NCBI RefSeq assembly: GCF_037040815.1
Contig: NZ_CP146232.1
Location: 1,792,501-1,856,500, forward strand
Length of the DNA: 64,000 bases
Source: Pararoseomonas sp. SCSIO 73927
Lineage (GTDB): Bacteria > Pseudomonadota > Alphaproteobacteria > Acetobacterales > Acetobacteraceae
Reading direction: 5' to 3'
Shown here: positions 1-64,000 of the stretch, in pieces
Numbering within the stretch: the first letter of the stretch is position 1
Layout of the letters: each line of letters begins with the position of its first letter
Notes under the pieces: model-generated
Seen by the model: the letters and a program-made list of their open reading frames with translations, nothing else
What the model was told of the DNA's origin: nothing
Database searches by the model: none
Program-made: the position numbers and the translations under genes

Positions 1-1
1 C

Positions 2-118
2 GTGACGCGCGACGGCGGCTTCATGCCGGTGGCCCTCACCCCGATCGACTTCGTGGCCCTGTGGCAGTCCCGCCGCGGGCAGGGCGCCGGGGCGCCGGAA
101 GGGACGATGCTTTCCTGA
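2..118 (+). CDS. secB: SecB protein-export chaperone, C-terminal fragment (cut by window start)
   Basis: Only the last 38 codons are present, ending in TGA at 116-118. The visible residues GGFMPVALTPIDFVALW match the conserved C-terminal helix region of SecB (compare FPQLNLAPVNFDAL in E. coli SecB). SecB is the cytoplasmic tetrameric chaperone that keeps preproteins unfolded and hands them to SecA. The tail after this motif is short and glycine/alanine-rich, as is common in alphaproteobacterial SecB. A hairpin repeat element follows 20 bases after the stop. The identification rests on a short stretch, so it is good but not certain. Confidence 0.75.
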   Translation: MTRDGGFMPVALTPIDFVALWQSRRGQGAGAPEGTMLS

Positions 119-137
119 TCGGGCGGATCTGATGGCC

Positions 138-190
138 CCAGGGGGAAGAAGGAATTCTTCTCCCTGGACCCCATCCTCTTTTTCTGCGGG
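138..190 (+). repeat. Hairpin repeat element, copy 1 (partial), downstream of secB
   Basis: Arms 138-150 and 155-167 form a 13-bp stem with one G-T wobble, closed by a GGAA loop centred on GAATTC. A T-rich tract (CTCTTTTTC) and the shared tail CTGCGGGGCTGCCGCGG follow. It has the same architecture as the copies at 5126, 51779 and 54989. Its position just after a stop codon and before a T-run suggests a transcription terminator, which is inference. Confidence 0.75.
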
Positions 191-320
191 GCTGCCGCGG
201 AATGCGGCGATCGCGGTCGTGGCGGCCTAGCGGCGCGCTTCCCGGTCTGAGGGCGGACCTCGCCCGCTGGTGAGGGGCGGGCGCCTATCGCCACCCCGGG
301 GCCGGGCCTACATCCGGCCG

Positions 321-2189
321 ATGCCCTTCCGCGCCTTCGAATCCTTCCTCGACCCCGTCGCGCCGCCCGGGGCGAAGGCGGCGCGGATTGGCGGGGTGCC
401 GGTGCCGGAGGGGCCGCCGCCCGCCACCCTTCTCGGCTTCTACTGGCACTTTGCCCGGCAGGCGCGGGTGCTGGTGGCCGCCCTTTTCGCTGCCGGCTTC
501 CTCGTGGCGGTGCTGGACAGCCTTATCCCCGTCTTCATCGGCCAACTGATCGCGCTGCTCGGCGCCCATGCGCCGGACCGGCTGATCCCGGAGACCGGGT
601 GGGCCCTCGTGGGCATGGCGGTGGTGATGCTGGTGCTGCGCCCGGCCTCCATCCTCCTGCAGAACCTCGTCGCCAACCAGGCGATCAACCCCGCCTTCAC
701 CAGCCTCATCCGCTGGCAGTCCCACCGCCTCGTCTCCCGCCAGGGCTGGCCCTTCTTCCAGGAGGACTTCGCCGGGCGCATCGCCAACCGGGTGATGCAG
801 GCCGGGCCGGCGCTGCGGGAATCCGTCACGCAATCCGTCACGGCGGTCTGGTACATCCTCGTCTACGGCTCCTCCGCCGTGATCTGGCTGGCGGGGGCGG
901 ATTGGCGCCTGGCGCTGCCCATCCTCCTCTGGTTCCTCCTCTACGCCGCCTTCCTGCGCGCCGTGGTGCCCCGGCTGCGGGACCGGTCTCGCGCCGCGTC
1001 CGAGCAGCGGAGCCTGCTGACGGGCCGGATCGTGGACGCCTACACCAACATCCTCTCCATCAAGCTCTTCGCGCGGGCGGCGCGGGAGGACGCCTTCGTG
1101 GCGGAGGGGGTGACGGGCCTGACCGCGGCCTTCCAGGCGCAGATGCGGCAGATCACCTTCAACTCCGCGGTCCTCTCCGCCCTCAACGCCCTTCTGCTGG
1201 TCGGCATGGCGGCGCTGTCCATCCGGCTCTGGATGGCGGGGGAGATCGGGGCGGCCACGGTGGCCACGGCCCTGCCCATGGCTTGGCAGATGGCCAACAT
1301 CTCGGGCTGGGTGGCCTTCAACGTCGGCGCGATCTTCGAGAGCATCGGGGTGGTGCAGGAATCCATCCGCAGTATCGCCGCCCCGCCCACCGAGCCGGAC
1401 CCGCCCGGCGCCGGGCCGCTCGCCGTGACGCGCGGCGCCATCCGCTTCGAGGGGGTGCGCTTCGGCTACGGCCGCGCCGATCGCGCCGTGCTAGACGGCT
1501 TCGACCTGGAGATCCGCCCTGGCGAGCGGGTGGGGCTGGTGGGCCGGTCCGGCGCCGGCAAGACCACGGCGGTGAACCTGCTGCTGCGCTTCTTCCACCC
1601 GGAATCCGGCCGCATCACGATCGACGGCCAGGATATCGCCGGGGTAACGGCCGAAAGCCTGCGCGGCGCCATCGGCATGGTCACCCAGGACACGGCGCTG
1701 CTGCACCGCTCCATCGGGGACAACATCCGCTTCGGCCGCCCCGAGGCCACCGACGCGGAGGTGATCGCCGCCGCCCGGCGCGCCGAGGCGGACGGCTTCA
1801 TCCGCGGCCTGTCGGACTGGCGGGACCGGAAGGGCTACGAGGCCCATGCCGGGGAGCGGGGGGTGAAGCTCTCCGGCGGGCAGCGCCAGCGTGTGGCCAT
1901 CGCCCGCGTGCTGCTGAAGGACGCCCCGATCCTCGTGCTGGACGAGGCGACGAGCGCCCTCGATTCGGAGGTGGAGGCGGCGATCCAGGAAGGGCTGACC
2001 AGCCTGATGGAGGGCAAGACGGTGATCGCAATCGCCCACCGCCTCTCCACCCTGGCGCAGCTGGACCGGCTGGTGGTGCTGGAGGAGGGGCGGATCGTGG
2101 AGAGCGGCCCGCACGAGGCGCTGCTGGCCCGGGGCGGCCCCTATGCCCGCCTCTGGGCGCGGCAGTCCGGCGGGTTTATCGGGGCGTAG
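321..2189 (+). CDS. ABC exporter, fused permease and ATPase (MsbA/lipid-exporter-like)
   Basis: A 622-aa half-transporter with an N-terminal six-helix type-1 exporter domain (about residues 35-340) followed by a nucleotide-binding domain. Walker A GRSGAGKT is at 408-415, the ABC signature LSGGQ at 517-521, Walker B ILVLDEA with D541/E542, and the H-loop histidine at 573. It would work as a homodimer in the inner membrane, exporting a lipid, peptide or drug; the substrate cannot be read from sequence. I place the start at ATG 321 (MPFRAFESF), because the 17 codons before it in the same frame look non-coding. It is transcribed in the same direction as secB and the ATP synthase genes but has its own flanking gaps. 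Confidence 0.93.
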   Translation: MPFRAFESFLDPVAPPGAKAARIGGVPVPEGPPPATLLGFYWHFARQARVLVAALFAAGFLVAVLDSLIPVFIGQLIALLGAHAPDRLIPETGWALVGMAVVMLVLRPASILLQNLVANQAINPAFTSLIRWQSHRLVSRQGWPFFQEDFAGRIANRVMQAGPALRESVTQSVTAVWYILVYGSSAVIWLAGADWRLALPILLWFLLYAAFLRAVVPRLRDRSRAASEQRSLLTGRIVDAYTNILSIKLFARAAREDAFVAEGVTGLTAAFQAQMRQITFNSAVLSALNALLLVGMAALSIRLWMAGEIGAATVATALPMAWQMANISGWVAFNVGAIFESIGVVQESIRSIAAPPTEPDPPGAGPLAVTRGAIRFEGVRFGYGRADRAVLDGFDLEIRPGERVGLVGRSGAGKTTAVNLLLRFFHPESGRITIDGQDIAGVTAESLRGAIGMVTQDTALLHRSIGDNIRFGRPEATDAEVIAAARRAEADGFIRGLSDWRDRKGYEAHAGERGVKLSGGQRQRVAIARVLLKDAPILVLDEATSALDSEVEAAIQEGLTSLMEGKTVIAIAHRLSTLAQLDRLVVLEEGRIVESGPHEALLARGGPYARLWARQSGGFIGA

Positions 2190-2255
2190 GGCCGGAGGCG
2201 CTGCAACAGCGCACGGGAAGCGGCTGTTAAGGCTCTGTTGCGGGGCCGCGCCGGC

Positions 2256-2283
2256 TTGACTTCACATGGACGCCAATTTAGGG
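2256..2283 (+). promoter_or_regulatory. Possible promoter for the F0 ATP synthase operon
   Basis: TTGACT at 2256-2261 resembles a sigma-70 -35 box. About 16 bases later the sequence is TTAGGG (2278-2283) within an AT-rich patch unusual for this genome. The -10 match is weak. It lies about 40 bases before the atpI start, where a promoter is expected. Confidence 0.3.
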
Positions 2284-2322
2284 ACCCCCTGCCTTCCGGG
2301 GGACAACCGCTGGAGGAGCAGA

Positions 2323-2619
2323 GTGGAAAACCGGGACGGCTTCGACGACCGGCTGCGGCAGGCCAGGACCCGCCAGGGCCTGGATCCAAAGCCCCGAACA
2401 GGGGGGGAGGGCGGCCTGCCGACGGGCCCGTGGGGAATTGGCTTCCGCGCGGGGGTCGAGGTGGTATCGGCGCTGGTCGTGGGCGCGGCGCTGGGCTTCG
2501 GCCTCGACCGCTGGCTCGGGACCTTTCCCTGGCTCTTCCTCGTCTTCTTCTTCGTGGGCGGCGCCGCAGGGGTGCTGAACATCTACCGGCTGTTCAAGCC
2601 CCATCCCGGCGCCCGCTAG
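2323..2619 (+). CDS. atpI: ATP synthase accessory protein AtpI
   Basis: A 98-aa membrane protein with a charged N-terminus (VENRDGFDDRLRQAR) and two hydrophobic helices around residues 40-60 and 68-88, ending in a short basic tail. This is the AtpI/Fo-assembly pattern of alphaproteobacteria. AtpI helps assemble the c-ring and may act in Mg2+ uptake. I chose GTG 2323 because GGAGGAG lies five bases upstream; the in-frame ATG at 2266 would add 19 residues that do not look like AtpI. First gene of the atpI-B-E-F'-F order, which in alphaproteobacteria is separate from the F1 genes. Confidence 0.85.
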   Translation: MENRDGFDDRLRQARTRQGLDPKPRTGGEGGLPTGPWGIGFRAGVEVVSALVVGAALGFGLDRWLGTFPWLFLVFFFVGGAAGVLNIYRLFKPHPGAR

Positions 2620-2662
2620 CGCCCGCCAGTGGTCGTCAGACCGTGAGATCAAGGACCGAGAC

Positions 2663-3418
2663 GTGGCCGCCGAAGGCAAGACGATCGACGCGCTGAGCCA
2701 GTTCGAGCTGATCCCGGTCCTCGGCCCGGTCGGCCGGGCCGTTGGCTTCTCCCAGTCCAACGCCCACATGCTGCTGGCGGTGGGGCTGATCTCGATCCTG
2801 ATGCTGGTCGGCATCCGCCGCCGCGCGCTGGTGCCCGGCCGGTTCCAGGCGGCCGCCGAGATGTTCTACGAGTTCATCGAGAACCTCGTGACCGGGCAGG
2901 TGGGCCATGAGGGGCGGAAGTACTTCCCCTTCGTCTTCGCCCTCTTCATGTTCGTGCTGTTCGGGAACCTCATCGGCCTGTTCCCCTACGCCTTCACCTA
3001 CACCAGCCACATCGCCGTCACGCTCGGCCTCGCCGCCACCGTGTTCTTCGTGACCACGATCGTGGCCCTGGCGCTGCACGGCAGGAAGTTCTTCGGCTAC
3101 TTCTTCCCGGAGGGAGCGCCGCTCTGGCTCGCGCCCATCATCGTGCCGGTGGAGCTGGTCTCCTACCTCTCCCGGCCGGTCAGCCTTTCGGTCCGCCTGT
3201 TTGCCAACATGGTGGCGGGCCACGTGCTGCTGAAGGTGTTCGCCACCTTCGTCGTCCTCCTCGGTGGGCTGGGAGCGATCGGGCCGGTGGCCGCGCTCCT
3301 CCCGCTCTCCGTCAACGTGCTGCTCGTCGGGTTCGAGATCCTGGTGGCCTTCCTCCAGGCCTATGTCTTCGCGATCCTGACCTGCATCTACCTGCACGAC
3401 GCGGTGCACCTGCACTAG
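2663..3418 (+). CDS. atpB: F0F1 ATP synthase subunit a
   Basis: A 251-aa polytopic membrane protein that forms the proton half-channels beside the c-ring. The essential arginine of the family is R178 in [12 protein letters not shown], and the downstream helix [19 protein letters not shown] is also conserved. Length fits alphaproteobacterial subunit a. The start is GTG 2663 with AAGGA about eight bases upstream. It follows atpI by 43 bases and precedes atpE by 49 bases, in one operon. Confidence 0.97.
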
Positions 3419-3467
3419 AACCGCGCCGGCAACCTTCTCCAACCGCTCAACAAGGAAGAGCTCTCCG

Positions 3468-3707
3468 ATGAACGATCCTGCCGCCTACCTCGGCGCCTTC
3501 AAGGCGCTCGGCGCCGGCATCGCCGTCTTCGCGCTGTTCGGCGTGGGTCTCGCGCTCGGCAATATCTTCTCCACGCTGATCTCCTCGGTCGCGCGGAACC
3601 CGTCGGCCCGCGACACCGTCTTCCCGATCGGCATTCTCGGCTTCGCCCTCACGGAAGCCGTCGCGCTCTTCGCGCTGCTGATCGCCTTCCTGATCCTCTT
3701 CGCCTGA
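3468..3707 (+). CDS. atpE: F0F1 ATP synthase subunit c
   Basis: A 79-aa hairpin of two membrane helices joined by the polar loop ARNPSA (residues 42-47). The second helix carries the proton-binding glutamate E63 ([10 protein letters not shown]). Subunits of this kind form the rotating c-ring. Glycine spacing in helix 1 ([17 protein letters not shown]) fits tight helix packing. Ribosome site AAGGAAG precedes ATG 3468. The gene shows no sodium-binding signature that I can recognise, so a proton-driven enzyme is expected. Confidence 0.97.
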
Positions 3708-3766
3708 TCGGGTCCGCGGCGCGGCCGGGAGGTCCTCCCGGCCGTCCGCCGCGGGACGGAGACCGC

Positions 3767-4555
3767 ATGATCCGCCTCTCGCACCGTAATGCCTGGCGCA
3801 GCCTGGCCCTCGCTGCCCTTCTCTCCGGGGCATCGGTCCTGGCCGCGCCGGGCGCGCTCGCCCAGCAGGTCACGGCACCGCACGCGACCGGCCCGGTGCA
3901 GCCCTCCGGCCCACTTCCGGGCCAGCAGGGCGAGAGCCGCGCCGTGCAGGCGGACAGCGACCGCGCCAACGCGGTGCGCGAGGCGAACATCACCGCCAAC
4001 GAGTACCGCGCCGCCGCCCATGACGCGGCGGACGCCGGCGGCATGCCGCAGCTGGACTTCGGCAACCCCCTGATGATCTCCCAGGTGGTGTGGCTCCTCG
4101 TCATCTTCGGGCTGCTCGTCTTCCTCTGCTATCAGTTCCTGCTGCCGCCCGTGGCGGCGGTGCTGGAGGACCGGCGCCAGCGCATCGCGGCCGACCTGGA
4201 CGCGGCGCGCGACGCCCGCGCCGAGGCCGAGGCCGCCGAGGCCGGCCGGCGCGACAGCACGGCCCGCGCCCGCGCGGAGGCCCAGGCCTCCATCGCGGCC
4301 GCGCTCCAGGCCGCCCAGGCCGAATCCGCCGCCCGCGCCGAGGCGCTGGCCGAGCGGCTGAACCGCCAGATCACCGAGGCCGAGGCCCGCATCGGCACCG
4401 CCCGCGACGCCGCCATGGGCGCGCTGCGCGAGGTGGCCACCGACGCGACCACGGCCCTCGTCCAGCGCCTCTCCGGCCTGACGGATGGGGCGGCCGTCTC
4501 CGCCGCGGTGGACCGCGAGCTCGCCGCCCGCAACCCGCGCACGGGAGCCGCCTGA
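3767..4555 (+). CDS. atpF': F0F1 ATP synthase subunit b' with long N-terminal extension
   Basis: A 262-aa protein whose C-terminal two thirds is a typical b/b' stator: one membrane helix at about 104-125, then a long alanine/arginine/glutamate coiled coil that reaches up to F1. Ahead of it are about 100 extra residues: a signal-peptide-like segment (residues 10-33, ending APGALAQQ) and a Pro/Gln/Ala-rich linker. Ordinary b' subunits are near 160-200 aa. The extension probably places the N-terminus in the periplasm, possibly after cleavage. The stop codon overlaps the atpF start (TGATG), implying coupled translation in equal amounts with b. Confidence 0.9.
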   Translation: MIRLSHRNAWRSLALAALLSGASVLAAPGALAQQVTAPHATGPVQPSGPLPGQQGESRAVQADSDRANAVREANITANEYRAAAHDAADAGGMPQLDFGNPLMISQVVWLLVIFGLLVFLCYQFLLPPVAAVLEDRRQRIAADLDAARDARAEAEAAEAGRRDSTARARAEAQASIAAALQAAQAESAARAEALAERLNRQITEAEARIGTARDAAMGALREVATDATTALVQRLSGLTDGAAVSAAVDRELAARNPRTGAA

Positions 4556-5061
4556 TGCACCAGTACGAGCACTTCTGGCTGGACCCGAAGTTCTGGGTCG
4601 CCGTCTCCTTCATCCTCTTCGTCGTGCTGCTGGGCGGCATGATCTGGAAGCGCCTCGGCGCCCTGCTCGACGCCCGCGGTGCCCAGGTGCGCGCCCAGCT
4701 CGCCGAGGCGACGAAGCTGCGCGAGGAGGCCGAGGCCATGCGGAAGAGGGCCGAGGCCGACCGCGCCGCCGCCCTGCGCGAGGCCGAGGAGACCGTCACC
4801 CGCGCCCGTGCCGAGGCCGACCGCGTGGCCACCGCCGCCGCCGCCGAGGCCGAGGCGAACGCCGCCCGGCGCGAGCGCATGGCGATGGACCGCATCGCCG
4901 CGGCCGAGGCCAGCGCCCTGGCCGAGGTCCGCACCGCCGCGGCCGAGATTGCCGCCGCCGCCGCCCGCTCCGTCATCGCGGAGAAGCTGACGGCCGAGGG
5001 CGACGCCGCGATGATCGACAAGGCCGTGGCCGACCTGCCGCGGGCCCTGCGCGCGGCCTGA
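4555..5061 (+). CDS. atpF: F0F1 ATP synthase subunit b
   Basis: A 168-aa stator subunit. A single membrane helix (about residues 11-31, FWVAVSFILFVVLLGGMIW) is followed by a charged coiled coil to the end. It pairs with b' as the peripheral stalk that holds F1 against rotation. ATG 4555 shares its first base with the b' stop. Last gene of the F0 operon; a perfect 16-bp hairpin repeat (5126-5161) follows 64 bases later and may end the transcript. Confidence 0.95.
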   Translation: MHQYEHFWLDPKFWVAVSFILFVVLLGGMIWKRLGALLDARGAQVRAQLAEATKLREEAEAMRKRAEADRAAALREAEETVTRARAEADRVATAAAAEAEANAARRERMAMDRIAAAEASALAEVRTAAAEIAAAAARSVIAEKLTAEGDAAMIDKAVADLPRALRAA

Positions 5062-5125
5062 TCCCGGGCTGGTATCTGATGCTTCACGGGGGCCGCGAGG
5101 CCCCCGTTTGCGTTTCGGGGCGGCC

Positions 5126-5240
5126 CCAGGGGGAGGGAGAAGGAATTCTCCCTCCCCCTGGACCCCCACCCTCATCTTTTTCTGAGGGGCTGCCGCGGGA
5201 TGCCCGGCTTGCGGTTCGCCGAGGGTCCATGACCCTCGGC
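5126..5240 (+). repeat. Hairpin repeat element, copy 2, downstream of atpF
   Basis: Hairpin 1: arms 5126-5141 and 5146-5161 are perfectly complementary over 16 bp with a GGAA loop. A T-run (ATCTTTTTC) and CTGCCGCGG follow. Hairpin 2: arms 5218-5227 and 5231-5240 are perfectly complementary over 10 bp with loop CAT. Both hairpins recur at 51779 and 54989 with different but still paired stems. Likely a terminator or an RNA processing element. Confidence 0.85.
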
Positions 5241-5245
5241 GCGTG

Positions 5246-5345
5246 ACAGGTCCCCCTGGAACCAGCTCGAAGAAGAAGATGATGGGGGTCGAGGGGGGGA
5301 AATTCCTTCTTCCCCCTCGCGGGGGTTCCGGGGGCGGAGCCCCCG
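5246..5345 (-). repeat. Hairpin repeat element, copy 3, inverted and degenerate
   Basis: Read on the minus strand this is the same family: GGGGGAAGAAGGAATT followed by ACCCCCATCATCTTC, with the first stem now imperfect. On the plus strand arms 5329-5335 and 5339-5345 form a 7-bp G/C hairpin with loop GGA, equivalent to hairpin 4 of the long copies. Together copies 2 and 3 fill most of the 357-base gap between atpF and the next gene. Confidence 0.65.
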
Positions 5346-5418
5346 ACGACTCGGCCGTTCCCATTTCCGCGCCGCCCGCCTAGCCTCCGTGTCGAATCCA
5401 AGACGGGGAGAGAATGGG

Positions 5419-7002
5419 ATGCGGCGACTTCTGCTGGCCGGGGCCGCGGCGCTGGCGCTCGGGATGGGCCTGGGCTTCGGGGCCGAGGCGTCGACCTTCC
5501 GCTGGGCGAATGACGGCGACGTCAATTCTATGGATCCCTACGCGCGGAACGAGACCTTCCTTCTCACCTTCACGCACAACATCTACGAGCCGCTGGTGCG
5601 GCGGAACCGGGAGCTGAAGGTGGAGCCGGCGCTGGCGACCTCCTGGTCCCAGCCTTCCCCGACGGTATGGCGGCTGAACCTGCGCCAGGGGGTGAAGTTC
5701 CACGACGGCTCGCCCTTCACGGCGGACGACGTGGTCTTCTCTGCCCAGCGCGTGCGCGCGGGCGGGTCCAATCTCACCTCCGTGCTGTCCTCCGTGAAGG
5801 AGGTCCGCAAGATCGACGACCATACCGTCGAGTTCGAGACCCACGCCCCGGACCCGATCTTCCTTGAGGAGATCACGACCTGGGCGATCATGTCCAAGCG
5901 GTGGGCGGAGGCGAACAACGCCACCCAGGCGGTGGACCTGACCACGGGGCAGGAGAACTTCGCCACCCGCAACGCCAACGGCACCGGTCCCTTCGTGCTG
6001 GCGAGCCGCGAGCCGGACCGCCGCACGGTGCTGCGCCCGAACCCGAACTGGTGGGACAGGCCCGAGCACAACCTGACCGAGGTGCAGTTCAACGTCATCG
6101 GCAACGACGCCACCCGGGTCGCCGCCCTGCTCTCGGGCGAGGTGGACATGATCTACACCGTGCCCCCGCAGGACACGGAGCGGTTGAGCCGCGAGCGGGC
6201 CGTGCGGGTCCACCAGCAGGCGGAGCTCCGCACCGTCTTCCTCGGGTTCGACCAGAGCCGCGAGGAGCTGCTGAAGAGCGACGTGCGCGGCCGGAATCCG
6301 TTCCGCGACCTGCGCGTGCGCCAGGCCTTCCAGCTCGCCATCGACCTGGAGGCGATCAAGACGCGCATCATGCGCAACCAGTCCCGCCCCACCAGCCTGA
6401 TGATCGGCCCGGGCGTCAACGGCTTCACGGAGGCCGCAGACCGCGTGGTGCGGCCGGACGTGAACCGCGCGAGGCAGCTGCTGACGGAGGCCGGCTACCC
6501 CAACGGCTTCGGCGTGACGCTGGACTGCCCGAACGACCGCTACGTGAACGACGAGGCGATCTGCACGGCGGTGGTCTCCATGCTGGCGCGGATCGGCGTG
6601 CGCGTGAACCTCGCGGCCCAGACCCGCGCCCGCTACTTCGCCGAGATCCTGGCGCCCCGCTACAACACCAGCTTCTACATGCTGGGCTGGACGCCGACGA
6701 CCTACGACGCCCACAACACGCTCTACAACATCATGGCCAGCCGGGGCGGGCAGCGCGGCGTGTTCAACTCCGGCGGCTGGAGCAACCCCCGCTTCGACGA
6801 GCTGACGAACGGGATCGCGGTGGAGACCGACCTCGCGAAGCGGCAGCAGATGATCGACGAGGCGATGAGGATCCACACCGAGCAGGTCGGCCACATCCCC
6901 CTGCACCAGCAGGTCGTGGTCTGGGCGGCGCGGACCAACATCACGCTGCAGCAGATGGCGGACAACTACTTCCCGCTGCGCTACGTGCGGGTGGGGCAGT
7001 AG
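5419..7002 (+). CDS. ABC transporter substrate-binding protein, family 5 (peptide/nickel type)
   Basis: A 527-aa secreted protein. The signal peptide is MRRLLLAGAAALALGMG, with cleavage near residue 25 (GAEAS). The SBP_bac_5 fold is shown by WRLNLRQGVKFHDGSPFTADDVVFS, NGTGPF and the C-terminal HIPLHQQVVVWA. Members deliver oligopeptides, glutathione, nickel or other solutes to an ABC permease in the inner membrane; the ligand here is unknown. Start ATG 5419 has GGGGAGAG upstream; the in-frame GTG at 5389 would put ten polar residues before the signal peptide. No permease or ATPase genes adjoin it, so its transporter is elsewhere. Confidence 0.92.
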   Translation: MRRLLLAGAAALALGMGLGFGAEASTFRWANDGDVNSMDPYARNETFLLTFTHNIYEPLVRRNRELKVEPALATSWSQPSPTVWRLNLRQGVKFHDGSPFTADDVVFSAQRVRAGGSNLTSVLSSVKEVRKIDDHTVEFETHAPDPIFLEEITTWAIMSKRWAEANNATQAVDLTTGQENFATRNANGTGPFVLASREPDRRTVLRPNPNWWDRPEHNLTEVQFNVIGNDATRVAALLSGEVDMIYTVPPQDTERLSRERAVRVHQQAELRTVFLGFDQSREELLKSDVRGRNPFRDLRVRQAFQLAIDLEAIKTRIMRNQSRPTSLMIGPGVNGFTEAADRVVRPDVNRARQLLTEAGYPNGFGVTLDCPNDRYVNDEAICTAVVSMLARIGVRVNLAAQTRARYFAEILAPRYNTSFYMLGWTPTTYDAHNTLYNIMASRGGQRGVFNSGGWSNPRFDELTNGIAVETDLAKRQQMIDEAMRIHTEQVGHIPLHQQVVVWAARTNITLQQMADNYFPLRYVRVGQ

Positions 7003-7009
7003 CCGGGCC

Positions 7010-7035
7010 CGGCGCCGGGGGTTCCCCCGGCGCCG
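7010..7035 (+). terminator. Strong G/C hairpin between the binding-protein gene and metX
   Basis: Arms 7010-7021 and 7024-7035 are perfectly complementary over 12 bp with a TT loop, eight bases after the stop codon. No T-run follows, so it is either a rho-assisted terminator or an RNA-stabilising hairpin. Confidence 0.5.
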
Positions 7036-7086
7036 ATCCGGGGCGCCGCCTTGCCGTTCCGCGGCGGCACTCCTAATCCTCCCGGT

Positions 7087-8241
7087 ATGAGCGAGGCTCC
7101 AGCTACCCTGCCGGCCGTGGACCACCAGCGGGTCGTCTTCCCCGAGGGGCTGGCGCTCGACAGCGGGGTCATGCTCGCGCCCATGGCGGTGGCCTACCGC
7201 ACCTACGGGGCGCTGAACGCGGCCCGCAGCAACGCGATCCTCGTCTGCCACGCCCTGACCGGGGACCAGTACCTGGCCGAGACCCAGCCGGTCACGGGCA
7301 AGCCGGGCTGGTGGTCCTCCATCGTCGGGCCGGGCAAGCCGATCGACACGGACCGCTACTTCGTCATCTGCGCCAACGTCCTCGGCGGCTGCATGGGCAG
7401 CACCGGCCCGCGGGAGGAGATGACGGATGCCAATGGCCGCGGCCTCGGCCGCCCCTGGGGCATCGACTTCCCGGCCATCACCATCGCGGACATGGTCCGC
7501 GCCCAGAAGAAGCTGGTGGAGTACCTGGGCATCGAGCGGCTGCTCGCGGTCATCGGCGGGTCCATGGGGGGGATGCAGGCGCTGCAGTGGGCGGCCCTCT
7601 ATCCCCGCAGCGTCTTCGCCTGCGCGCCCATCGCCACGGCGGCCCACCACTCCGCCCAGAACATCGCCTTCCACGAGGTCGGCCGCGCCGCCGTCCACGC
7701 GGACCCGGATTTCTGCCAAGGCGCCTACTGGAAAGAGGGGCGCATCCCCGCCCAGGGCCTCTCCGTCGCGCGGATGGTCGCCCACATCACCTACCTGTCG
7801 GAGAGCGCGCTGACCCGGAAGTTCGGCCGCCGCCTGCAGGGCGCCAAGGCGCTGACCTTCCTGGAGGATGTCTTCGCGGTGGAGAGCTACCTGCGCCACC
7901 AGGGTAGCACCTTCATCCGGCGCTTCGACGCCAACTCCTACCTCACCATCACCCGCGCCATGGATTACTTCGACCTGGCGGCCGACCACGGGGGCGACCT
8001 GTCCAGCGCCTTCCGGGGCACGCCGACGCGCTTCCTCGTCGCCTCCTTCTCCTCGGACTGGCTCTTCCCCACCGCGGAGAGCCGTGCCGTGACCCGCGCG
8101 CTGAACCGCGCCGCCGCCCGCGTCTCCTTCATCGAGCTGGAATCCGACAAGGGCCACGACGCCTTCCTGCTGGACGAGCCGGAGTTCCACGCCGCGCTCG
8201 GCGGCTTCCTCTCCGGCTCGGCCGACGCGGTGGGGGTCTGA
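7087..8241 (+). CDS. metX: Homoserine O-acetyltransferase MetX
   Basis: A 384-aa alpha/beta-hydrolase-fold acyltransferase that acylates L-homoserine, the first committed step of methionine synthesis by direct sulfhydrylation or transsulfuration. The nucleophile is S159 in [13 protein letters not shown], with D324 (FSSDWLFP) and H357 (DKGHDAF) completing the triad. The segment TGPREEM and overall length fit MetX. Some family members use succinyl-CoA, which sequence alone does not settle. ATG 7087 begins MSEAPATL; the longer frame from 7051 has no good start. Followed by metW, the usual partner in alpha- and gammaproteobacteria. Confidence 0.95.
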
Positions 8242-8317
8242 GGATGGACCGACGGAGGGCGCAGCCCGGCGGCGTGAATCCATTCTCGGCGAGCGCCAGC
8301 GAGCCAAGGAGGTTCCC

Positions 8318-8965
8318 ATGGGAATGAAGCCGCGGGAGCCCATCCAGTACGTCGCCAAGAACATGCGCCTGGACCTCCGCCTGATCGCGGAGATGATCCC
8401 GGACGGCGCCCGCGTGCTGGACATCGGCTGCGGCGACGGCGCCCTGATCGGGCACCTGACGCAGGAGAAGCGCGCCGATGCCCGCGGCATCGAGATCGAC
8501 ATGAAGCAGGCGACCCAGGCCGTGGCCGCCGGCCTCGCCGTCATCCACGGCGACGCGGACGCGGACCTCGAGCACTACCCGGACAACGCCTTCGACTACG
8601 TCGTCCTCTCCCGCACCCTCCAGGCCGTGGAGCGCCCGCGCGAGGTGCTGCGCCAGATGCTGCGCATCGGCACCCACGCCATCGTCTCCTTCCCGAATTT
8701 CGGCCACTGGCAGATGCGCTGGCGCCTGCTCTGGACCGGCCGCATGCCGGACACGGAGACCTGGGACCGCGCCTGGTACGAGACGCCCAACATTCACCCC
8801 TGCACCATCCTGGACTTCGTCGCCCTCTGCGAGGCCGATGGCTACCAGGTGAACGGCTGGCTGGCGGTGGACGAGCACGGCTCCCGCGCGCCATGGCGCG
8901 AGAGCCTGCGCCTGGCCAACCTCTTCGGGGAACAGGCCCTCTTCCTCCTCAGCCGCAAGGGCTAG
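8318..8965 (+). CDS. metW: Methionine biosynthesis protein MetW
   Basis: A 215-aa class I methyltransferase-fold protein. The SAM-binding motif is VLDIGCGDGALIG (residues 33-45), followed by GIEID and, further on, SFPNFGHWQMR, which is typical of MetW. MetW supports MetX activity in species where the two are adjacent; no methyl transfer has to be assumed. AAGGAGG stands seven bases before ATG 8318. It follows metX by 76 bases and its stop abuts the next gene, so the three are probably cotranscribed. Confidence 0.95.
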   Translation: MGMKPREPIQYVAKNMRLDLRLIAEMIPDGARVLDIGCGDGALIGHLTQEKRADARGIEIDMKQATQAVAAGLAVIHGDADADLEHYPDNAFDYVVLSRTLQAVERPREVLRQMLRIGTHAIVSFPNFGHWQMRWRLLWTGRMPDTETWDRAWYETPNIHPCTILDFVALCEADGYQVNGWLAVDEHGSRAPWRESLRLANLFGEQALFLLSRKG

Positions 8966-9277
8966 GTGCGCTACCCCGTGACCCCGGACGGGCGCTACTT
9001 CGTCGTCCGCGGCCGCCTGTGGCGCATGTCGGACCCCACCCTGCCCGCGGAGCGCCGCGCGGAGCTCACGAAGCGGCTGATGGCCGCCCGCCGCGCCGTG
9101 GGCACCGCCCTGCGCGCCGGCGACGAGGCCGCCCTGCGATCGGCCCGGGCGGGGGTGGACGAGGCCAAGGTGGCCCTGGGCGAGCGCGGGCCCGTCTGGT
9201 GGACCGACGGCACGCCCGACCTGAACCGGCGCATGGCAGCGAAGACGGCTTATGCGGAGTGGTTCGCGGGGCTCTGA
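8966..9277 (+). CDS. Small conserved-looking protein coupled to metW
   Basis: A 103-aa soluble protein beginning at GTG 8966, directly after the metW stop. The start MRYPVTPDGRYFVVRGRLWRM suggests a short beta hairpin. A helical charged middle follows (LPAERRAELTKRLMAARRAV), and then VALGERGPVWWTDGTPDLNRR near the end. Codon use is like its neighbours and the frame is clean, so it is very likely real. I recall similar short proteins in other Proteobacteria but cannot name a family or a function. Confidence 0.75.
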   Translation: MRYPVTPDGRYFVVRGRLWRMSDPTLPAERRAELTKRLMAARRAVGTALRAGDEAALRSARAGVDEAKVALGERGPVWWTDGTPDLNRRMAAKTAYAEWFAGL

Positions 9278-9336
9278 TCTACCGGGCCATCGAGACTGGC
9301 CGCTGGAGGCCGGGAGCCCACACATGCCTCGCGGCG

Positions 9337-10014
9337 TCAAGCACCGAACAGGCGCCGGATGCCGCCGCGCAGATGGTCCGCCATGGCCCGGTGCGCCTCC
9401 GCCTCGTCCGCCCCGGCGATGGCCTCGGCGATGCGCGCGTGCTCACGGGCGATCTCCGGACGACGCTCACCCTCCGGGCGGCCGGCCAGCTCGCGAGTCA
9501 GCCGGATGCCCGAGATCATCTGCTCGTGGAAGGCTTCCAGCGTCGTTACGAAGAAGCGGTTCCCCGAGGCCCGCGCGATGGCGTGGTGAAAGGCGACGTC
9601 GGCCTCCAGCCCCACGGTGTCCTGCTCCAACTGCTGCAGCCTTTGGCGGATGATCGTGATCGCGGCCTGGTCGGCGCGGCGCGCGGCGTGCGCGGCCACC
9701 TCGCTCTCCACGCTGCAGCGGAACTCGAGGAAGGCCCGCATGTCGGGGATGCTGTGCAGCGGGCCGAAGCTCGGCGAGGCCGGGCGCGTCGGCTCGCGCA
9801 CGTAGCTGCCCGATCCCGGGCGGGAGACGACATGCCCTTCCGCCCGCAGCCGCGCGAGAGCCTGGCGGAGCACCGGCCGCGAGACACTGAAGCGGCGGGC
9901 AAGCTCCACCTCTCCCGGCAATCGTGAATCGCGCGGGAAGCTCTCCGACGCGAGCAGGTCGCGCAGGCGCTCATACACCTCCTCGCTCAGTGGGCGGCGC
10001 GGGGCCTGATCCAT
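9337..10014 (-). CDS. GntR-family (FadR/FCD) transcriptional regulator
   Basis: A 225-aa repressor-type protein. The N-terminal winged helix (about 8-75) contains ELARRFSVSRPVLRQALARL and the wing GSGSYV. The all-helical FCD ligand domain (about 90-220) has the metal/ligand histidine pattern FHHAIARASGN. FCD regulators bind organic acids and usually repress an adjacent operon. It is divergent from the Bug/enolase-superfamily genes starting at 10155 across a 140-base AT-richer gap with inverted repeats, so those genes are the likely targets. Confidence 0.92.
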   Translation of the reverse strand: MDQAPRRPLSEEVYERLRDLLASESFPRDSRLPGEVELARRFSVSRPVLRQALARLRAEGHVVSRPGSGSYVREPTRPASPSFGPLHSIPDMRAFLEFRCSVESEVAAHAARRADQAAITIIRQRLQQLEQDTVGLEADVAFHHAIARASGNRFFVTTLEAFHEQMISGIRLTRELAGRPEGERRPEIAREHARIAEAIAGADEAEAHRAMADHLRGGIRRLFGA

Positions 10015-10054
10015 GGCTGCTCCATCCTCCGCCGCCAGCTTACCCGCAGCTTGT

Positions 10055-10117
10055 CAAAGCTGTAAGAAAGTATGCGCGATTACCGGAAAAGAATTGACAG
10101 CTTTGCTGGATCGGTAA
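10055..10117. promoter_or_regulatory. Nested inverted repeats in the gntR / Bug divergent gap (operator candidate)
   Basis: CAAAGCTGT at 10055-10063 is repeated in inverse at 10097-10105, and TTACCG (10080-10085) is mirrored by CGGTAA (10112-10117). A consensus -35 box TTGACA lies at 10094-10099 on the plus strand, and TGTCAA at 10052-10057 gives TTGACA on the minus strand. No convincing -10 box was found on either strand. This is the natural binding region for the divergent GntR protein. Confidence 0.5.
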
Positions 10118-10154
10118 CCCTGGCGGCAAGAAGCAAGGCTCGGGAGGAGTTGGC

Positions 10155-11147
10155 ATGGCACGGCGTTCACGGCTGGGCATCGCCCTGGCCGGGCTGCTCT
10201 CGGCCTGCGCGCTCTGGACCGCGCCGGCCGCCGCGCAGATCCCCAACCGCCCCGTGCGGATCGTCGTGCCCTTCGTGCCCGGCGGCACCAGCGACATCGT
10301 GGCGCGCATCCTCGCCGCGGGCGCGGCACCCCACCTGCCGGCGGGCGCGGTGGTGGACAACAGAGCCGGGGCAGCCGGGAATATCGGCACGGCCGAGGTG
10401 GCGCGCGCGCAGCCGGACGGGACGGTGCTGATCCAGTGCACCATCGGCACCTGCGCGGCCAACCCCTTCCTCTACGCCAACCCCGGCTACGACCTGCAGC
10501 GCAGCTTCGCGCCGGTGATCCTCACCGGGGCGGTGCGGAACGTGATGTCCGTCAGCAACGCGCTGCCGGCGAAGAGCCTGGCGGAGGTGATCGCCCTCGT
10601 CCGCGCCAGGCCCGGCACGATCACCTTCGGCTCCTCCGGCGTCGGCGCCTCGAACCAGCTGGCGCCGGAGCTGCTGCGCGGCATGCTCGGCATCAACTGG
10701 ATCCATGTCCCCTATCGCGGCAGCGGCCCGGCGATCACCGACCTCATCGGCGGGCGGATCGACGTGTTCTTCGACAACCTTCCCTCCATCCTGCCGCAGA
10801 TCCGCGCCGGCACGGTGCGGCCGATCGCCGCCGTGTCCAACGAGCGCATCCCCGAGCTGCCGGACGTGCCGACCTTCCGCGAGTCCGGCCTGCCGGAGCT
10901 GGCCCAGGGGCTGGAGATCGACAGCTGGTTCGGCTTCCTCGCCCCCGCCGGCACGCCGGACGCGACGGTGGAGGCCCTCAACGCCGCCTTCAACAGGGCC
11001 CTGCAGGACCCGGCCGTGCGCCAGCGCCTGAGAGAGGCCGCGGTGGTGCCCCTGGGCGGCCCGCCCGCCCGCATGGCCGGGCAGCTGCGGAGCGAGGCGG
11101 CCCGCTGGGGCGAGGTGATCCGCGCCAACAACATCAGTGCCGAGTAG
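10155..11147 (+). CDS. Bug-family (TctC-like) periplasmic binding protein
   Basis: A 330-aa secreted solute-binding protein. The signal peptide contains a lipobox-like LSAC (residues 15-18) and also a type I site near AAAQ, so lipid anchoring is possible but unsure. Family motifs are RPVRIVVPFVPGG, HVPYRGSGPAITDLIGG, LPDVPTFRESGLPE and FLAPAGTP. Bug proteins trap small carboxylates and similar ligands between two lobes for tripartite tricarboxylate transporters or signalling. It lies 12 bases before an enolase-superfamily enzyme, so a sugar-acid-like ligand is inferred. No TctA/TctB genes are in the window. Confidence 0.95.
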   Translation: MARRSRLGIALAGLLSACALWTAPAAAQIPNRPVRIVVPFVPGGTSDIVARILAAGAAPHLPAGAVVDNRAGAAGNIGTAEVARAQPDGTVLIQCTIGTCAANPFLYANPGYDLQRSFAPVILTGAVRNVMSVSNALPAKSLAEVIALVRARPGTITFGSSGVGASNQLAPELLRGMLGINWIHVPYRGSGPAITDLIGGRIDVFFDNLPSILPQIRAGTVRPIAAVSNERIPELPDVPTFRESGLPELAQGLEIDSWFGFLAPAGTPDATVEALNAAFNRALQDPAVRQRLREAAVVPLGGPPARMAGQLRSEAARWGEVIRANNISAE

Positions 11148-11159
11148 GAGACCGCTTCC

Positions 11160-12362
11160 TTGTCCAAGGTCACGCGCCTTCGCACCATCCGCATCGCCGA
11201 GCGACCCAACCTGATCTGGGTGGAGATCGAGACGGAGGAGGGGCTGACCGGCCTCGGCGAGTCCTTCCGCGGCGCCCAGGCGGTGGAGGCGGTGCTGCAC
11301 GAGGCGGTGGCGCCCTGGCTGATCGGCAAGGATTCCCGCCGGATCGAGCAGGTCTCCCGCCACCTGATGACCCCTTATCTCGGCTTCCACAGCGCGAGCG
11401 CGGAGGTGCGCGCCGCCAGCGCTGTGGACATTGCGCTGTGGGACCTAGCAGGCCAGCGCCACGGCATCCCCGTGCACGAGGCGCTGGGCGGCGCGGTGCG
11501 GACGGAGGTGCGCGCCTACAACACCTGCGCGGGCTACGCCTACAACACCAGCGGCGGCCGCCGCGCCACCTCCGGGCAGGAGGAGGCGGCAGGTCCCTAT
11601 GATGATCAGGTCGCCTTCATGAAGGATGCGGGCCGCCTGGCGGAGAGCCTGCTCTCCGAGGGCTACACGGCCATGAAGATCTGGCCGTTGGACGAGTACG
11701 CGACGGCGAGCGGCGGGCACCTGATCACGCTGGAGGAGCTGAAGGCGGGGCTGGAGCCCTTCCGCAAGATCCGCCGCGCGGTCGGCGACCGGATCGAGGT
11801 AATGGCGGAGCTGCACAGCCTGTGGTCGGGCCACGCCGCCATCCGCATCTGCCGCGCGCTGGAGGACGTGGGCGTCTTCTGGGCGGAGGACCCGATCGCC
11901 AAGATGGACGACGCGCGGGCGCTGGCGGACCTGCGGCGCCAGACGCGAACGCCGATCTGCGGCAGCGAGACGCTGGGCGGCGCCGTGCCCTTCCGCGACC
12001 TTCTGGCGGCGGACGCGCTGGACATGGTGATGATCGACCTCGCCTGGTGCGGCGGGCTGACGGAGGGCCGCAAGATCGCGGCCCTGGCCGAGGTCTATGC
12101 CAAGCCGCTGGCGCCGCATGACTGCACCGGGCCGATCACGCTGATGGCCGGCCTGCACCTCGCGCTCCACGCGCCGACCGCGATCTTCCAGGAGGTGGTG
12201 CGCGCGACCCTGGCCACCTGGTACCGCGACCTGGTGACGGAGTTGCCGGTGCTGCGGAACGGCATGGTGCAGGCCCCCACCGCGCCGGGGCTGGGGACGA
12301 AGCTGCAGGATTCCGTGCGGACGCGACCGGATGCCGTGATCCGCGAGAGCGCGCTGTCGTGA
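11160..12362 (+). CDS. Enolase-superfamily (mandelate racemase/muconate lactonizing) dehydratase
   Basis: A 400-aa enzyme with an N-terminal capping domain (1-120) and a TIM barrel. Visible active-site elements are K173 (AMKIWP), metal ligands E217 (AELH), E243 (AEDP) and E270 (GSE), and the H320-D321 pair in APHDCTGP. These fit the mandelate-racemase subgroup, whose members mostly dehydrate aldonic or aldaric acids or racemise hydroxy acids. The exact substrate is not known. The start is TTG 11160 with AGGAGA upstream. Four bases overlap the next Bug gene, so they are coupled. Confidence 0.88.
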   Translation: MSKVTRLRTIRIAERPNLIWVEIETEEGLTGLGESFRGAQAVEAVLHEAVAPWLIGKDSRRIEQVSRHLMTPYLGFHSASAEVRAASAVDIALWDLAGQRHGIPVHEALGGAVRTEVRAYNTCAGYAYNTSGGRRATSGQEEAAGPYDDQVAFMKDAGRLAESLLSEGYTAMKIWPLDEYATASGGHLITLEELKAGLEPFRKIRRAVGDRIEVMAELHSLWSGHAAIRICRALEDVGVFWAEDPIAKMDDARALADLRRQTRTPICGSETLGGAVPFRDLLAADALDMVMIDLAWCGGLTEGRKIAALAEVYAKPLAPHDCTGPITLMAGLHLALHAPTAIFQEVVRATLATWYRDLVTELPVLRNGMVQAPTAPGLGTKLQDSVRTRPDAVIRESALS

Positions 12363-13357
12363 GCGGCGCCGGAGCAGGGGCAATCCGACGCCGCGGCCTT
12401 CTCGCGGCCGGGGCGCTGGCCCTGCCCTGGGCCGCGCGGGCCCAGGGGGGCGGGGAGGCCTGGCCATCCCGCGCCGTCACGATCATCGTGCCATTCGCGC
12501 CGGGCAGCTCCTCCGACATCATCGCGCGCGCCATGGCGCAGCAGATGCAGCAGGCGCTCGGCCGGCCCTTCGCGGTGGAGAACCGCCCCGGCGCCACGGG
12601 CGAGGTGGGCGCGCGGCAGGTGATCCGCTCGGCGCCCGATGGCACCACGCTGATGCACGCGCCGATCAGCACCTGGGCCATCAACGTCGCACTGCGGCCG
12701 AACCTCGGATACGACCCCGTCACGCAGCTCACCCGCATCACGCAGACCGTGCGGACGCCGAACGTGCTGGTGGTAAACCCGAGGCTGCCGGTGAACGACC
12801 TGCCGGGCCTGCTGGCCTGGATGAGGGCGAATGTGGCCACCGCCTCCTATCCTTCCTCTGGCGTCGGCGCCTCGGACCACCTGACGGGGGAGATGTTCAA
12901 GATCGAGACGGGGACACAGATGACGCACGTCCCCTATTCCGGCGGCGGCCCGGCGATGACGAGCGTGATCGCGGGCGACACGCAGATCTCCTTCCAGAAC
13001 CTCGGCGCCGTGATCCCGCACATCCAGGACGGGCGGCTGCGCCCGATCCTCATCACCTCGGCGGAGCGCAGCCCCGTGCTGCCGGCGGTGCCGACAGCGC
13101 TGGAAGCGGGGCTGCGCGATTTCGTCGTCTATTCCTGGCAGGGCTTCGGCGGGCCGGCGGGAATGCCGCCGGCGCTGCTGGCGCAGGTCCATGCCGCGGC
13201 CGTCGCGGCGCTGCGAAGCCCCGGCGTCGCCCCGCGCCTGACAGAGCAGGGCTTCGACGTGGTGGCCAACAGCCCGGAGGAGTTCGCCGCCTTCCAGGCC
13301 TCCGAGATCGAGCGCTGGCGGCAGGTGGTGAAGGCCGGCCGGATCACGGCGGATTAG
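12359..13357 (+). CDS. Bug-family periplasmic binding protein, Tat-like signal
   Basis: A 332-aa binding protein starting at GTG 12359 inside the end of the preceding dehydratase gene. The signal region IRRRGLLAAGALALPWAARAQ has the twin-arginine look seen in several Bug proteins here. Family motifs: VTIIVPFAPGSSSDI, VENRPGATGEVG, HVPYSGGGPAMTSVIAG and GFGGPAGMP. It is the second Bug protein in this operon, next to the 2-hydroxyacid dehydrogenase gene. Confidence 0.93.
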   Translation: MSGAGAGAIRRRGLLAAGALALPWAARAQGGGEAWPSRAVTIIVPFAPGSSSDIIARAMAQQMQQALGRPFAVENRPGATGEVGARQVIRSAPDGTTLMHAPISTWAINVALRPNLGYDPVTQLTRITQTVRTPNVLVVNPRLPVNDLPGLLAWMRANVATASYPSSGVGASDHLTGEMFKIETGTQMTHVPYSGGGPAMTSVIAGDTQISFQNLGAVIPHIQDGRLRPILITSAERSPVLPAVPTALEAGLRDFVVYSWQGFGGPAGMPPALLAQVHAAAVAALRSPGVAPRLTEQGFDVVANSPEEFAAFQASEIERWRQVVKAGRITAD

Positions 13358-13367
13358 GGGTGGTCCG

Positions 13368-14336
13368 ATGCTGATCCAACTCATCGGCGCACACGCCGCC
13401 CAGGCCCCGCGGCTCCGCGCCCTGCTCGGGGCCGGGCATGAGGTTCACCCCCTGGAGCGCCTTCCGGCGGAGGGCCCGATCCGCGCGGACGTGCTCGTCA
13501 CCACCCGGCTGACGGAGGAGGAGGCCGGGCGGCTCGACAGCCGGCTGCTCCAGGTTCCCGGCGCGGGGCTGGACGGGGTGGCGCTGGACGCGCTGCCGCC
13601 GGGCTGCACGGCCTGCAACGTGTTCGAGCACGAGATTCCGATCGCGGAATACGTGCTCTTCACCGTGCTGGAGCACGTGCTGGAGCTCGGCGCGCTGCCG
13701 GACCGGCTGGATGCCTGGACATGGCCGGCGATCCACCGCGATCGGCCGTTCCATGGCGAGGCCTGCGGCCGGACCATGACCCTCGTGGGCTTCGGCCATA
13801 TCGGGAAGGAGATCGCCCTCCGCGCACGGGCGCTGGGGATGCGGATCGTCGCCGTGACCCGCCGCGGGCAGCCGGATGCGGCGGCGGATCGCAGCCTGCC
13901 CGTTGCGCAATTGCGGGAGGTGCTGCCGGAAACCGACGTGCTGGTGCTGTGCTGCCCACTGGACGAGGGCACGCGCGGGCTGATCGGCGCGGCGGAGCTG
14001 GCGGCGATGAAGCCCTCCGCCCTGCTGGTGAACGTGGCGCGCGCGGAGGTGGCGGAGGAAGAGGCGCTGTTCGAGGCGCTGCGGGACCGCCGCATCGCGC
14101 GGGCGGCCGTGGATGTCTGGTACCGCTACCCGAAACCGGGCGAGGCGGAGTGCCCTCCCTCTCGCTTCCCGTTCCACGACCTGCCGAACCTGCGCGCCAC
14201 GCCTCACATTTCCGGCTGGACGGAAGGGCTGATGGAGCGGCGATACGCCCTCATCGCGGAGAATATCCGGCGGCTCGCCGAGGGGAGGCCGCTGGAGAAC
14301 GTGGTGCGCGCCGGGCAAGGGAGGGAAAAGGGTTGA
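13368..14336 (+). CDS. D-isomer-specific 2-hydroxyacid dehydrogenase
   Basis: A 322-aa NAD(P)-dependent oxidoreductase of the D-lactate/glycerate/phosphoglycerate dehydrogenase family. The Rossmann motif GFGHIG is followed by VTRRGQP, which suggests an NADPH preference because of the arginines after the second strand. The catalytic arginine sits in NVARAEV and the catalytic histidine in ATPHISGW. The usual RG(x)VV after the arginine is RAEVA, a mild deviation. It probably reduces a 2-keto acid made upstream or oxidises a D-2-hydroxy acid. The stop overlaps the next start (TGATG). Confidence 0.9.
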   Translation: MLIQLIGAHAAQAPRLRALLGAGHEVHPLERLPAEGPIRADVLVTTRLTEEEAGRLDSRLLQVPGAGLDGVALDALPPGCTACNVFEHEIPIAEYVLFTVLEHVLELGALPDRLDAWTWPAIHRDRPFHGEACGRTMTLVGFGHIGKEIALRARALGMRIVAVTRRGQPDAAADRSLPVAQLREVLPETDVLVLCCPLDEGTRGLIGAAELAAMKPSALLVNVARAEVAEEEALFEALRDRRIARAAVDVWYRYPKPGEAECPPSRFPFHDLPNLRATPHISGWTEGLMERRYALIAENIRRLAEGRPLENVVRAGQGREKG

Positions 14337-15385
14337 TGCTGATCCAGGCGGAGCGCCTGCGGGCCGAGGTGGATCGCGTGCTGCGCGGGGCGGGAAGCAG
14401 CGCGGAGGAGGCGGCGATCGTCGCCGACCACCTGATCGAGTCCAACCTCCGCGGCCATGACAGCCACGGCGTGGGCGTGCTGCCCGCCTATATCCGCAAC
14501 ATCGGCGCGGGGCGCCTTCACCCGAACCGGCACGCGGAGTTCATCCGGCGCGATCCCACCATCGCGGTGGTGGATGGCGGCATGGGCTTCGGGCAGGTGG
14601 TCGCGCGGGAGGCGACGGACTGGGCCATCGACGCGGCGAAGGCGAACGGCCTGGCCCTGCTGGCGCTGCGCAACGTCCATCACATCGGCCGCGTCGGCAC
14701 CTATGGCGAGAGGGCGGTGGCGGCCGGGCTGATCATGCTCGCCTTCGTCAACGGCATCTCCGGCGCGCCGCGCGTGGCGCCCCATGGCGGGCGGGAGCCG
14801 CGCACGGGCACGAACCCCATCTGCATCGCCGTGCCGCACGGCGATGCGCCTGTCGTGCTGGACTTCGCCACCAGCCGGATCGCGCTGAACAAGGTGCGGG
14901 TGGCCCGCAACGAGGGCCGGCACGTCGCGCCCGGCTCCATCATCACGCATGGGGGCGAGCCCTCCACCGACCCCGACGTGCTGTACGGCGATGGGCCGCG
15001 CGGCGCGTTGCTGGCCTTCGGCGAGCACAAGGGCTCCGGCCTCTCCCTGATCTGCGAGCTGCTGGGCGGTGCCCTGGCCGGTGGCGGCGCCGCGCAGCGC
15101 GCCGATGCCGCGGACCCCGCCATCATCAACGGTATGACGGCCATCGTGATCGATCCCGGCCATGTGGTGGACCTGCCCTGGTTCGCAGGGGAGGTCGAGG
15201 CGGTGGTGGCGCACATGAAGACCGCGGCCGCGATCGACCCGGGCAAGCCGGTGATGGTCGCGGGCGACCCCGAGCGGGCCAGCCGCCGCAAGCGCCTGGC
15301 GGAGGGCATCCCCGTGGACGCCACCACCTGGCGCGAGATCGGGAAGGCCGCGGCGAGCGTGGGGGTCGTGCTGGAGACTGCCTAG
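14336..15385 (+). CDS. Ldh-family (malate/L-sulfolactate type) dehydrogenase
   Basis: A 349-aa NAD(P)-dependent dehydrogenase of the malate/ureidoglycolate/sulfolactate family, which has its own fold unlike classical lactate dehydrogenase. Characteristic segments are NLRGHDSHGVGVLPAYI, NVHHIGRVGTYGE, GTNPICIAVP and FGEHKGSGLSLICELLGG. The histidine in RGHDSHG is the expected catalytic base. Start ATG 14336 overlaps the previous stop. With the D-2-hydroxyacid dehydrogenase before it, the pair could interconvert D- and L-hydroxy acids through the keto acid, which is an inference from order. Confidence 0.9.
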   Translation: MLIQAERLRAEVDRVLRGAGSSAEEAAIVADHLIESNLRGHDSHGVGVLPAYIRNIGAGRLHPNRHAEFIRRDPTIAVVDGGMGFGQVVAREATDWAIDAAKANGLALLALRNVHHIGRVGTYGERAVAAGLIMLAFVNGISGAPRVAPHGGREPRTGTNPICIAVPHGDAPVVLDFATSRIALNKVRVARNEGRHVAPGSIITHGGEPSTDPDVLYGDGPRGALLAFGEHKGSGLSLICELLGGALAGGGAAQRADAADPAIINGMTAIVIDPGHVVDLPWFAGEVEAVVAHMKTAAAIDPGKPVMVAGDPERASRRKRLAEGIPVDATTWREIGKAAASVGVVLETA

Positions 15386-15441
15386 AGAGCGTCGAACGAG
15401 ACCGGGACAAGCCGGCGGAACAGCCGGAAGGGGAGGATGGA

Positions 15442-16455
15442 ATGGACGAGAGGAACCCGCATGGGCTGAGGGTCACGCGGCGCGGCCTGGGGGCAGGTGC
15501 GCTCGGCGCCGCGCTCGCCTCGCCGGCCCCCTCGCCTGCTTTGGCCCAGCGCGCCTGGCCCACGGAGCGGCCGATCGAGGTGGTGGTGCCCTTCACCCCG
15601 GGCGGCGGCAGCGACATCATCGCGCGCGTCACCCTGCCCTATGTGCAGCGGCTGCTGCCCGGCTCCAACTTCATCATCTCCAACCGCCCCGGCGCCTCCG
15701 GCCAGACCGGGAACGAGTTTGTCTTCAACGCGCGGCCGGACGGGTACCTGCTGACCGTGGTCACCTCCCCCACGCTGGTGACCATCCCGATCGAGCGGCC
15801 CACTCGGTACAGGGCCGGCGAGTTCAGCTTCATCGCGAACGTGGTGGACGATCCGGGCGGGCTCTGGGTCCGGCCCGCCTCGCCCTACAACAGCCTCGCC
15901 GACCTGCTCGAGGCCGCGCGCACGAAGCCGGAGGGACTTTCCTACGGAACCACGGGCGTCGGGTCGGACGACCATCTCCTCGTCCTCGACATCGCGCAGA
16001 AGCTGCCGGGCACGCGCTTCGTCCATATCCCCTTCAACAGCTCCGCACCGCTGCAGGCCGCCATGCTGGGCGGCCACATCGACTTCGGTTCCTTCAACAT
16101 GAGCGAGGGCTACGAGGGGCTGAGCGACGGCCGCTCCCGCTGCCTCGCCCAGGCCGGGGCCGCCCGCTGGCACAAGGCATCGGGCGTGCCCACCTTGCAG
16201 GAGGCGGGCGTGGCCCTCTCCGGCGGCGGCGCCCAGCGCGGCATCTGCGGCCCGCCCGGCCTGCCCGCCGAGATCCACGCCCGGCTGGTGGAGGCCTACC
16301 GCACGGTCCTCGCCGACCCGGCCTTCCTGGCGGAGGCGGACCGGCTCGGCATGCCTGTTCGGTCCATCCTGGGCGACGAGTACCGCACCTTCACCTTGGG
16401 GCGGGAGGCGGAGTTCCGAAAGCTCTGGTCCGAGAAGCCCTGGCGCGAGGGGTGA
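15442..16455 (+). CDS. Bug-family periplasmic binding protein
   Basis: A 337-aa protein with a Tat-like signal (VTRRGLGAGALGAALAS) and a mature start near LAQRAW. It shows IEVVVPFTPGGGSDIIAR and SNRPGASGQTG. The C-terminal half is more divergent than its paralogues: the usual VPYRG is IPFNSSAPLQ and the LPDVPT segment is ASGVPTLQEAG, so its ligand is probably different. It is the last gene of the 10155-16455 operon and is followed at 50 bases by a same-strand GntR regulator. Confidence 0.9.
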   Translation: MDERNPHGLRVTRRGLGAGALGAALASPAPSPALAQRAWPTERPIEVVVPFTPGGGSDIIARVTLPYVQRLLPGSNFIISNRPGASGQTGNEFVFNARPDGYLLTVVTSPTLVTIPIERPTRYRAGEFSFIANVVDDPGGLWVRPASPYNSLADLLEAARTKPEGLSYGTTGVGSDDHLLVLDIAQKLPGTRFVHIPFNSSAPLQAAMLGGHIDFGSFNMSEGYEGLSDGRSRCLAQAGAARWHKASGVPTLQEAGVALSGGGAQRGICGPPGLPAEIHARLVEAYRTVLADPAFLAEADRLGMPVRSILGDEYRTFTLGREAEFRKLWSEKPWREG

Positions 16456-16505
16456 TCCGGCGCTTCCTCTCGACGGCGCGCGGGACCGGCCTGTAATCTC
16501 GCGGC

Positions 16506-17273
16506 GTGGCAAGACGACGCGCGGCAGATTCCGATGGCGGTGACACGCCGCCTAGGCATCGGGCGCCCGCGCCGCAGCCCGCCCTCTCCGCGGCGCCGAA
16601 GCTGACGGACCGCGTGGCCGAGGCCATTCAGGCCTATATCGTCGAGAACGGCCTGACGCCGGGGGCGCAGCTCCCGACGATCGTGGCCCTTTCCGGCACC
16701 TACGGCGTCAGCCCGACCGTGGTGCGGGAAGCGCTGGCCCGGCTGCGCTCCGAAGGCCTCGTTGAGGTGCGGCAGGGGTCGGGCGCCTATGTCTCCGGCA
16801 GCCTGCGCCCCTTCCGCATCGCGACGGGATCGGCGAGCGACGCCTCCGTCCTGCGCGTGCTGGAGCTACGGCTGGGCCTAGAGGCCGAGGCGGCCGCCCT
16901 GGCCGCGGCGCGGGCCGGGCGGGGGGACCTGCAGCGGATCCGGGAGGCCTTCCAGGCTTTCGTTCAGAGGATCGAGCGCGGCGAGCCCGCCATGGAGGCG
17001 GACCTGCGCTTCCACCGGGCCGTCGCGGAGGCCGCCGGCAATCCGCTCTTCGTCGAGTTCCAGGTCTTCCTGCAGCAGTACCTGACCGACAGCATCGGCG
17101 TCTCGCACGGGCACACGCGCCAGGGCGGACGGATGGCGGTGGTGCTGGAGGAGCACCGCCGGATCCTCGACGCCATCGCGGCCCGCGACGCCGAGGCGGC
17201 GCGGGTCGCGATGCGGGATCACCTGAAGGCCGGCATGGCGCGGATCACCTCCGCGGCGGAGGCCGGGGTCTAG
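16506..17273 (+). CDS. GntR-family (FadR/FCD) transcriptional regulator
   Basis: A 255-aa regulator with a proline/alanine-rich leader (1-30), a winged helix (about 32-98, with VSPTVVREALARLRSEGLVEV and the wing GSGAYVSG), and an FCD domain (about 115-245, with RFHRAVAEAAGN). The start is GTG 16506. Its last four bases overlap the end of the convergent enolase-superfamily gene, so transcripts from the two run into each other. Likely target: the divergent gap at 19439-19575. Confidence 0.9.
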   Translation: MARRRAADSDGGDTPPRHRAPAPQPALSAAPKLTDRVAEAIQAYIVENGLTPGAQLPTIVALSGTYGVSPTVVREALARLRSEGLVEVRQGSGAYVSGSLRPFRIATGSASDASVLRVLELRLGLEAEAAALAAARAGRGDLQRIREAFQAFVQRIERGEPAMEADLRFHRAVAEAAGNPLFVEFQVFLQQYLTDSIGVSHGHTRQGGRMAVVLEEHRRILDAIAARDAEAARVAMRDHLKAGMARITSAAEAGV

Positions 17274-18424
17274 CGCAGGACGCGCCAGATGCCCTCGCCG
17301 CCAACATCCTTCGCGCCGTAGCGGGCGATCGCCTCCGGGTCGAAGTCGAAGCCGAGGCCCGGGCCTTTCGGAAGCAGCAGGTCGCCCTTCTCCAGCACAA
17401 GCTGCGTGTCGATCAGCCGGCGGAAGTTCACCACATGGTCGTCCGGCATGAACTCGACGTAGCTGACGCTCGGCGCGCTGGCGGCGAGGTGGACGTGCAC
17501 GTCGTGCCAGGCATGGGGTGAGGTGGCGACGCCGAAGCAGGAGGCCATGGCGGTGATGCGCCGCCATTCCGTGATGCCGCCGCAGACGGTCGCGTCCGTC
17601 TGCAGGATGGCGGCGGCGCGCTTCTCCAGCAACTCCTTGAAGCGCCAGCGGCCGGCCTCGATCTCGCCAGTGGCCACGGGGATCGGCGTCGCGCGGGCCA
17701 GGGCGGCGTGGTTGTCGATGTCGTCGGGAAGGAAGGGCTCCTCGATCCAGTAGGGGTCCATCGGCTCGAAGCGGCGGATGTACTGCAGGGCGGTGGGCAG
17801 GTCCGGCCAGGCGTTGTTGGCGTCCAGCATCAGCTCGATGTCCGGGCCGATCGCCTCGCGGGCCGCGCGCAGCCGCGCCGCCTCCTGCGCCGGGGTCCGG
17901 CCGCGCGCGCCGACCTTGATCTTCACCGCACGGTGCCCGGCATCGACGAAGGCGCGCAGCTCGTCGCCCAGTTCCTTGTCGCCCTTGCCCGGCCAGTAGT
18001 AGCCGCCGCTGCCATAGGAGGGCACGCGGTCCAGCACGGCGGCGCCGAGATAGCGGTAGAGCGGCAGGCCGGCCAGGCGCGCGTTCAGGTCCCAGATGGC
18101 GATGTCGATGGCGCTGAGCGCGCGCATCACGCCGCCGACGCGGCCGAGCAGCAGCGTCTCCTGGTACATGTCCTGCCAGATACCCTCCACGCGGTGGGAG
18201 TCCTGGCCGATCACCTTGTGCGAGAGGCCGTCCACGACCGCATCGAAGAGCAGCCGCCCGGCCTTGTTCACGGCGTAGCAGTAGCCGAGGCCGGCCGTGC
18301 CGTCCTCCGCGCGCACGCGGACCAGGCAGTACTCCCGTGCCGTGACCTGCCGCGTGGAGAAGTTGATCGGCTTGTCGAGCGGGACGCGGGCGACGCAGAC
18401 CTCGACGGAGGCAATCTTCGGCAT
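17270..18424 (-). CDS. Enolase-superfamily dehydratase/racemase
   Basis: A 384-aa member of the mandelate racemase/muconate lactonizing group. Active-site elements visible: the K168-x-K170 pair (AVKIKVG), metal ligands D201 (LDANNAW), E228/E229 (IEEPF) and E254 (ATGEIE), and H304 in TSPHAWH. The KxK plus His arrangement supports chemistry on an alpha-proton of an acid sugar or hydroxy acid. It is downstream of a Bug gene (nine-base gap), which probably feeds it substrate. The substrate is not assigned. Confidence 0.88.
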   Translation of the reverse strand: MPKIASVEVCVARVPLDKPINFSTRQVTAREYCLVRVRAEDGTAGLGYCYAVNKAGRLLFDAVVDGLSHKVIGQDSHRVEGIWQDMYQETLLLGRVGGVMRALSAIDIAIWDLNARLAGLPLYRYLGAAVLDRVPSYGSGGYYWPGKGDKELGDELRAFVDAGHRAVKIKVGARGRTPAQEAARLRAAREAIGPDIELMLDANNAWPDLPTALQYIRRFEPMDPYWIEEPFLPDDIDNHAALARATPIPVATGEIEAGRWRFKELLEKRAAAILQTDATVCGGITEWRRITAMASCFGVATSPHAWHDVHVHLAASAPSVSYVEFMPDDHVVNFRRLIDTQLVLEKGDLLLPKGPGLGFDFDPEAIARYGAKDVGGEGIWRVLR

Positions 18425-18433
18425 GGGGTTCCC

Positions 18434-19438
18434 TTACTCGGCGCGGATGTTGGCGGCGCGGATCAGCTCGGACCATTTCCGGTCCTCGTCGCGCATGAGC
18501 TGCGCGAACTCCTCCGGTGGCCTGTTGAGGACGACGGCGTCCTGCGAGGTGAAGCGCTCCCGCACCGCCGGGTTGGACAGCGCGCGGGAGATGTCGGCCG
18601 CCATGCGCCCGACCATGGGCGCGGGCATGCCCGCCGGGCCGATCACGCCGAACCAGACATCGGCCTCGTAGCCCCGCAGGCCCTGCTCCGCCATGGTGGG
18701 GACATCAGGCAGCATGGTGGAGCGCTGCGCGGTGGTGACGCCAATCGGGCGCAGCGTCCCCTCCCTCACCTGCTGGAGCACCTGGGTGGTGGTGAGGAGC
18801 GAGAGCGGGACGACGCCCGCCATCAGGTCCGTCATCGCCGGGGCGCCGCCGCGATAGGCCACGTGGTTCAGCCGGATGCCGGCCGTGCTCGTCAGCAACT
18901 CCATGGCGAGCTGCTGGGCGGAGCCTGGGCCGGGCGAGGCGTAGTCGATCCCGCCGGGCTTCTCCTTCGCCAGCCGGACCAGGTCCGCCAGGTTCCGCGC
19001 GGGGAAGCGCGGGTTGCCGACGACGATGAAGGGCGAGCGCGCGACGAGGGCGATGGGGGTCACGTCGCGCAGCGGGTTGTAGGGCAGGTTGGGGTAGAGC
19101 GCGCGGTTGGTGACGTGGGAGGAGATGGTGAACATCAGCGTCTCGCCGTTCGGCTCGCTCTTCACCAGCGCCTCGGTCGCAATGATGCCATTGGCGCCGC
19201 CGCGGTTCTCCACCACCACCGGGGTGGACCACATCCTCGTCAGCTCGTCCGAGAGGGCGCGGGCGAAGATGTCGGTGGAGCCGCCGGGCGGGAAGCCGAC
19301 GAGCATGCGCACCGGCCGGTTCGCCGGGGCGGGCTGGGTTTGCGGCTGGGCCAGGGCCAGCCCTGGAGCCAGGGCGAGCAGCGGCGCGGCCAGCGCCAGA
19401 AGGGCGCGGCGCGCCCGGCTCGTGCCTGCTTGGGCCAT
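18434..19438 (-). CDS. Bug-family periplasmic binding protein
   Basis: A 334-aa secreted binding protein. I place the start at ATG 19438 (MAQAGTSRARRALLAL) because AGGAGGA lies eight to fourteen bases upstream; the longer frame to 19486 would put a charged stretch before the signal peptide. Motifs: RPVRMLVGFPPGGSTDIFAR, VENRGGANGIIA, HVAYRGGAPAMTDLMAG, LPDVPTMAEQGLRGYE. First gene of a two-gene operon with the dehydratase at 17270. Confidence 0.93.
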   Translation of the reverse strand: MAQAGTSRARRALLALAAPLLALAPGLALAQPQTQPAPANRPVRMLVGFPPGGSTDIFARALSDELTRMWSTPVVVENRGGANGIIATEALVKSEPNGETLMFTISSHVTNRALYPNLPYNPLRDVTPIALVARSPFIVVGNPRFPARNLADLVRLAKEKPGGIDYASPGPGSAQQLAMELLTSTAGIRLNHVAYRGGAPAMTDLMAGVVPLSLLTTTQVLQQVREGTLRPIGVTTAQRSTMLPDVPTMAEQGLRGYEADVWFGVIGPAGMPAPMVGRMAADISRALSNPAVRERFTSQDAVVLNRPPEEFAQLMRDEDRKWSELIRAANIRAE

Positions 19439-19505
19439 TCCTGTCTTCCTCCTGCCCAGGGCTCTTTCCCGGCCGGGCTCCGCCAAGCTAAAGACCCATT
19501 CCCTT

Positions 19506-19531
19506 TCAAGTCAAATGGTCATCATATGAAT
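19506..19531. promoter_or_regulatory. AT-rich divergent regulatory gap with short palindrome
   Basis: Between the divergent Bug gene (ends at 19438 as its 5' end) and the Ldh-type gene (19576) lies an unusually AT-rich stretch containing the 8-bp palindrome TCATATGA (19522-19529). Its position suits an operator shared by both directions, for the GntR protein at 16506 or another regulator. There is no direct evidence for which. Confidence 0.35.
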
Positions 19532-19575
19532 TGAGTGGCGGCGCGTGCCCGTCGCACGGCCGCGAGGAGGACTCC

Positions 19576-20661
19576 ATGAGCGCACCGGCCGAGGACGGCC
19601 CCGTCAAGGATCCCATGCTCCTCGCGGGCACGGCGCGTCGGCTGCTGGCGGCCGCCGGGATGCCGGAGGAGTGGGCGGAGGCGGTGGCCGACGTGCTGCT
19701 GGAAGCCGATCTCCTGGGCCATCGCACCCACGGCCTGTCCATGCTGCCCAACTACCTGGAGCGGATCGAGCGCGGTGCGACGGCCCTGCGAGGAGAGGTG
19801 CAGGTGCTGATGGATGGCGGGGCGAGCTTCGCTTGGCGCGCGAACCGGCTGCCCGGCGCCTGGGTGATGCGCCTTGCGATCCGCGAGGTGCTCGCCCGCG
19901 CGGCCGGGCACCCGGTGGTGACCGCCACCATTGCCGACTGCGCGCATATCGGCTGCCTACAGGCCTATCTGAAGCCGATCACGGATCACGTGCTATTCGT
20001 CACGTTGGCGACGACCGATCCCGGCATCGCCTCGGTCGCGCCATTCGGCGGCGCCGATCCTGTGCTGACCTCCAATCCCGTCGCCTACGGCATCCCGACC
20101 CATGGCGACCCGATCCTGATCGACCACAGCACCTCGGTGGTCTCGAACGGCAGCATCGCCGCCTATGCCGCGCGCGGGGAACGGACGCCGGGGCCCTGGT
20201 TGCTGGACGGGCAGGGCCATCCCAGCGACGACCCGGCCACGCTGGCCGCAGATCCGCCGGGCACCATCGCGCTGCTGGGCGGGCCGGAGTTCGGCTACAA
20301 GGGCTTCGGCTTCTCGTTGATGGTGGAGGCGCTGAGCCTCGGCCTGTCCGGCCATGGCCGCAGCACCGTGCCGGCGCGGGGTGGGCAGGGCGTGTTCCTG
20401 CAGGTGATCGATCCCGCCGCCTTCGCCGGGCGTGATGCCTTCCTGCGCGAGACCACCGCACTGGCCGAGCGGTGCCGGGGCAGCAGGCCGCGCGAGGGCA
20501 GCCCGCCCGTGCGCCTGCCCGGCGAGCGCGCCCTGGCCAACCGCGCCCGCCACCTGGCGGAGGGATTGCCCTACCCGGCCAGGGTGCTGGCCTCCATCGA
20601 GGACTGGGCCCACCGCCTGGGGGTGGACCCGGCCCCGGCATTGGGCAAGCCAGCGCCCTGA
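19576..20661 (+). CDS. Ldh-family (malate/L-sulfolactate type) dehydrogenase
   Basis: A 361-aa paralogue of the gene at 14336. It has LLGHRTHGLSMLPNYLERI in place of the RGHDSHG region (histidine retained), then LTSNPVAYGIPTHGDPILID and GGPEFGYKGFGFSLMVEALSLGL. It is NAD(P)-dependent and probably oxidises a hydroxy acid. ATG 19576 has GAGGAGGA upstream. It is followed at 48 bases by a galactonate-dehydratase-like gene, and together they resemble an acid-sugar catabolic pair. Confidence 0.88.
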   Translation: MSAPAEDGPVKDPMLLAGTARRLLAAAGMPEEWAEAVADVLLEADLLGHRTHGLSMLPNYLERIERGATALRGEVQVLMDGGASFAWRANRLPGAWVMRLAIREVLARAAGHPVVTATIADCAHIGCLQAYLKPITDHVLFVTLATTDPGIASVAPFGGADPVLTSNPVAYGIPTHGDPILIDHSTSVVSNGSIAAYAARGERTPGPWLLDGQGHPSDDPATLAADPPGTIALLGGPEFGYKGFGFSLMVEALSLGLSGHGRSTVPARGGQGVFLQVIDPAAFAGRDAFLRETTALAERCRGSRPREGSPPVRLPGERALANRARHLAEGLPYPARVLASIEDWAHRLGVDPAPALGKPAP

Positions 20662-20709
20662 AGCGCCGCCCAATCCATCCCTACGAATCTTTCGGGAGGC
20701 TGCCAGCCC

Positions 20710-21882
20710 ATGAAGATCACCGGCATCCAGTCCATCGTCGTGAACGCCCAGATGCGCAACTGGGTCTTCGTGAAGGTCCTCACCGACCAGGACGGCCTCT
20801 ATGGCTGGGGCGAGGCCACGCTGAACTGGAAGACCCGCGCCGTGACGGGCGCCGTGGAGGACCTCGCCCCGCTGCTGATCGGGCGCGACCCGCGCGACAT
20901 CGCGCAGGCCTGCCGCATCATGCAGAAGCACAGCTACTACCGCCTGGGCATCATCGGCATGACGGCGATCAGCGGGATCGAGCACGCGCTGTGGGACATC
21001 GCGGGCAAGGCGCTGGGCGTCCCGGTCTGGCGGCTGCTCGGCGGGCGCGTGCGGGACAAGGTGCGGCTCTACACCCATCTCGGCCTCGGTGACATGAGCG
21101 CCGTGTACGAGACATTCGACGCCGGCCGGCTGACCGAGCGCGCGCAGGCCGTGCTGGAGGCCGGCTACGACGCCCTGAAGGTCGTGTTCATCCCCTATGC
21201 CGGCGCGAACGCCTCGCCCGCCGCGCTGCGGCACGTGGAGCGGCTGGGGCGCGCCCTGCGGGACGCGGTGGGCGAGGACACGGAGGTGATGGTGGACTTC
21301 CACGGCCGTCCCGCGACCGTCTCCGCCTCGCTCGGCTTCATCCGCGCGCTGGAGCCGCTGGCCCCGATGTTCTGCGAGGAGCCCATCCAGCCCGGCGACA
21401 CGGAGGGGCTGGTGCAGATCGTCGCCGCGTCCCCCAGCCCCATAGCCACGGGCGAGCGGCTGGTGGGGGTGCGCGAATTCGCCGAGCTGCTGCAGCGCCG
21501 GGCGACGCACATCCTGCAGCCCGATCTCAACCACTGCGGCGGGCTGCTGGAGGCGCAGAAGATCGCCGCTTTCGCCGAGGTGGCGCAGGTCGGCATCGCG
21601 CCGCACAACCCGAACGGCCCGCTCGCCGGGATCGCCGCGCTGCACTACGCCGTGGCCACCCCGAACTTCCTGATTCAGGAGGCAATGCCAGGGTCCGTGC
21701 CCTGGTACCACGACGTGGTGCGCCAGCCCGTGCAGCGCGACGGCGGCTTCTGGCCCGTGCCGGAGCTGCCGGGCTTCGGCGTGGAGGTGGACGAGAGGGA
21801 GGCGGCGAAGCACCCATTCCAGCAGGAGGTGCTGCACACGCAGAACGCGATGCTGGAGGACGGCACGGTGGTGGATTGGTGA
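20710..21882 (+). CDS. Galactonate dehydratase-like enolase-superfamily enzyme
   Basis: A 390-aa enzyme. Its barrel motifs reproduce the D-galactonate dehydratase pattern: D196 and H198 (MVDFHGR), E223/E224 (CEEPI), E249 (TGER) and H299 within APHNPNGP. DgoD-type enzymes dehydrate D-galactonate to 2-keto-3-deoxygalactonate, but many homologues act on other aldonates, so I do not assign a symbol. GGGAGG precedes ATG 20710. The enoyl-CoA hydratase gene begins 11 bases after its stop. Confidence 0.88.
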   Translation: MKITGIQSIVVNAQMRNWVFVKVLTDQDGLYGWGEATLNWKTRAVTGAVEDLAPLLIGRDPRDIAQACRIMQKHSYYRLGIIGMTAISGIEHALWDIAGKALGVPVWRLLGGRVRDKVRLYTHLGLGDMSAVYETFDAGRLTERAQAVLEAGYDALKVVFIPYAGANASPAALRHVERLGRALRDAVGEDTEVMVDFHGRPATVSASLGFIRALEPLAPMFCEEPIQPGDTEGLVQIVAASPSPIATGERLVGVREFAELLQRRATHILQPDLNHCGGLLEAQKIAAFAEVAQVGIAPHNPNGPLAGIAALHYAVATPNFLIQEAMPGSVPWYHDVVRQPVQRDGGFWPVPELPGFGVEVDEREAAKHPFQQEVLHTQNAMLEDGTVVDW

Positions 21883-21893
21883 GGGGCGGGACC

Positions 21894-22700
21894 ATGGAAG
21901 AGACATCCGTCACCCTGAATCTCGACGCGCATGGCATTGCGACGCTGACGCTGAACCGGCCGGAGGTCGGCAATGCCTACGACGAGGTGTTGCTGCGGCG
22001 CTTCCGCGACCTGCTGGAGGAGGCAGCTGGCCGGCCGGAGCTCCGCGCCCTGGTGGTCCGGGGCGCGGGCCGCCACTTCCAGTGCGGGGCGGACCTGCGC
22101 TGGATGGCGGAGGTGGCGGGACAGTCCCCCGAGAGAGGCCGGATGGCCTCGGAGGCGAGCGTCGATGCCTTCCGGCGGCTGAACGAGTTCCCGGCGCCGA
22201 CCCTCGCCCTTGTGCAGGGCGCCTGCTTCGGGGGCGGCTGCGGCCTGCTCTGCTGCGTTGACATCGCCCTCGCCGTCCCGGAGGCGGTGTTCGGGCTGAC
22301 CGAGGTGCGCGTCGGTGTCGCGCCCACCCCCATCTCGACGCATCTGGTGCACGCGCTGGGCCTGCGCCAGGCACGGCGCTACGCCCTGACCGGCGAGCGC
22401 TTCGACGCGGCAACGGCGCTCCGGATCGGCCTGGTCCACGAGATCGTGCCGGCCCCGGAGATCGAGGACCGCCTCGGAGCCCTGTTATCGGAGGTCCTGG
22501 CCGCGGCGCCGCGAGCGGTGGCCGTCACGAAGCACTCCCTTCTCCGCGCCAATCGCCTTCTGCTGACGGATAAGGACGCGTCCGCGCTGGCCGATGAGTC
22601 CCGGCTTCAGCGCGCCAGCGAGGAAGGAAGGGAGGGGTTGCTGGCCTTTCGCGAGAAGCGGCGGCCATCCTGGCAGCCCGGGAACTCAGGTGAAGGTTGA
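21894..22700 (+). CDS. Enoyl-CoA hydratase/isomerase family protein
   Basis: A 268-aa crotonase-fold enzyme. The two oxyanion-hole segments are HFQCGADLRWM and QGACFGGGCGLLCCVD, and a catalytic-region glutamate is in LTEVRVGV. Members hydrate, isomerise or cleave acyl-CoA esters; the substrate is unassigned. ATG 21894 with GAGGGG upstream is preferred to the TTG at 21876. It is oddly placed behind an acid-sugar dehydratase, so its role in that operon is unclear. Confidence 0.88.
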   Translation: MEETSVTLNLDAHGIATLTLNRPEVGNAYDEVLLRRFRDLLEEAAGRPELRALVVRGAGRHFQCGADLRWMAEVAGQSPERGRMASEASVDAFRRLNEFPAPTLALVQGACFGGGCGLLCCVDIALAVPEAVFGLTEVRVGVAPTPISTHLVHALGLRQARRYALTGERFDAATALRIGLVHEIVPAPEIEDRLGALLSEVLAAAPRAVAVTKHSLLRANRLLLTDKDASALADESRLQRASEEGREGLLAFREKRRPSWQPGNSGEG

Positions 22701-22768
22701 ATGGGGTCTCCGCCACACGGGCCAGCCTCTGCCCCTCATTGCGCACCACAGCTCCGCTAGCGGTCCGA

Positions 22769-22786
22769 AAGCCACCGTGTTGGCTT
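22769..22786. terminator. Possible bidirectional terminator between convergent genes
   Basis: AAGCCA (22769-22774) and TGGCTT (22781-22786) form a 6-bp stem with a 6-base loop in the 101-base gap between the convergent hydratase and acyl-CoA dehydrogenase genes. A short T-run (GCTTTC) lies downstream on the plus strand. Weak by size. Confidence 0.3.
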
Positions 22787-22801
22787 CGCCGCTTTCAGGA
22801 T

Positions 22802-23995
22802 CTAGTAGGATTTCGGCATCCCCAGCACGTTCTGCCCGATGAAGGCGAGGATCAGGTTGGTGGAGATGGGCGCGATGCGCTGCAGCCGACAGTCCCGCCA
22901 CTTCCGCTCGATGTCGAACTCGGTGGCGGCCGCGAAGCCGCCATGAGTTTGCATGCAGGCCTCCGCCGCATCCCAGGCCGCCTCCGCCGAGAGCAGCTTG
23001 GCGACGTTCGCCTCCTCGCCGCAGGGCTTGCCTGCCTCATAGAGCGCCGCCGCCGCCCGCGTCAGCATCTCCGCCGCCCGATACTCGGCGTAGGCGCGTG
23101 CGATAGGAAACTGCACGCCCTGGTTCTGGCCGATCGGGCGCCCGAACACCACGCGCTCCTTCGCGTAGTCCACGGAGCGGCGCGCGAAGTAGCGGCAGTC
23201 GCCGATGGACTCGGAGGCGGTGAGGATGCGCTCCGCGTTCATGCCGTCCAGGATGTAGCGGAAGCCCTGCCCCTCCTCGCCGATCAGCGCGTCGGCGGGC
23301 ACGCGCAGGTTGTCGAAGAAGACCTCGTTCGTCTGGTGGTTCACCATCGTCTCGATGCGTCGCGTGGTCAGGCCGTTTCCCGCGGCCTCCCGCATGTCCA
23401 CCAGCAGCACGGAGAGGCCTTCCGTCCGCTTTTTCACCTCCTCCAGCGGCGTGGTGCGGACCAGCAGCATCATCAGGTCCGACTTGTGCGCGCGGGAGGT
23501 CCAGATTTTCTGGCCGTTGATGACGTAGCCCTCGTTGTCGCGCACGGCGCGCGTCCGCAGCTTCAGCGTCTCGGACCCCGTGGTCGGCTCCGTCACGCCG
23601 AAGGCCTGGAAGCGGATCTCGCCCGTGGCGATGCCCGGCAGGTACTTCCGCTTCTGCTCCTCGGTGCCGTGCCGCAGCAGCGCCTTCATCATGTACATCT
23701 GCGCGTGGCAGGCGGCCGCCGAGCAGCCGGCCGCGTGCACCTCCTCCAGGATGACGCAGCCCGCGCGCAGCGGCAGGCCGGCGCCGCCGTACTCCTCCGG
23801 GATCAGGGCGCCGAGGTAGCCGGCGTCGCTCATGGCGCGCACGAACTCCTCAGCGTAGCCGTCCGTCCGCTCCAGCTCCCGCCAGTAGGTACCGGGGAAG
23901 CCCTTGCACACCGCGCGCACGCCCTCGCGGATGTCGGCGAAGTCATCGCCCAGCTCGACGCTGGCGCCCGCCAGGGTGGGATCGATGTGGTTCAT
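22802..23995 (-). CDS. Acyl-CoA dehydrogenase, with isovaleryl-type position of the catalytic base
   Basis: A 397-aa flavoprotein that introduces an alpha-beta double bond into an acyl-CoA. FAD/substrate motifs: FQAFGVTEPTTGS (about 129-141), NGQKIWTSRAH, FGRPIGQNQGVQFPIA and MQTHGGFAAATEFDIERKWRD. The usual C-terminal catalytic Glu (IYEGT) is absent; the segment reads RIAPISTN (373-380). Instead E255 in NAERIL aligns with the base used by isovaleryl-CoA and long-chain dehydrogenases, pointing to a branched substrate. Last gene of the mmgE-caiB-ech-acad operon, 14 bases after the hydratase gene. Confidence 0.93.
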   Translation of the reverse strand: MNHIDPTLAGASVELGDDFADIREGVRAVCKGFPGTYWRELERTDGYAEEFVRAMSDAGYLGALIPEEYGGAGLPLRAGCVILEEVHAAGCSAAACHAQMYMMKALLRHGTEEQKRKYLPGIATGEIRFQAFGVTEPTTGSETLKLRTRAVRDNEGYVINGQKIWTSRAHKSDLMMLLVRTTPLEEVKKRTEGLSVLLVDMREAAGNGLTTRRIETMVNHQTNEVFFDNLRVPADALIGEEGQGFRYILDGMNAERILTASESIGDCRYFARRSVDYAKERVVFGRPIGQNQGVQFPIARAYAEYRAAEMLTRAAAALYEAGKPCGEEANVAKLLSAEAAWDAAEACMQTHGGFAAATEFDIERKWRDCRLQRIAPISTNLILAFIGQNVLGMPKSY

Positions 23996-24009
23996 GCCGC
24001 GTCTCCTCT

Positions 24010-24810
24010 TCAGCGGCCCTGGAAGACGGGCCGCCGGCGTTCATTGAAGGCGCGCACGCCCTCGCGCCGGTCTTCGGTCGGGATGGTGCGCTCATAGGCC
24101 TGCACCTCGAGTAGCAGGCCCGTCGTGAGGTCGGTCTGCAGCCCCTGGTGCACGGCCTTGCGGATCTGGCGGACGGAGACGGGGGCGTTGGCGCAGATGG
24201 TGCGCGCGACCTCCATCACTCGCGGCATCAGCTCATCCGGTTCGAGGACCGCGTTGACCATGCCCCAGCGCTCCGCCTCCGCGGCGCCGAAGGCGCGGCC
24301 GGTGATCAGCAGCTCCTTCGCGCGCCGCTCCCCCACCGCGCGCGGCAGGTTCTGCGTGCCGCCCGCGCCCGGCATGATGCCCCGCGTCACCTCCGGCAGG
24401 GCGAAGCTGGCGGTGCTGGCCGCGTAGATGAAGTCGCAGCAGAGCGCGAGCTCGCAGCCACCCCCGAAGGCGGCGCCGTTCACGGCCGCGATCACCGGCA
24501 CGGCGGAGTTGAGGACGGCGTAGGCGCTCTCCTCCGCGATGGCGTGCTGCAGCCGCCACTCGTCGTCGGTCATGCCCTGGCGTTCCTTCAGGTCGCCGCC
24601 GGCACAGAACGCCTTGTCGCCTGTGCCCGTCAGCACGATGCAGCGCAGGTCGCCGGGGGTGAAGGCGAGCGGGCCGAACAGCTCCCGCAGGTCCTCCATC
24701 GTCGCCGTGTCGATCGCGTTCCGCACCTCCGGCCGGTTGAAGCGCACGACGAGGAGGCCGGGCTCGACCTCCTCCACCGCCAGGCGGCGCCACTCCCGCT
24801 TCATGCTCAT
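24010..24810 (-). CDS. Enoyl-CoA hydratase/isomerase family protein
   Basis: A 266-aa crotonase. Oxyanion-hole loops are KAFCAGGDLKER and NGAAFGGGCELALCCDF. The catalytic glutamates are likely in GGGCELAL and LPEVTRGIMPGAGGTQNLPR, a segment typical of methylglutaconyl- and short-chain enoyl-CoA hydratases. Its start overlaps the CaiB gene stop (ATGA), so the two are coupled. Following a dehydrogenase, hydration of a 2-enoyl-CoA is the natural step. Confidence 0.92.
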   Translation of the reverse strand: MSMKREWRRLAVEEVEPGLLVVRFNRPEVRNAIDTATMEDLRELFGPLAFTPGDLRCIVLTGTGDKAFCAGGDLKERQGMTDDEWRLQHAIAEESAYAVLNSAVPVIAAVNGAAFGGGCELALCCDFIYAASTASFALPEVTRGIMPGAGGTQNLPRAVGERRAKELLITGRAFGAAEAERWGMVNAVLEPDELMPRVMEVARTICANAPVSVRQIRKAVHQGLQTDLTTGLLLEVQAYERTIPTEDRREGVRAFNERRRPVFQGR

Positions 24811-25964
24811 TCCGCCGCCCTCGCGGGGGCCGTGCCCAGCACGCGCGCCGTCGCCTCACCGAGCGCGGGCGGGGAAGATCGCAGCGCCGGGCGCTCCCCG
24901 TCGAAGCGCAGGGGCAGGCCGAGCAGGGACAGGTCGCTGTCCGGCGCGTGCTGCATCATCCCCACCGCCTCGAACTGCGGCTCCGCGCAGACCTCGTGCA
25001 GGCCGAGCACCGGGGCGCAGGGCACGCCCGCCCCCATCAGCGCCTCCAGCCACTCCGCGCGGCTCCGCGTGGCCACCACGGCCTCCACCAGCGCGTTCAG
25101 CTCCTCCCGCGCGCGCACGCGGTCGGGGTTGGTGCGGAAGCGCGGATCATCGGCCCATTCCGGGTGCCCCAGCGCGGCGGCGCAGCGGCGGAACAGGTTG
25201 TCGTTCCCCGCCGCGATCACCAGCCAGCCGTCGCGCGCCTCGAAGGCGCGGTAGGGGGCGATGCCCGCGTTCTCCGTGCCCAGCTTGCGCGGCGCGCGGC
25301 CGGAGACGCCGTAGGTGGAGACCTGCGCCGAGACCCAGGCCAGCGCCGTCTCGTAGAGGGAGGTGCCGACCTCGCACCCCTCTCCCGTGGCGTCGCGCCG
25401 GCGCAGCGCGGCCAGCACGCCGATCATGCCCCACAGGCCCGAGCCCTGGTCCACCAGGGAGGGCCCGACGCGCACGGGCGGCCGCCCCTCCTCCCCCGTG
25501 ATGCCCATGATGCCGCCATAGGCCTGCATCAGCGGGTCGTAGCCCGGCCGGTCCTTCAGCGGGCCCGCCGGGCCGAAGGCGCCGAGGTGGCAGTAGATGA
25601 GGGAGGGCTTGTCCCCGCGCAGCGTCGCCGCGTCCAGGCCGAGCCTCTCCACCAGCCCGGGCCGCAGGTTCTGCACCACGATGTCCGCCTCCGCCGCGAT
25701 GAAGCGGCGCAGCGCCGCCACCTGCGCGGGGTCCTTCAGGTCGATCGCGGCGGACCGCTTGTTGCGGTTGAAGGCGTTGAACACGGTGGAGGCGCCGTTC
25801 GCGAAGGGCGGGCCCCAGTTGCGGGCGTCGTCGCCGCCCACCGGGGGCTCCACCTTGATCACCTCCGCCCCCAGCTCCGCCAGGACCATCGCGGCGGAGG
25901 GGCCGGCGATGCTCGTGCCCAGCTCCACCGCCACCAGTCCCGCCAGCGGCGCCGCCGCGCTCAT
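24807..25964 (-). CDS. CaiB/BaiF family (class III) CoA-transferase
   Basis: A 385-aa transferase that activates an organic acid by moving CoA from a donor such as succinyl-CoA. Family segments: AELGAEVIKVEPP, FNRNKRSAAIDLK, and D143 in PGYDPLMQAYGG at the position of the catalytic aspartate. The start is ATG 25964 (MSAAAPLAGL), overlapping the MmgE/PrpD stop. Its place at the head of CoA-ester enzymes says it makes the CoA thioester used by the dehydrogenase and hydratase. Confidence 0.92.
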   Translation of the reverse strand: MSAAAPLAGLVAVELGTSIAGPSAAMVLAELGAEVIKVEPPVGGDDARNWGPPFANGASTVFNAFNRNKRSAAIDLKDPAQVAALRRFIAAEADIVVQNLRPGLVERLGLDAATLRGDKPSLIYCHLGAFGPAGPLKDRPGYDPLMQAYGGIMGITGEEGRPPVRVGPSLVDQGSGLWGMIGVLAALRRRDATGEGCEVGTSLYETALAWVSAQVSTYGVSGRAPRKLGTENAGIAPYRAFEARDGWLVIAAGNDNLFRRCAAALGHPEWADDPRFRTNPDRVRAREELNALVEAVVATRSRAEWLEALMGAGVPCAPVLGLHEVCAEPQFEAVGMMQHAPDSDLSLLGLPLRFDGERPALRSSPPALGEATARVLGTAPARAAE

Positions 25965-27331
25965 GCCGCACCCCGCAGCGCGGGGGCGTCGGCCGGGAAA
26001 AGCGCCGCCACGCCGGGCAGGCTGTCGATCCCCTGCGCCCGCTCGAAGAGCTGTGCGGCCTCCGCCTCGCCCAGCACGGGCCCCGCGCATCCCATGAACT
26101 TCTCCCTCAGCTCCTCCGGCCCCGCCGGCGCGCAGAAATGCCCGCGCGGGAAGGCCACCGGACCGGAATCCAGCACCCGGCCATCGGCCATTACGATCCG
26201 CGCGCGGTCGCTCGGTGCCAGGCTGGGCTCGTCCGGGTTGGATCCCTCGACCGTGCGCACCGACACGCGCGGGAAGAGCGCGCGCAGCTCCGGGCGGGCC
26301 AGGAAGGCCTCGCTCAGCTCCGCCGGGCCGCAGCGCCGCGCGACGGCCATGCTGGCGGCGGCGAACTCGGCGCTGAACTTCGCCTCCAGCACCGTGCGCG
26401 GCGCGTGCTGGCGCAGCATCCGTGCCTGGCCCACGCCGATCTCCAGCTCCACCGCCTCGATCGCGGCGGGATCCACGTCGTGCGTGCGGCACAGCCCGCC
26501 CACCGCGTCCAGCACCCGGTGCGCCGCGTAGCATACGGGGTAGAGCTTCACGTTCAGCCCGCGCTCCAGCAGGTGCCAGCGCGCGCCGAATGCGGCGGGG
26601 GAGGCGGTATCCACCCGGCCGCGCGGCGAGAGGGCGCGCAGCAGGCCCAGCCCGTGCTCCAGCGCGTCGGGGGAGGCGGTCAGCCCCGCTTCCGCCATCC
26701 GCACCGCCTCCAGGCCGGACCGCACGGCGTGGCCGAGCTGGAAGGATTTCGTCATGGAACCGAAGTTGGAGACCACCCCGCCGGCGAGGGATGCGGCGAT
26801 GCCGATGGCGTGGGTCGCCGCGTCCTCGTCCAGCCGGCGCAGCACCGCGGCGGCGGCAGCGGCGGCGAGGGTCCCGAAGACGGCGCTGGGGTGCCAGCCC
26901 TTCTCATGGTGGGGGTCGCTCTCGCGCCCGATCAGCTCGGCCCAGGTCTCGTAGCCCGCCGCGTAGGCCGCCGCCATCGCCGCGCCGTCCGCGCCTGTCG
27001 CCGCGGCCTCCGCCAGCACCGCGGGGACCAGCACGGCGCTGGGATGGCCGCTCAGCCCGGTGTCGTCGAAATCCAGCACGTGGGCGGCGGTGCCGAGGAG
27101 CAGCCCGGCCTCCGGCGCCGGGACCGTGCCGCGCAGCAGCCCCGTCCACCCATGGCCGGCGTCGCCGGTCACCGCCCGCCGCACGACCCGGCAGGCCGGC
27201 TCGTCCCAGCCGGCGAGCATGACGCCCAGGAGGTCCGTGAAGCCCGTGCGGATCACCGGGCGCGCCGCCTCGGGCAGCCCCTCTCCCGACATGCCAACCA
27301 CGAAGCGGCCGATCTCCCGCGTCAGGCCCAA
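25961..27331 (-). CDS. MmgE/PrpD family protein
   Basis: A 456-aa homologue of 2-methylcitrate dehydratase and cis-aconitate/itaconate-pathway enzymes, which are iron-independent lyases acting on tricarboxylates. Family segment HVLDFDDT is near residue 85, with further matches at DPHHEKGWHPSAVFG and VKLYPVCYAAHR. The start is TTG 27331 with GGGGAGG upstream; no better start is visible. First gene of the minus-strand operon divergent from iclR. The palindrome at 27399-27414 lies 68 bases upstream. Substrate unknown. Confidence 0.88.
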   Translation of the reverse strand: MGLTREIGRFVVGMSGEGLPEAARPVIRTGFTDLLGVMLAGWDEPACRVVRRAVTGDAGHGWTGLLRGTVPAPEAGLLLGTAAHVLDFDDTGLSGHPSAVLVPAVLAEAAATGADGAAMAAAYAAGYETWAELIGRESDPHHEKGWHPSAVFGTLAAAAAAAVLRRLDEDAATHAIGIAASLAGGVVSNFGSMTKSFQLGHAVRSGLEAVRMAEAGLTASPDALEHGLGLLRALSPRGRVDTASPAAFGARWHLLERGLNVKLYPVCYAAHRVLDAVGGLCRTHDVDPAAIEAVELEIGVGQARMLRQHAPRTVLEAKFSAEFAAASMAVARRCGPAELSEAFLARPELRALFPRVSVRTVEGSNPDEPSLAPSDRARIVMADGRVLDSGPVAFPRGHFCAPAGPEELREKFMGCAGPVLGEAEAAQLFERAQGIDSLPGVAALFPADAPALRGAA

Positions 27332-27398
27332 GCGCGCCTCCCCAAGGGGGCTCTTGCCAGCCCCGTAGCGGCCAGAGAGAACCAGAAATGTTGGCCTG

Positions 27399-27414
27399 TC
27401 AACAAACGTGTTGA
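27399..27414. promoter_or_regulatory. Palindrome TCAACA-N4-TGTTGA, IclR operator candidate 1
   Basis: Perfect 6-bp inverted arms with a four-base centre, in the divergent gap between the mmgE/prpD operon and iclR. The same half-sites, in the opposite arm order, recur at 28365-28380 and 29211-29226. TGTCAA (27397-27402), which reads TTGACA on the minus strand, overlaps it, as a repressor site would. Confidence 0.65.
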
Positions 27415-27505
27415 GAATCCTGACCTGTGCTGGAGCAATAGCCGGGGCGGCGGTATCCTGCGGAACCGGCGGGCTCCGGCCCGGCGAGCAGGGAGAGGCG
27501 TCTGA

Positions 27506-28330
27506 ATGGCGGATGACGGCTTCGCGCGCCCCGAGGGCGCGGAGGGTGGCGAGGAGGCCGATCCGCGCTACATCGTGCCCGGCCTCTCGCGCGGGCTCGC
27601 GCTATTACAGCTCTTCAGCCGCCAGCGCCCGGCGCAGACGCTGCAGGAGCTCGCCGCCGGGCTCGGCATCACCCGCTCCGCCGCCTACCGCCTCGCCTAC
27701 ACGCTGGAGAAGGACGGATTCATCCTTCGGGACGCGGCGACGCGACGCTACCGGCTGACCGCGCACGTGCTGACGCTGGGCTTCGACTACCTCAACTCCC
27801 AGCCCCTGACAGGCCTCGCCGCCCCGGCCCTGCAGCAGCTCAGCAGCCTCACCTCCGCCGCCACGCACCTCGTCGTGCTGGACGGCTGGCAGGTGGTCTA
27901 CCTCGCCCGCGTGGCGCCGCCCGTCGCGCTGGTGAGCAACCTGCAGATCGGCACGCGGCTGCCCTGCCACATCACCGCCAGCGGCCGGGCGCTGCTGGCC
28001 ACCCTGGACGAGGCGGAGCTCCGCCGCATCTACGCGGTGCTGCGGCGGGAGAGCCGCGACGTGCCGCCCCCCTCCTCCTTCGAGGCGCTGGCGGAGCAGG
28101 CGGCGGAGGACCGGGCCCGCGGCTACGTCTTCCGCGGATCGATCCTCGATCCCGGGCTGATGACCTTCGCCTGCGTGGTGCGGGACGGCACGGGCAAGGC
28201 GGTGGGCGGGGTCAACGTGGTCGGCCCGGCGGCCCTGCTGGAGCGCTTCGGCGGCGAGGAGGCGCTGCGCGCCGCTGTGCTGGACGCGGCATCCTCCGTC
28301 TCCCGGCAACTCGGCTTCCAGGGCGGCTGA
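27506..28330 (+). CDS. IclR-family transcriptional regulator (PcaR/PobR-like)
   Basis: A 274-aa regulator. After a polar leader, YIVPGLSRGLALLQLFS begins the winged helix (about 22-90) with the recognition helix around GITRSAAYRLAYTL. The ligand domain (about 100-270) has LPCHITASGRALLA, the segment typical of the PcaR/PobR branch that senses aromatic or dicarboxylic acids. The last part, DPGLMTFACVVRDGTGKAVGGVNV, is the usual dimer/ligand region. It lies between its two likely targets, and the TGTTGA/TCAACA palindromes flank it. Confidence 0.93.
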   Translation: MADDGFARPEGAEGGEEADPRYIVPGLSRGLALLQLFSRQRPAQTLQELAAGLGITRSAAYRLAYTLEKDGFILRDAATRRYRLTAHVLTLGFDYLNSQPLTGLAAPALQQLSSLTSAATHLVVLDGWQVVYLARVAPPVALVSNLQIGTRLPCHITASGRALLATLDEAELRRIYAVLRRESRDVPPPSSFEALAEQAAEDRARGYVFRGSILDPGLMTFACVVRDGTGKAVGGVNVVGPAALLERFGGEEALRAAVLDAASSVSRQLGFQGG

Positions 28331-28347
28331 CCCATCCCATTCAGCGT

Positions 28348-28380
28348 TGTTTGACAAACATCTATGTTGATAGGTCAACT
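28348..28380. promoter_or_regulatory. Two IclR operator candidates before the SDR gene
   Basis: TGTTTG-A-CAAACA is a perfect 13-base palindrome at 28348-28360. TGTTGA-TAGG-TCAACT at 28365-28380 is the same palindrome as at 29211 with one mismatch. A TTGACA -35-like hexamer (28351-28356) is embedded in the first. These lie just before the SDR gene start at 28424. Confidence 0.6.
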
Positions 28381-28423
28381 TCCAGCCGATCGGCCCACAG
28401 GATGGGTCGGCGCGGGAGGAATA

Positions 28424-29194
28424 ATGCTGACGAATGCCGATTTCAGCCTGGAAGGGCGCGTCGCCCTCGTCACCGGCTCGGGCCGCAACATCGGCCGCGC
28501 GGTGGCGGAGGCCTACGCGGCCGCCGGCGCCCGGGTGGTGGTGAACGGCCACAAGGACCGCGACGCGATCGAGGCCGTGGCGGCCGGCATCCGGGAGCGC
28601 GGCGGGGAGGCGATCGCGGTCCTCGCCGACGTCTCCGATCCCGCCGCCGTCTCGGCGATGGTGGCGGAGACGGTGGAGCGGTTCGGCGGGCTGGACATCA
28701 CCGTCGCCAACGTCTCGGTCCGGCCCTACCAGCCCTTCCTCGAGATCAGCCTGGAGGACTGGGACCGGGTGATCCGCACCAACCTCTCCTCCACCTTCTA
28801 CCTCGCCCGCGCGGCGCTGCCGCACATGGTCGCGCGCGGCCGGGGGCGGCTGATCCACGTCTCCGGGATGGACGGGTTCTTCGGCAACGTCACCCACCGC
28901 GCCCACAACGTGACCGCCAAGGCCGGCATGCACGGGCTGGCCAAGGCCATCGCGCGGGAGTTCGGGCCGCAGGGGATCACCGCCAACACCGTGGCGCCCG
29001 GCCCGATCGACACGGAGCGGGACTGGACCCAGTACGTCCACCAGGAGCGGGAGCAGGTGCGGGCGGGCGTGCCGCTCGGGCGGTATGGCGGGGTGGACGA
29101 GGTGGCCGGGGCCTGCCTGTTCCTTGCCAGCGACGCGGGCGGCTACGTCTCCGGCCAGGTGATCCACGTCAATGGCGGCTACCTGATGATCTGA
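28424..29194 (+). CDS. Short-chain dehydrogenase/reductase lacking the catalytic tyrosine
   Basis: A 256-aa Rossmann-fold protein with the coenzyme motif TGSGRNIG (residues 18-24) and the C-terminal HVNGGYL. In the active-site helix the expected YxxxK is N162-V-T-A-K166 (HNVTAKAG), so tyrosine is replaced by asparagine, while S147 and N120 are kept. It may therefore be an atypical enzyme (for example an aldolase/dehydratase-like SDR) or a regulatory homologue. ATG 28424 has GGGAGGA upstream; the frame from 28364 is unlikely because it runs through the operator region. Confidence 0.88.
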   Translation: MLTNADFSLEGRVALVTGSGRNIGRAVAEAYAAAGARVVVNGHKDRDAIEAVAAGIRERGGEAIAVLADVSDPAAVSAMVAETVERFGGLDITVANVSVRPYQPFLEISLEDWDRVIRTNLSSTFYLARAALPHMVARGRGRLIHVSGMDGFFGNVTHRAHNVTAKAGMHGLAKAIAREFGPQGITANTVAPGPIDTERDWTQYVHQEREQVRAGVPLGRYGGVDEVAGACLFLASDAGGYVSGQVIHVNGGYLMI

Positions 29195-29210
29195 TGGCGA
29201 CGGGGACAGC

Positions 29211-29226
29211 TGTTGATGGGTCAACA
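29211..29226. promoter_or_regulatory. Palindrome TGTTGA-N4-TCAACA, IclR operator candidate 3
   Basis: Perfect inverted arms TGTTGA (29211-29216) and TCAACA (29221-29226), six bases upstream of the promoter at 29233. It matches the sites at 27399 and 28365. Confidence 0.65.
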
Positions 29227-29232
29227 AGCGGT

Positions 29233-29260
29233 TTGACATCCTAATTTCACCCCCTAGGCT
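29233..29260 (+). promoter_or_regulatory. Sigma-70-type promoter for the Bug / HMG-CoA-lyase pair
   Basis: TTGACA (29233-29238), 16-base spacer, TAGGCT (29255-29260). The gene starts about 50 bases later. Placed right beside the palindrome at 29211-29226, so control by the IclR protein is expected. Confidence 0.5.
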
Positions 29261-29311
29261 TCCCATTGGGACGCGCCAGAGAGCGCGCCGGAAGCGGGCC
29301 AGGAGTCGGGT

Positions 29312-30307
29312 ATGCCGTTCAGCACGTCGCGCCGTTCGCTGATGATGGCCGGGGCGGCGCTCGCTGCCGGTCCGGCCCTGGCAGCGGGCGCCGCCCAGGC
29401 CCAGGAACGCTACCCGGCCAAGCCGATCACCCTCGTCATCCCTTTCCCGCCCGGCGCCTCCACCGACCTCGTCGGCCGCCCGCTCGCGCAGCGCATGTCG
29501 GAGGCGCTGGGCGTGCCGGTGGTGGTGGAGAACCGCGCCGGCGCGGGCGGCATGCTCGGCTCCGAGTACGTGGCCCGGCAGAGGCCGGACGGCTACACGC
29601 TGGAGATCGTGCTGAACGCGACGCACGGCCTCATCTCGCTGTTCAACCGCAACGTCTCCTACGACCCGTTCCGCGACTTCAGCTACGTCGTGCTCGCGGC
29701 CAGCGCGCCCACCGCCTTCATGGCGCACCCCTCCGTGCCCGCTTCCACCGTGGCGGAGCTGCTGGACCACGCGAGGCGCAGCCCGGACAACCTGCAGGTC
29801 GGCAGCTCGGGCGTCGGCTCCCATCATCACCTCGGCGTCGCGCTGCTGCGCCAGCGCACCGGCCTTCCCTTCGTCCACGTTCCCTTCCGCGGCGGCGGGG
29901 AAGCGATGACGGCGCTGATCGGCGGCCACGTCCCGCTCGCCTTCGGCACCCTCTCCACCGCGCTGGAGGCGGCGCGGAGCAAGCAGGTGAAGATCCTCGG
30001 CCTGATGGACGCGGAGCGGGCGGCGGTCGCCCCGGGGGTGCCGACGATCGGGGAGACGCTGGAGGGCTACAGCGCGCCCTCCGTCCTGATCGGCGTCCTC
30101 GGGCCCGCGCGGATGCCGGAGCCGGTCGTCGCGCGCCTGAACGCCGTCATCAACGAGGCCCTGGCGAACGAGGCCGTCCGCATGCGGCTGATGGAGTTGG
30201 GCGTGCAGCCCATGGGCGGCACGCCCGATGCCTTCCGGGACCGCTTCCGCGCGGACATGGACCGCTTCCGCGCCATTATGGAAACGGCGGGTATCCAGCC
30301 GGAATGA
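29312..30307 (+). CDS. Bug-family periplasmic binding protein
   Basis: A 331-aa binding protein with a Tat-like signal (TSRRSLMMAGAALAAG, cleavage near AQAQ). Motifs: ITLVIPFPPGASTDLVGR, VENRAGAGGMLG, HVPFRGGGEAMTALIGG and VAPGVPTIGETLEGY. The first base pair of TGA is shared with the ATG of the HMG-CoA-lyase-type gene, so binding protein and lyase are made together. The ligand is inferred to be the acid degraded by this IclR regulon. Confidence 0.93.
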   Translation: MPFSTSRRSLMMAGAALAAGPALAAGAAQAQERYPAKPITLVIPFPPGASTDLVGRPLAQRMSEALGVPVVVENRAGAGGMLGSEYVARQRPDGYTLEIVLNATHGLISLFNRNVSYDPFRDFSYVVLAASAPTAFMAHPSVPASTVAELLDHARRSPDNLQVGSSGVGSHHHLGVALLRQRTGLPFVHVPFRGGGEAMTALIGGHVPLAFGTLSTALEAARSKQVKILGLMDAERAAVAPGVPTIGETLEGYSAPSVLIGVLGPARMPEPVVARLNAVINEALANEAVRMRLMELGVQPMGGTPDAFRDRFRADMDRFRAIMETAGIQPE

Positions 30308-31239
30308 CGGCGCCGGAAAGGGTGACGATCAGCGAGGTCTCGCTGCGGGACGGCCTTCAGATCGAGGCGGCGATCCTGCCGACCGGGGCGAAGGTGGCGC
30401 TGGCCGGCGCGCTGGCCGATGCCGGGCTGACCTGCATCGAGGCGACGGGCTTCGTCCACCCGAAGGTCATCCCGCAATTCGCCGATGCGGAGGCGGTGAT
30501 GGCCGCCCTGCCACGCCGTCCCGGCCTTCGCTACGCCGCCTTCGTGCCGAATGAACGCGGCGCCGAGCGGGCGGTGGCGGCAGGAGTGGACCTGAAGTGC
30601 GGCGTGGCCGCGAGCGACCGCTTCAATGCCCTGAACGTGCGGATGACAACGGAGCAGGGCATGCAGTCCATCGGCGGCATCGCGCGCGTCGCCGCCGGCA
30701 CCGGATCGCGCATCGTGGGCGTTGTCGCGACCGCGTTCGGCTGCCCTTACGAGGGCGCCGTGGACCCGAACCGCGTCGATCGCCTCTTCGCGCAGATGCA
30801 GGAGCTGGGATCGCCCGTCACCTACCTGGCGGACACGACCGGCATGGCCGATCCCGGCGCCATCCGCCGGACCGTGGAGCGGCTGCGCCGCCGCTGGCCC
30901 GAGGCCCGGATCGGGCTGCACCTGCACAACACGCGCGGGCTCGGCCTGGCGAACGCCCTGGCAGGGCTGGACGTCGGGATCCGGGATTTCGAGTCCTCCA
31001 TCGGCGGCCTTGGCGGCTGCCCCTTCGCGCCGCTCGCCGTAGGCAACGTCTGCACGGAGGACTTCGTCCATATGCTCGGGGCCATGAACTTCGAGACGAG
31101 GATCAACCTCGACCGGTTGCTGGACGCGGCCCGGCTGGCGCAGAACCTCGTCGGGCGGACGCTGCCCGGCATGGTGCTCAAGGCCGGTAAGGCGTCGGAG
31201 CGGCACGAGGCAGCGGAGAGGGAAAGCAAGCTGGGATAG
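30304..31239 (+). CDS. Hydroxymethylglutaryl-CoA lyase family protein
   Basis: A 311-aa TIM-barrel lyase that cleaves a 3-hydroxy-3-methylacyl-CoA into acetyl-CoA and a keto product. Metal and catalytic residues are present: R15-D16 in SLRDGLQ, H206 and H208 (LHLHNT), and C239 in GGLGGCPFAP followed by VGNVCTED, matching the HMG-CoA lyase active-site loop. The substrate could be HMG-CoA or a related 3-hydroxy-dicarboxyl-CoA such as citramalyl-type. Start ATG 30304 overlaps the Bug stop. Confidence 0.9.
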   Translation: MTAPERVTISEVSLRDGLQIEAAILPTGAKVALAGALADAGLTCIEATGFVHPKVIPQFADAEAVMAALPRRPGLRYAAFVPNERGAERAVAAGVDLKCGVAASDRFNALNVRMTTEQGMQSIGGIARVAAGTGSRIVGVVATAFGCPYEGAVDPNRVDRLFAQMQELGSPVTYLADTTGMADPGAIRRTVERLRRRWPEARIGLHLHNTRGLGLANALAGLDVGIRDFESSIGGLGGCPFAPLAVGNVCTEDFVHMLGAMNFETRINLDRLLDAARLAQNLVGRTLPGMVLKAGKASERHEAAERESKLG

Positions 31240-31648
31240 AGGCGCTTGCCAGAGACCGTTCGGCGCCGATCTCGCTCATCCGTGTCCTCCGCTCAGCATC
31301 GCGCAGGCGGACGCTGGCCGTTTCTGAGCGAGCCAAGGTAGCCGGTTATGTTCAACCGGCTTGCCCGGACTTTGGCCGATGGAAGTCCTGCGCCAAGTCC
31401 GAACGGTCGACCCAGCGGGGAACGAGAGGTCGCCGCCGGGCTGGATCAGGATCAGGGCGGGGTTGCTCACCGGTCTGTGGGCGCCCTGCCCACCTCGTGT
31501 GGTCCGAGAAGAATGTCACGCTTCGGTTCTGAACCGCGGCGCAGCCAGGACCGGCTGCGGCCGAATCACCCCCGGCGGCGGAAGGTCTGGCGCTCTGCGT
31601 TGCCCCTCGGCGTGGGCGGCCTCGCCTGATCCTGAAGTTCCGCAAGGG
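31240..31648. other. 409-base gap with no supported gene; one hairpin
   Basis: Between the convergent lyase gene and an amidohydrolase gene. Open frames here are short and of low-complexity composition, and I recognise no protein in them. A 7-bp hairpin, GCCGGTT (31341-31347) against AACCGGC (31354-31360), could end transcription of the lyase operon. The irregular base composition hints at old debris, but no family could be named. Confidence 0.4.
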
Positions 31649-32554
31649 TCAATGGCGTGGCTGCCCGAAGCCGCTCACCGGGGAGGTCAGACCAAAGCCG
31701 TACAGCGCTGCCGGGTTGTCCACCAGGATCCCTCTCATCGCCGGTCCATCCCCGACCCACTCGGCGATCCGTTCCAGGGCAAGAGCATCGTCGATCCGGT
31801 CGAAGGGCTGCACGGTTCTCTCCGACCCTGGCATGCGGCTGCTCGGCGAGTGCGGCCAGTCACTGCCCCAGAGCAGTCGCTCCGGCGCTGCGCGCACGAG
31901 GCGGCGGACGAGGCCCGCCAGCTCCGGCGCCGCCTCCGGATCCGCCACGGCGCGCTGCGGGGCGGAGAGCTTGACGTACAGCCCGAGCCCCGCCACCAGG
32001 CGCTCCACCGCCTGGGTGGCCTCGGCAAAGGGGGTATCGCGCCGCCCGACGAGGCCGAAATGGTCCACCACAACAGGCAGCCCGGCCCGGGCCAGCACCG
32101 GCCCCACCGCCGCCAGCACCCCGTGGGCGGCGTAGACCTGGAGGTGCCAGCCGCTCCCGCGCAGCCGGCCGGCGAACGCCTCCACCAGCGCTTCCGTCGC
32201 GCGCAGGTCTTCCTGGCCGCCGGTCTGGAGATTCAGCCTCACGCCGCGGGCATCGGCGGCGTGCAGGGCGGCGAGCTCCGCGTCGTCGATGCCTGCATCG
32301 ACCACCACCACCGCCCGCGCGCGGCCACCGAGCCGCGCGACGGCATCCATCGTGCAGCGGTTGTCCGTGCCGTAGGTGCTGGGCTGGACGACGACGACGC
32401 GGTCCAGGCCGTGGCCGTCCAGGAAGGCCCGCAGATCGTCCGCATCGGCGAGGTCGGGCGTGTAGTGGCGCCCTGCCACGAAGGGAAAGGCGGCCGGATC
32501 GCCGAAGGCGTGGACGTGGCAGTCCGTGCCGCCCGGGGGGAGGGCGAAGGCCAT
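31649..32554 (-). CDS. Amidohydrolase, 2-pyrone-4,6-dicarboxylate lactonase-like
   Basis: A 301-aa TIM-barrel hydrolase. The metal motif is H13-x-H15 (TDCHVHAFGDP), followed by FPFVAGRHYTP, an N-terminal pattern shared with LigI-type lactonases. Further on are VVDHFG and LLWGSDWPHS, the latter holding the catalytic aspartate. LigI hydrolyses 2-pyrone-4,6-dicarboxylate in lignin-aromatic catabolism, but the broader family also takes aldonolactones. Start overlaps the Bug gene stop by one base (TGATG). Confidence 0.88.
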   Translation of the reverse strand: MAFALPPGGTDCHVHAFGDPAAFPFVAGRHYTPDLADADDLRAFLDGHGLDRVVVVQPSTYGTDNRCTMDAVARLGGRARAVVVVDAGIDDAELAALHAADARGVRLNLQTGGQEDLRATEALVEAFAGRLRGSGWHLQVYAAHGVLAAVGPVLARAGLPVVVDHFGLVGRRDTPFAEATQAVERLVAGLGLYVKLSAPQRAVADPEAAPELAGLVRRLVRAAPERLLWGSDWPHSPSSRMPGSERTVQPFDRIDDALALERIAEWVGDGPAMRGILVDNPAALYGFGLTSPVSGFGQPRH

Positions 32555-33540
32555 CAGTCGAGCGTCGCGCCCGAGGCCTTCACCACCGGGCCCCAGTAGG
32601 CGAGCTGCCGGTCCCAGAAGGCGGCGAACTCCGCGGGGCGGGATCCGACGGGTGTCAGGCCCAGCTCCGTCATCCGCTGCCGGCAGGCGGGATCGTTCAC
32701 GGCCCTCACCGCCGCGTCCGCCAGGCGCTCCACCACAGGGGCAGGCGTGCCGGCCGGGGCGAAGATGCCGTGCCAGATGTAGGTCTCGTACTCCGGCAGG
32801 CCGGATTCCGCGACGGTCGGCACCCCCGGCAGGACCGCCGCGCGCTCCCGCGTCGTGACGCCGAGGGCGCGGAAGCGGCCGTCCCGCACATAGGGCAGCA
32901 GGGCCGGGACGACGTTGACCATGAAGTCCACCTGCCCCGCCATCATGTCGTTGATCGCCGGTCCCTCGCCCCGGTAGGGCACGTGCGTCGCCTCTACCCC
33001 GGCCATGCGGGTGAAGAGCGCCGCCGAGAGGTGGAGGATCGTGCCGGGGCCGGAGGTGCCGTAGCTGTAGCCGCCCGGCCTCGCCCTCATCAGCGCGATG
33101 AACTCCTGGACGTTGCGCGCCGGGATGTCGGCGCGGATCGCCAGCACATTGGGGCTCTGCGCCACCTGGCTCACCGCCACGAAGTCGCGCCGCACGTCGT
33201 AGGGCAGCCGGGCGTAGAGGAAGCTGTTGAGCACCGCCGAGGACACCGTGTGCAGCGCCACCGTGTACCCGTCCGGCGCCGCCTTCGCGACGGCGTCCGT
33301 GCCGATCGTGCCGCCGGCGCCGCCGCGGTTCTCCACCACCACCGGCTGGCCCAGGAAGGGCGACATGCAGCCCGCGACCAGCCGGGTGACGATGTCGGCG
33401 GTGCCGGCCGCGGCGAAGGGCACGATCATGCGGACGGGCCGGTTCGGGAAGGCCGCGGCGTCCTGCGCGCCGTCCGGGGCGGCGGCGAGGGCCGCGAGGG
33501 CGGCGCAGCCCGCGGCGGCGCGCGCGATCCACTGGGGCAT
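32554..33540 (-). CDS. Bug-family periplasmic binding protein
   Basis: A 328-aa protein with a Sec-type signal (IARAAAGCAALAALAAAP). Motifs: VRMIVPFAAAGTADIVTR, VENRGGAGGTIG, HVPYRGEGPAINDMMAG, LPGVPTVAESGLPEYE and GIFAPAGTP. It is coupled to the amidohydrolase gene and is 22 bases downstream of another Bug gene, so two different binding proteins are made in tandem. Confidence 0.94.
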   Translation of the reverse strand: MPQWIARAAAGCAALAALAAAPDGAQDAAAFPNRPVRMIVPFAAAGTADIVTRLVAGCMSPFLGQPVVVENRGGAGGTIGTDAVAKAAPDGYTVALHTVSSAVLNSFLYARLPYDVRRDFVAVSQVAQSPNVLAIRADIPARNVQEFIALMRARPGGYSYGTSGPGTILHLSAALFTRMAGVEATHVPYRGEGPAINDMMAGQVDFMVNVVPALLPYVRDGRFRALGVTTRERAAVLPGVPTVAESGLPEYETYIWHGIFAPAGTPAPVVERLADAAVRAVNDPACRQRMTELGLTPVGSRPAEFAAFWDRQLAYWGPVVKASGATLD

Positions 33541-33562
33541 GGCGTGTCCTCTCCCGTTCCCG

Positions 33563-34549
33563 TCAGTCCACGGTGATCCTGGCGTCGCGCACCACCTCGG
33601 CCCATTTCCTGCGCTCGGCGGCGGCGAAGTCCCGGAACTCGTCGGGCGTGTTGCCGGAGGGCTCGGCCCCCTCCGCCACGATGCGCGCGCGCACCTCCGG
33701 CAGGTGGATCGCGGCGGCGATCTCCCGTTGCAGCCGGTCCACGATCGGGCGGGGCGTGCCGGCGGGGGCCATGATCCCGTACCAGGCGCTCATCTCGTAG
33801 CCGGGCACCCCGGCCTCCGCCAGGGTGGGCAGGTCCGGCAGGGCGGGCACGCGCGCGGCGGTGGTGACGGCCAGCGCACGCACCAGCCCATCCTTCACCA
33901 TGCCGATGGAGGAGGGAAGGGTGGCGGGCATCATCTGCAGCGTGCCGGCGACGAGGTCGTTCAGCGCCGGCCCCGCGCCGCGATAGGGAACGTGCTGGAC
34001 GTCGATCCCCGCCTTCAGCGCGAAATAGGCGCCGGCGAGGTGGTTGGCCGATCCGTTCCCGGCCGAGCCGTAGTTGATCTCCCCCGGCTTCTCCTTCGCC
34101 AGGGCGACGAGGCCGCGCAGGTCGTTCACCGGCAGGCGCGGATTCACCAGGATCAGCATCGGCGCGGCGGCCAGCAGGGTGACGGGCGCGAGCGCCGTCG
34201 CGGGGTCGGGGCGCAGGTTCCGGAACAGGCTGGGGTTCACCGCGATGGGGCCGATGTTGCCGACCAGCAGCGTGTAGCCGTCCGGCGCGGCCTCCGCCGC
34301 CATGGCGGTGGCAAGGTTGCCCGCGCCGCCCGGCCGGTTGTCCACCACGATGGTGGCGCCCAGGCGCTGCCCCGCCTTGTCGGCCACCGCGCGGGCCAGC
34401 ACGTCCGTCCCTCCCCCGGGGGCATAGGGGACGATGAGGCGGATGGGCCGGCTGGGCCAGCCATCCGGCAGGTTCTGGCCGCCCGCCCGACCGGCCGTGA
34501 TCAGGGCGGGCAGCGCCAGCCCGGCCCGGAGGATGTGACGACGTTGCAT
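33563..34549 (-). CDS. Bug-family periplasmic binding protein
   Basis: A 328-aa binding protein with a Tat-like signal (MQRRHILRAGLALPAL). Motifs: IRLIVPYAPGGGTDVLAR, VDNRPGGAGNLA, HVPYRGAGPALNDLVAG, LPDLPTLAEAGVPGYE and GIMAPAGTP. It follows the isopropylmalate/tartrate dehydrogenase gene by 83 bases. Together with the previous Bug it makes a four-gene minus-strand run controlled by the divergent GntR at 35823. Confidence 0.94.
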   Translation of the reverse strand: MQRRHILRAGLALPALITAGRAGGQNLPDGWPSRPIRLIVPYAPGGGTDVLARAVADKAGQRLGATIVVDNRPGGAGNLATAMAAEAAPDGYTLLVGNIGPIAVNPSLFRNLRPDPATALAPVTLLAAAPMLILVNPRLPVNDLRGLVALAKEKPGEINYGSAGNGSANHLAGAYFALKAGIDVQHVPYRGAGPALNDLVAGTLQMMPATLPSSIGMVKDGLVRALAVTTAARVPALPDLPTLAEAGVPGYEMSAWYGIMAPAGTPRPIVDRLQREIAAAIHLPEVRARIVAEGAEPSGNTPDEFRDFAAAERRKWAEVVRDARITVD

Positions 34550-34632
34550 TCCCGTTTCCCCAGTTGTTTCCGCGTCGGCCGTTCGGCGGCTCTGTCCGCG
34601 ATAGGCCCCCCGTTCCGCCGGCGGGCGGGCGA

Positions 34633-35727
34633 TCAGGCCGGCACGGCGGCCTCGCGCACCCGCTTCACGATCGCCTCGCCCGTCGCCTTCGTGCCGAGGC
34701 GGCCGCCCACGTCGGCCGTTGCCTCGCCCGCGGCCACGGCGCTCTCCACGGCGGCCTCGATCGCGCGGCTGGCCTGCGCGTAGGCCGTGCTGCCGAGACG
34801 GTCCGCGTGCCAGTCCAGGAGCTGAGCGACGGAGAGGATAAGGGAGAAGGGGTTCGCCCTGTCCTGCCCCGCGATGTCGGGCGCCGAGCCGTGCGCCGCC
34901 TGCGCCATGGCGTAGCGGACGCCCGCGTTGACCGAGCCGCCGAGGCCGAGGCTGCCCGAGAGCTCCGCCGTGAGATCGGAGAGGATGTCGCCGAACATGT
35001 TGGTGGTGACGATCACGTCGAACTTGCCGGGGGCGCGGACGACATGGGCGCACATGGCGTCGATGATGTAGTCGTCCACCGTCACCTCGGGGAACTCGGC
35101 GGCCACCTTGCGGCACTCCTCGATGAAGATGCCGTCGCCGATCTTCAGCACGTTGGCCTTGTGAACGATGGAGACGTGCTTCTTCCGCGTCGTCGCCAGG
35201 CGGAAGGCGCTCCGCGCCACGCGCTCGCAGCACGCGCGGGTGATGCGGCGCATGGAGACGCAGACGTCGGGGGTGACGAGGATCTCGCTGCCGCCCGAGG
35301 CCATGTTCCGGTCCGCGTAGAAGCCTTCCGTGTTCTCGCGGACCACGACCAGGTCGAACTCCTCGGCCGCGTGGTGCCGCACGCCGGGATAGGTGCGCGC
35401 GGGGCGGACGTTGGCGAAGAGGTCGAGGTTCTTGCGGAAGTACATGGACGGGTTGATCCCGCCCTTCGTCTCGTCCGTGTAGTCGAAGGTGGACATGGGG
35501 CCGAGGATCAGCCCGTCCGCCTCCTGCACCCTCTCCAGCAGTTCCGGCCGCACGGTGATGCCGTGGCGGCGCAGGCTCTCATGCCCGGCGATGTCGTCCT
35601 CCAGTTGCAGACCCAGCCCGAACCGATCGGAAACCGCCTCCAGCACCGCGACCGTCGCGCCGGTGATCTCGGGGCCGATCCCATCCCCGGGCAGGACGAT
35701 CAATCGCATGGCGTTGCTGGCGGACAT
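34633..35727 (-). CDS. Isocitrate/isopropylmalate/tartrate dehydrogenase family protein
   Basis: A 364-aa metal- and NAD(P)-dependent beta-decarboxylating dehydrogenase. Motifs: LPGDGIGPE near the N-terminus, VRENTEGFYADRNM, the catalytic lysine region VHKANVLK, and TNMFGDILSD with metal-binding aspartates, then HGSAPDIAGQDRANP. The RENTEGFY form fits tartrate/malate-type or promiscuous members better than LeuB (RELTGGIY). Starts at ATG 35727 (MSASNAMRL) with GGGAG upstream; ATG 35709 is a possible alternative. Confidence 0.9.
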   Translation of the reverse strand: MSASNAMRLIVLPGDGIGPEITGATVAVLEAVSDRFGLGLQLEDDIAGHESLRRHGITVRPELLERVQEADGLILGPMSTFDYTDETKGGINPSMYFRKNLDLFANVRPARTYPGVRHHAAEEFDLVVVRENTEGFYADRNMASGGSEILVTPDVCVSMRRITRACCERVARSAFRLATTRKKHVSIVHKANVLKIGDGIFIEECRKVAAEFPEVTVDDYIIDAMCAHVVRAPGKFDVIVTTNMFGDILSDLTAELSGSLGLGGSVNAGVRYAMAQAAHGSAPDIAGQDRANPFSLILSVAQLLDWHADRLGSTAYAQASRAIEAAVESAVAAGEATADVGGRLGTKATGEAIVKRVREAAVPA

Positions 35728-35744
35728 CAGCGTCTCCCGTTTTC

Positions 35745-35760
35745 GGATACGCTCGTATCC
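35745..35760. promoter_or_regulatory. Perfect palindrome GGATACG-CT-CGTATCC, GntR operator candidate
   Basis: Seven-base perfect arms with a CT centre, in the 95-base divergent gap between the dehydrogenase operon and gntR. The GTATCC/GGATAC half-sites resemble the GTATAC-type operators known for FCD GntR regulators. It lies 17 bases above the dehydrogenase start, where bound protein would block transcription. Confidence 0.65.
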
Positions 35761-35822
35761 CTTTGCACACAGTCCTGTCCAGCCTTCTGGCGATCCAGCG
35801 GCGGCCCCGCTATCCAGCGGCC

Positions 35823-36506
35823 ATGACCCTGCCACCCCGTTCCGCCACGCCCGACCTCGGGCGCGACGCCTATGAGCGCGTGAAAGCCGCCATCCGCGAC
35901 GGCAGCCTGCCGCCTGGCCTGCGGCTGACCGAGGCGGACCTTGTCGCGCGGCTCGGCATCTCCCGGACGCCGGTGCGGCAGGCCCTGACCCGGTTGGAGA
36001 CAGAGGGGCTGGTGAGCCACGAGCCGCGCCGGGGCATCGTCGTGAGCCGCCCCGACCACCAGCAGGTGATCGAGCTCTACGCCCTGCGCGAGGTCCTGGA
36101 AGGCACGGCCGCCCGCTTCGCGGCGCAGCACGCGAGCGAGGCGGAGATGGAGGCTCTCGCACGGCTGGTAGCGGAGGAGGCCGCGGCGCTGGACCGGCCC
36201 GGCGAGCTCTCCGCCATCAACCTGCGCCTGCACGGGCTGCTGCATCGTGCCGCGCACAACCGCTACCTGCTGCGTGCCTTGGCCCAGCTCACCGACACCA
36301 TGGCCTTGCTGCCGACCATGCTGGGCGACCCTGGCCGCGCCCAGCAATCCCATGAGGAGCACCGGGCGCTGCTGGAGACCTTGGAGCGACGGGACGGCGC
36401 GGCGGCGGAGGCGGCGATGCAAGGGCATCTTCGCTCAGCCCAGCAGCATCGGATCGCCTGGCTGCTCAAGCAGCTGGACCAGGAGCCGGCACCCTCCGGC
36501 GGGTAG
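35823..36506 (+). CDS. GntR-family (FCD) transcriptional regulator
   Basis: A 227-aa regulator: winged helix about 12-75 (ADLVARLGISRTPVRQALTRLETEGLV and the wing PRRGIVVS) and an FCD domain about 85-215 (INLRLHGLLHRAAHNRYL). ATG 35823 is chosen; the TTG-started frame from 35763 would read through the region after the operator. It is divergent from the dehydrogenase/Bug/Bug/amidohydrolase operon and probably represses it. Confidence 0.92.
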   Translation: MTLPPRSATPDLGRDAYERVKAAIRDGSLPPGLRLTEADLVARLGISRTPVRQALTRLETEGLVSHEPRRGIVVSRPDHQQVIELYALREVLEGTAARFAAQHASEAEMEALARLVAEEAAALDRPGELSAINLRLHGLLHRAAHNRYLLRALAQLTDTMALLPTMLGDPGRAQQSHEEHRALLETLERRDGAAAEAAMQGHLRSAQQHRIAWLLKQLDQEPAPSGG

Positions 36507-37027
36507 GCGCCGGAGCGGCGTCACGCGCGGCCAAAGGTTGTCGAGCCCAGCTTCTTGGGGGCTGTCACCGGAGAGCGGCCGTACCGCTCAGGGCGAGGCA
36601 CCAGCACGGGGGGGCATCTGGCGCATCACGGGCTGGACTGTGCCCTTGATTGCGTTGCTGCATGAACCCTGCAGGTGGGCCTGCATGAGCAAGGCCTGGC
36701 ACGGGGTTGGCGGCCCCAGACCCGCTACCGGATCCGGAACTGGCGGGAGTACGACCGGAGGTTGATCTGCTCCGGGGCCGTGACGGTGTGGATCTCGCCC
36801 GACCTGCGTGGCACGCCGCCGAGGTTCAGCGATGTGGCGATCCAGGCTGTGCTGACGCTGGAGGTGCTGTACCAGCGGCCAATACGGGGCGCCCAGGGCA
36901 TGGCAGGCAGCCTGATCCGGCAGGCTGAAGCCGCTGATCAGTGGCCCTGAACCAAGCGACGGTGATGGGCACGGACGAGGGGAGCCGCCGTTCGGCCCAA
37001 GACCTCACGGCGTTCACCTCGGCCCTC
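36507..37027. other. 521-base gap holding an IS fragment
   Basis: Between a GntR gene and a convergent Bug gene. The central part is the IS5-type transposase fragment at 36675-36950. I see no intact terminal inverted repeats or target duplication around it, and nothing else identifiable in the flanks. Confidence 0.5.
36675..36950 (+). pseudogene. IS5-family transposase, N-terminal fragment
   Basis: About 70 recognisable residues: WRPQTRYRIRNWREYDRRL, AVTVWISPDLRG and RFSDVAIQAVLTLEVLYQRP, the usual beginning of IS5-group (DDE) transposases that start with a Y-R-x-x-NW-x-x-Y motif. Compared with intact members the linker between VWIS and RFSD is shortened, and the frame ends before any catalytic DDE residue. 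It cannot make a working transposase. It marks an old insertion followed by deletion at the edge of the next module. Confidence 0.7.
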
Positions 37028-38017
37028 TCAGCCGGCCCTGATCAGAAGGCCATCGCGCGCGGCGCGGCCAAGGCGCGCGTCGTCCTCCGCCGTGCGGCGC
37101 GCGAACTCGGCGGGCCCCTCGATCACGCCGAAATTTCCCATCTCCACCAGGCGCTGGTGCAGCGCCGGCCTGGAGACCGCCTCGGACAGGGCGGCATGGA
37201 TTCGGTCGCAGATCGCCGCCGGCATCCCGGCCGGGCCGTAGAGGCCGACCCAGCCCAGCATCTCGAAGCCCGGGAACCCCATTTCCGCCACCGTCGGCAC
37301 GGCGGAGAGAGCCTCGGCGCGCCGGGCGCCGGTCTGGGCGATGACGCGGGTCTTGCCGCTCTGGATCTGCGCGAAGGCGCTCTCCGGGCTGGACCAGCCG
37401 GCCTGGAGCGCGCCGGACATCATGTCCGTCATCATCGGGGCGGAGCCCTTGTAGGGCACCTCCGTCATCTGCACGCCGGCGAGCCGGGCGAGCTCCGCCG
37501 CCGCGTAGCTGCTGGTGGAGGTCGTGGTGCCGTAGCTCACCTCCCGCGGGTGGGTCCGGGCGTACTCCACCATGCCCCGGAAATCCGTGAAGGGCGCCAG
37601 CATGCCCGCGGTGACCACCAGAGGATAGTTCGCGATCAGCGAGACCGCCGTGAAGTCCTTCACCGCGTCGTGCGGGATGTTGGGGATGGTGTACTTGTTC
37701 CCCACATGCCCCGCCGTCACGGACACCAGCGTGTAGCCGTCCGGCTGGGCGCGGGCGACGAGGTCCGTCCCGATCACGCCGTTCGCGCCCGGCCGGTTCT
37801 CGATCACCACGGGCTGGCCCAGCGTCGCCCGGATCGCCTCGCCGAAGAGCCGCGTGACGATGTCCGTCCCGCCGCCCGGCGTATAGGGGATGATGATGCG
37901 GATGGGCCGGCGCGGCCAAGCGTCCTGCGCCCGGAGGACAGAGGGCGCGAAAAGGGCCGCGAGGCCGCCTGCCATGACGGCGCGGCGCCCCGCGAACGGG
38001 CCTGGTGATGTTGCCAT
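37028..38017 (-). CDS. Bug-family periplasmic binding protein
   Basis: A 329-aa binding protein with a Tat-like signal (AGRRAVMAGGLAAL). Motifs: IRIIIPYTPGGGTDIVTR, IENRPGANGVIG, EVPYKGSAPMMTDMMSG, LSAVPTVAEMGFPGFE and GLYGPAGMP. Probably the last gene of the six-gene minus-strand operon that starts at 41983; its start is 54 bases after the isocitrate-lyase-like gene. Confidence 0.93.
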   Translation of the reverse strand: MATSPGPFAGRRAVMAGGLAALFAPSVLRAQDAWPRRPIRIIIPYTPGGGTDIVTRLFGEAIRATLGQPVVIENRPGANGVIGTDLVARAQPDGYTLVSVTAGHVGNKYTIPNIPHDAVKDFTAVSLIANYPLVVTAGMLAPFTDFRGMVEYARTHPREVSYGTTTSTSSYAAAELARLAGVQMTEVPYKGSAPMMTDMMSGALQAGWSSPESAFAQIQSGKTRVIAQTGARRAEALSAVPTVAEMGFPGFEMLGWVGLYGPAGMPAAICDRIHAALSEAVSRPALHQRLVEMGNFGVIEGPAEFARRTAEDDARLGRAARDGLLIRAG

Positions 38018-38071
38018 TCCTTCCTTCTCCTCCTCGTCGGTAGGCCCTGTGCCGGGCCCTTCCCGTTGACG

Positions 38072-38941
38072 TCAGGCCACGGGCTCGGCCCGGAACCGTG
38101 TGCGCAGCGCTCCCCATTCATCCGCGCCGAAGCGCGCGAAGCGGGCCGAGACGGGCGCCTGCCCGGCGCTGCTCGTCGGCCGGTCCGTCTCCCGCACGGT
38201 TTTCAGCACTGCGTCGCAGGCGTTCATCACCGTGCTCAGCAGCAGGCTCGGCATGATGGCGATGCGGTAGCCCATGGCCTCCGCCTCGCCGAGGCCGATA
38301 TCGGGCGTTTTGCCGGCCACCACGATGTTCAGCAGGCAGGGGCCGCGCACCCGGCGGGGGATGGCCTCCACCTCCTCCATCGTGGCCGCCGCCTCCACGA
38401 AGGCCACGTCCGCCCCGGCCTCCAGTGCCGCGTTGGCGCGAGCCACCGCATCGTCCAGGCCGGTCACGCCGCGCGCATCCGTGCGGGCGATGATTACGAA
38501 GTCCGGGTCGCGCCGCGCGGCGACGGCCGCGCGGATCTTGGCCACGAACTCCTCGCGGGGCACCAGCTCCTTGCCGTCCAGGTGGCCGCAGCGCTTCGGC
38601 GCCACCTGGTCCTCGATATGCAGCCCGGCCACGCCGCCGCGCTCGTACTCCTGCACCGTGCGCGTGACGTTCAGCTCGTTGCCGTAGCCCGTGTCGGCAT
38701 CGGCGATCAGGGGCAGGTTCGTGGCGCGCGCGATCATGCCCGCGTTCCCCGCCATCTCCGTCAGCGTCAGCAACCCGAAATCCGGGAAGCCTCGGGCCAT
38801 GGAGGTGCCGGCCCCCGTCATGTAGAGGGCGGGGAAGCCGGCCTGCTCGGCCAGCTTCGCCGTGATCCCGTCGTAGACGCCGGGCGCGCGGACCATGCCG
38901 CCCGTCCTCAGCATCCCTCTCAGCTTTCCCGCGGCCGTCAT
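38072..38941 (-). CDS. Isocitrate lyase/PEP mutase family protein
   Basis: A 289-aa TIM-barrel C-C lyase. Motifs: Mg2+ site DADTGYG (81-87), HIEDQ (108-112), and the catalytic-loop cysteine C118 in PKRCGH, equal to the KKCGH loop of methylisocitrate lyases. NIVVAG and the C-terminal part fit the same group. Reactions in the family include cleavage of 2-methylisocitrate or 2,3-dimethylmalate and decarboxylation of oxaloacetate, so the substrate is open. Sits between the reductase and Bug genes. Confidence 0.88.
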   Translation of the reverse strand: MTAAGKLRGMLRTGGMVRAPGVYDGITAKLAEQAGFPALYMTGAGTSMARGFPDFGLLTLTEMAGNAGMIARATNLPLIADADTGYGNELNVTRTVQEYERGGVAGLHIEDQVAPKRCGHLDGKELVPREEFVAKIRAAVAARRDPDFVIIARTDARGVTGLDDAVARANAALEAGADVAFVEAAATMEEVEAIPRRVRGPCLLNIVVAGKTPDIGLGEAEAMGYRIAIMPSLLLSTVMNACDAVLKTVRETDRPTSSAGQAPVSARFARFGADEWGALRTRFRAEPVA

Positions 38942-38953
38942 GGCACCCCTCCC

Positions 38954-40147
38954 TCAGGACGCGAAGGCCGCGCGCTGCGGCCGCTCGGCGGTGGCGAGCA
39001 TGCGGCGCGCCTTCACATGGTCCGCCGGCCGGTTCACGGACTCCGCCCCGATCAGCACGCCGTTGCGGAAGCAGTAGACCGAGAAGGCCTCGGGCCCGCC
39101 CCTCGTCACCGTCTCCTCCGCGTCCGCCGTCAGCCCCGCGATCTGCAGCCGCTCCCCCTGGTCCGACCAGAACCAGGGCACGGCCTCGTAGGGCTGCGGC
39201 TTGCCGAGGATGTCGGCGGCGGCGCAGCGGGCCTGGTCCACCGCGTTCTGCACGGATTCCAGCCGCGTCAGCCCGCCGCCATGGGCGCTGGGGAAGCGCG
39301 CGCAGTCCCCGATCGCGTGGATGCGCGGGTCCGAGGTGCGGAGCGCGTGGTCCACGATGATGCCGCGGTCCACGGCCAGCCCCGCCGCCTCCGCGATCTC
39401 CGTGTTCGGAACCACGCCGACCGCCATCACGACGAGATCGGCCGGGATGTCGCGGCCCTCCGTGGTGGTCACGCCCTCGGCCCGCCCCTCCCCAAGGATG
39501 GCGGAGATGGTCTGGCCGAGTTCCACGGTCACGCCGCGGGAGCGGTGGTACTCCAGGAAGTGGCGGGACACGGCGGGGCTGACGGCGCGGCCCATCAGCC
39601 GCTCCCCCGCCTCGATCACCGTCACCTCCGCCCCCATGGCACGGGCGGAGGAGGCGACCTCCAGCCCCAGGAAGCCGCCGCCGATGATGACCACGCGGCG
39701 CGACCGGGCCAGCGCCGCGCGCAGGGCCAGCCCATCCTCCGCGCCGCGCAGGGAGACGACGCTCTCCAGCGCCGCGCCCGGCAGCGCCAGCGGCCGGTTC
39801 CGCGCGCCGGTGGCGAGGACGAGGCGGTCATAGCCCAGCCAGCCGCCCGGCTCCGTCAGGACCCGCGCCGCCTCGCGGTCGATCCGCAGCGCGCGGGTGT
39901 TCAGGCGCAGGCCGATGCCGTGCCTCTCGAAGAAGGAGGGCGGGCGGAAGCTCAGGCTCTCCGGCCCGTCCCCGCCCTTGAGGAAGACCTTGGAGAGCGG
40001 CGGGCGCTGATAGGGCGGCTCCGCTTCCTCGCCCACCAGGGTGATGGGGTCAGCGTACCCGCCCTCGCGCAGCGAGACGGCGAGCTGGAACCCGGCCTGG
40101 CCGGCGCCGAGGACGACGACGCCCGCGCTCACAGCCCCCGTGCTCAT
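38954..40147 (-). CDS. FAD-dependent ferredoxin reductase
   Basis: A 397-aa NAD(P)H:ferredoxin oxidoreductase of the putidaredoxin/rhodocoxin reductase type. The FAD motif is GAGQAG near residue 14, the NAD(P)H motif is IIGGGFLGLEVA, and the late FAD-contact motif is HAIGDCARF. The start overlaps the ferredoxin stop (ATGA), so reductase and ferredoxin are translationally coupled. It would pass electrons from NAD(P)H to the 2Fe-2S protein encoded just upstream. Confidence 0.93.
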   Translation of the reverse strand: MSTGAVSAGVVVLGAGQAGFQLAVSLREGGYADPITLVGEEAEPPYQRPPLSKVFLKGGDGPESLSFRPPSFFERHGIGLRLNTRALRIDREAARVLTEPGGWLGYDRLVLATGARNRPLALPGAALESVVSLRGAEDGLALRAALARSRRVVIIGGGFLGLEVASSARAMGAEVTVIEAGERLMGRAVSPAVSRHFLEYHRSRGVTVELGQTISAILGEGRAEGVTTTEGRDIPADLVVMAVGVVPNTEIAEAAGLAVDRGIIVDHALRTSDPRIHAIGDCARFPSAHGGGLTRLESVQNAVDQARCAAADILGKPQPYEAVPWFWSDQGERLQIAGLTADAEETVTRGGPEAFSVYCFRNGVLIGAESVNRPADHVKARRMLATAERPQRAAFAS

Positions 40148-40458
40148 AGCTGCGTCTCCGGCAGGCGCACCTCGAGCCCGTCCAGCTCCCGCGAGACGAA
40201 GACCTGACAGCCCAGCCGGCTGCAGGGCTCGCGCGGCACCGCCGTGGCCTCCAGCATCTCGTCCTCGATCGGCGTCGCCGGCGGCACGCGCGGGTCGTCC
40301 ACGAAGACGTGGCAGGTGGCGCAGGCCGCGGCGCCGCCGCACTCGGCCACGATGCCGTCCACGTCGTTCGACAGCGCCGCGCGCATCACGCTCTCGCCGT
40401 CCTGCGCCACCACCGGCCGGCGCGTCCCGTCGGCCCCGATGAAGATGATCTCCGGCAC
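40144..40458 (-). CDS. 2Fe-2S ferredoxin (adrenodoxin/putidaredoxin type)
   Basis: A 104-aa ferredoxin with ligands C40, C46, C49 and C84 in ECGGAAACATCHVFV and LGCQV, the adrenodoxin-type spacing. The start is GTG 40458 with GGAGG nearby; the longer frame to 40545 runs back into the Rieske gene and would add a basic tail of no known kind. It shuttles electrons from the reductase gene product to an oxygenase or to the Rieske protein. Confidence 0.92.
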   Translation of the reverse strand: MPEIIFIGADGTRRPVVAQDGESVMRAALSNDVDGIVAECGGAAACATCHVFVDDPRVPPATPIEDEMLEATAVPREPCSRLGCQVFVSRELDGLEVRLPETQL

Positions 40459-40471
40459 GCTCGCCTCCGCT

Positions 40472-40855
40472 TCAGACCGTGACGTAGACCTGGCCGTCCT
40501 CGACCGTGACGGGATAGAGGCGCAGCCGCGTCGTGCCCGTCTCATACATCTCGCGGCCGCTCTTCAGGTCGTACTCGAAGCCGTGCCAGGGGCAGACCAG
40601 GACCTCCTGCGTGCCGTCGTAGTCCAGCTTGCCGGGCTCGCTCGGTGGCCAGGTGCCGCCGATGAGGCCGCGGCAGATCGGGGCGCCCTTGTGCGGGCAC
40701 CAGTTCCGCATCGCCCGCAGCTCCCCGTCGCGGAGACGGACCACGCCGATCTCCTGCTCGCCCGCGCGCACCATCACCATCTTCCCCGCCGGGAAGTCCG
40801 CCGGCGTCCCCACCGCGTGGCGCGGCTTCTGCCGGGCCTGCACACCTGTCTCCAC
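40472..40855 (-). CDS. Rieske 2Fe-2S protein (small, ferredoxin-like)
   Basis: A 127-aa stand-alone Rieske domain. Cluster ligands are C53 and H55 (NWCPHKGAP) and C88 and H91 (VCPWHGFEYD). There are 32 residues between H55 and C88, about twice the usual 16-17, with a GTWPPSEPGKLDYD insert. No mononuclear-iron catalytic domain follows, and none is encoded in the window. It either serves a distant Rieske oxygenase or works with the neighbouring amidohydrolase in an undefined way. Confidence 0.9.
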   Translation of the reverse strand: METGVQARQKPRHAVGTPADFPAGKMVMVRAGEQEIGVVRLRDGELRAMRNWCPHKGAPICRGLIGGTWPPSEPGKLDYDGTQEVLVCPWHGFEYDLKSGREMYETGTTRLRLYPVTVEDGQVYVTV

Positions 40856-40864
40856 GGCTCCCTC

Positions 40865-41983
40865 CTATCGCGGCAGGCGCAGCACGTTGCGCGCGTTGAT
40901 CCGCATGATCCGGTCCCGGTCCTCCTGCGGCAGGAGGCGGAAGGCCTGCATGGGCATGTCGTTGTCCCAGTGCGGGTAGTCCGTGCTGAAGCAGAGGTTG
41001 TCCACGCCGACCATTCGCACCAGACGTTCCAGGTCGCGCGGGTCGCGCGGCTCCTCGATCGGCTGGGTGGTGAACCAGACGTGCTCGGCCACGTAGTCGG
41101 TGGGGGACTTCTTCACCCAGGGCACCTCGTGCCGCAGGCCGCGCCACAGCCGGTCCATCCGCAGCATCAGCGGCACGGGCCAGACGAAGCCGTACTCCAC
41201 GAAGAGGATGCGGAGCCGCGGGAAGCGCTCGAAGGTGCCGCTCATCACCAGGCTGTTGAGGTTGCTCTCCGCCCCCTGACCGAGCGTGACGTAGCGCTCG
41301 ATGTAGGTGTCGGGCATGCCGCCCGCGGGCATGGGCGCGCCGTTGTAGACGCCCTCGGACCCGCTGACGTGCAGCAGCAGCGGCAGGTCCATCTCCTGCG
41401 CCGCCTCGAAGATCGGCCACCAGTAGCGGTTGCCCATCAGGATCGCCAGCGGCGGCACGGCCACGGCCACCACCTGCCTGTGCGCCCCGATGCGCCGGAT
41501 CTCCGCCGCCGCCGCCGCCGGGTCCTGGGAGGGCACGACGGGCGCGTAGGTCAGGCGCTCGTCCACCGTCAGCCAGTTCTCGATGTAGTAGTCGTTGGAG
41601 GCGGAGGCGATGACGATGCTCTCGTCCACCGAGGCGTGGACGGAGCAGAAGCGCGCGGATTGCAGGCTGTTCAGGACGGCCACGGAGATGCCGTTCGCGT
41701 CCAGCAGGTCCTTCACCAGGAAATGGGGATCGCTGCCGCCGGGCATGCTCGCCTCGGGCTTCGCGTCGTCGCGCACCACCGTGCCGTTGGGCTGGGCGTA
41801 GCGCAGGGTCAGCCCGCTCTCGGTCGTGTGGGCCCGCTTGCGGATGAAGCGCTCCCGCCAGGCCTCGGTCATGTAGGGATAGAGGCTGCGGATCCCGTTC
41901 GGCAGAAGCGGGTGCACGTCGCAGTCGATGACCCCGTCCGTGCTGCGCGCCGGCACGGGGTGCGCGGCCACTGGCATGTCCAT
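40865..41983 (-). CDS. Amidohydrolase family (amidohydro-rel_2, ACMSD-like) protein
   Basis: A 372-aa TIM-barrel metal enzyme. It has D22-x-H24 (IDCDVHPLL), not the usual HxH, then LLLHVSG, LFVEYGFVWP and FSTDYPHWD with the catalytic aspartate. This pattern is seen in the branch with aminocarboxymuconate-semialdehyde decarboxylase and aromatic acid decarboxylases. ATG 41983 follows AGGAGGAA; earlier in-frame starts lack a ribosome site. First gene of the operon divergent from lysR. Confidence 0.88.
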   Translation of the reverse strand: MDMPVAAHPVPARSTDGVIDCDVHPLLPNGIRSLYPYMTEAWRERFIRKRAHTTESGLTLRYAQPNGTVVRDDAKPEASMPGGSDPHFLVKDLLDANGISVAVLNSLQSARFCSVHASVDESIVIASASNDYYIENWLTVDERLTYAPVVPSQDPAAAAAEIRRIGAHRQVVAVAVPPLAILMGNRYWWPIFEAAQEMDLPLLLHVSGSEGVYNGAPMPAGGMPDTYIERYVTLGQGAESNLNSLVMSGTFERFPRLRILFVEYGFVWPVPLMLRMDRLWRGLRHEVPWVKKSPTDYVAEHVWFTTQPIEEPRDPRDLERLVRMVGVDNLCFSTDYPHWDNDMPMQAFRLLPQEDRDRIMRINARNVLRLPR

Positions 41984-42054
41984 GGCGTTCCTCCTGCCGC
42001 GAGGTCGCGGCCCTGTTGGAGGCATCTAGCCATTCTGCACCGTTGAACGACAAG

Positions 42055-42080
42055 ATGGATCATTCTATCGATTGATCCAT
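42055..42080. promoter_or_regulatory. Inverted repeat ATGGATCA-N10-TGATCCAT overlapping the lysR start
   Basis: Perfect 8-base arms at 42055-42062 and 42073-42080 separated by ten bases; the right arm includes the first two bases of the lysR ATG. A partial copy, GGATCAATCTATCG, follows inside the coding region at 42086. A LysR regulator bound here would act on its own gene and on the divergent amidohydrolase operon, whose start is 72 bases away. Confidence 0.65.
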
Positions 42081-42978
42081 GTCACGGATCAATCTATCGC
42101 CCGCCGACCTGGATGCCTTCCTGCAGGTCGCGGAGGCCGGCAGCTTTCGCGGCGCGGCGGAGAGGATGCGGCTCTCCCAACCGGCCGTCTCGGCCCGGAT
42201 CCGGCACCTGGAGGACGGGTTGGGCCTGCGCCTCTTCGACCGCACGACGCGTCGCGTCACGCTCACCTCCGCCGGGGAGAGGCTGCGAGGCCGGGTGGAG
42301 CTGATGTTCGGGGAGCTGCGGCTGCTTCTGAACGAGCTCGACGACGAGGCGCATCTCCGTCGCGGCCGCGTCACCGTCGGCGCCACGCTCTCCGTGACGA
42401 CGAGCTTCCTGCCGAGAGCCATCGCCCGCTTCCGCCGGCAGTGGCCGGGCATCGAGGTGGTGCTGCACGACGACCTCTACGGGCGCGACCTCGACCGCCT
42501 TTCCCGCGGCGAGCTAGACATGGCCGTGACGCCCTTCGCAGGGGGTGACGACCGCTTCGCCTTCGAGCCGCTGCTGACGGACCACTACCTCGTCGCCGTG
42601 CCGGCCCGGCACCCGCTGGCGCGCCGCAAGGCCGTGCCGCTGGCGGCGCTGGCGGCGGAGCCGCTGATCACCATGCCCCCGCAATCCGCCGCCTGGTCCA
42701 ACTTCCAGGACGCCTTCGCGGCGATCGGGGTTGAGTTCCGCCCGGCCTTCCGGACCCGCAGCGCCCTCACCACGCTGGCCATGGTGCGGGAGGGGGTGGG
42801 GATCGGCTTCGTGACCCGTCTCATGGCCGCATCCGTCCGCATGACGGACATCACCCTGCTGCCGCTGCGGGATGCCGTGCTGGGCAGGGAGGTCGGCATC
42901 GTCACCCTCCGCGGGCGCGCGCTCCTGCCGAGCGGGCAAGCCTTCGCCGAGGTGCTGCGCCAGACCTGTGCGGGTTGA
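42079..42978 (+). CDS. LysR-family transcriptional regulator
   Basis: A 299-aa regulator. The N-terminal helix-turn-helix (about 5-64) shows AEAGSFRGAAERMRLSQPAVSARIRHLE, followed by the LysR substrate domain (about 92-295) with VTVGATLSVTTSFLPRAIARF and REGVGIGFVTRLMA. There is no clear ribosome site because the operator palindrome occupies that place, so translation may be weak or tied to autoregulation. It is divergent from the amidohydrolase/Rieske/ferredoxin operon, its likely activation target. Confidence 0.93.
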   Translation: MSRINLSPADLDAFLQVAEAGSFRGAAERMRLSQPAVSARIRHLEDGLGLRLFDRTTRRVTLTSAGERLRGRVELMFGELRLLLNELDDEAHLRRGRVTVGATLSVTTSFLPRAIARFRRQWPGIEVVLHDDLYGRDLDRLSRGELDMAVTPFAGGDDRFAFEPLLTDHYLVAVPARHPLARRKAVPLAALAAEPLITMPPQSAAWSNFQDAFAAIGVEFRPAFRTRSALTTLAMVREGVGIGFVTRLMAASVRMTDITLLPLRDAVLGREVGIVTLRGRALLPSGQAFAEVLRQTCAG

Positions 42979-43044
42979 CGCCTGCAATCGACACGATGGG
43001 ACTGGCCTAGGAAGGCGGATCAGCCTGGATCGGCGTGGGGGATG

Positions 43045-43191
43045 TTACCCCATTGGCCTGGGGAAAGCACCGGCCCCGTAGGCCTTGTGCGTGGACTCCA
43101 CCTGCTCCTCCGGCGTGGCGGGAACAGCCGGGTTGTCCTTCCTGCGCGGGACCGACCCGGTCATGGCAACGGCGCCGGCGACGGGATCCAT
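43045..43191 (-). pseudogene. DUF849 (beta-keto acid cleavage enzyme) N-terminal remnant
   Basis: A 48-codon frame on the minus strand. It carries AMTGSVPRRKDNPAVPATPE followed by EQVESTHKAYGAGA, which matches the N-terminus of DUF849/BKACE enzymes (first barrel strand and substrate loop). After that the match stops, and the frame ends in PRPMG and TAA. BKACE proteins condense a beta-keto acid with acetyl-CoA and need the full roughly 300-residue barrel, so this is a dead fragment. It lies at the downstream end of the amidohydrolase/Bug/SDR operon, which probably once included this step. Confidence 0.7.
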
Positions 43192-43230
43192 CCTGACAGT
43201 TCCTTCTCGGCTTCGGGACGCGGCAGCGCG

Positions 43231-44055
43231 TCAGAAGCCGTAGAGGCGGGCGGGATTGGTCACCAGCAGTCGGTGCAGTCCGGCCTCGTCGGCCATCAGA
43301 GGGAGCAGGTCCAGGAGGGTGGTGTCGTCCTGCACAGCATGACGTGGGTTAACGTGCGGAAAATCAGTGCCCCAGACGACGCGGTCCGGCGCGGCCGCGA
43401 TCAGGGCGCGGGCGAAGGGCAGGGCATCATGGAAAGGCGCTCCGACCGCCGAGACCCGATCGCTGCCCGAGACCTTCACCCAGCAATTCTCCCGCCGCGC
43501 CTGTTCCAGCAGCGCGCGAAAGACGGGTTGATCCACCCCGCCCGCGGCGTCCACTCGGCCCATGTGATCGATGACGAAGGGGATGCGGAGGGCGTCCAAC
43601 TCGCCCCGCAGCTCAATCAGGTCGGCGGCGTCCAGGTGGATCTGGGCGTGCCAGCCGAGAGGGGCGATACGGTCCACGGTGCGGCGGAAGAAGCCGAGGT
43701 CGGGGCGGGCGCGCAGGTGGCGCACGAAGCCGAAGCGCACGCCGCGCACGCCGCCCTCGTGCAGGGCCTGGAGGGCGTTGTCGTCGAAGCTGTCCCCGAT
43801 GAGCGCGATGCCGCGGTAGCGCCCGCCGCTGGAAGCGATGGCGTCCAGCATGGCACTGTTGTCCGTGCCGTGCGCCGCGCCCTGCACGATGACGGAGCGG
43901 GTGAGCCCGAGGCGGGCGTAGAGGGCGGCCAGATCCTCCTTCCCGCGGTCGAGCGGCGTGTAGGTGCGGCCCTCCGCGAACGGAAAGCGGGCCGCCGGGC
44001 CGAATATGTGGCAGTGCGCGTCGCAGGCGTTCGGCGGGGGCGTGTAGCGGGCCAT
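43231..44055 (-). CDS. Amidohydrolase, 2-pyrone-4,6-dicarboxylate lactonase-like
   Basis: A 274-aa TIM-barrel hydrolase, a paralogue of the gene at 31649. The metal motif is H14-x-H16 (CDAHCHIFGP), then FPFAEGRTYTP, FVIDHMGRVD and VVWGTDFPHVN with the catalytic aspartate. Both the start and the middle are close to LigI-type lactonases. Start overlaps the Bug stop by one base. The DUF849 remnant lies 39 bases downstream. Confidence 0.9.
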   Translation of the reverse strand: MARYTPPPNACDAHCHIFGPAARFPFAEGRTYTPLDRGKEDLAALYARLGLTRSVIVQGAAHGTDNSAMLDAIASSGGRYRGIALIGDSFDDNALQALHEGGVRGVRFGFVRHLRARPDLGFFRRTVDRIAPLGWHAQIHLDAADLIELRGELDALRIPFVIDHMGRVDAAGGVDQPVFRALLEQARRENCWVKVSGSDRVSAVGAPFHDALPFARALIAAAPDRVVWGTDFPHVNPRHAVQDDTTLLDLLPLMADEAGLHRLLVTNPARLYGF

Positions 44056-45032
44056 CAGTCCGCCTTCACGCCGGCAGTCCGCACCACCTCACCCCAGCGG
44101 CCCACCTCTTCCCGGATGAAGGACAGGGCCTCCTCGGGTCGGCTGACGATGATGCGGGCGCCCTGGGAGGCGAACTGGTTTGCAGTGGCGGGCCGGGCCA
44201 TGGCGGCGGCGGTGGCGGCGTGCAGCCGGGCCACGCGCTCGGGCGGCGTGCCGGCGGGGGCAAGGAGGGCGTACCAGTTCTCGATCTCCATGCCCTGAAC
44301 GCCCGCTTCCGCGAAGGTCGGTACGTCCGGCAGGGCGGGAGAGCGCTGGGGGCTGGTCACGGCGAGGGCGCGCAGCCGGCCTTCCTGCACGTGGGGCAGC
44401 AGCACGGGCAGGTCGAGGAAGGCGATCTCCACTTCGCCCGCCAGGAGGGCCGTGATGGCGGGCGCGGCACCGCGATAAGGGACGTGGGCGATGTTGGCGC
44501 CCGTGGCGATCCTGAAGCGCTCCCCCGAGAGGTGGGGCGTGCCGCCTGGGCCAGAGGAGCCGAAGTTCAGGCGCCCGGGCCGCGCCTTGGCCAGCGCGAC
44601 CAGCTCCGCCACGCTGCGTGCCGGGAGCTTCGGGTTCACGCAGAGCAGGGTGGGCACGCCGGCCACGATGGAGACGGGTGCGAAGTCCTTGCGGGAGTCG
44701 TAAGGGTTGTTCGGGATGAGGGTGACGCTCACCGCCACCGCGCCGGTGCTGCTGAAGCCGAGTGTGTAGCCGTCCGGCTGGGCCTTCGCGACGGCGTCCG
44801 TGCCCACCACCCCGCCGGCGCCGGAGCGGTTCTCCACGACCACCGACACCTTCAGCTCCTCCGACAGCGCCTGGGCGACGATGCGGGCGGCGAGGTCCAC
44901 CGGCCCGCCTGGCGGGAAGGGCACGAGGAGGCGGATCGGCCTGTCGGGGAAGGACTGCGCCGCGGCCCCGGAAAAGGCCGGGGCCGCCAGGGCCGCGCCG
45001 AGGAGGGCGCGGCGGGCGAGGGGCGGAGACAT
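44055..45032 (-). CDS. Bug-family periplasmic binding protein
   Basis: A 325-aa binding protein with a Tat-like signal (LARRALLGAALAAPAFS). Motifs: IRLLVPFPPGGPVDLAAR, VENRSGAGGVVG, HVPYRGAAPAITALLAG, LPDVPTFAEAGVQGME and LLAPAGTP. I take the start at ATG 45032, which is 26 bases after the SDR stop. The same frame stays open upstream over the SDR gene but is a shadow there. Confidence 0.93.
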   Translation of the reverse strand: MSPPLARRALLGAALAAPAFSGAAAQSFPDRPIRLLVPFPPGGPVDLAARIVAQALSEELKVSVVVENRSGAGGVVGTDAVAKAQPDGYTLGFSSTGAVAVSVTLIPNNPYDSRKDFAPVSIVAGVPTLLCVNPKLPARSVAELVALAKARPGRLNFGSSGPGGTPHLSGERFRIATGANIAHVPYRGAAPAITALLAGEVEIAFLDLPVLLPHVQEGRLRALAVTSPQRSPALPDVPTFAEAGVQGMEIENWYALLAPAGTPPERVARLHAATAAAMARPATANQFASQGARIIVSRPEEALSFIREEVGRWGEVVRTAGVKAD

Positions 45033-45058
45033 CGGATGCTTCCTCTCTATCCTGTGGT

Positions 45059-45859
45059 CTAGTCGCAGCGGACGGACATGCCGCCATCCACGACGATCTC
45101 CGTGCCCGTGACGAAGCGCGCCTCGTCCGAGGCGAGGAAGAGCGCGGCGGCGGCCGTGTCCCGCCCGTCGCCCGCGAAGCCCATGGGGATGCGCTTCAGG
45201 CGGGAGTCCAGCAGCGCCTGCACGTCGCCGCCCGTGCGCTGGCCGGCGAGCCGCGTCTCGACCATCGGCGTGTGCATCTGCCCCGGCACCACCGTGTTCA
45301 CGCGCACGTTGCGGGAGGCGTACTCCACCGCGACGACGCGGGAGAGCTGGATGACACCGGCCTTGGAGGCGGCGTAGGCCACCTGCGCCGAGCCGGTCCA
45401 GCGGATGCCGGAGGTGGAGGCGGTGTTGACGATGGAGCCGCCGCCCTGCGCCACCATGATCGGCAGGACGTGCTTGCAGGTGAGGAAGACGCTCTTGAGG
45501 TTGAAATCGATCTGGGTATCCCAGACCTCCTCGCTCATCGCCTCCGGCCCGCCCTTGGCGGATCCGCCGACATTGTTCACGAGGATGTCGATGCGCCCGA
45601 ACTCGGCATGGGCCGCCTTCACCATGGCGGCGATGGACTCGCCGCTCATCACGTCGCAGGTGCCGGGGACGAAGGTGCCGCCCACCTCGCGCACGCGCGC
45701 GGCGGTCTCCTCCATCGCGGCGGGGTCGCGGTCCACGCCGTAGACCTTCGCGCCCTCCCGCGCGAAGAGCACTGCGGCGGCGCGGCCGTTGCCCCAGCCC
45801 GTGCCGACGGAACCGGCGCCGGTGATGACGGCGACCTTGCCCTCGAGACGTCCTGCCAT
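45059..45859 (-). CDS. Short-chain dehydrogenase/reductase
   Basis: A 266-aa classical SDR with all catalytic residues: S148 region (NTASTSG), Y162 and K166 (AYAASKAG). The coenzyme motif is GAGSVGTGWGNGRA, longer than the usual TGxxxGxG by an inserted loop that the SDR at 48863 also has, and D43 (GVDRD) suggests NAD. NNVGG replaces NNAG. It may oxidise a hydroxy acid or alcohol delivered by the Bug protein encoded next to it. Confidence 0.9.
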   Translation of the reverse strand: MAGRLEGKVAVITGAGSVGTGWGNGRAAAVLFAREGAKVYGVDRDPAAMEETAARVREVGGTFVPGTCDVMSGESIAAMVKAAHAEFGRIDILVNNVGGSAKGGPEAMSEEVWDTQIDFNLKSVFLTCKHVLPIMVAQGGGSIVNTASTSGIRWTGSAQVAYAASKAGVIQLSRVVAVEYASRNVRVNTVVPGQMHTPMVETRLAGQRTGGDVQALLDSRLKRIPMGFAGDGRDTAAAALFLASDEARFVTGTEIVVDGGMSVRCD

Positions 45860-45925
45860 GGTGTGCTCCTGATCGGATCGATTGCTTCTGAGAGGTTGAG
45901 CGACGGAAGAGGCGGGCGGCCCGGC

Positions 45926-46321
45926 TCACTCCATGCGGATGCCGGCGCGGCGGCCGACTTCGCCCCAGCGCGCGCTCTCCGCCACGATGAAGTGGCGGAA
46001 TTCGGCCTGGGTACCGCCCACGGGGCGGGCGCCCTGCTCGCCATAGGCGCGCACCAGCTCCGGGTCGCGCAGAGCGCGCACGGCGGCCTCCTGCAGCAGC
46101 GCCTGGACCGGCGCGGGCACCTTCGACGAGGTGACGAGTCCGTACCAGTTGTCCGCCGTCACCGGCACGCCGGTCTCCGCCATGGTGGGCGTCCCCGGCA
46201 GCAGGGGAGGTCGCTCGCCGCTCGCCAGCGCAACTGGGCGCAGCGCGCCTCCCTGCGCCTGGGACATCATGACCGGCATGTCCGCGACCATCATCTGCGC
46301 CTGGCCGGCGATGAGGTCGCG
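45926..46321 (-). pseudogene. Bug-family binding protein, C-terminal fragment
   Basis: The frame reads RDLIAGQAQMMVADMP at its beginning and then shows the normal Bug C-terminal half: LPGTPTMAETGVPVTADNWYG, VPAPVQALLQEAAVRALRDP and a final FRHFIVAESARWGEVGRRAG. The signal peptide and the first lobe (about 190 residues) are missing. The upstream side runs straight into the end of the carboxymuconolactone-type gene at 46356, so a deletion has joined the two. It has no start or export signal and should be non-functional. Confidence 0.8.
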
Positions 46322-46355
46322 GGGTTGGGGTGGCGCAGGCCCGGTCCCCAGCCCG

Positions 46356-46928
46356 TCACGGCACGGGATCCCCTGGCTCCGCGCCGAGTTCCGGCGCGAA
46401 GGCGTCGGGCAGGCCGATCTCGAAGACGTTCAGCGTCATCGCAACGAGGGTGTAGTAGCCGAGCAGCGCCACCAGCTCGACTATGCCGCGCTCGCCCAGC
46501 ACCTCCACGCCGCGGCGGTAGAGGTCGTCCGGCACGCGGCGCGTGGCCATCAAGGCGGTGGAGACGTCGTAGATCGCCCGCTCCCGCTCGTCCCGCAGCA
46601 CGGGCACGCGGCGCTCCGCGATGGCGGCCACCACCTCCGGGTCCATCCCGGCCTTCAGCCCCTCGCGCTTGTGGACGGTCCACTCGTAATGGGCGGTCCA
46701 GTGGCGCCCGACGATGAGGATGGCGAGCTCGGACAGGCGCGGCTCCAGCGTGGTCTGGTATCGCAGCAGCTCGCCCAGGCGCTGGCCGCGGCGCGCCAGC
46801 TCCGGGTTCCTCAGCCAGGCGATCATGGGGGCCGGCACGCGGCCGCGGATACCGGAGACGGCCTCCTGGCAGACCTCCCTCTCCTCGGGCGTGCGCTCCG
46901 CCTCGGGTGTCAGCTCGATGCGTGCCAT
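46356..46928 (-). CDS. Carboxymuconolactone decarboxylase family protein
   Basis: A 190-aa all-helical protein with PAPMIAWLRNPELARRGQRL, ELAILIVGRHWTAHYEW and VHKREGLKAGMDPEVVAAI, the standard CMD/AhpD-fold core. The CxxC of AhpD peroxidase partners is absent, so a redox role is unlikely; a decarboxylase or lactone-type role fits the neighbouring lactonase-like gene. ATG 46928 has GGGAGAGGAAG upstream. Its extreme C-terminus abuts a deletion junction and may not be original. Confidence 0.85.
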   Translation of the reverse strand: MARIELTPEAERTPEEREVCQEAVSGIRGRVPAPMIAWLRNPELARRGQRLGELLRYQTTLEPRLSELAILIVGRHWTAHYEWTVHKREGLKAGMDPEVVAAIAERRVPVLRDERERAIYDVSTALMATRRVPDDLYRRGVEVLGERGIVELVALLGYYTLVAMTLNVFEIGLPDAFAPELGAEPGDPVP

Positions 46929-46945
46929 TCTTCCTCTCCCTTCCG

Positions 46946-47725
46946 TCAGCGCGCGGTGCGCTCGATCGGCCCCGGGTCGCCCCCGAGGTCGCGCGTCATG
47001 GCGATGGCTTCCCGCAGCACCAGTGGCACGCAGAGCGCCTCGCTCTCCGCGGTGAAGCGGTAGAGCGGCACTGAGATGCCGACCGAGCCGGCGACGCGGC
47101 CGTCGGCATCCAGGACGGGGCACGCGATGGCGGCGATCTGGGGCAGACGCTCGCCGCGTGTGACCACGGGCAGGCTCTCGCCGCCTTCCAAAGCGATCAG
47201 GGAGCGGCCGTGAGCGCCGCGGCCAAGCGGCTGGGCCTCGCCGACATGGGCGACGTCGCGCACGAGCTGCGGGGAGTCCAGGCGGAAGACGCAGCGGCGC
47301 TGGTCGCCTTCCCGCACGAAGAAGGCCGCGCTCTCCCTGCTCTCGGCCCGCAGCCGCTCCAGCGCGGGCATGACGTGGTGCTCCAGCCGCAGGGATCGGC
47401 GGAACAGGTCCCCCAGCAGCAGCAGGGTGGATCCGAGGAGGTAGCCGCCGGAGGGCAGGCGCTTGACGAAGCCGTGCCCCTCCAGCGTCCCGAGCAGGCG
47501 CAGCGCGGTCGTGATGTTCAGTCCGGCCCGACGGGAGAGCTCCGTCAGGCCCAGCGGCCCGTCCTCCTCCCGGAAGGCGCGGAGCAGCACCAGGGCGCGG
47601 TCCACGGCCCGCACCCCGTCTCCGTTCAGGGCACTGACCGGACTGGCCGGGGGTACGGCCTGAAGGGAAGCGGGCGGTTCGGATTTCTGGGGGCGAGGGA
47701 TCGCCGGGCGGGACTGTCGAGCCAT
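46946..47725 (-). CDS. IclR-family transcriptional regulator
   Basis: A 259-aa regulator with a proline-rich leader (1-30), a winged helix (about 35-100, GLTELSRRAGLNITTALRLLGTLEGHGFV) and an IclR ligand domain (about 110-255, AQPLGRGAHGRSLIALEGG and GSVGISVPLYRFT). It is the first gene of the minus-strand operon and is divergent from the Bug/SDR pair at 47829. The gap holds a repeated GGAAG on each side of ATGATTGCATGTGAT, a possible but weak operator. Confidence 0.92.
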   Translation of the reverse strand: MARQSRPAIPRPQKSEPPASLQAVPPASPVSALNGDGVRAVDRALVLLRAFREEDGPLGLTELSRRAGLNITTALRLLGTLEGHGFVKRLPSGGYLLGSTLLLLGDLFRRSLRLEHHVMPALERLRAESRESAAFFVREGDQRRCVFRLDSPQLVRDVAHVGEAQPLGRGAHGRSLIALEGGESLPVVTRGERLPQIAAIACPVLDADGRVAGSVGISVPLYRFTAESEALCVPLVLREAIAMTRDLGGDPGPIERTAR

Positions 47726-47828
47726 GAGGGCATCCTAGACGCCCTTTTCACCCAACGGAAGATGATTGCATGTGATGGAAGTGCTGATCTAAAGCTGCGC
47801 GGACAAAGGCCAAGTGGAGGAGACTGCT

Positions 47829-48842
47829 GTGCGACGGCATGGAGCAAACCCGGCAGGCGGCATCGCCCTGTCACGGCGGGGACTGGGACTCGCTCTGGCC
47901 AACCTCGCCGCGGTTGGCATGGGGACTCGCTCCGCCGGAGCGCAGCAGCCGTACCCGAGCCGGCCGATCCGCGTCGTCGTGCCCTTCGTGGCCGGCGGCG
48001 GGACCGACGTCGTGGGGCGCGAGCTGGCGCAGCGCATGAGTGAGGAGCTCGGCCAGCCGCTCGTGGTGGACAACCGCGGCGGCGGGGGCACGGTCATCGG
48101 CTCCGACGCCGTCGCCAAGGCGCCACCGGACGGCTACACCCTGCTCCTCACCACCTCGGCGCTGGCGATCAACGCCTCTCTCGTGCGCGATCTCCCGTAC
48201 AACACCGAGAGGGCCATCACCGAGGTCGGGCTGATCTGCCGCGGGCCCAACGTGATCGTGGTGAAGCCCGACAGCCCGTTGCGGACCGTGGCCGACATCG
48301 TGCGCGCCGCGAAGGCAAGTCCGGGCGGCCTGACCTACGGTTCCTCAGGCAACGGCTCGGCCGTGCACCTGGCGGCGGAGCTGTTCAAGCTGACGGCCGG
48401 GGTGGACATCACCCACGTGCCCTACCGCGGCGCCGGGCCGGCCTATACCGACCTGCTGGGCGGGCGGCTGGACATGGTTTTCGCGACGGCGGGCGGGGTG
48501 GCCAGCCTCGTCAAGCAGGGGCAGCTGCGGGCCGTCGCCGTCACCTCGGCCGGACGCACCCCCGCCTATGACGGCGTGCCGGCGGTGGCCGAGACCCTGC
48601 CGGGCTACGAGGCGGATGTCTGGTACGCCGTCTTCGCGCCCGCGGGCACGCCGGCGCCGGTGGTGGCGCGGCTGAACGCGGCGATGCGCAAAGCGACCGA
48701 GGTGCCCGCCTACCGCGACCGGCTGGCGGGCGAGGGGCTGACCGTGGCGGTGAACAGCCCGGAGGAGATGACACGCTTCATGCGCGCCGAGGAGGCGCGC
48801 TGGCGGCGGGTGGTGACAGACGGGAAGCTGACGCCGGATTGA
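47829..48842 (+). CDS. Bug-family periplasmic binding protein
   Basis: A 337-aa binding protein with a Tat-like signal (LSRRGLGLALANLAAVG, mature start near GAQQPY). Motifs: IRVVVPFVAGGGTDVVGR, VDNRGGGGTVIG, HVPYRGAGPAYTDLLGG, YDGVPAVAETLPGYE and VFAPAGTP. Start GTG 47829 is preferred because GGAGGAG ends seven bases upstream; GTG 47814 overlaps that ribosome site. Followed by an SDR gene. Confidence 0.93.
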   Translation: MRRHGANPAGGIALSRRGLGLALANLAAVGMGTRSAGAQQPYPSRPIRVVVPFVAGGGTDVVGRELAQRMSEELGQPLVVDNRGGGGTVIGSDAVAKAPPDGYTLLLTTSALAINASLVRDLPYNTERAITEVGLICRGPNVIVVKPDSPLRTVADIVRAAKASPGGLTYGSSGNGSAVHLAAELFKLTAGVDITHVPYRGAGPAYTDLLGGRLDMVFATAGGVASLVKQGQLRAVAVTSAGRTPAYDGVPAVAETLPGYEADVWYAVFAPAGTPAPVVARLNAAMRKATEVPAYRDRLAGEGLTVAVNSPEEMTRFMRAEEARWRRVVTDGKLTPD

Positions 48843-48862
48843 GGCGCGGTCCGAGGGGGAGA

Positions 48863-49666
48863 ATGAGCATGGCCGGAAGGCTCGAAAGCAAGGTCGCGAT
48901 CGTCGTCGGCGCAGGGCAGCAGCCCGGCGAGACGATCGGCAACGGGCGCGCGGTGGCGGAGCGCTTCGCGGAAGAGGGCGCGACGCTGCTGCTGGTGGAC
49001 ATTAACGAGGAATGGGCGGAGGCCACGCGCGCGGCGGTGGAGCGTCACGGCCGCCCTGCCTCCATTCTGCGGGCCGACATCACCCAGGAGGAGGACTGCG
49101 CCGCAATCGCCCGGACCTGCGTGGAGCGCTACGGCCGCATCGACGTGCTGCACAACAATGTCGGCCGTTCCAAGGGCGACCGGAAGACGGCCGAGATGGA
49201 TGCCGGCATGTGGGACGCCATCATGGCCATGAACCTCAAGGGCATGTTCATGACCTGCAAGCACGTCCTGCCGCAGATGGTCGCGCAGAAGTCGGGCTGC
49301 ATCGTCAACATCTCCTCCACCTCCTCCCTCTCCGCGCGGCCGACGGTGACCTACAAGACCAGCAAGGCCGGGGTGAACGCGCTGACCCAGCACATCGCGA
49401 CGGAGAATGCCCGCCACGGCATCCGCGCCAACGTGATCCTGCCCGGGTTGATCGACACGCCCATGGCGATCGAGCGCCGCGCGCAGGAGCGGGGCGTATC
49501 GCGCGAGGTCGTCCGGGCCGAGCGTGAGGCGCTGGTGCCGATGGGCCGCATGGGCACGGCCTGGGACGTGGCCAACGCCGCGGTGTTCCTGGCCTCCGAC
49601 GAGGCTGGTTACATCACCGGCGTGATCCTGCCCGTTGATGGCGGATTGCTCGAGAAGCGAGGCTGA
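48863..49666 (+). CDS. Short-chain dehydrogenase/reductase
   Basis: A 267-aa SDR, paralogous to the one at 45059. Coenzyme motif GAGQQPGETIGNGRA with the same kind of insertion, D46 (LVDIN) for NAD, serine in NISSTSS, then Y164 and K168 (TYKTSKAG). The C-terminus GYITGVILPVDGGLL is usual. ATG 48863 follows AGGGGGAG. It forms a two-gene operon with the Bug gene, so the pair mirrors the Bug/SDR pair at 44055-45859. Confidence 0.9.
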   Translation: MSMAGRLESKVAIVVGAGQQPGETIGNGRAVAERFAEEGATLLLVDINEEWAEATRAAVERHGRPASILRADITQEEDCAAIARTCVERYGRIDVLHNNVGRSKGDRKTAEMDAGMWDAIMAMNLKGMFMTCKHVLPQMVAQKSGCIVNISSTSSLSARPTVTYKTSKAGVNALTQHIATENARHGIRANVILPGLIDTPMAIERRAQERGVSREVVRAEREALVPMGRMGTAWDVANAAVFLASDEAGYITGVILPVDGGLLEKRG

Positions 49667-49707
49667 ACAGGGGCGGTGGGACGACGAGTGCGCTCCCGCC
49701 GCCCCAC

Positions 49708-49923
49708 TCAGTGGGCATCGGCATGATCGGTCAGACGCAGCCTGCCTCTGAGAGCCGTGGAGAGGTTGTTCAGCGTCTCGTCGCGGATCCCCACCTTTTT
49801 CGGAATGCCTTCCCTAGCTCCCTTCCCCCGCAGGTTATCCTCAACGGATTGGATGGTGGACGTGGTGATTTGCCCTTCGGCCTCTATCGCCGCGATCATG
49901 CGGCTCAGGAGGGCGACCTCCAT
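49708..49923 (-). CDS. Small hypothetical protein, doubtful
   Basis: A 71-aa frame beginning MEVALLSRMIAAIEAEGQIT and ending in a polar tail. The first 45 residues look like two amphipathic helices and read more like protein than the surrounding shadows. Lower GC and more varied codons than the neighbours suggest a foreign or decayed origin. No ribosome site is convincing. I do not recognise a family. Confidence 0.3.
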   Translation of the reverse strand: MEVALLSRMIAAIEAEGQITTSTIQSVEDNLRGKGAREGIPKKVGIRDETLNNLSTALRGRLRLTDHADAH

Positions 49924-50045
49924 CCGCCCGCCTGCCGCAGGCGCCCGGGGGGGCACCTACGTAAGCGTGTGAAGAAGCGCTGAATCGAGACCCTGCCCAA
50001 AGCCGATCTGTGCATTTGGTCGGAAGCACGAAAACGACGTGAGGG

Positions 50046-50077
50046 TGAGGTGCCGATCGGCGCTGATCGGGACCTCA
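50046..50077. terminator. Hairpin in the SDR/LutB convergent gap
   Basis: TGAGGT-G-CCGATC (50046-50058) pairs with GATCGG-G-ACCTCA (50065-50077): 12 bp with one internal G/G mismatch and a six-base loop. No T-run. It could end either convergent transcript. Confidence 0.35.
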
Positions 50078-50264
50078 CCTGGTGATCAACCTTCGTGACG
50101 GGATCAGTGATCTACAGTGGGTTGTCCCTTCCAGCGGCCACAGTGGCCGGCAGGCGTTGATGGCCGCCGGCCCGCCATGAGAGGGCCGCTCCCCAGGATG
50201 GTGGCCGTGCACTGGAGGAGTGAACGGGTCCTTCTTCCCTCCCCTGGGCCGGCAAGGGCCGAAA

Positions 50265-51695
50265 TCAGGGACGGCGGCGCTGGGTGGCGGCGTAGCGGGC
50301 CATGAAGGTGCCGCCGCGCTCCGGGGCGGGCAGGTCGCGGCTGGCAGTCCAGGCGCCGGCCAGCGGCAGGCGGCGGAAGCGGCCGGTGCCGCGACCCAGC
50401 AGGGCGAGCGTGCCCATGGCGAGGCGGGTGGCCGCGCGGTACAGGGCGGGGCGCCGGGCGAACCAGGCCCAGACCCCGAGGCCGCGCCTGGCGGTGGAGG
50501 GGGTGAGGTGGCGCTCGAACTCCCTCTCCCGCCAGTTCCGCAGCATCTTCGGCAGGGGGATTTTCACGGGGCAGACGCTCTCGCACCGGCCGCAGAGGGA
50601 GGAGGCGTTGGGAAGGTTCGCCGACTTCTCGAGGCCGACGAGGGCGGGGGTGAGGACGCTGCCCATGGGGCCGGGATAGACCCAGCCATAGGCGTGACCG
50701 CCGGCGGCGTTGTAGACCGGGCAATGATTGATACAGGCGGCGCAGCGGATGCAGCGGAGCATCTCGTGGAAGTCCGTGCCGAGCATGTTGGACCGGCCGT
50801 TGTCGATCAGCACCACATGGTACGCCTCCGGCCCGTCGAGATCGGGCGCGCGCCGGGGACCAGTGGAGAAGGTGGTGTAAACCGAGAGGTCCTGGCCCGT
50901 GGCGGAGCGGGCGAGGAGGCGCAGCAGGGTGCTGCAATCCTCCAGCGTCGGCACCACCTTCTCGATGCTGGCGAGGGCGATGTGCACGCGCGGCAGGGTC
51001 TGCGTCAGGTCGCCATTGCCCTCGTTCGTGACGATGACGCTGGTGCCGGTCTCCGCGATCAGGAAGTTGGCGCCGGTGATGCCGACATCCGCCTGCACGA
51101 AGCGCTCGCGCAGGGTCTGCCGGGCCTCGGCCATGATGTCGCGCCGGTCGTGGAACACGCGATCCGCCGGCAGGTCCTTGTGGGCGGCCCGGAAGCGGGA
51201 CTCCCAGTCCTCCCGGTTCAGGTGGAAGGCGGGGGCGATGATGTGGCTGGGCGGCTCGTTCACCAGCTGCAGGATGTACTCGCCAAGATCGGTCTCGACG
51301 GGGGTGATCCCGTTCGCTTCCAGATGCTCGTTCAGCCCGATCTCCTCCGAGATCATGGACTTGCCCTTGGTCACGGTGCGCGCATCCGCATCCCGGCAGA
51401 TTCCCAGCACCGTCGCGCGCGCCTCCGCGGCGTCTCGGCACCAGTGAACCTTGCCGCCATTGGCCACGACCTTCGCCTCGAAGGCCTCCAGGTAGTGGTC
51501 CAAGTTGGCGAGGGTATGATTCTTGATGTCGCGCCCGATGTCGCGCAGCGCCTCGAACTCCGGCAGCGCGGCCGTGGCCTGGGCGCGCTTGGAATGGAAG
51601 CCGCTGCCGCCGCGGCGCAGCGCCTTCTGCAGGTTCGCATCCGCTAGGGCACGGGCGGCGCGGCGCTTGAAGTCGGGGGAGGTGAGCGCGACCAT
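50265..51695 (-). CDS. lutB: LutB-type iron-sulfur protein (LUD domain)
   Basis: A 476-aa protein. The LUD domain (about 60-300) contains TVTKGKSMISEEIG and GANFLIAETGTSVIVTNEGN. A two-cluster ferredoxin region follows with C315/C318/C321/C325 (CIRCAACINHCP) and C368/C371/C375 (CGRCESVCP). LutB works with LutA and LutC to oxidise L-lactate to pyruvate, passing electrons to the respiratory chain. Neither LutA nor LutC is next to it, so it is an orphan here. The start at 51695 lacks a strong ribosome site but fits the family length. Confidence 0.9.
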   Translation of the reverse strand: MVALTSPDFKRRAARALADANLQKALRRGGSGFHSKRAQATAALPEFEALRDIGRDIKNHTLANLDHYLEAFEAKVVANGGKVHWCRDAAEARATVLGICRDADARTVTKGKSMISEEIGLNEHLEANGITPVETDLGEYILQLVNEPPSHIIAPAFHLNREDWESRFRAAHKDLPADRVFHDRRDIMAEARQTLRERFVQADVGITGANFLIAETGTSVIVTNEGNGDLTQTLPRVHIALASIEKVVPTLEDCSTLLRLLARSATGQDLSVYTTFSTGPRRAPDLDGPEAYHVVLIDNGRSNMLGTDFHEMLRCIRCAACINHCPVYNAAGGHAYGWVYPGPMGSVLTPALVGLEKSANLPNASSLCGRCESVCPVKIPLPKMLRNWREREFERHLTPSTARRGLGVWAWFARRPALYRAATRLAMGTLALLGRGTGRFRRLPLAGAWTASRDLPAPERGGTFMARYAATQRRRP

Positions 51696-51778
51696 GTCAG
51701 CACCATAGGGCAGAATGGGGCCGGGCAGGAACGGGTGAAGCATTCCCGGGGTGTTTCTGGGGCTGCGGTCCGTGGCCA

Positions 51779-52021
51779 GGGAGAGGAAGAAGGAATTCTT
51801 CCTCTCCCCGGACCCCTCACCATCATCTTCTTTTAGGAGTCGGTCTCTCTCGGCTGATGGTGCGCCTCGGGTCGATGACCCGAGGCGACTGCAAGGGCAG
51901 GAGGAGGCCGTCAGGCCGAGACACCGTCCCAGGACGGCGTGGCGGCAGCCGGGTGGGGGTCCAGGGGCCTCAGGCCCTTGGCGGGGGTTCCAGGGGGCGG
52001 CGCCCCCTGGTCCCGGACCTG
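51779..52021 (+). repeat. Hairpin repeat element, copy 4 (long form, about 243 bp)
   Basis: Four hairpins in order. H1: arms 51779-51791 and 51796-51808, 13 bp, loop GGAA. H2: 51863-51887, 11-bp arms, loop GAT. H3: 51961-51981, about 9 bp with one wobble. H4: arms 51990-51998 and 52002-52010, 9 bp, loop GGC. It aligns along its whole length with the copy at 54989. It ends right at the tyrA stop codon. Confidence 0.85.
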
Positions 52022-52912
52022 TCAGGCCTGCTTCAACTCGATCAGCGAGCGGCGGATTTTCCGGCCCCGGCGGATGCGGTCCTCGATGAAGCCGGCCTCG
52101 CCCCAGCGGATGGCGCGGCCGAAGGCCTGGGCGTCCTCTGTCAGGCGGGCCAGCATCTCCAGCACGGCCTCGCGGTTGTTGAGGAAGATGTCGCGCCACA
52201 TGTCCACGTCGCTGGCCGCGATGCGGGTGAAGTCGCGGAAGCCGGAGGCGGCGAAGCGCAGCACGGCCTCCCGCGTCTCCTGCGCCAGGTCGTCGGCGGT
52301 GCCGCAGATGGTGAAGGCGATGAGGTGCGGCAGGTGGGAGACGACGGCCACCACCTTGTCGTGCGTCGCCGCGTCCATCGTCTCGATCATGGAGCCGGCG
52401 CGCTCCCACAGGGCGCGCAGCTTCGCCACCGCCTCGGGATCGGTGCCAGGGGGCGGGGTGAGGATGCACCAGCGGCCCTGGAACAGTTCCGCGAAGCCCG
52501 CGTCCGGGCCGGAATGCTCCGTGCCGGCCATGGGGTGGGCGGGGACGAGGTGGACGCCTTCGGGCAGCAGCGGCAGCAGGTCCCGCAGCACGCTTCCCTT
52601 GGTGGAACCCACGTCGGAGAGGATGCAGCCCGGCGCGAGGTGCGGGGCGATGTGCGCCATCACCCCGGCATAGGCGCCGACGGGCACGCAGAGGATCACG
52701 CCGTCGCAGCCCTGCACGGCCTTCGCCGCGTCGGGCTCCACGATGTCCGCGATGCCGAGCGCCTGCACGCGCTCCAGCGTGTGCTCGCTGCGGGCGGTAG
52801 CCACCAGCTCCCCCGCGATGTCGTCCCGCGCCCGCGCCACGCGCAGGATGGAGGAGCCGACGAGGCCGGGGCCGATGACGCAGAGGCGCCGGAAGAGCGG
52901 GGCCTCAGCCAT
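52022..52912 (-). CDS. tyrA: Prephenate/arogenate dehydrogenase
   Basis: A 296-aa NAD(P)-dependent dehydrogenase of tyrosine synthesis. The Rossmann motif GPGLVGSS starts at residue 14, and [25 protein letters not shown] and [13 protein letters not shown] are the family's active-site segments (histidines in PAHPMAG and VVSHLPH). No chorismate mutase domain is fused; that is a separate gene in this operon. The start lies eight bases inside the hisC-type gene, so the two are coupled. Last gene of the operon. Confidence 0.95.
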
Positions 52913-53987
52913 GCCGGAAGTCGGCCAGGGCGTCGAGCACCATCCCGCACTCCTCGGCGGTGCCGATGGTGATGCGGAGGCAGGAGGGCAGGCCGTAGAC
53001 GGTGACGCCGCGCACGATCAGCCCGCGGGAGCGCAGGTGGGCGTCGGCCGCCTTGCCCGCTTCCGGGCTGCCGAAATCCACCAGCAGGAAGTTGGCGTGG
53101 CTGGGGTGGACCTTCAGGCCGAGCTTCGTCAGCCCTTCCGTCATCTTCGCCACCCACTCCCTGTTGTGGGCCACGTTCTTCTCGACCCAGCCCGGCTCGG
53201 ACAGCGCGGCGATCCCGGCGGCCTGGGCGGTAGAGGAGACGTTGAAGGGGGAGCGGACGCGGTTCAGCACGTCGATCACCGCCGGCGGGCCGTAAAGCCA
53301 GCCCAGCCGCATGCCGCCGAGGCCCCAGACCTTGGAGAAGGTGCGCGTCATCACCGTGTTGGTGCCGGCATCCACCAGCTTCGCGCCGGCGTTGTAATCG
53401 GGATCGGTGACGTACTCGGCGTAGGCGCTGTCGAGGACGAGGAGGATGTCCTCGCGCAGCCCGGCGCGCAGCCGGTCCACCTCCGCCTGCGGCAGCAGGG
53501 CGCCGGTGGGGTTGTTCGGGTTCGCGAGGATCACCAGGCGGGTGCGCGGGCCGCAGGCGGCGATGATGCCGTCGATGTCGGCCTGCAGGTCCTTCTCCGG
53601 CACCTTCAGCACGTTGCAGCCGGCCCAGCGCCCGGTCAGCTCGTACATGAGGAAGCCGTGGGCGGACATGACGATCTCCGTCCCCTCGCCGCCGTAGGCG
53701 AGGATGAGGAGGGCGAGCAACTCATCCGAGCCGTTGCCGACGACGATGCGGTTCGGATCGAGGCCATGATGCTTGCCGATCGCCTCGCGGATCGCGGTGG
53801 CGCCGCCATCCGGGTAGCGGTTCGCCTCCTTCGCGGCCTCGGCGATCGCGGCCACGGCGGCCGGCGGCGGTCCGAAGGGGCCCTCGTTGGAGGAGAGCTT
53901 CACGATCCGGTTCACGCCCGGGACCTTCGACTCGCCGCCGACATAGGGCTCGACCGAGAGGATGGAGGGGCGGGGCATCACGGGCAT
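52905..53987 (-). CDS. hisC: Histidinol-phosphate/aromatic aminotransferase
   Basis: A 360-aa fold type I PLP enzyme. The PLP-binding lysine is K219 in [36 protein letters not shown] and LRITIGT are HisC hallmarks. Placed between chorismate mutase and tyrA, it probably transaminates prephenate, phenylpyruvate or hydroxyphenylpyruvate as well as, or instead of, histidinol phosphate. The 54-base gap upstream carries three tandem 16-base repeats. Confidence 0.94.
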
Positions 53988-54001
53988 GGCAGTCGGCCTT
54001 C

Positions 54002-54049
54002 GGAAGCGTTCGGGGCGGGAAGCGTTCGGGGCGAGAAGCGTTCAGGGCG
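54002..54049. repeat. Three tandem 16-bp repeats between hisC and chorismate mutase genes
   Basis: GGAAGCGTTCGGGGCG at 54002-54017 and again at 54018-54033, then AGAAGCGTTCAGGGCG at 54034-54049 with two changes. The third unit covers the chorismate mutase stop codon; the others fill the leader of the hisC-type gene. Looks like slippage-type expansion; copy number may vary between strains. Confidence 0.8.
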
Positions 54050-54890
54050 TCTCGGTTGCGGGCTCGTCCAGCGACGGCTCGGCGAAGCCGCCGATCGGGT
54101 GCGGGCGCAGCGCGGAGAGGGCGGCCAGCCGCGGATCGCCGGGCTGGATCAGCCCCTCCACCTCCGCCAGGCCGCGCATGCCGTCGGCCGAGAGGATGAG
54201 CCGCTGCGGCGGCAGGCCGGCGGCGCCGAGCGCGGAGACAAGGGCCCCGCGCGAGGTGTTCGGCGCGCGCTCCAGCCGGATCAGGCCGCGATCCCTCGGC
54301 GTGGCGTCGGCCGCGAAGGCGGCGACGACGAGGGCGCTCGGCAGGGTCTGGCCGGGGCGGAGCAGGAAGGGCAGGGCGGCCACCACCTGCAGCCGCGGCG
54401 CCTCCACGCTCGCCCACCAGGCATCCGCCAGCGGTTCGCCATCGGCCGGGGAAGGAAGGATGGCCACCGTCGCCTCGCCCGCCGAGAGGGCGGCGAGCAC
54501 ACGGGACGGGGTGGCGTGAATCCGCAGCGGCGTGTCCAGCCCGAAATGGCCGAGCGCCAACGGCTCCGTCCCGCCGAGCGCCGCAACCGAGAAGGCGGAT
54601 TGCTGCCGCAGCGAGGTGGCGATCACCTCCCGCCACAGCCGGGCCACGGCGGCGCGCGGCATCGGCCCGCGGTGGCGGCCGAGCAGGCGGCGCAGGATCA
54701 TCGCCTCCCGCCCCGGCCGGAAGCTGGCGCCGCTCGCCTTCATGCCGTTGGCCGCCAGCGAGGCGGAGAGGCCGGCGCGGCGCATGAGCAGGTCGTGCAG
54801 CTGGTCGTCGATCGCGTCGAACTCGGCCCGGGCGGCGGCCAGGGCCTCCGGCTGCACGGCGGCGGGATCGGTCAGGGCTGAGTCGGGCAT
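54042..54890 (-). CDS. Chorismate mutase with C-terminal prephenate-dehydratase-like region
   Basis: A 282-aa protein. Residues about 14-100 form an AroQ-type mutase: the arginine of AARAEFDAIDDQL, K in NGMKASG, and E in RPGREAMILRRLL match the substrate-binding set of the E. coli P-protein mutase domain. The rest (about 105-275) looks like a degraded ligand-binding domain (LRIHATPSRVLAALSAGEA, APNTSRGALVSALGAAGLPP) related to the dehydratase/regulatory part of PheA but without clear catalytic threonine motifs. First gene of the aromatic operon; converts chorismate to prephenate. Confidence 0.85.
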   Translation of the reverse strand: MPDSALTDPAAVQPEALAAARAEFDAIDDQLHDLLMRRAGLSASLAANGMKASGASFRPGREAMILRRLLGRHRGPMPRAAVARLWREVIATSLRQQSAFSVAALGGTEPLALGHFGLDTPLRIHATPSRVLAALSAGEATVAILPSPADGEPLADAWWASVEAPRLQVVAALPFLLRPGQTLPSALVVAAFAADATPRDRGLIRLERAPNTSRGALVSALGAAGLPPQRLILSADGMRGLAEVEGLIQPGDPRLAALSALRPHPIGGFAEPSLDEPATETP

Positions 54891-54988
54891 GGGGCAGGGT
54901 GGGTCTAGCGCCCTTGTCCCCCTGCGCCAAGGCGCTTGGCCTCGGTGCCACCAAGCCCTTCGCGCTGATCCTGTGCGGCCGGTCTGTC

Positions 54989-55233
54989 CCGGGGAGAGGA
55001 AGAAGGAATTCTTCCTCTCCCCGGACCCCTCTCCATCATCTTCTTCTAGGCTTTGGGAATACCCTGCTGACGGTGCGCCTCGGGTCCATGACCCGAGGCG
55101 ACTGCAAGGGCAGGAAGAGGCCCGTCACGCGGAAACCCCATCTCAGGACGGCGCGGCGGCAGCCAGCTGGGGGTCCAGGGGCCTCAGGCCCTTGGCGGGG
55201 GTTCCAGGGGGCGGCGCCCCCTGGCTCCGGACC
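54989..55233 (+). repeat. Hairpin repeat element, copy 5 (long form, about 245 bp)
   Basis: H1: arms 54989-55004 and 55009-55024, perfect 16 bp, loop GGAA. H2: 55076-55100, perfect 11-bp arms, loop CAT. H3 and H4 (CCAGGGGGC with GCCCCCTGG) follow as in copy 4. Most of the sequence after H2 is the same in copies 4 and 5, while the region between H1 and H2 and part of the middle differ. It ends at the stop codon of the prolyl oligopeptidase gene. Confidence 0.85.
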
Positions 55234-55235
55234 TG

Positions 55236-57314
55236 TCAGGACCGGGGAACGATGGGCTCCTCCCACCCGATCGCCCGGCGCAGGAAGGCGGCGCCGAGGG
55301 CGGCGAAGGTGGCGACCTCGCTGTTGTCCTTGCCGTAGCCGTGGCCGCCCGCGGCCGGTTCGTGCAGCAGGGCGGGGTAGCCGAGGGACTGGAGCTTGGC
55401 CGCCATCTTGCGGGCATGGCCGGGGTGGACGCGGTCGTCGCGGCGGGTGGTGGCGATGAGGATTGGCGGGTAGGGGCAACCGGGTTCCGCCGTGTGGTAG
55501 GCGGACATGTGCTGGAGAAAGGCCCAGTCCGCCGGCGCGTCCGGGTCGCCGTACTCCGCGATCCAGCTCGCCCCGGCCAGGAGCTTCGTGTAGCGGCGCA
55601 TGTCGATCAGCGGGATGGTGCAGAACAGGGCGCCGAAGCGTTCCGGGTAGCGCGTGAGCATGTTGGCGATGAGGAGGCCGCCGTTGGAGCCGCCTTCGGC
55701 CGCGATGCGGCCGGGGGTGGTGACGCCGCGGCGGACGAGGTCTGCGGCGACGGCGGCGAAGTCGTCGTGGGAGAGGCGCTTGCCCTCGCGCCGGCCGGCC
55801 TCGTGCCAGCGGGTGCCGAATTCCCCGCCGCCGCGGATGTTGGCGATGACGGTCGTGCCGCCCTTCTCCAGCCAGAGCTTGCCCGTCATGCCCTGGTAGT
55901 GGGGCAGGCGGGAGATGCGGAAGCCGCCGTAGCCGGAGAGGTGGATGGGGGCGTCGCCCGTCTCGGTTACGGGGCCGGTCTGGACGTAGGGGATGCGCTC
56001 GCCGTCCGTGGAGACGGCCTCGTGGCGGGTGACGACGAGGCCGGAGGCGTCGAAGACGGGGGAGGAGCGGCGCAGGACCTCCGGGGTGGCAAGGGCGGTG
56101 CTCGTGAGGAGGAGGGTGGCGGGGGTGACCGGGTCCTCCACCTGGGCCAGGAGGGTGCCGTCGGATTCCTCCGCCTCGCTGTCGAGCGGCCAGAGGCTGG
56201 CGACGCCGGTCGCCGGCAGGTCCAGCCGGGCGCCGGACCACTCGCCCTCGCCGGGGGTGAAGACCGTGAACTCCGGCCGCAGCTCGTCGAGGACGGAGAC
56301 GACCAGCCGGCCGTCGCACCAGAAGAAGCCCTGGAGGGCGCGGCGCTCGCCGGGGGTGAAGAGCGTGGTGAAGTCCCGGCTGCCGGAGAGGATGGCGTCG
56401 AGACCGATGCCCAGCAGCGTGTCCGGGGCGTGGGTGGTGCCCACCACCGTCCAGGGCGTGCGGGGCTGGGCGGCGAGCCAGCCGCGCTGCCAGCGGTAGT
56501 CCATGTCCGTGGGCAGGTCGATGCGCTGCTTCGGGCCGCCGCGGTCCCCAAGATGGATGGCGGTGTCGTAGAAGCCGATCTGGTCGATGAAGAGGAGCCG
56601 GCCGGTATCGTGGTCCAGCCCGCCCCAGGCGCCCATGTGGTCCTCGGGAACCGAGAAGAGGACGGGGGCGGCAGCAGGGTCCGTGCCGCGGGACCAGAGG
56701 CGGACGGTGCGGGAATAGCCCGAGGTGGTGGCCATGCCATCCCCGTAGGCCGCGGCGAGGAGGAGAGTATCGCGGTCCAGCCAGTCCACGCTGCCCTTGC
56801 ACTCCGGCAGGGCGAAGCCGCCCTCGACGAAGCGCAGGCTCTCCAGGCTGAACTCGCGCAGCACCACGGCGTCGCCGCCGCCGCGGGAGAGGCGGAGCAT
56901 CGCGACGTCATGGGTGCCGGGGAGGGTGGCGGCGCCGTGCCAGACCCAGTCCTCCCCCTCCTCCCGCGCCAGGGCATCGATGTCCAGCAGCACCTGCCAT
57001 TCCGGCTGCGGCTGGCGGTAGCTCTCCAGCGAGGTGCGCCGCCACAGGCCGCGCGGCTGGGCGGCGTCCGTCCAGAAGTTATAGAGCCAGGCGCCCCGCC
57101 GGGTGACGTGGGGGAGCTTGTCCGGACGGTCCAGCGCCGCGCGCACGGCGTCCCGGTCCGCTTCGAAGCGCGCATCGGCCAGGCGGGCGAGGGTGGCGGC
57201 GTTCTGCCCGGCCACCCAGGCGAGGGCGCGCTCGCCCTCCACCTCCTCGAGCCAGAGCCAGGGATCGTCGTCCGGGGCGGCAGGGGTGGGGCGGGGGTCG
57301 GGAAGGGTGGTCAT
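55236..57314 (-). CDS. Prolyl oligopeptidase family serine peptidase (S9)
   Basis: A 692-aa enzyme: a beta-propeller domain (about 70-400) and a C-terminal alpha/beta-hydrolase. The nucleophile is S543 in EGGSNGGLL, with aspartate at 626/627 (TRRDDRVHP) and H658 (GGHGYGK). No signal peptide, so cytoplasmic; it would cut short proline-containing peptides. DDPWLWLEEVEGERALAWV is the usual S9A start. I take ATG 57314 (MTTLPDP); the ATG at 57326 is possible. It stands alone between a repeat element and the LysE gene. Confidence 0.93.
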   Translation of the reverse strand: MTTLPDPRPTPAAPDDDPWLWLEEVEGERALAWVAGQNAATLARLADARFEADRDAVRAALDRPDKLPHVTRRGAWLYNFWTDAAQPRGLWRRTSLESYRQPQPEWQVLLDIDALAREEGEDWVWHGAATLPGTHDVAMLRLSRGGGDAVVLREFSLESLRFVEGGFALPECKGSVDWLDRDTLLLAAAYGDGMATTSGYSRTVRLWSRGTDPAAAPVLFSVPEDHMGAWGGLDHDTGRLLFIDQIGFYDTAIHLGDRGGPKQRIDLPTDMDYRWQRGWLAAQPRTPWTVVGTTHAPDTLLGIGLDAILSGSRDFTTLFTPGERRALQGFFWCDGRLVVSVLDELRPEFTVFTPGEGEWSGARLDLPATGVASLWPLDSEAEESDGTLLAQVEDPVTPATLLLTSTALATPEVLRRSSPVFDASGLVVTRHEAVSTDGERIPYVQTGPVTETGDAPIHLSGYGGFRISRLPHYQGMTGKLWLEKGGTTVIANIRGGGEFGTRWHEAGRREGKRLSHDDFAAVAADLVRRGVTTPGRIAAEGGSNGGLLIANMLTRYPERFGALFCTIPLIDMRRYTKLLAGASWIAEYGDPDAPADWAFLQHMSAYHTAEPGCPYPPILIATTRRDDRVHPGHARKMAAKLQSLGYPALLHEPAAGGHGYGKDNSEVATFAALGAAFLRRAIGWEEPIVPRS

Positions 57315-57422
57315 CGCCCCCGGCATACACCTGTACAGGGTTAGGGGCACGGGGCCGGGGGGCAGGGATGGGATGTCGGGTATCGGGCGTTCAGGAGCGT
57401 GCCAGGAGGCGATCGGGGCGCA

Positions 57423-58049
57423 TCAGCCGTTCCAGGCACGGGCGATCATGGCGAGCGCCAGGCCCGCCAGCGCCAGGCCGGCCGCCTTGTTCATCACGCC
57501 GAGGACCCGGGCGGTCATCCGGCCCCGGAGCAGAGAGATGCCGCCGCTGAGCGCGCACCACCAGGCGAGCGAGCCGATGAAGATGCCGGCGACCAGGAGC
57601 GGCGCGCGGGTGACCGTGCCGGGGCCGAGCAGCGCCGGCACCATGGCGGCGAAGAGGACCGGCGTGGTCGGGTTGAGGAAGCCGAAGCAGACGGCGCCGC
57701 AGTAGGAGGAGACGAGGGTCGGCGGCGCCTCCGCCCGCGTGGCCAGCACCGTGCGCCGGCGGAGGACCCGGACGGCGAACCAGAGCAGGACCAGCCCGGA
57801 GAGGAAGGGCACGAACGCGGCGTTGAGCCATTCCCGCGCGAGCCCGACGCCGCCCGCGATGGCCAGGGCGCCGTAGGCGAGGTGAACGGTGGCCACGCCG
57901 AAGCCGGTGGCGAGCCCGCGCGTGATGCCCGCGGCGAGGGTGCGCTCGATGCAGAGCACGGCGGCCGGCCCGATCGGCGCCGCGATGGAGAGGCCGACGC
58001 TGGCGCCCAGCAGCAGGGCGGTCATCGGGGCGGTTATCGTGGCGCTCAT
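57423..58049 (-). CDS. LysE/RhtB family amino-acid exporter
   Basis: A 208-aa membrane protein with about six hydrophobic helices. The first helix carries LSIAAPIGPAAVLCIERTL, the LysE signature, and the pore-helix region SSYCGAVCFGFLNPTTPVLF is also typical. These proteins export amino acids or related small molecules. ATG 58049 (MSATITAPM) begins just before helix 1; the longer frame to 58235 is not membrane-like and lacks a ribosome site. The substrate is not assigned. Confidence 0.88.
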   Translation of the reverse strand: MSATITAPMTALLLGASVGLSIAAPIGPAAVLCIERTLAAGITRGLATGFGVATVHLAYGALAIAGGVGLAREWLNAAFVPFLSGLVLLWFAVRVLRRRTVLATRAEAPPTLVSSYCGAVCFGFLNPTTPVLFAAMVPALLGPGTVTRAPLLVAGIFIGSLAWWCALSGGISLLRGRMTARVLGVMNKAAGLALAGLALAMIARAWNG

Positions 58050-58349
58050 CAGGGCGCCCGTCCCCGGCAACCTTCCCGGAAGGTGGCGCTGGAGGCTGGC
58101 CCGGATGTGCGGCCGCAGGCCGCGAGGATCCCGGCTGGTCCGGTCATGTCCGCCTCCCAAGAGCAATGGAGAGAAGACCTGTTCCGGATTCAAATTATTC
58201 CTGACTGACAACTTCCTCCATGCATTTCGTTGCAAGGCGGCGCGGACGCCGGGGCGTCCGCCCTTCGGCCATGCCAGCCCCGGCCGCGCCGGCCCGTTCC
58301 GCGAGGGGGCGGATCCCGGCCCGCGGGCTGTGCCCTCCGGCGATCCGCC
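58050..58349. other. 300-base gap between LysE and anti-sigma genes
   Basis: The only AT-rich patch is around 58185-58235, with ATTCAAATTATTCC and a CTGACTGACAACTT stretch. It may hold the LysE promoter on the minus strand, but no box pair is convincing. No gene, RNA or repeat was recognised. Confidence 0.35.
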
Positions 58350-59117
58350 CTATCGCCAGTTGCCGGCGAACTCGGCCAACTCCCGGGCATTGAGGTCCGA
58401 GACGGCCCATAGGGTCATGCCGCCCTGGGACCAGCGGAGGAAGTTGTAACCCTCTCGGCTGCCGGAGGCGGCGGCCCCGTCCTCCTCCGGCAGGGTCGGC
58501 CAGACGAAGAGATTGATGACGTGTTCCCGCCGCTTGTAGACGAGCGCCGCCGCGGGGCTGCCCGGCAGGGCATCGACCCGCGCGCCGAGGAGCGGGAAGC
58601 CCTGCGGGGCCAGGTCCCGGACGGGGGGAGAGAAGGGGAGCCGCCCGGCGAACCAAGGCTTTACCGTGTGCTGCTCGGCCGAGACGACGTCGAGGAGGTG
58701 CTGCGGCTGGAGGGCCCGGACATGGGCGGCCACCACCCAGTCCGGCATCCCGTGCGATGGCCCTTCCCCGGCCGGCAGCAGGGCCAGGAGGAGCAGGCCG
58801 GCCGCGAGGGCGGGGCCGGCGCCGAGCACCCAGCGGCGCAGCGGGGGCCGCCGCGGCGGGGACCGGCCGGCGATCCTGTTCCGCACGGCCTCCCGCAGGT
58901 GGTCGGGCGCGCGGTGGCGGGGTATCTCCCGGTGCAGCGCGCCCGAGAGGGCCAGGAGCTGGCGCTGGAACCGCGCGCAGTCCGGGCAGGTCTCCAGGTG
59001 GGCGGCGACGCGGGCGGCCTCGGCGGCCTGCAGCTCGCCATCCACGTCCGCCTGCACCAGCAGGCTCATCTCGTGGCAGGGATGGGGCTGGGGGTCGGGT
59101 TGAGGATCAGGGCTCAT
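58350..59117 (-). CDS. Anti-sigma factor with zinc-finger (zf-HC2) domain
   Basis: A 255-aa transmembrane protein. The cytoplasmic zinc motif is H40-x3-C44-x2-C47 (HLETCPDC); one membrane helix lies at about 96-117, followed by a periplasmic domain of about 135 residues ending in LWAVSDLNARELAEFAG. Such proteins hold the cognate ECF sigma at the membrane until a signal releases it. Its start is inside the sigma gene (11-base overlap), so the two are made together. Confidence 0.9.
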   Translation of the reverse strand: MSPDPQPDPQPHPCHEMSLLVQADVDGELQAAEAARVAAHLETCPDCARFQRQLLALSGALHREIPRHRAPDHLREAVRNRIAGRSPPRRPPLRRWVLGAGPALAAGLLLLALLPAGEGPSHGMPDWVVAAHVRALQPQHLLDVVSAEQHTVKPWFAGRLPFSPPVRDLAPQGFPLLGARVDALPGSPAAALVYKRREHVINLFVWPTLPEEDGAAASGSREGYNFLRWSQGGMTLWAVSDLNARELAEFAGNWR

Positions 59118-59682
59118 CGGCGGTCCTCTCCCCCGCGATCGGGGCGCCCGCGATCAGGGCGCGCCGGGCCCGCCAAAGGCGCGACATCACCGTGCCGATC
59201 GGCACGCCGGTGACCCCGGCGATCTCCTTGTAGGAGAGTTCCTCCAGCTCCCGCAGGACGAGGCATTCCCGCAGCTCCACGGGCAGGGCAGCCAGGGCCT
59301 TCTCCAGCCGCGCGGCGTCGTCCTGGCGGGCCAGCGCGGCCTCCGGGCCGGCGGCGGGATCCGGCAGGTTCGCCACCGCCTCGCCGTCCAGCGCCTCGCC
59401 TCCGGCGCCCTCCGCCCGCCGGCGCGCGGCCAGCATGGTGTAGGCGGTGTTGCGGACAATGCGCAGGAGCCAGGCGCGCCCGTCCTCTCCGCGGAAGGAT
59501 TCCTGGTAGTTCAGGCCCCGGAGCACCGCCTCCTGCACAACATCCTCCGCCAGATGGGGATCGCGCACCAGCCAGCGAGCCAGGCTGTATGCGGCATCCA
59601 GATGCGTGAGAACCACCTCGTCGAAGCCCGGCCTCGGCGCGGGCCCTGCCGGTCCGGAGGCCGGCCGGACGCGCCAACTCAT
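59107..59682 (-). CDS. ECF (extracytoplasmic function) RNA polymerase sigma factor
   Basis: A 191-aa sigma factor of the sigma-70 family, regions 2 and 4 only. Region 2 contains SLARWLVRDPHLAEDVVQEAVL and RAWLLRIVRNTAY; region 4 contains LPVELRECLVLRELEELSYK and GVPIGTVMSRLWRARRAL. It would direct RNA polymerase to stress-response promoters when freed from the adjacent anti-sigma factor. Target genes are not known; the efflux genes at 60069 are the closest divergent candidates. Confidence 0.93.
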   Translation of the reverse strand: MSWRVRPASGPAGPAPRPGFDEVVLTHLDAAYSLARWLVRDPHLAEDVVQEAVLRGLNYQESFRGEDGRAWLLRIVRNTAYTMLAARRRAEGAGGEALDGEAVANLPDPAAGPEAALARQDDAARLEKALAALPVELRECLVLRELEELSYKEIAGVTGVPIGTVMSRLWRARRALIAGAPIAGERTADEP

Positions 59683-59731
59683 GCCGTGGCCCCGCGGAAG
59701 GGGCGGGGCCGCGCGGGGCCGGAAGGCTGGG

Positions 59732-59893
59732 TCAGCCCGGTCCGCCCCGCCGCGCGGACCGATGACTGCGGCCCTGGGGACCGGAGGGGGCAGGCTGCCG
59801 GCATCGTGCCTCCTGATCGGGTCGTTTCAGCGGACCCAAGCCCAGGTCCAGCTCCAGGCCGTTCCCGTGCCGCATCGTCCGGTCCTCGTCCAT
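59732..59893 (-). CDS. Possible small protein upstream of the ECF sigma gene
   Basis: A 53-codon frame starting at ATG 59893 with a perfect GGAGG seven bases upstream. The first 25 residues (MDEDRTMRHGNGLELDLGLG) use typical GC-rich codons; the rest is less convincing. It could be a leader peptide or a small co-expressed protein. An alternative frame, 59679-59900, uses the ATG just inside the same ribosome site and overlaps the sigma start as ATGA. Only one, or neither, is likely to be real. Confidence 0.3.
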   Translation of the reverse strand: MDEDRTMRHGNGLELDLGLGPLKRPDQEARCRQPAPSGPQGRSHRSARRGGPG

Positions 59894-59995
59894 GGCCCAT
59901 CCTCCAGCCCTGACCAATGGACCGCGGCGGGGACGGCTTTATTCGCGGCCGGACCGTGCCTGCCTTCCCCCTTTCGGCGCATCGTAACGCCTGCT

Positions 59996-60018
59996 GGAAC
60001 GTACCGGGCCAAGATCGT
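59996..60018 (+). promoter_or_regulatory. Possible ECF-type promoter for the efflux operon
   Basis: GGAAC (59996-60000), 15-base spacer, CGT (60016-60018). This resembles the GGAAC-N16/17-CGT promoters of ECF sigma factors but with a spacer one or two bases short. It lies about 50 bases before the efflux adaptor gene and is divergent from an ECF sigma gene. Confidence 0.3.
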
Positions 60019-60068
60019 ACTTTCGATTACACACAGCACCGATCAGAATGGTGCTTTCCGGCCGGGAA

Positions 60069-61223
60069 ATGATGATGCGCCCAGTTTTTGCCGCGCTGTG
60101 CTGCCTGCTGCTCGCCTCCGCCCCTGCCCTGGCGCAAGAGGCGGCCGTTTCCGTGGCGGCGGCGCCGGCGGCGGTCGGGCCGCTGCCGGTGGAGGTAACG
60201 GCGAACGGGACGGCGCAGGCCGTCTCCGTCATCTCCGTCCGCTCCCGCGTGGACGGGCAGATCGAGCGGGTGCACGTGCAGGAGGGGCAGGTGGTGAAGG
60301 CGGGCGACCTGCTCTTCACCCTGGATTCCCGCAACACCGGGGCCCTGCTGCAGCAGCAGGAGGCTATCCTGGCGCGGGACCGGGCGCAGCTGGAGCGGGC
60401 GCAGTCCGACGCGCGGCGCTACGCTTCCCTCCGCTCCGACGCCTTCGCCTCCGCCCAGCGGGCGGAGCAGGCGCAGGCGGACGCGACGGGGCTGGCGGCC
60501 ACCGTGCGGGCGGATGAGGCGCAGGTGGCCCAGACCCGGCTGACGCTGGAATTCGCCACCATCCGGGCCGAGGCCGCGGGGCGGCTGGGCGCGCTGCCGG
60601 TGAAGGAGGGCAACTTCGTGCGGGCGGCCGAAGGGGCGGTGCTGGCCACCATCACCCAGACCGACCCGATCAACGTCGCCTTCTCCGTGCCCGAGCGCTG
60701 GCTGGGCGAGCTGCGGGAGGCGCAGGCGCGCGGGGAGCGGCCGCGGGTGCGGGCGGGCGCGCCGGGCGACAGCGGCCGGCCGGCCGAGGGCGAGCTGATC
60801 TTCGTGGACAGCTCCGTGGACACGGCGACCGGCACGATCGGGCTGAAGGCGCGCTTCGCCAACGCCCCCGCCCGGCTCTGGCCAGGGCAGTACCTGGAGG
60901 TGGTGATGGTGCCGCGCGTGGAGCCGCAGGCTGTCTCCGTGCCCGCGGCCGCGGTGCGCGTGGGGCAGGGCGGCAACTTCCTCTACGCCGTGACGCCGGA
61001 GAACACCGCCCGCCGCGTGGCGGTGCGGGTGGTACGCTACGCCGCCGGCCGCGCCGTGATCGAGGGCGGGGTGGCGAACGGCGAGATGGTGGTGACGGAG
61101 GGGATCGAGCGGCTGCGCGACGGGGCGCGGGTGGCCGTGCGGAACGCTGGCGGCCCGCCGGCGGGGCCGCAATCCGAAGCGCCCGCGGCGAACGGCGCCG
61201 GCCGGCAGGCGAGCGCCCGATGA
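60069..61223 (+). CDS. RND efflux periplasmic adaptor (membrane fusion protein)
   Basis: A 384-aa HlyD/MexE-type protein. The signal peptide is MMMRPVFAALCCLLLASAPALA; cysteines at the signal end might allow lipidation but the type I site ALAQE is better. The biotinyl-lipoyl half-motifs SRVDGQIERVHVQEGQVVKAG and RLGALPVKEGNFV frame a helical hairpin (about 85-155), followed by the beta-barrel and membrane-proximal domains. It links the inner-membrane pump encoded next to an outer-membrane channel. I prefer ATG 60069; ATG 60048 is possible. Its stop overlaps the pump start (ATGA). Confidence 0.92.
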   Translation: MMMRPVFAALCCLLLASAPALAQEAAVSVAAAPAAVGPLPVEVTANGTAQAVSVISVRSRVDGQIERVHVQEGQVVKAGDLLFTLDSRNTGALLQQQEAILARDRAQLERAQSDARRYASLRSDAFASAQRAEQAQADATGLAATVRADEAQVAQTRLTLEFATIRAEAAGRLGALPVKEGNFVRAAEGAVLATITQTDPINVAFSVPERWLGELREAQARGERPRVRAGAPGDSGRPAEGELIFVDSSVDTATGTIGLKARFANAPARLWPGQYLEVVMVPRVEPQAVSVPAAAVRVGQGGNFLYAVTPENTARRVAVRVVRYAAGRAVIEGGVANGEMVVTEGIERLRDGARVAVRNAGGPPAGPQSEAPAANGAGRQASAR

Positions 61224-64000
61224 ACCTTTCCGCGATCTTCATCCGCCGCCCGATCATGACCGGGCTGCTCTCCGCCGCGATCGTGCTGGCGGGGATCCTC
61301 GGCTACCTGTCCATGCCCGTCGCGGCCGTGCCGCGCGTGGACTTCCCGGTGATCACGGTGAGCGCGCAGCTTCCCGGCGCGAGCCCGGAGACGATGGCGA
61401 CCTCCGTCGCGCTGCCGATGGAGCGCGAGTTCTCCACCATCACGGGGATCGATTCGATCTCCTCCACCTCCGGCCAGGGTACGACGCAGATCACGCTGCA
61501 GTTCGTGCTGACCCGGAACATCGACGCGGCGGCGCAGGACGTGCAGGCGGCGCTGACCCGCGCGCAGCGGCGCCTGCCGATCGAGATGACGACCCCGCCT
61601 TCCTACCGGAAGGCGAACCCGGCGGACGCGCCGGTGGTGCTGCTGACGCTCTCGGGCGGCGACGTGCCGCTGTTCCAGCTGAACGACATCGCCTCCACCC
61701 TTGTCTCCCCCGCCCTGTCGCGGGTGCCGGGGGTGGCGCAGGTGGTGACCTACGGCGAGCAGCTGTTCTCGGTTCGCGTGCGGATGCGGGCGGACCGGCT
61801 GGCCAGCATGGGGCTGACGCTGGACCAGGTGAGCGGCGCGGTGGCGGCCGCCAATTCCAGCACCCCCGTCGGCACGCTGTCGGGCCAGCGGCAGCAGATG
61901 GTGATCCGCGGCAACGACCAGCCGCCGGACGCGGCGGCCTTCGGCAACCTCATCGTCGCCGGGCGCGCCGGCGCGCCGGTGCGGCTGGCCGACATCGCGG
62001 AGGTGGTGGACGGGGTGCAGAACGACCGCATCGCCTCCTACCGCAACGGGGTGCGCGGGCTGACGCTGGCGGTGCAGCGCCAGCCGGACGCGAACACGGT
62101 GGAGGTGGTGGACGGGGTCTTCGCGGCCCTGCCGGAGCTGCAGGCGGCGCTGCCGCCGGGGGCGCGGATCGACGTGTCGCTGGACCGCTCGCTCTCCATC
62201 CGGGCCGCCGTGCACGACGTGCAGGAGAGCCTGATCATCGCCATCGGGCTGGTGGTGCTGGTGGTCTGGCTCTTCCTGCGCCGGCTGCTGGCGACGCTGA
62301 TCCCGATGATCGCGGTGCCCATCTCGCTCGCCGGCACCTTCGCCCTGATGTACGCGATGGGCTACGGCATCGACAACGTGACGCTCCTCGGCCTGACGCT
62401 CGCCGTCGGGTTGGTGGTGGACGACGCCATCGTGATGCTGGAGGCGATCATCCGCCACGTGGAGGAGGGGATGAACCCCTTCGAGGCGGCGATGAAGGGA
62501 TCGCGCGAGATCGGCTTCACCATCATCTCCATCACCCTCTCGCTGACCGCGGTGTTCCTGCCGATCCTGCTGATGGGCGGCGTGGTGGGGCGGGTGTTCA
62601 ACGCCTTCGCGGCCACTGTCTCCCTCGCGGTGGCCGTGTCCTGCTTCGTCTCCCTCACCCTCACCCCGCTCATGGCCTCCTGGCTGCCGGCGCATTCCCA
62701 CGGGGCGAAGCCCGGCCGGGTGGACGCCTTCCTAGAGGCGGGGTTCCGGGGGATCGAGCGGGGCTACGCCTGGGCGCTGGACTGGGCGCTGCGCTACCGG
62801 CCCGTGACCTGGGGCGTGTTCTTCGCCTCGCTCGTCGCCGCCGGCTGGCTGGCGATGGCGATGCCGAAGGGCTTCTTCCCCGTGGAGGACACCGGCCTCG
62901 TCAGTGCCTCCACCGAGGGGCCGCGCGACGCGTCCTACGCCGCGATGACGGAGATGCAGGGGCAGGTGGCGGCCATCATCGGGCGCAACCCCTATGTGAG
63001 GAGCGTCTCCTCCAACATCGGCGCCACCGGGCAGAGCCTTTCCGTCAACCAGGGGCGCATGTTCATCGAGCTGAAGCCGCGGAGCGAGCGGCCGATGGTG
63101 ACGGAGGTGATCCAGCAGCTCCGGCGCGAGGTCTCCGGCGTGCCGGGAATGCAGACCTTCCTGCAGCCCATCCAGAACCTGAACTTCGGGGCGCGGCAGT
63201 CCCGCACCCTGTACATGTACACGCTGCAGGGGCTGGAATCGAAGTCGCTCTACGACTTCGCGCAGCGGCTGGCGGCCCGGCTGCGGGGCAACCCCCTGCT
63301 GCAGGACGTGAACACGGACCTCCAGCTCGATGCCCCCGTGGTGAACGTGCAGGTGGACCGCGACCGGGCGGCCGCGCTGGGCGTGAACGTGGACCAGGTG
63401 CGGCAGGCCCTCTACTCCGCCTTCGGGGCGCGGCAGATCTCCACCATCTACGCCCAGGCCAACGCCTACCCCGTGATCGTGGAGGCACTGCCGGAGGACC
63501 AGCGGGACGAGAACGGGCTGCAGAAGCTCTATCTCCGCTCCAGCGGCCCCGGCGGCAGCGGGCGGGCGACGGCAGCCGGGCCCGCCACCGACAGCAGGCT
63601 GGTGCCCCTCTCCGCCCTGGCCACCATCCAGCGCGGCACGGGGCCGCTGACGGTGGCGCACCAGGGGCAGCTCCCGGCGGTGACAATCGGCTTCAACCTG
63701 CCGCCCGGCGTGGCGCTGGGGCAGGCCACCGACGCGATCAAGGCCACCGAGGCGGAGATGCAGCCGCCCCCCGGCGTGATCGGCGCCTTCTCCGGCACGG
63801 CGCAGGTGTTCCAGCAGGCGCTGGCGGGCCAGGGCATGCTGATCCTGGCCGCGGTGATCGTGATGTACGTGGTGCTGGGCGTCCTCTACGAGAGCCTGGT
63901 CCACCCGCTGACCATCCTCTCTGGCCTGCCGGCCGCGGCGCTGGGGGCCCTGGCGACGCTGTGGCTCTTCGGGATGGACCTCTCCGTCATCGCGGTGATC
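61220..64000 (+). CDS. RND efflux pump inner-membrane subunit (cut by window end)
   Basis: 927 codons are visible, open to the window edge; full members have about 1,030-1,050. It begins MNLSAIFIRRPIMTGLL, the standard first helix. Proton-relay aspartates D401 and D402 are in GLVVDDAIVMLEA, and PVAAVPRVDFPVITVSAQLPG and FFPVEDTGL mark the two pore-domain repeats. The MdtB/MuxB-like look (RRPIMT, VPRVDFP) suggests a multidrug or metabolite exporter. It starts inside the adaptor stop, so both are translated together. No outer-membrane channel is visible in the window. Confidence 0.95.
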   Translation, partial: MNLSAIFIRRPIMTGLLSAAIVLAGILGYLSMPVAAVPRVDFPVITVSAQLPGASPETMATSVALPMEREFSTITGIDSISSTSGQGTTQITLQFVLTRNIDAAAQDVQAALTRAQRRLPIEMTTPPSYRKANPADAPVVLLTLSGGDVPLFQLNDIASTLVSPALSRVPGVAQVVTYGEQLFSVRVRMRADRLASMGLTLDQVSGAVAAANSSTPVGTLSGQRQQMVIRGNDQPPDAAAFGNLIVAGRAGAPVRLADIAEVVDGVQNDRIASYRNGVRGLTLAVQRQPDANTVEVVDGVFAALPELQAALPPGARIDVSLDRSLSIRAAVHDVQESLIIAIGLVVLVVWLFLRRLLATLIPMIAVPISLAGTFALMYAMGYGIDNVTLLGLTLAVGLVVDDAIVMLEAIIRHVEEGMNPFEAAMKGSREIGFTIISITLSLTAVFLPILLMGGVVGRVFNAFAATVSLAVAVSCFVSLTLTPLMASWLPAHSHGAKPGRVDAFLEAGFRGIERGYAWALDWALRYRPVTWGVFFASLVAAGWLAMAMPKGFFPVEDTGLVSASTEGPRDASYAAMTEMQGQVAAIIGRNPYVRSVSSNIGATGQSLSVNQGRMFIELKPRSERPMVTEVIQQLRREVSGVPGMQTFLQPIQNLNFGARQSRTLYMYTLQGLESKSLYDFAQRLAARLRGNPLLQDVNTDLQLDAPVVNVQVDRDRAAALGVNVDQVRQALYSAFGARQISTIYAQANAYPVIVEALPEDQRDENGLQKLYLRSSGPGGSGRATAAGPATDSRLVPLSALATIQRGTGPLTVAHQGQLPAVTIGFNLPPGVALGQATDAIKATEAEMQPPPGVIGAFSGTAQVFQQALAGQGMLILAAVIVMYVVLGVLYESLVHPLTILSGLPAAALGALATLWLFGMDLSVIAVI

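Follow-up and report, generated by a model that had tools for sequence, protein, structure and literature searches.

A compound palindromic repeat with covarying stems behind genes of Roseomonas-type Acetobacteraceae, probably spread at the DNA level

The 64-kb window analyzed here, the whole stretch of DNA at C1:1792501-1856500 of a 5.59-Mb genome, contains a compound palindromic repeat in five copies (Table 1). The long copy at 54989-55233 opens with HP1 (16-bp stem, GGAA loop), which a G-poor linker of 23 nt separates from HP2 (11-bp stem, 3-nt loop); a variable part, HP3, and HP4 follow. Its conserved sequence reaches 55233, and the stop codon of a minus-strand gene, at 55236, lies 2 nt further on. 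All five copies named in the original prediction were recovered by sequence reading and by a covariance model, which at E <= 0.01 returned the same five from the window and, besides these, only their opposite-strand shadows. For the copy listed there with a start at 51779, HP1 begins at 51776. This HP1 forms 15 of 16 pairs with a single A.C mismatch, and full compensation is therefore not universal among the copies. The copy placed at 5246-5345 does exist, as a reverse-strand half (linker and HP1') that faces the 5126 copy and is followed by a separate short hairpin. At the site syntenic to the 5126 copy, Pararoseomonas indoligenes SG15 carries a stem resembling the one at 5086-5107.

Table 1. 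Positions of the repeat elements and of neighboring features in the window.
Feature	Position	Strand	Remark
HP1, truncated copy, 13-bp stem with one mismatch, loop GGAA	138..167	+	
G-poor linker and left arm of inner closing stem (GGGGCTGCCGCGG, 188-200), truncated copy	168..200	+	motif compared by eye
Ordinary stem with T-rich tail, 3' of ATP synthase b-like gene	5086..5107	+	upstream of the repeat, outside it
HP1, 16-bp stem, loop GGAA	5126..5161	+	
Linker and left arm of inner closing stem	5162..5198	+	
HP2, stem CGCCGAGGGTC, loop CAT	5217..5241	+	
Linker and HP1' of facing half-copy, core unlike the usual one	5270..5319	-	model match 5212-5321 on minus strand
Short GC hairpin, HP4-like	5329..5345	.	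by eye
HP1 with one A.C mismatch	51776..51811	+	
Conserved G-poor linker	51812..51834	+	
HP2, stem CGCCTCGGGTC	51863..51887	+	
HP3 and HP4, ending 11 nt before stop codon (52022, -) of prephenate dehydrogenase-like gene	51961..52010	.	sequence reading, gene calls
HP1, perfect 16-bp stem, loop GGAA	54989..55024	+	
Conserved G-poor linker	55025..55047	+	
HP2, stem CGCCTCGGGTC	55076..55100	+	
HP3 and HP4	55175..55224	.	

The long window copy folds strongly on either strand, with z scores of -5.1 and -4.0. Elsewhere, symmetric copies (at L045, L047, L048, and other loci) have HP1 with its linker at either end and HP2 in the middle, and one of these folds as a single long palindrome with a z score of -12.1. 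The strict HP1 core was present at both ends in at least 8 of 175 gaps and on one side only in the remaining 167, in a search that misses diverged HP1' sequences such as that at 5290-5319. The GGAA loop, described originally as fixed, is instead predominant, closing 127 of 142 linker-anchored hairpins; the other loops were AGAA (4), GGAG (3), GTAA (2), GAAA (2), and four single variants. For 7 further linkers no hairpin was found upstream.

A search of the host genome and its relatives, as had been proposed with the original prediction, revealed a large family. The host holds 96 exact 13-mer hairpin-1 cores (GAAGGAATTCTTC) and 102 linker matches, compared with 0 for the reversed control in both cases, which rules out chance or low complexity. 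Exact cores number 36-169 in six copy-rich congeners of the 14 and 0-4 in the other eight, all lower bounds as diverged forms go uncounted. Under strict filters and with no more than 24 candidates scored in each genome, which again makes the result a lower bound, the covariance model at E <= 1e-4 found matches in at least 13 of 150 family genomes, including the host and Roseomonas rosea DSM 14916, with weaker matches in the other eleven. Inspection by eye of other family members identified reduced symmetric forms that keep the hairpin, a C-run, and a T/C-rich tail, and the distant loci L217, L222, L224, and L225 show reduced two-hairpin forms apparently located between facing stop codons. Within the host chromosome, the copies cluster with hemE (~C1:1,635,100) at the center and dnaA (2,561,149) at the edge; the skew is weak, and a replication origin at the center of the cluster is one candidate reading. 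An Rfam search of the window gave 0 matches above the gathering threshold and only sub-threshold matches at two copies, and a known Rfam RNA family was rejected as an identity for the repeat. No report of this repeat was found in the openly licensed PMC literature on palindromic repeats in Roseomonas or Acetobacteraceae; the family is apparently new to the literature, while its kind, extragenic palindromic repeats, is already known.

We evaluated placement in 119 sequences, chosen for holding copies or anchored on two genes, in which genes were predicted with a codon-usage script rather than a tested annotation program. The core-based search located 183 HP1 in the 175 gaps, and 163 of these gaps were flanked by genes on both sides. 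The flanked gaps comprised 85 convergent, 72 tandem, and 6 divergent cases, compared with 134, 845, and 204, respectively, for background gaps of the same stretches (Fisher odds ratio 8.5, p 7e-31), a background that is local and not genome-wide. The predicted location at gene 3' ends is supported. HP1 hairpins facing a stop codon lie at a median of 21 nt behind it (n = 134), and the motif TGATCC opens the stop context in 19/40 cases on the HP1 side and in 9/241 cases away from copies. A single HP1 of the 183 falls within a predicted gene, on which ground genic insertion was rejected. The orientation of HP1 in tandem gaps was 41:29, with no clear bias.

The linker behind HP1 is strikingly G-poor, as 132 of 183 linkers contain no more than one G compared with 3 of 350 control sequences, and the G content is 5.5% against 32.7%. 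Placed behind a strong hairpin, G-poor sequence of this kind could function at Rho-dependent ends combined with an exonuclease block, and a transcript-end role for the repeat is possible judging from the linker sequence. Developed in full, such a functional module would have HP1 blocking 3'-5' exonucleases and the C/U-rich linker acting in Rho loading or release, while symmetric copies would serve both convergent genes. The preponderance of convergent over divergent gaps, the short distance to the stop codon, the linker composition, and the retention of hairpin, C-run, and T/C-rich tail in the reduced symmetric forms, some of them between facing stops, are consistent with this proposal. However, the nearly orientation-neutral tandem copies argue against an obligate one-strand role, and the module also has to contend with the missing G.U excess described below, the high proportion of one-sided gaps (by the strict core, with diverged HP1' missed), the terminator-like stem that already lies upstream of the repeat at 5126, and the scarcity of exact cores in 8 of 14 congeners (diverged forms uncounted). 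On balance we consider the full module unlikely, if still worth weighing.

The original prediction also offered termination as a function. Strong GC-rich hairpins behind stop codons would suit classical intrinsic terminators, and hairpin clusters lacking a U-tract are claimed to terminate transcription in one study (PMC8355165). Against this, a terminator scan of 51600-55400 returned none (shuffled sequences, mean 1.0), and a scan of 4900-5500 returned only the separate 5086 stem. No U-tract stands directly behind the HP1 stem at the window copies 5126, 51776, and 54989, and by sequence reading the first T-rich stretch lies ~12-16 nt behind the HP1 stem. The two long window copies do not show the hairpin and U-tract form of termination, and the 5126 copy is separated from its upstream gene by an ordinary terminator-like stem. 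With negative scans at the long copies, we rejected intrinsic termination, which is highly improbable as an account of the family.

Covariation was evaluated in an alignment of 67 diverse copies against 500 shuffles, with slid structures as a second control. Paired cells reached 96.1% (shuffled mean 88.2), pairs changing on both sides 14 of 27 (mean 8.8), cells changing on both sides 127 (mean 30.8), and the covariation score 0.229 (0.086 shuffled), values that 0/500 shuffles attained, while the number of further pair types, 28 compared with a mean of 24.2, was reached by 9/500. With slid structures, the counts of pairs and cells changing on both sides did not exceed 7 and 32, respectively. 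The covariation of the repeat stems is real; four of five measures place the predicted covarying stems above every one of the 500 shuffles and the fifth places them above 491, with the caveat that related sequences can exceed shuffles.

From these compensating changes the original prediction concluded that selection acts on the folded form, probably RNA. This conclusion finds no support in the mismatches and the kinds of pair change. Across all HP1, read HP1-first, wobble-type mismatches comprised 59 A.C, 6 C.A, and 11 G.T, and 37 of the 59 A.C mismatches occupy one fixed position; in HP2 there were 20 G.T/T.G and 16 A.C/C.A. On the strand that would be transcribed by read-through in tandem gaps, 21 G.U stand against 22 A.C, or 14 against 16 when the fixed A.C is removed, so that an excess of G.U over A.C is absent from the transcribed strand, in counts that are small, partly shared by descent among related copies, and lack a positive control. 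Among 150 copies of HP2, 128 are perfect and 22 imperfect, and the perfect ones include 10 inner stem types. Compared with the commonest type, 17 of 20 pair changes are of transversion type, as are 11 of 13 along a minimum spanning tree, and a G.U intermediate is impossible for changes of this type. Stepwise change nonetheless remains conceivable, since a few of the imperfect HP2 copies are possible one-step intermediates. In HP1 the 5' arm keeps its purine almost always, the exception being one C-G cell at columns 7/34; such changes could pass through G.U, and variation that is almost only purine-preserving suggests that the 5' arm is under a constraint of its own.

As an argument rather than a proof, this pattern does not favor selection on one RNA strand, and it fits DNA-level templating of one arm by the other or exchange of whole units. 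Template switching in DNA replication can yield multibase compensatory changes, according to PMC8794818. It is conceivable, if less likely than not, that the stems were rewritten species by species through such arm templating together with exchange between copies, which would produce textbook covariation without RNA selection. If true, this would be a natural counter-example to any inference of RNA function from covarying repeats. The 10 perfect HP2 inner types in 150 copies provide a test set for distinguishing RNA selection from DNA template switching. For those building RNA families from repeats of this kind, covariation by itself is no proof of RNA; here it is real, and its cause may lie in the DNA.

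The history of individual sites was followed in 539 comparisons of orthologous gene pairs, non-independent where they share a species, which found a copy in both genomes in 15, in one only in 15, and in neither in 509. At L185|3, P. baculiformis SSH11 (G002) has a copy in a gap of 351, and none is present in R. rosea (72), G008 (247), or G000 (108). At L171|7 the copy of G002 is absent from G005, R. rosea, and G009, and at a third site G001 and Roseomonas sp. KE2513 (G011) share a copy, in gaps of 262 and 263, that G008 and G010 lack (gaps of 7 and 12). The presence of a copy in one lineage and its absence from two or three others suggests gains at these sites, twice in G002 and once in the G001/G011 lineage. 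At the window 5126 site, one of the 15 one-sided cases, P. indoligenes has a short hairpin that is a possible remnant, so loss is conceivable there. Nine alignable orthologous pairs of the same orientation had a mean identity of 0.857, whereas identity to the closest paralogue sampled averaged 0.916 and 0.882, and the paralogue was closer in 7/9 pairs on one side and 5/9 on the other, a comparison that leans toward the paralogue as the best of many. The other 2/9 and 4/9 pairs, respectively, oppose homogenization, and one further shared site has its copies in opposite orientation. The inner stems of HP2 are species-marked, with TCCGGTC in 10/12 copies of G002, TGAGGTC in 13/28 of R. rosea, TCGGCTC in 9/15 of R. 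populi CN29, and TCGGGTC in 46/75 of G000.

The reading that we prefer, with a probability of roughly 60%, is that these compound palindromes form an extragenic repeat family specific to Roseomonas-type Acetobacteraceae and similar to REP, BIME, or MITE sequences, which spreads and is homogenized at the DNA level. It rests on the copy number, the patchy orthologous presence, and the near absence from genes and divergent gaps, as well as on the species-marked stems, the paralogues that are often closer than orthologues, and the likely site gains. The mobile palindromic unit that was among the functions first suggested is supported. Copies would have spread, or been duplicated as DNA, into gaps that follow stop codons, which may be the least harmful sites for them, and would have been homogenized through exchange between copies. 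The complementarity of the arms would be kept mainly at the DNA level, by one arm templating the other or by exchange of the whole hairpin, and any transcript-end effect of the strong hairpin and the G-poor sequence behind it would be secondary or local. Several observations count against a spreading DNA repeat. No transposase has been linked to it, the search having covered Y1 transposases, and a DNA hairpin alone leaves the conserved G-poor linker unexplained; the purine-preserving changes of HP1 and the imperfect HP2 copies also count against it, and the same placement would be expected of a functional 3'-end element. By eye, a comparison of filled and empty orthologous sites revealed no clear target-site duplication, in flanks too diverged to show one. 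Overall, the evidence leans somewhat toward a spreading DNA repeat over a selected RNA.

REP elements fall into GTAG and CGTC superfamilies, and CGTC repeats are reported missing from Acetobacteraceae by Di Nocera et al. (PMC3733652); the present family adds a large palindromic repeat to this group of bacteria. Current mobilization of REP units by a RAYT (Y1) transposase that the host itself encodes would agree with a placement and copy number resembling those of REPs as described there, and with the GTGG that stands before HP1 in many host-genome copies. However, the Y1_Tnp profile (PF01797) matched 0 of 15 genus genomes, compared with 5 of 14 control genomes, and GTGG is missing ahead of the other HP1 subtype. 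We rejected current RAYT-driven mobility, for which there is very little likelihood. Inspection by eye of the flanks of 67 host HP1 copies found no constant GTAG or CGTC tag, one subtype having GTGG and the other GTC(C).

In the broad sense the family is REP/BIME-like, with many palindromic copies that are nearly all intergenic and depleted from divergent gaps. As in the REP and BIME sequences described in PMC3733652, copies are numerous and palindromic, lie in intergenic regions behind genes, between convergent or co-directional ones, and are often paired in opposite orientation. Unlike those sequences, the Roseomonas repeat is longer (~245 bp with several hairpins) and shows no constant tag, and unlike REPs with a RAYT it has no Y1 transposase match in its genus. 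Bacterial MITEs such as RUP and NEMIS, given in the same paper as 70-300 bp elements with terminal inverted repeats, resemble it in size, in the symmetric arrangement of copies flanked by HP1 on either side, and in presence or absence at orthologous sites. It differs from MITEs in the small number of gaps that are symmetric by the strict HP1 core, in the lack of an identified target duplication (by eye, in diverged flanks), and in the lack of an identified parent insertion sequence in the Y1 search. Compared with bidirectional or Rho-dependent gene-end elements, the repeat, known here from sequence alone, is nearly orientation-neutral and very highly repeated, yet it shares with them the arrangement of a hairpin and a G-poor stretch behind stop codons.

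Some copies of the repeat carry an additional small hairpin, of the type GTCGAAGGCAGTGCCTTCGAC, between hairpin 1 and the linker. This hairpin would represent modular growth of the repeat. Reading by eye also revealed reduced forms with two hairpins in other genera of the Acetobacteraceae (loci L217, L222, L224, and L225), in which stop codons apparently face the element on both sides and the loops include GGAA, GGTA, and AGTA. In genomes G143, G140, G156, G072, and G024, which likewise belong to other genera of the family, the covariance model of the repeat gave from 5 to at least 24 matches per genome.

Along the host chromosome the exact hairpin 1 cores are clustered, with 87 of the 96 falling within 34% of the chromosome contig, in a region that contains the window. 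Just one core lies at 1.0-1.44 Mb, and eight are found outside the cluster at 2.6-5.4 Mb. The gene hemE is close to the centre of the cluster and dnaA is at its edge.

Features and their locations
Feature	Location	Loci or remark
Additional small hairpin		L068, L131, L150, L160 (R. rosea); L047, L210 (host)
Core cluster	NZ_CP146232.1, 0.69-2.56 Mb	
Plasmid-borne piece	NZ_CP025188.1:148499-148610	Roseomonas mucosa
Terminator-like stem	window 5086-5107	3' of ATP synthase b-like gene

The plasmid-borne piece has 82% identity to part of the repeat. Separately, the stem located 3' of the ATP synthase b-like gene resembles an ordinary intrinsic terminator, and this stem has a similar counterpart at the syntenic site of Pararoseomonas indoligenes SG15.
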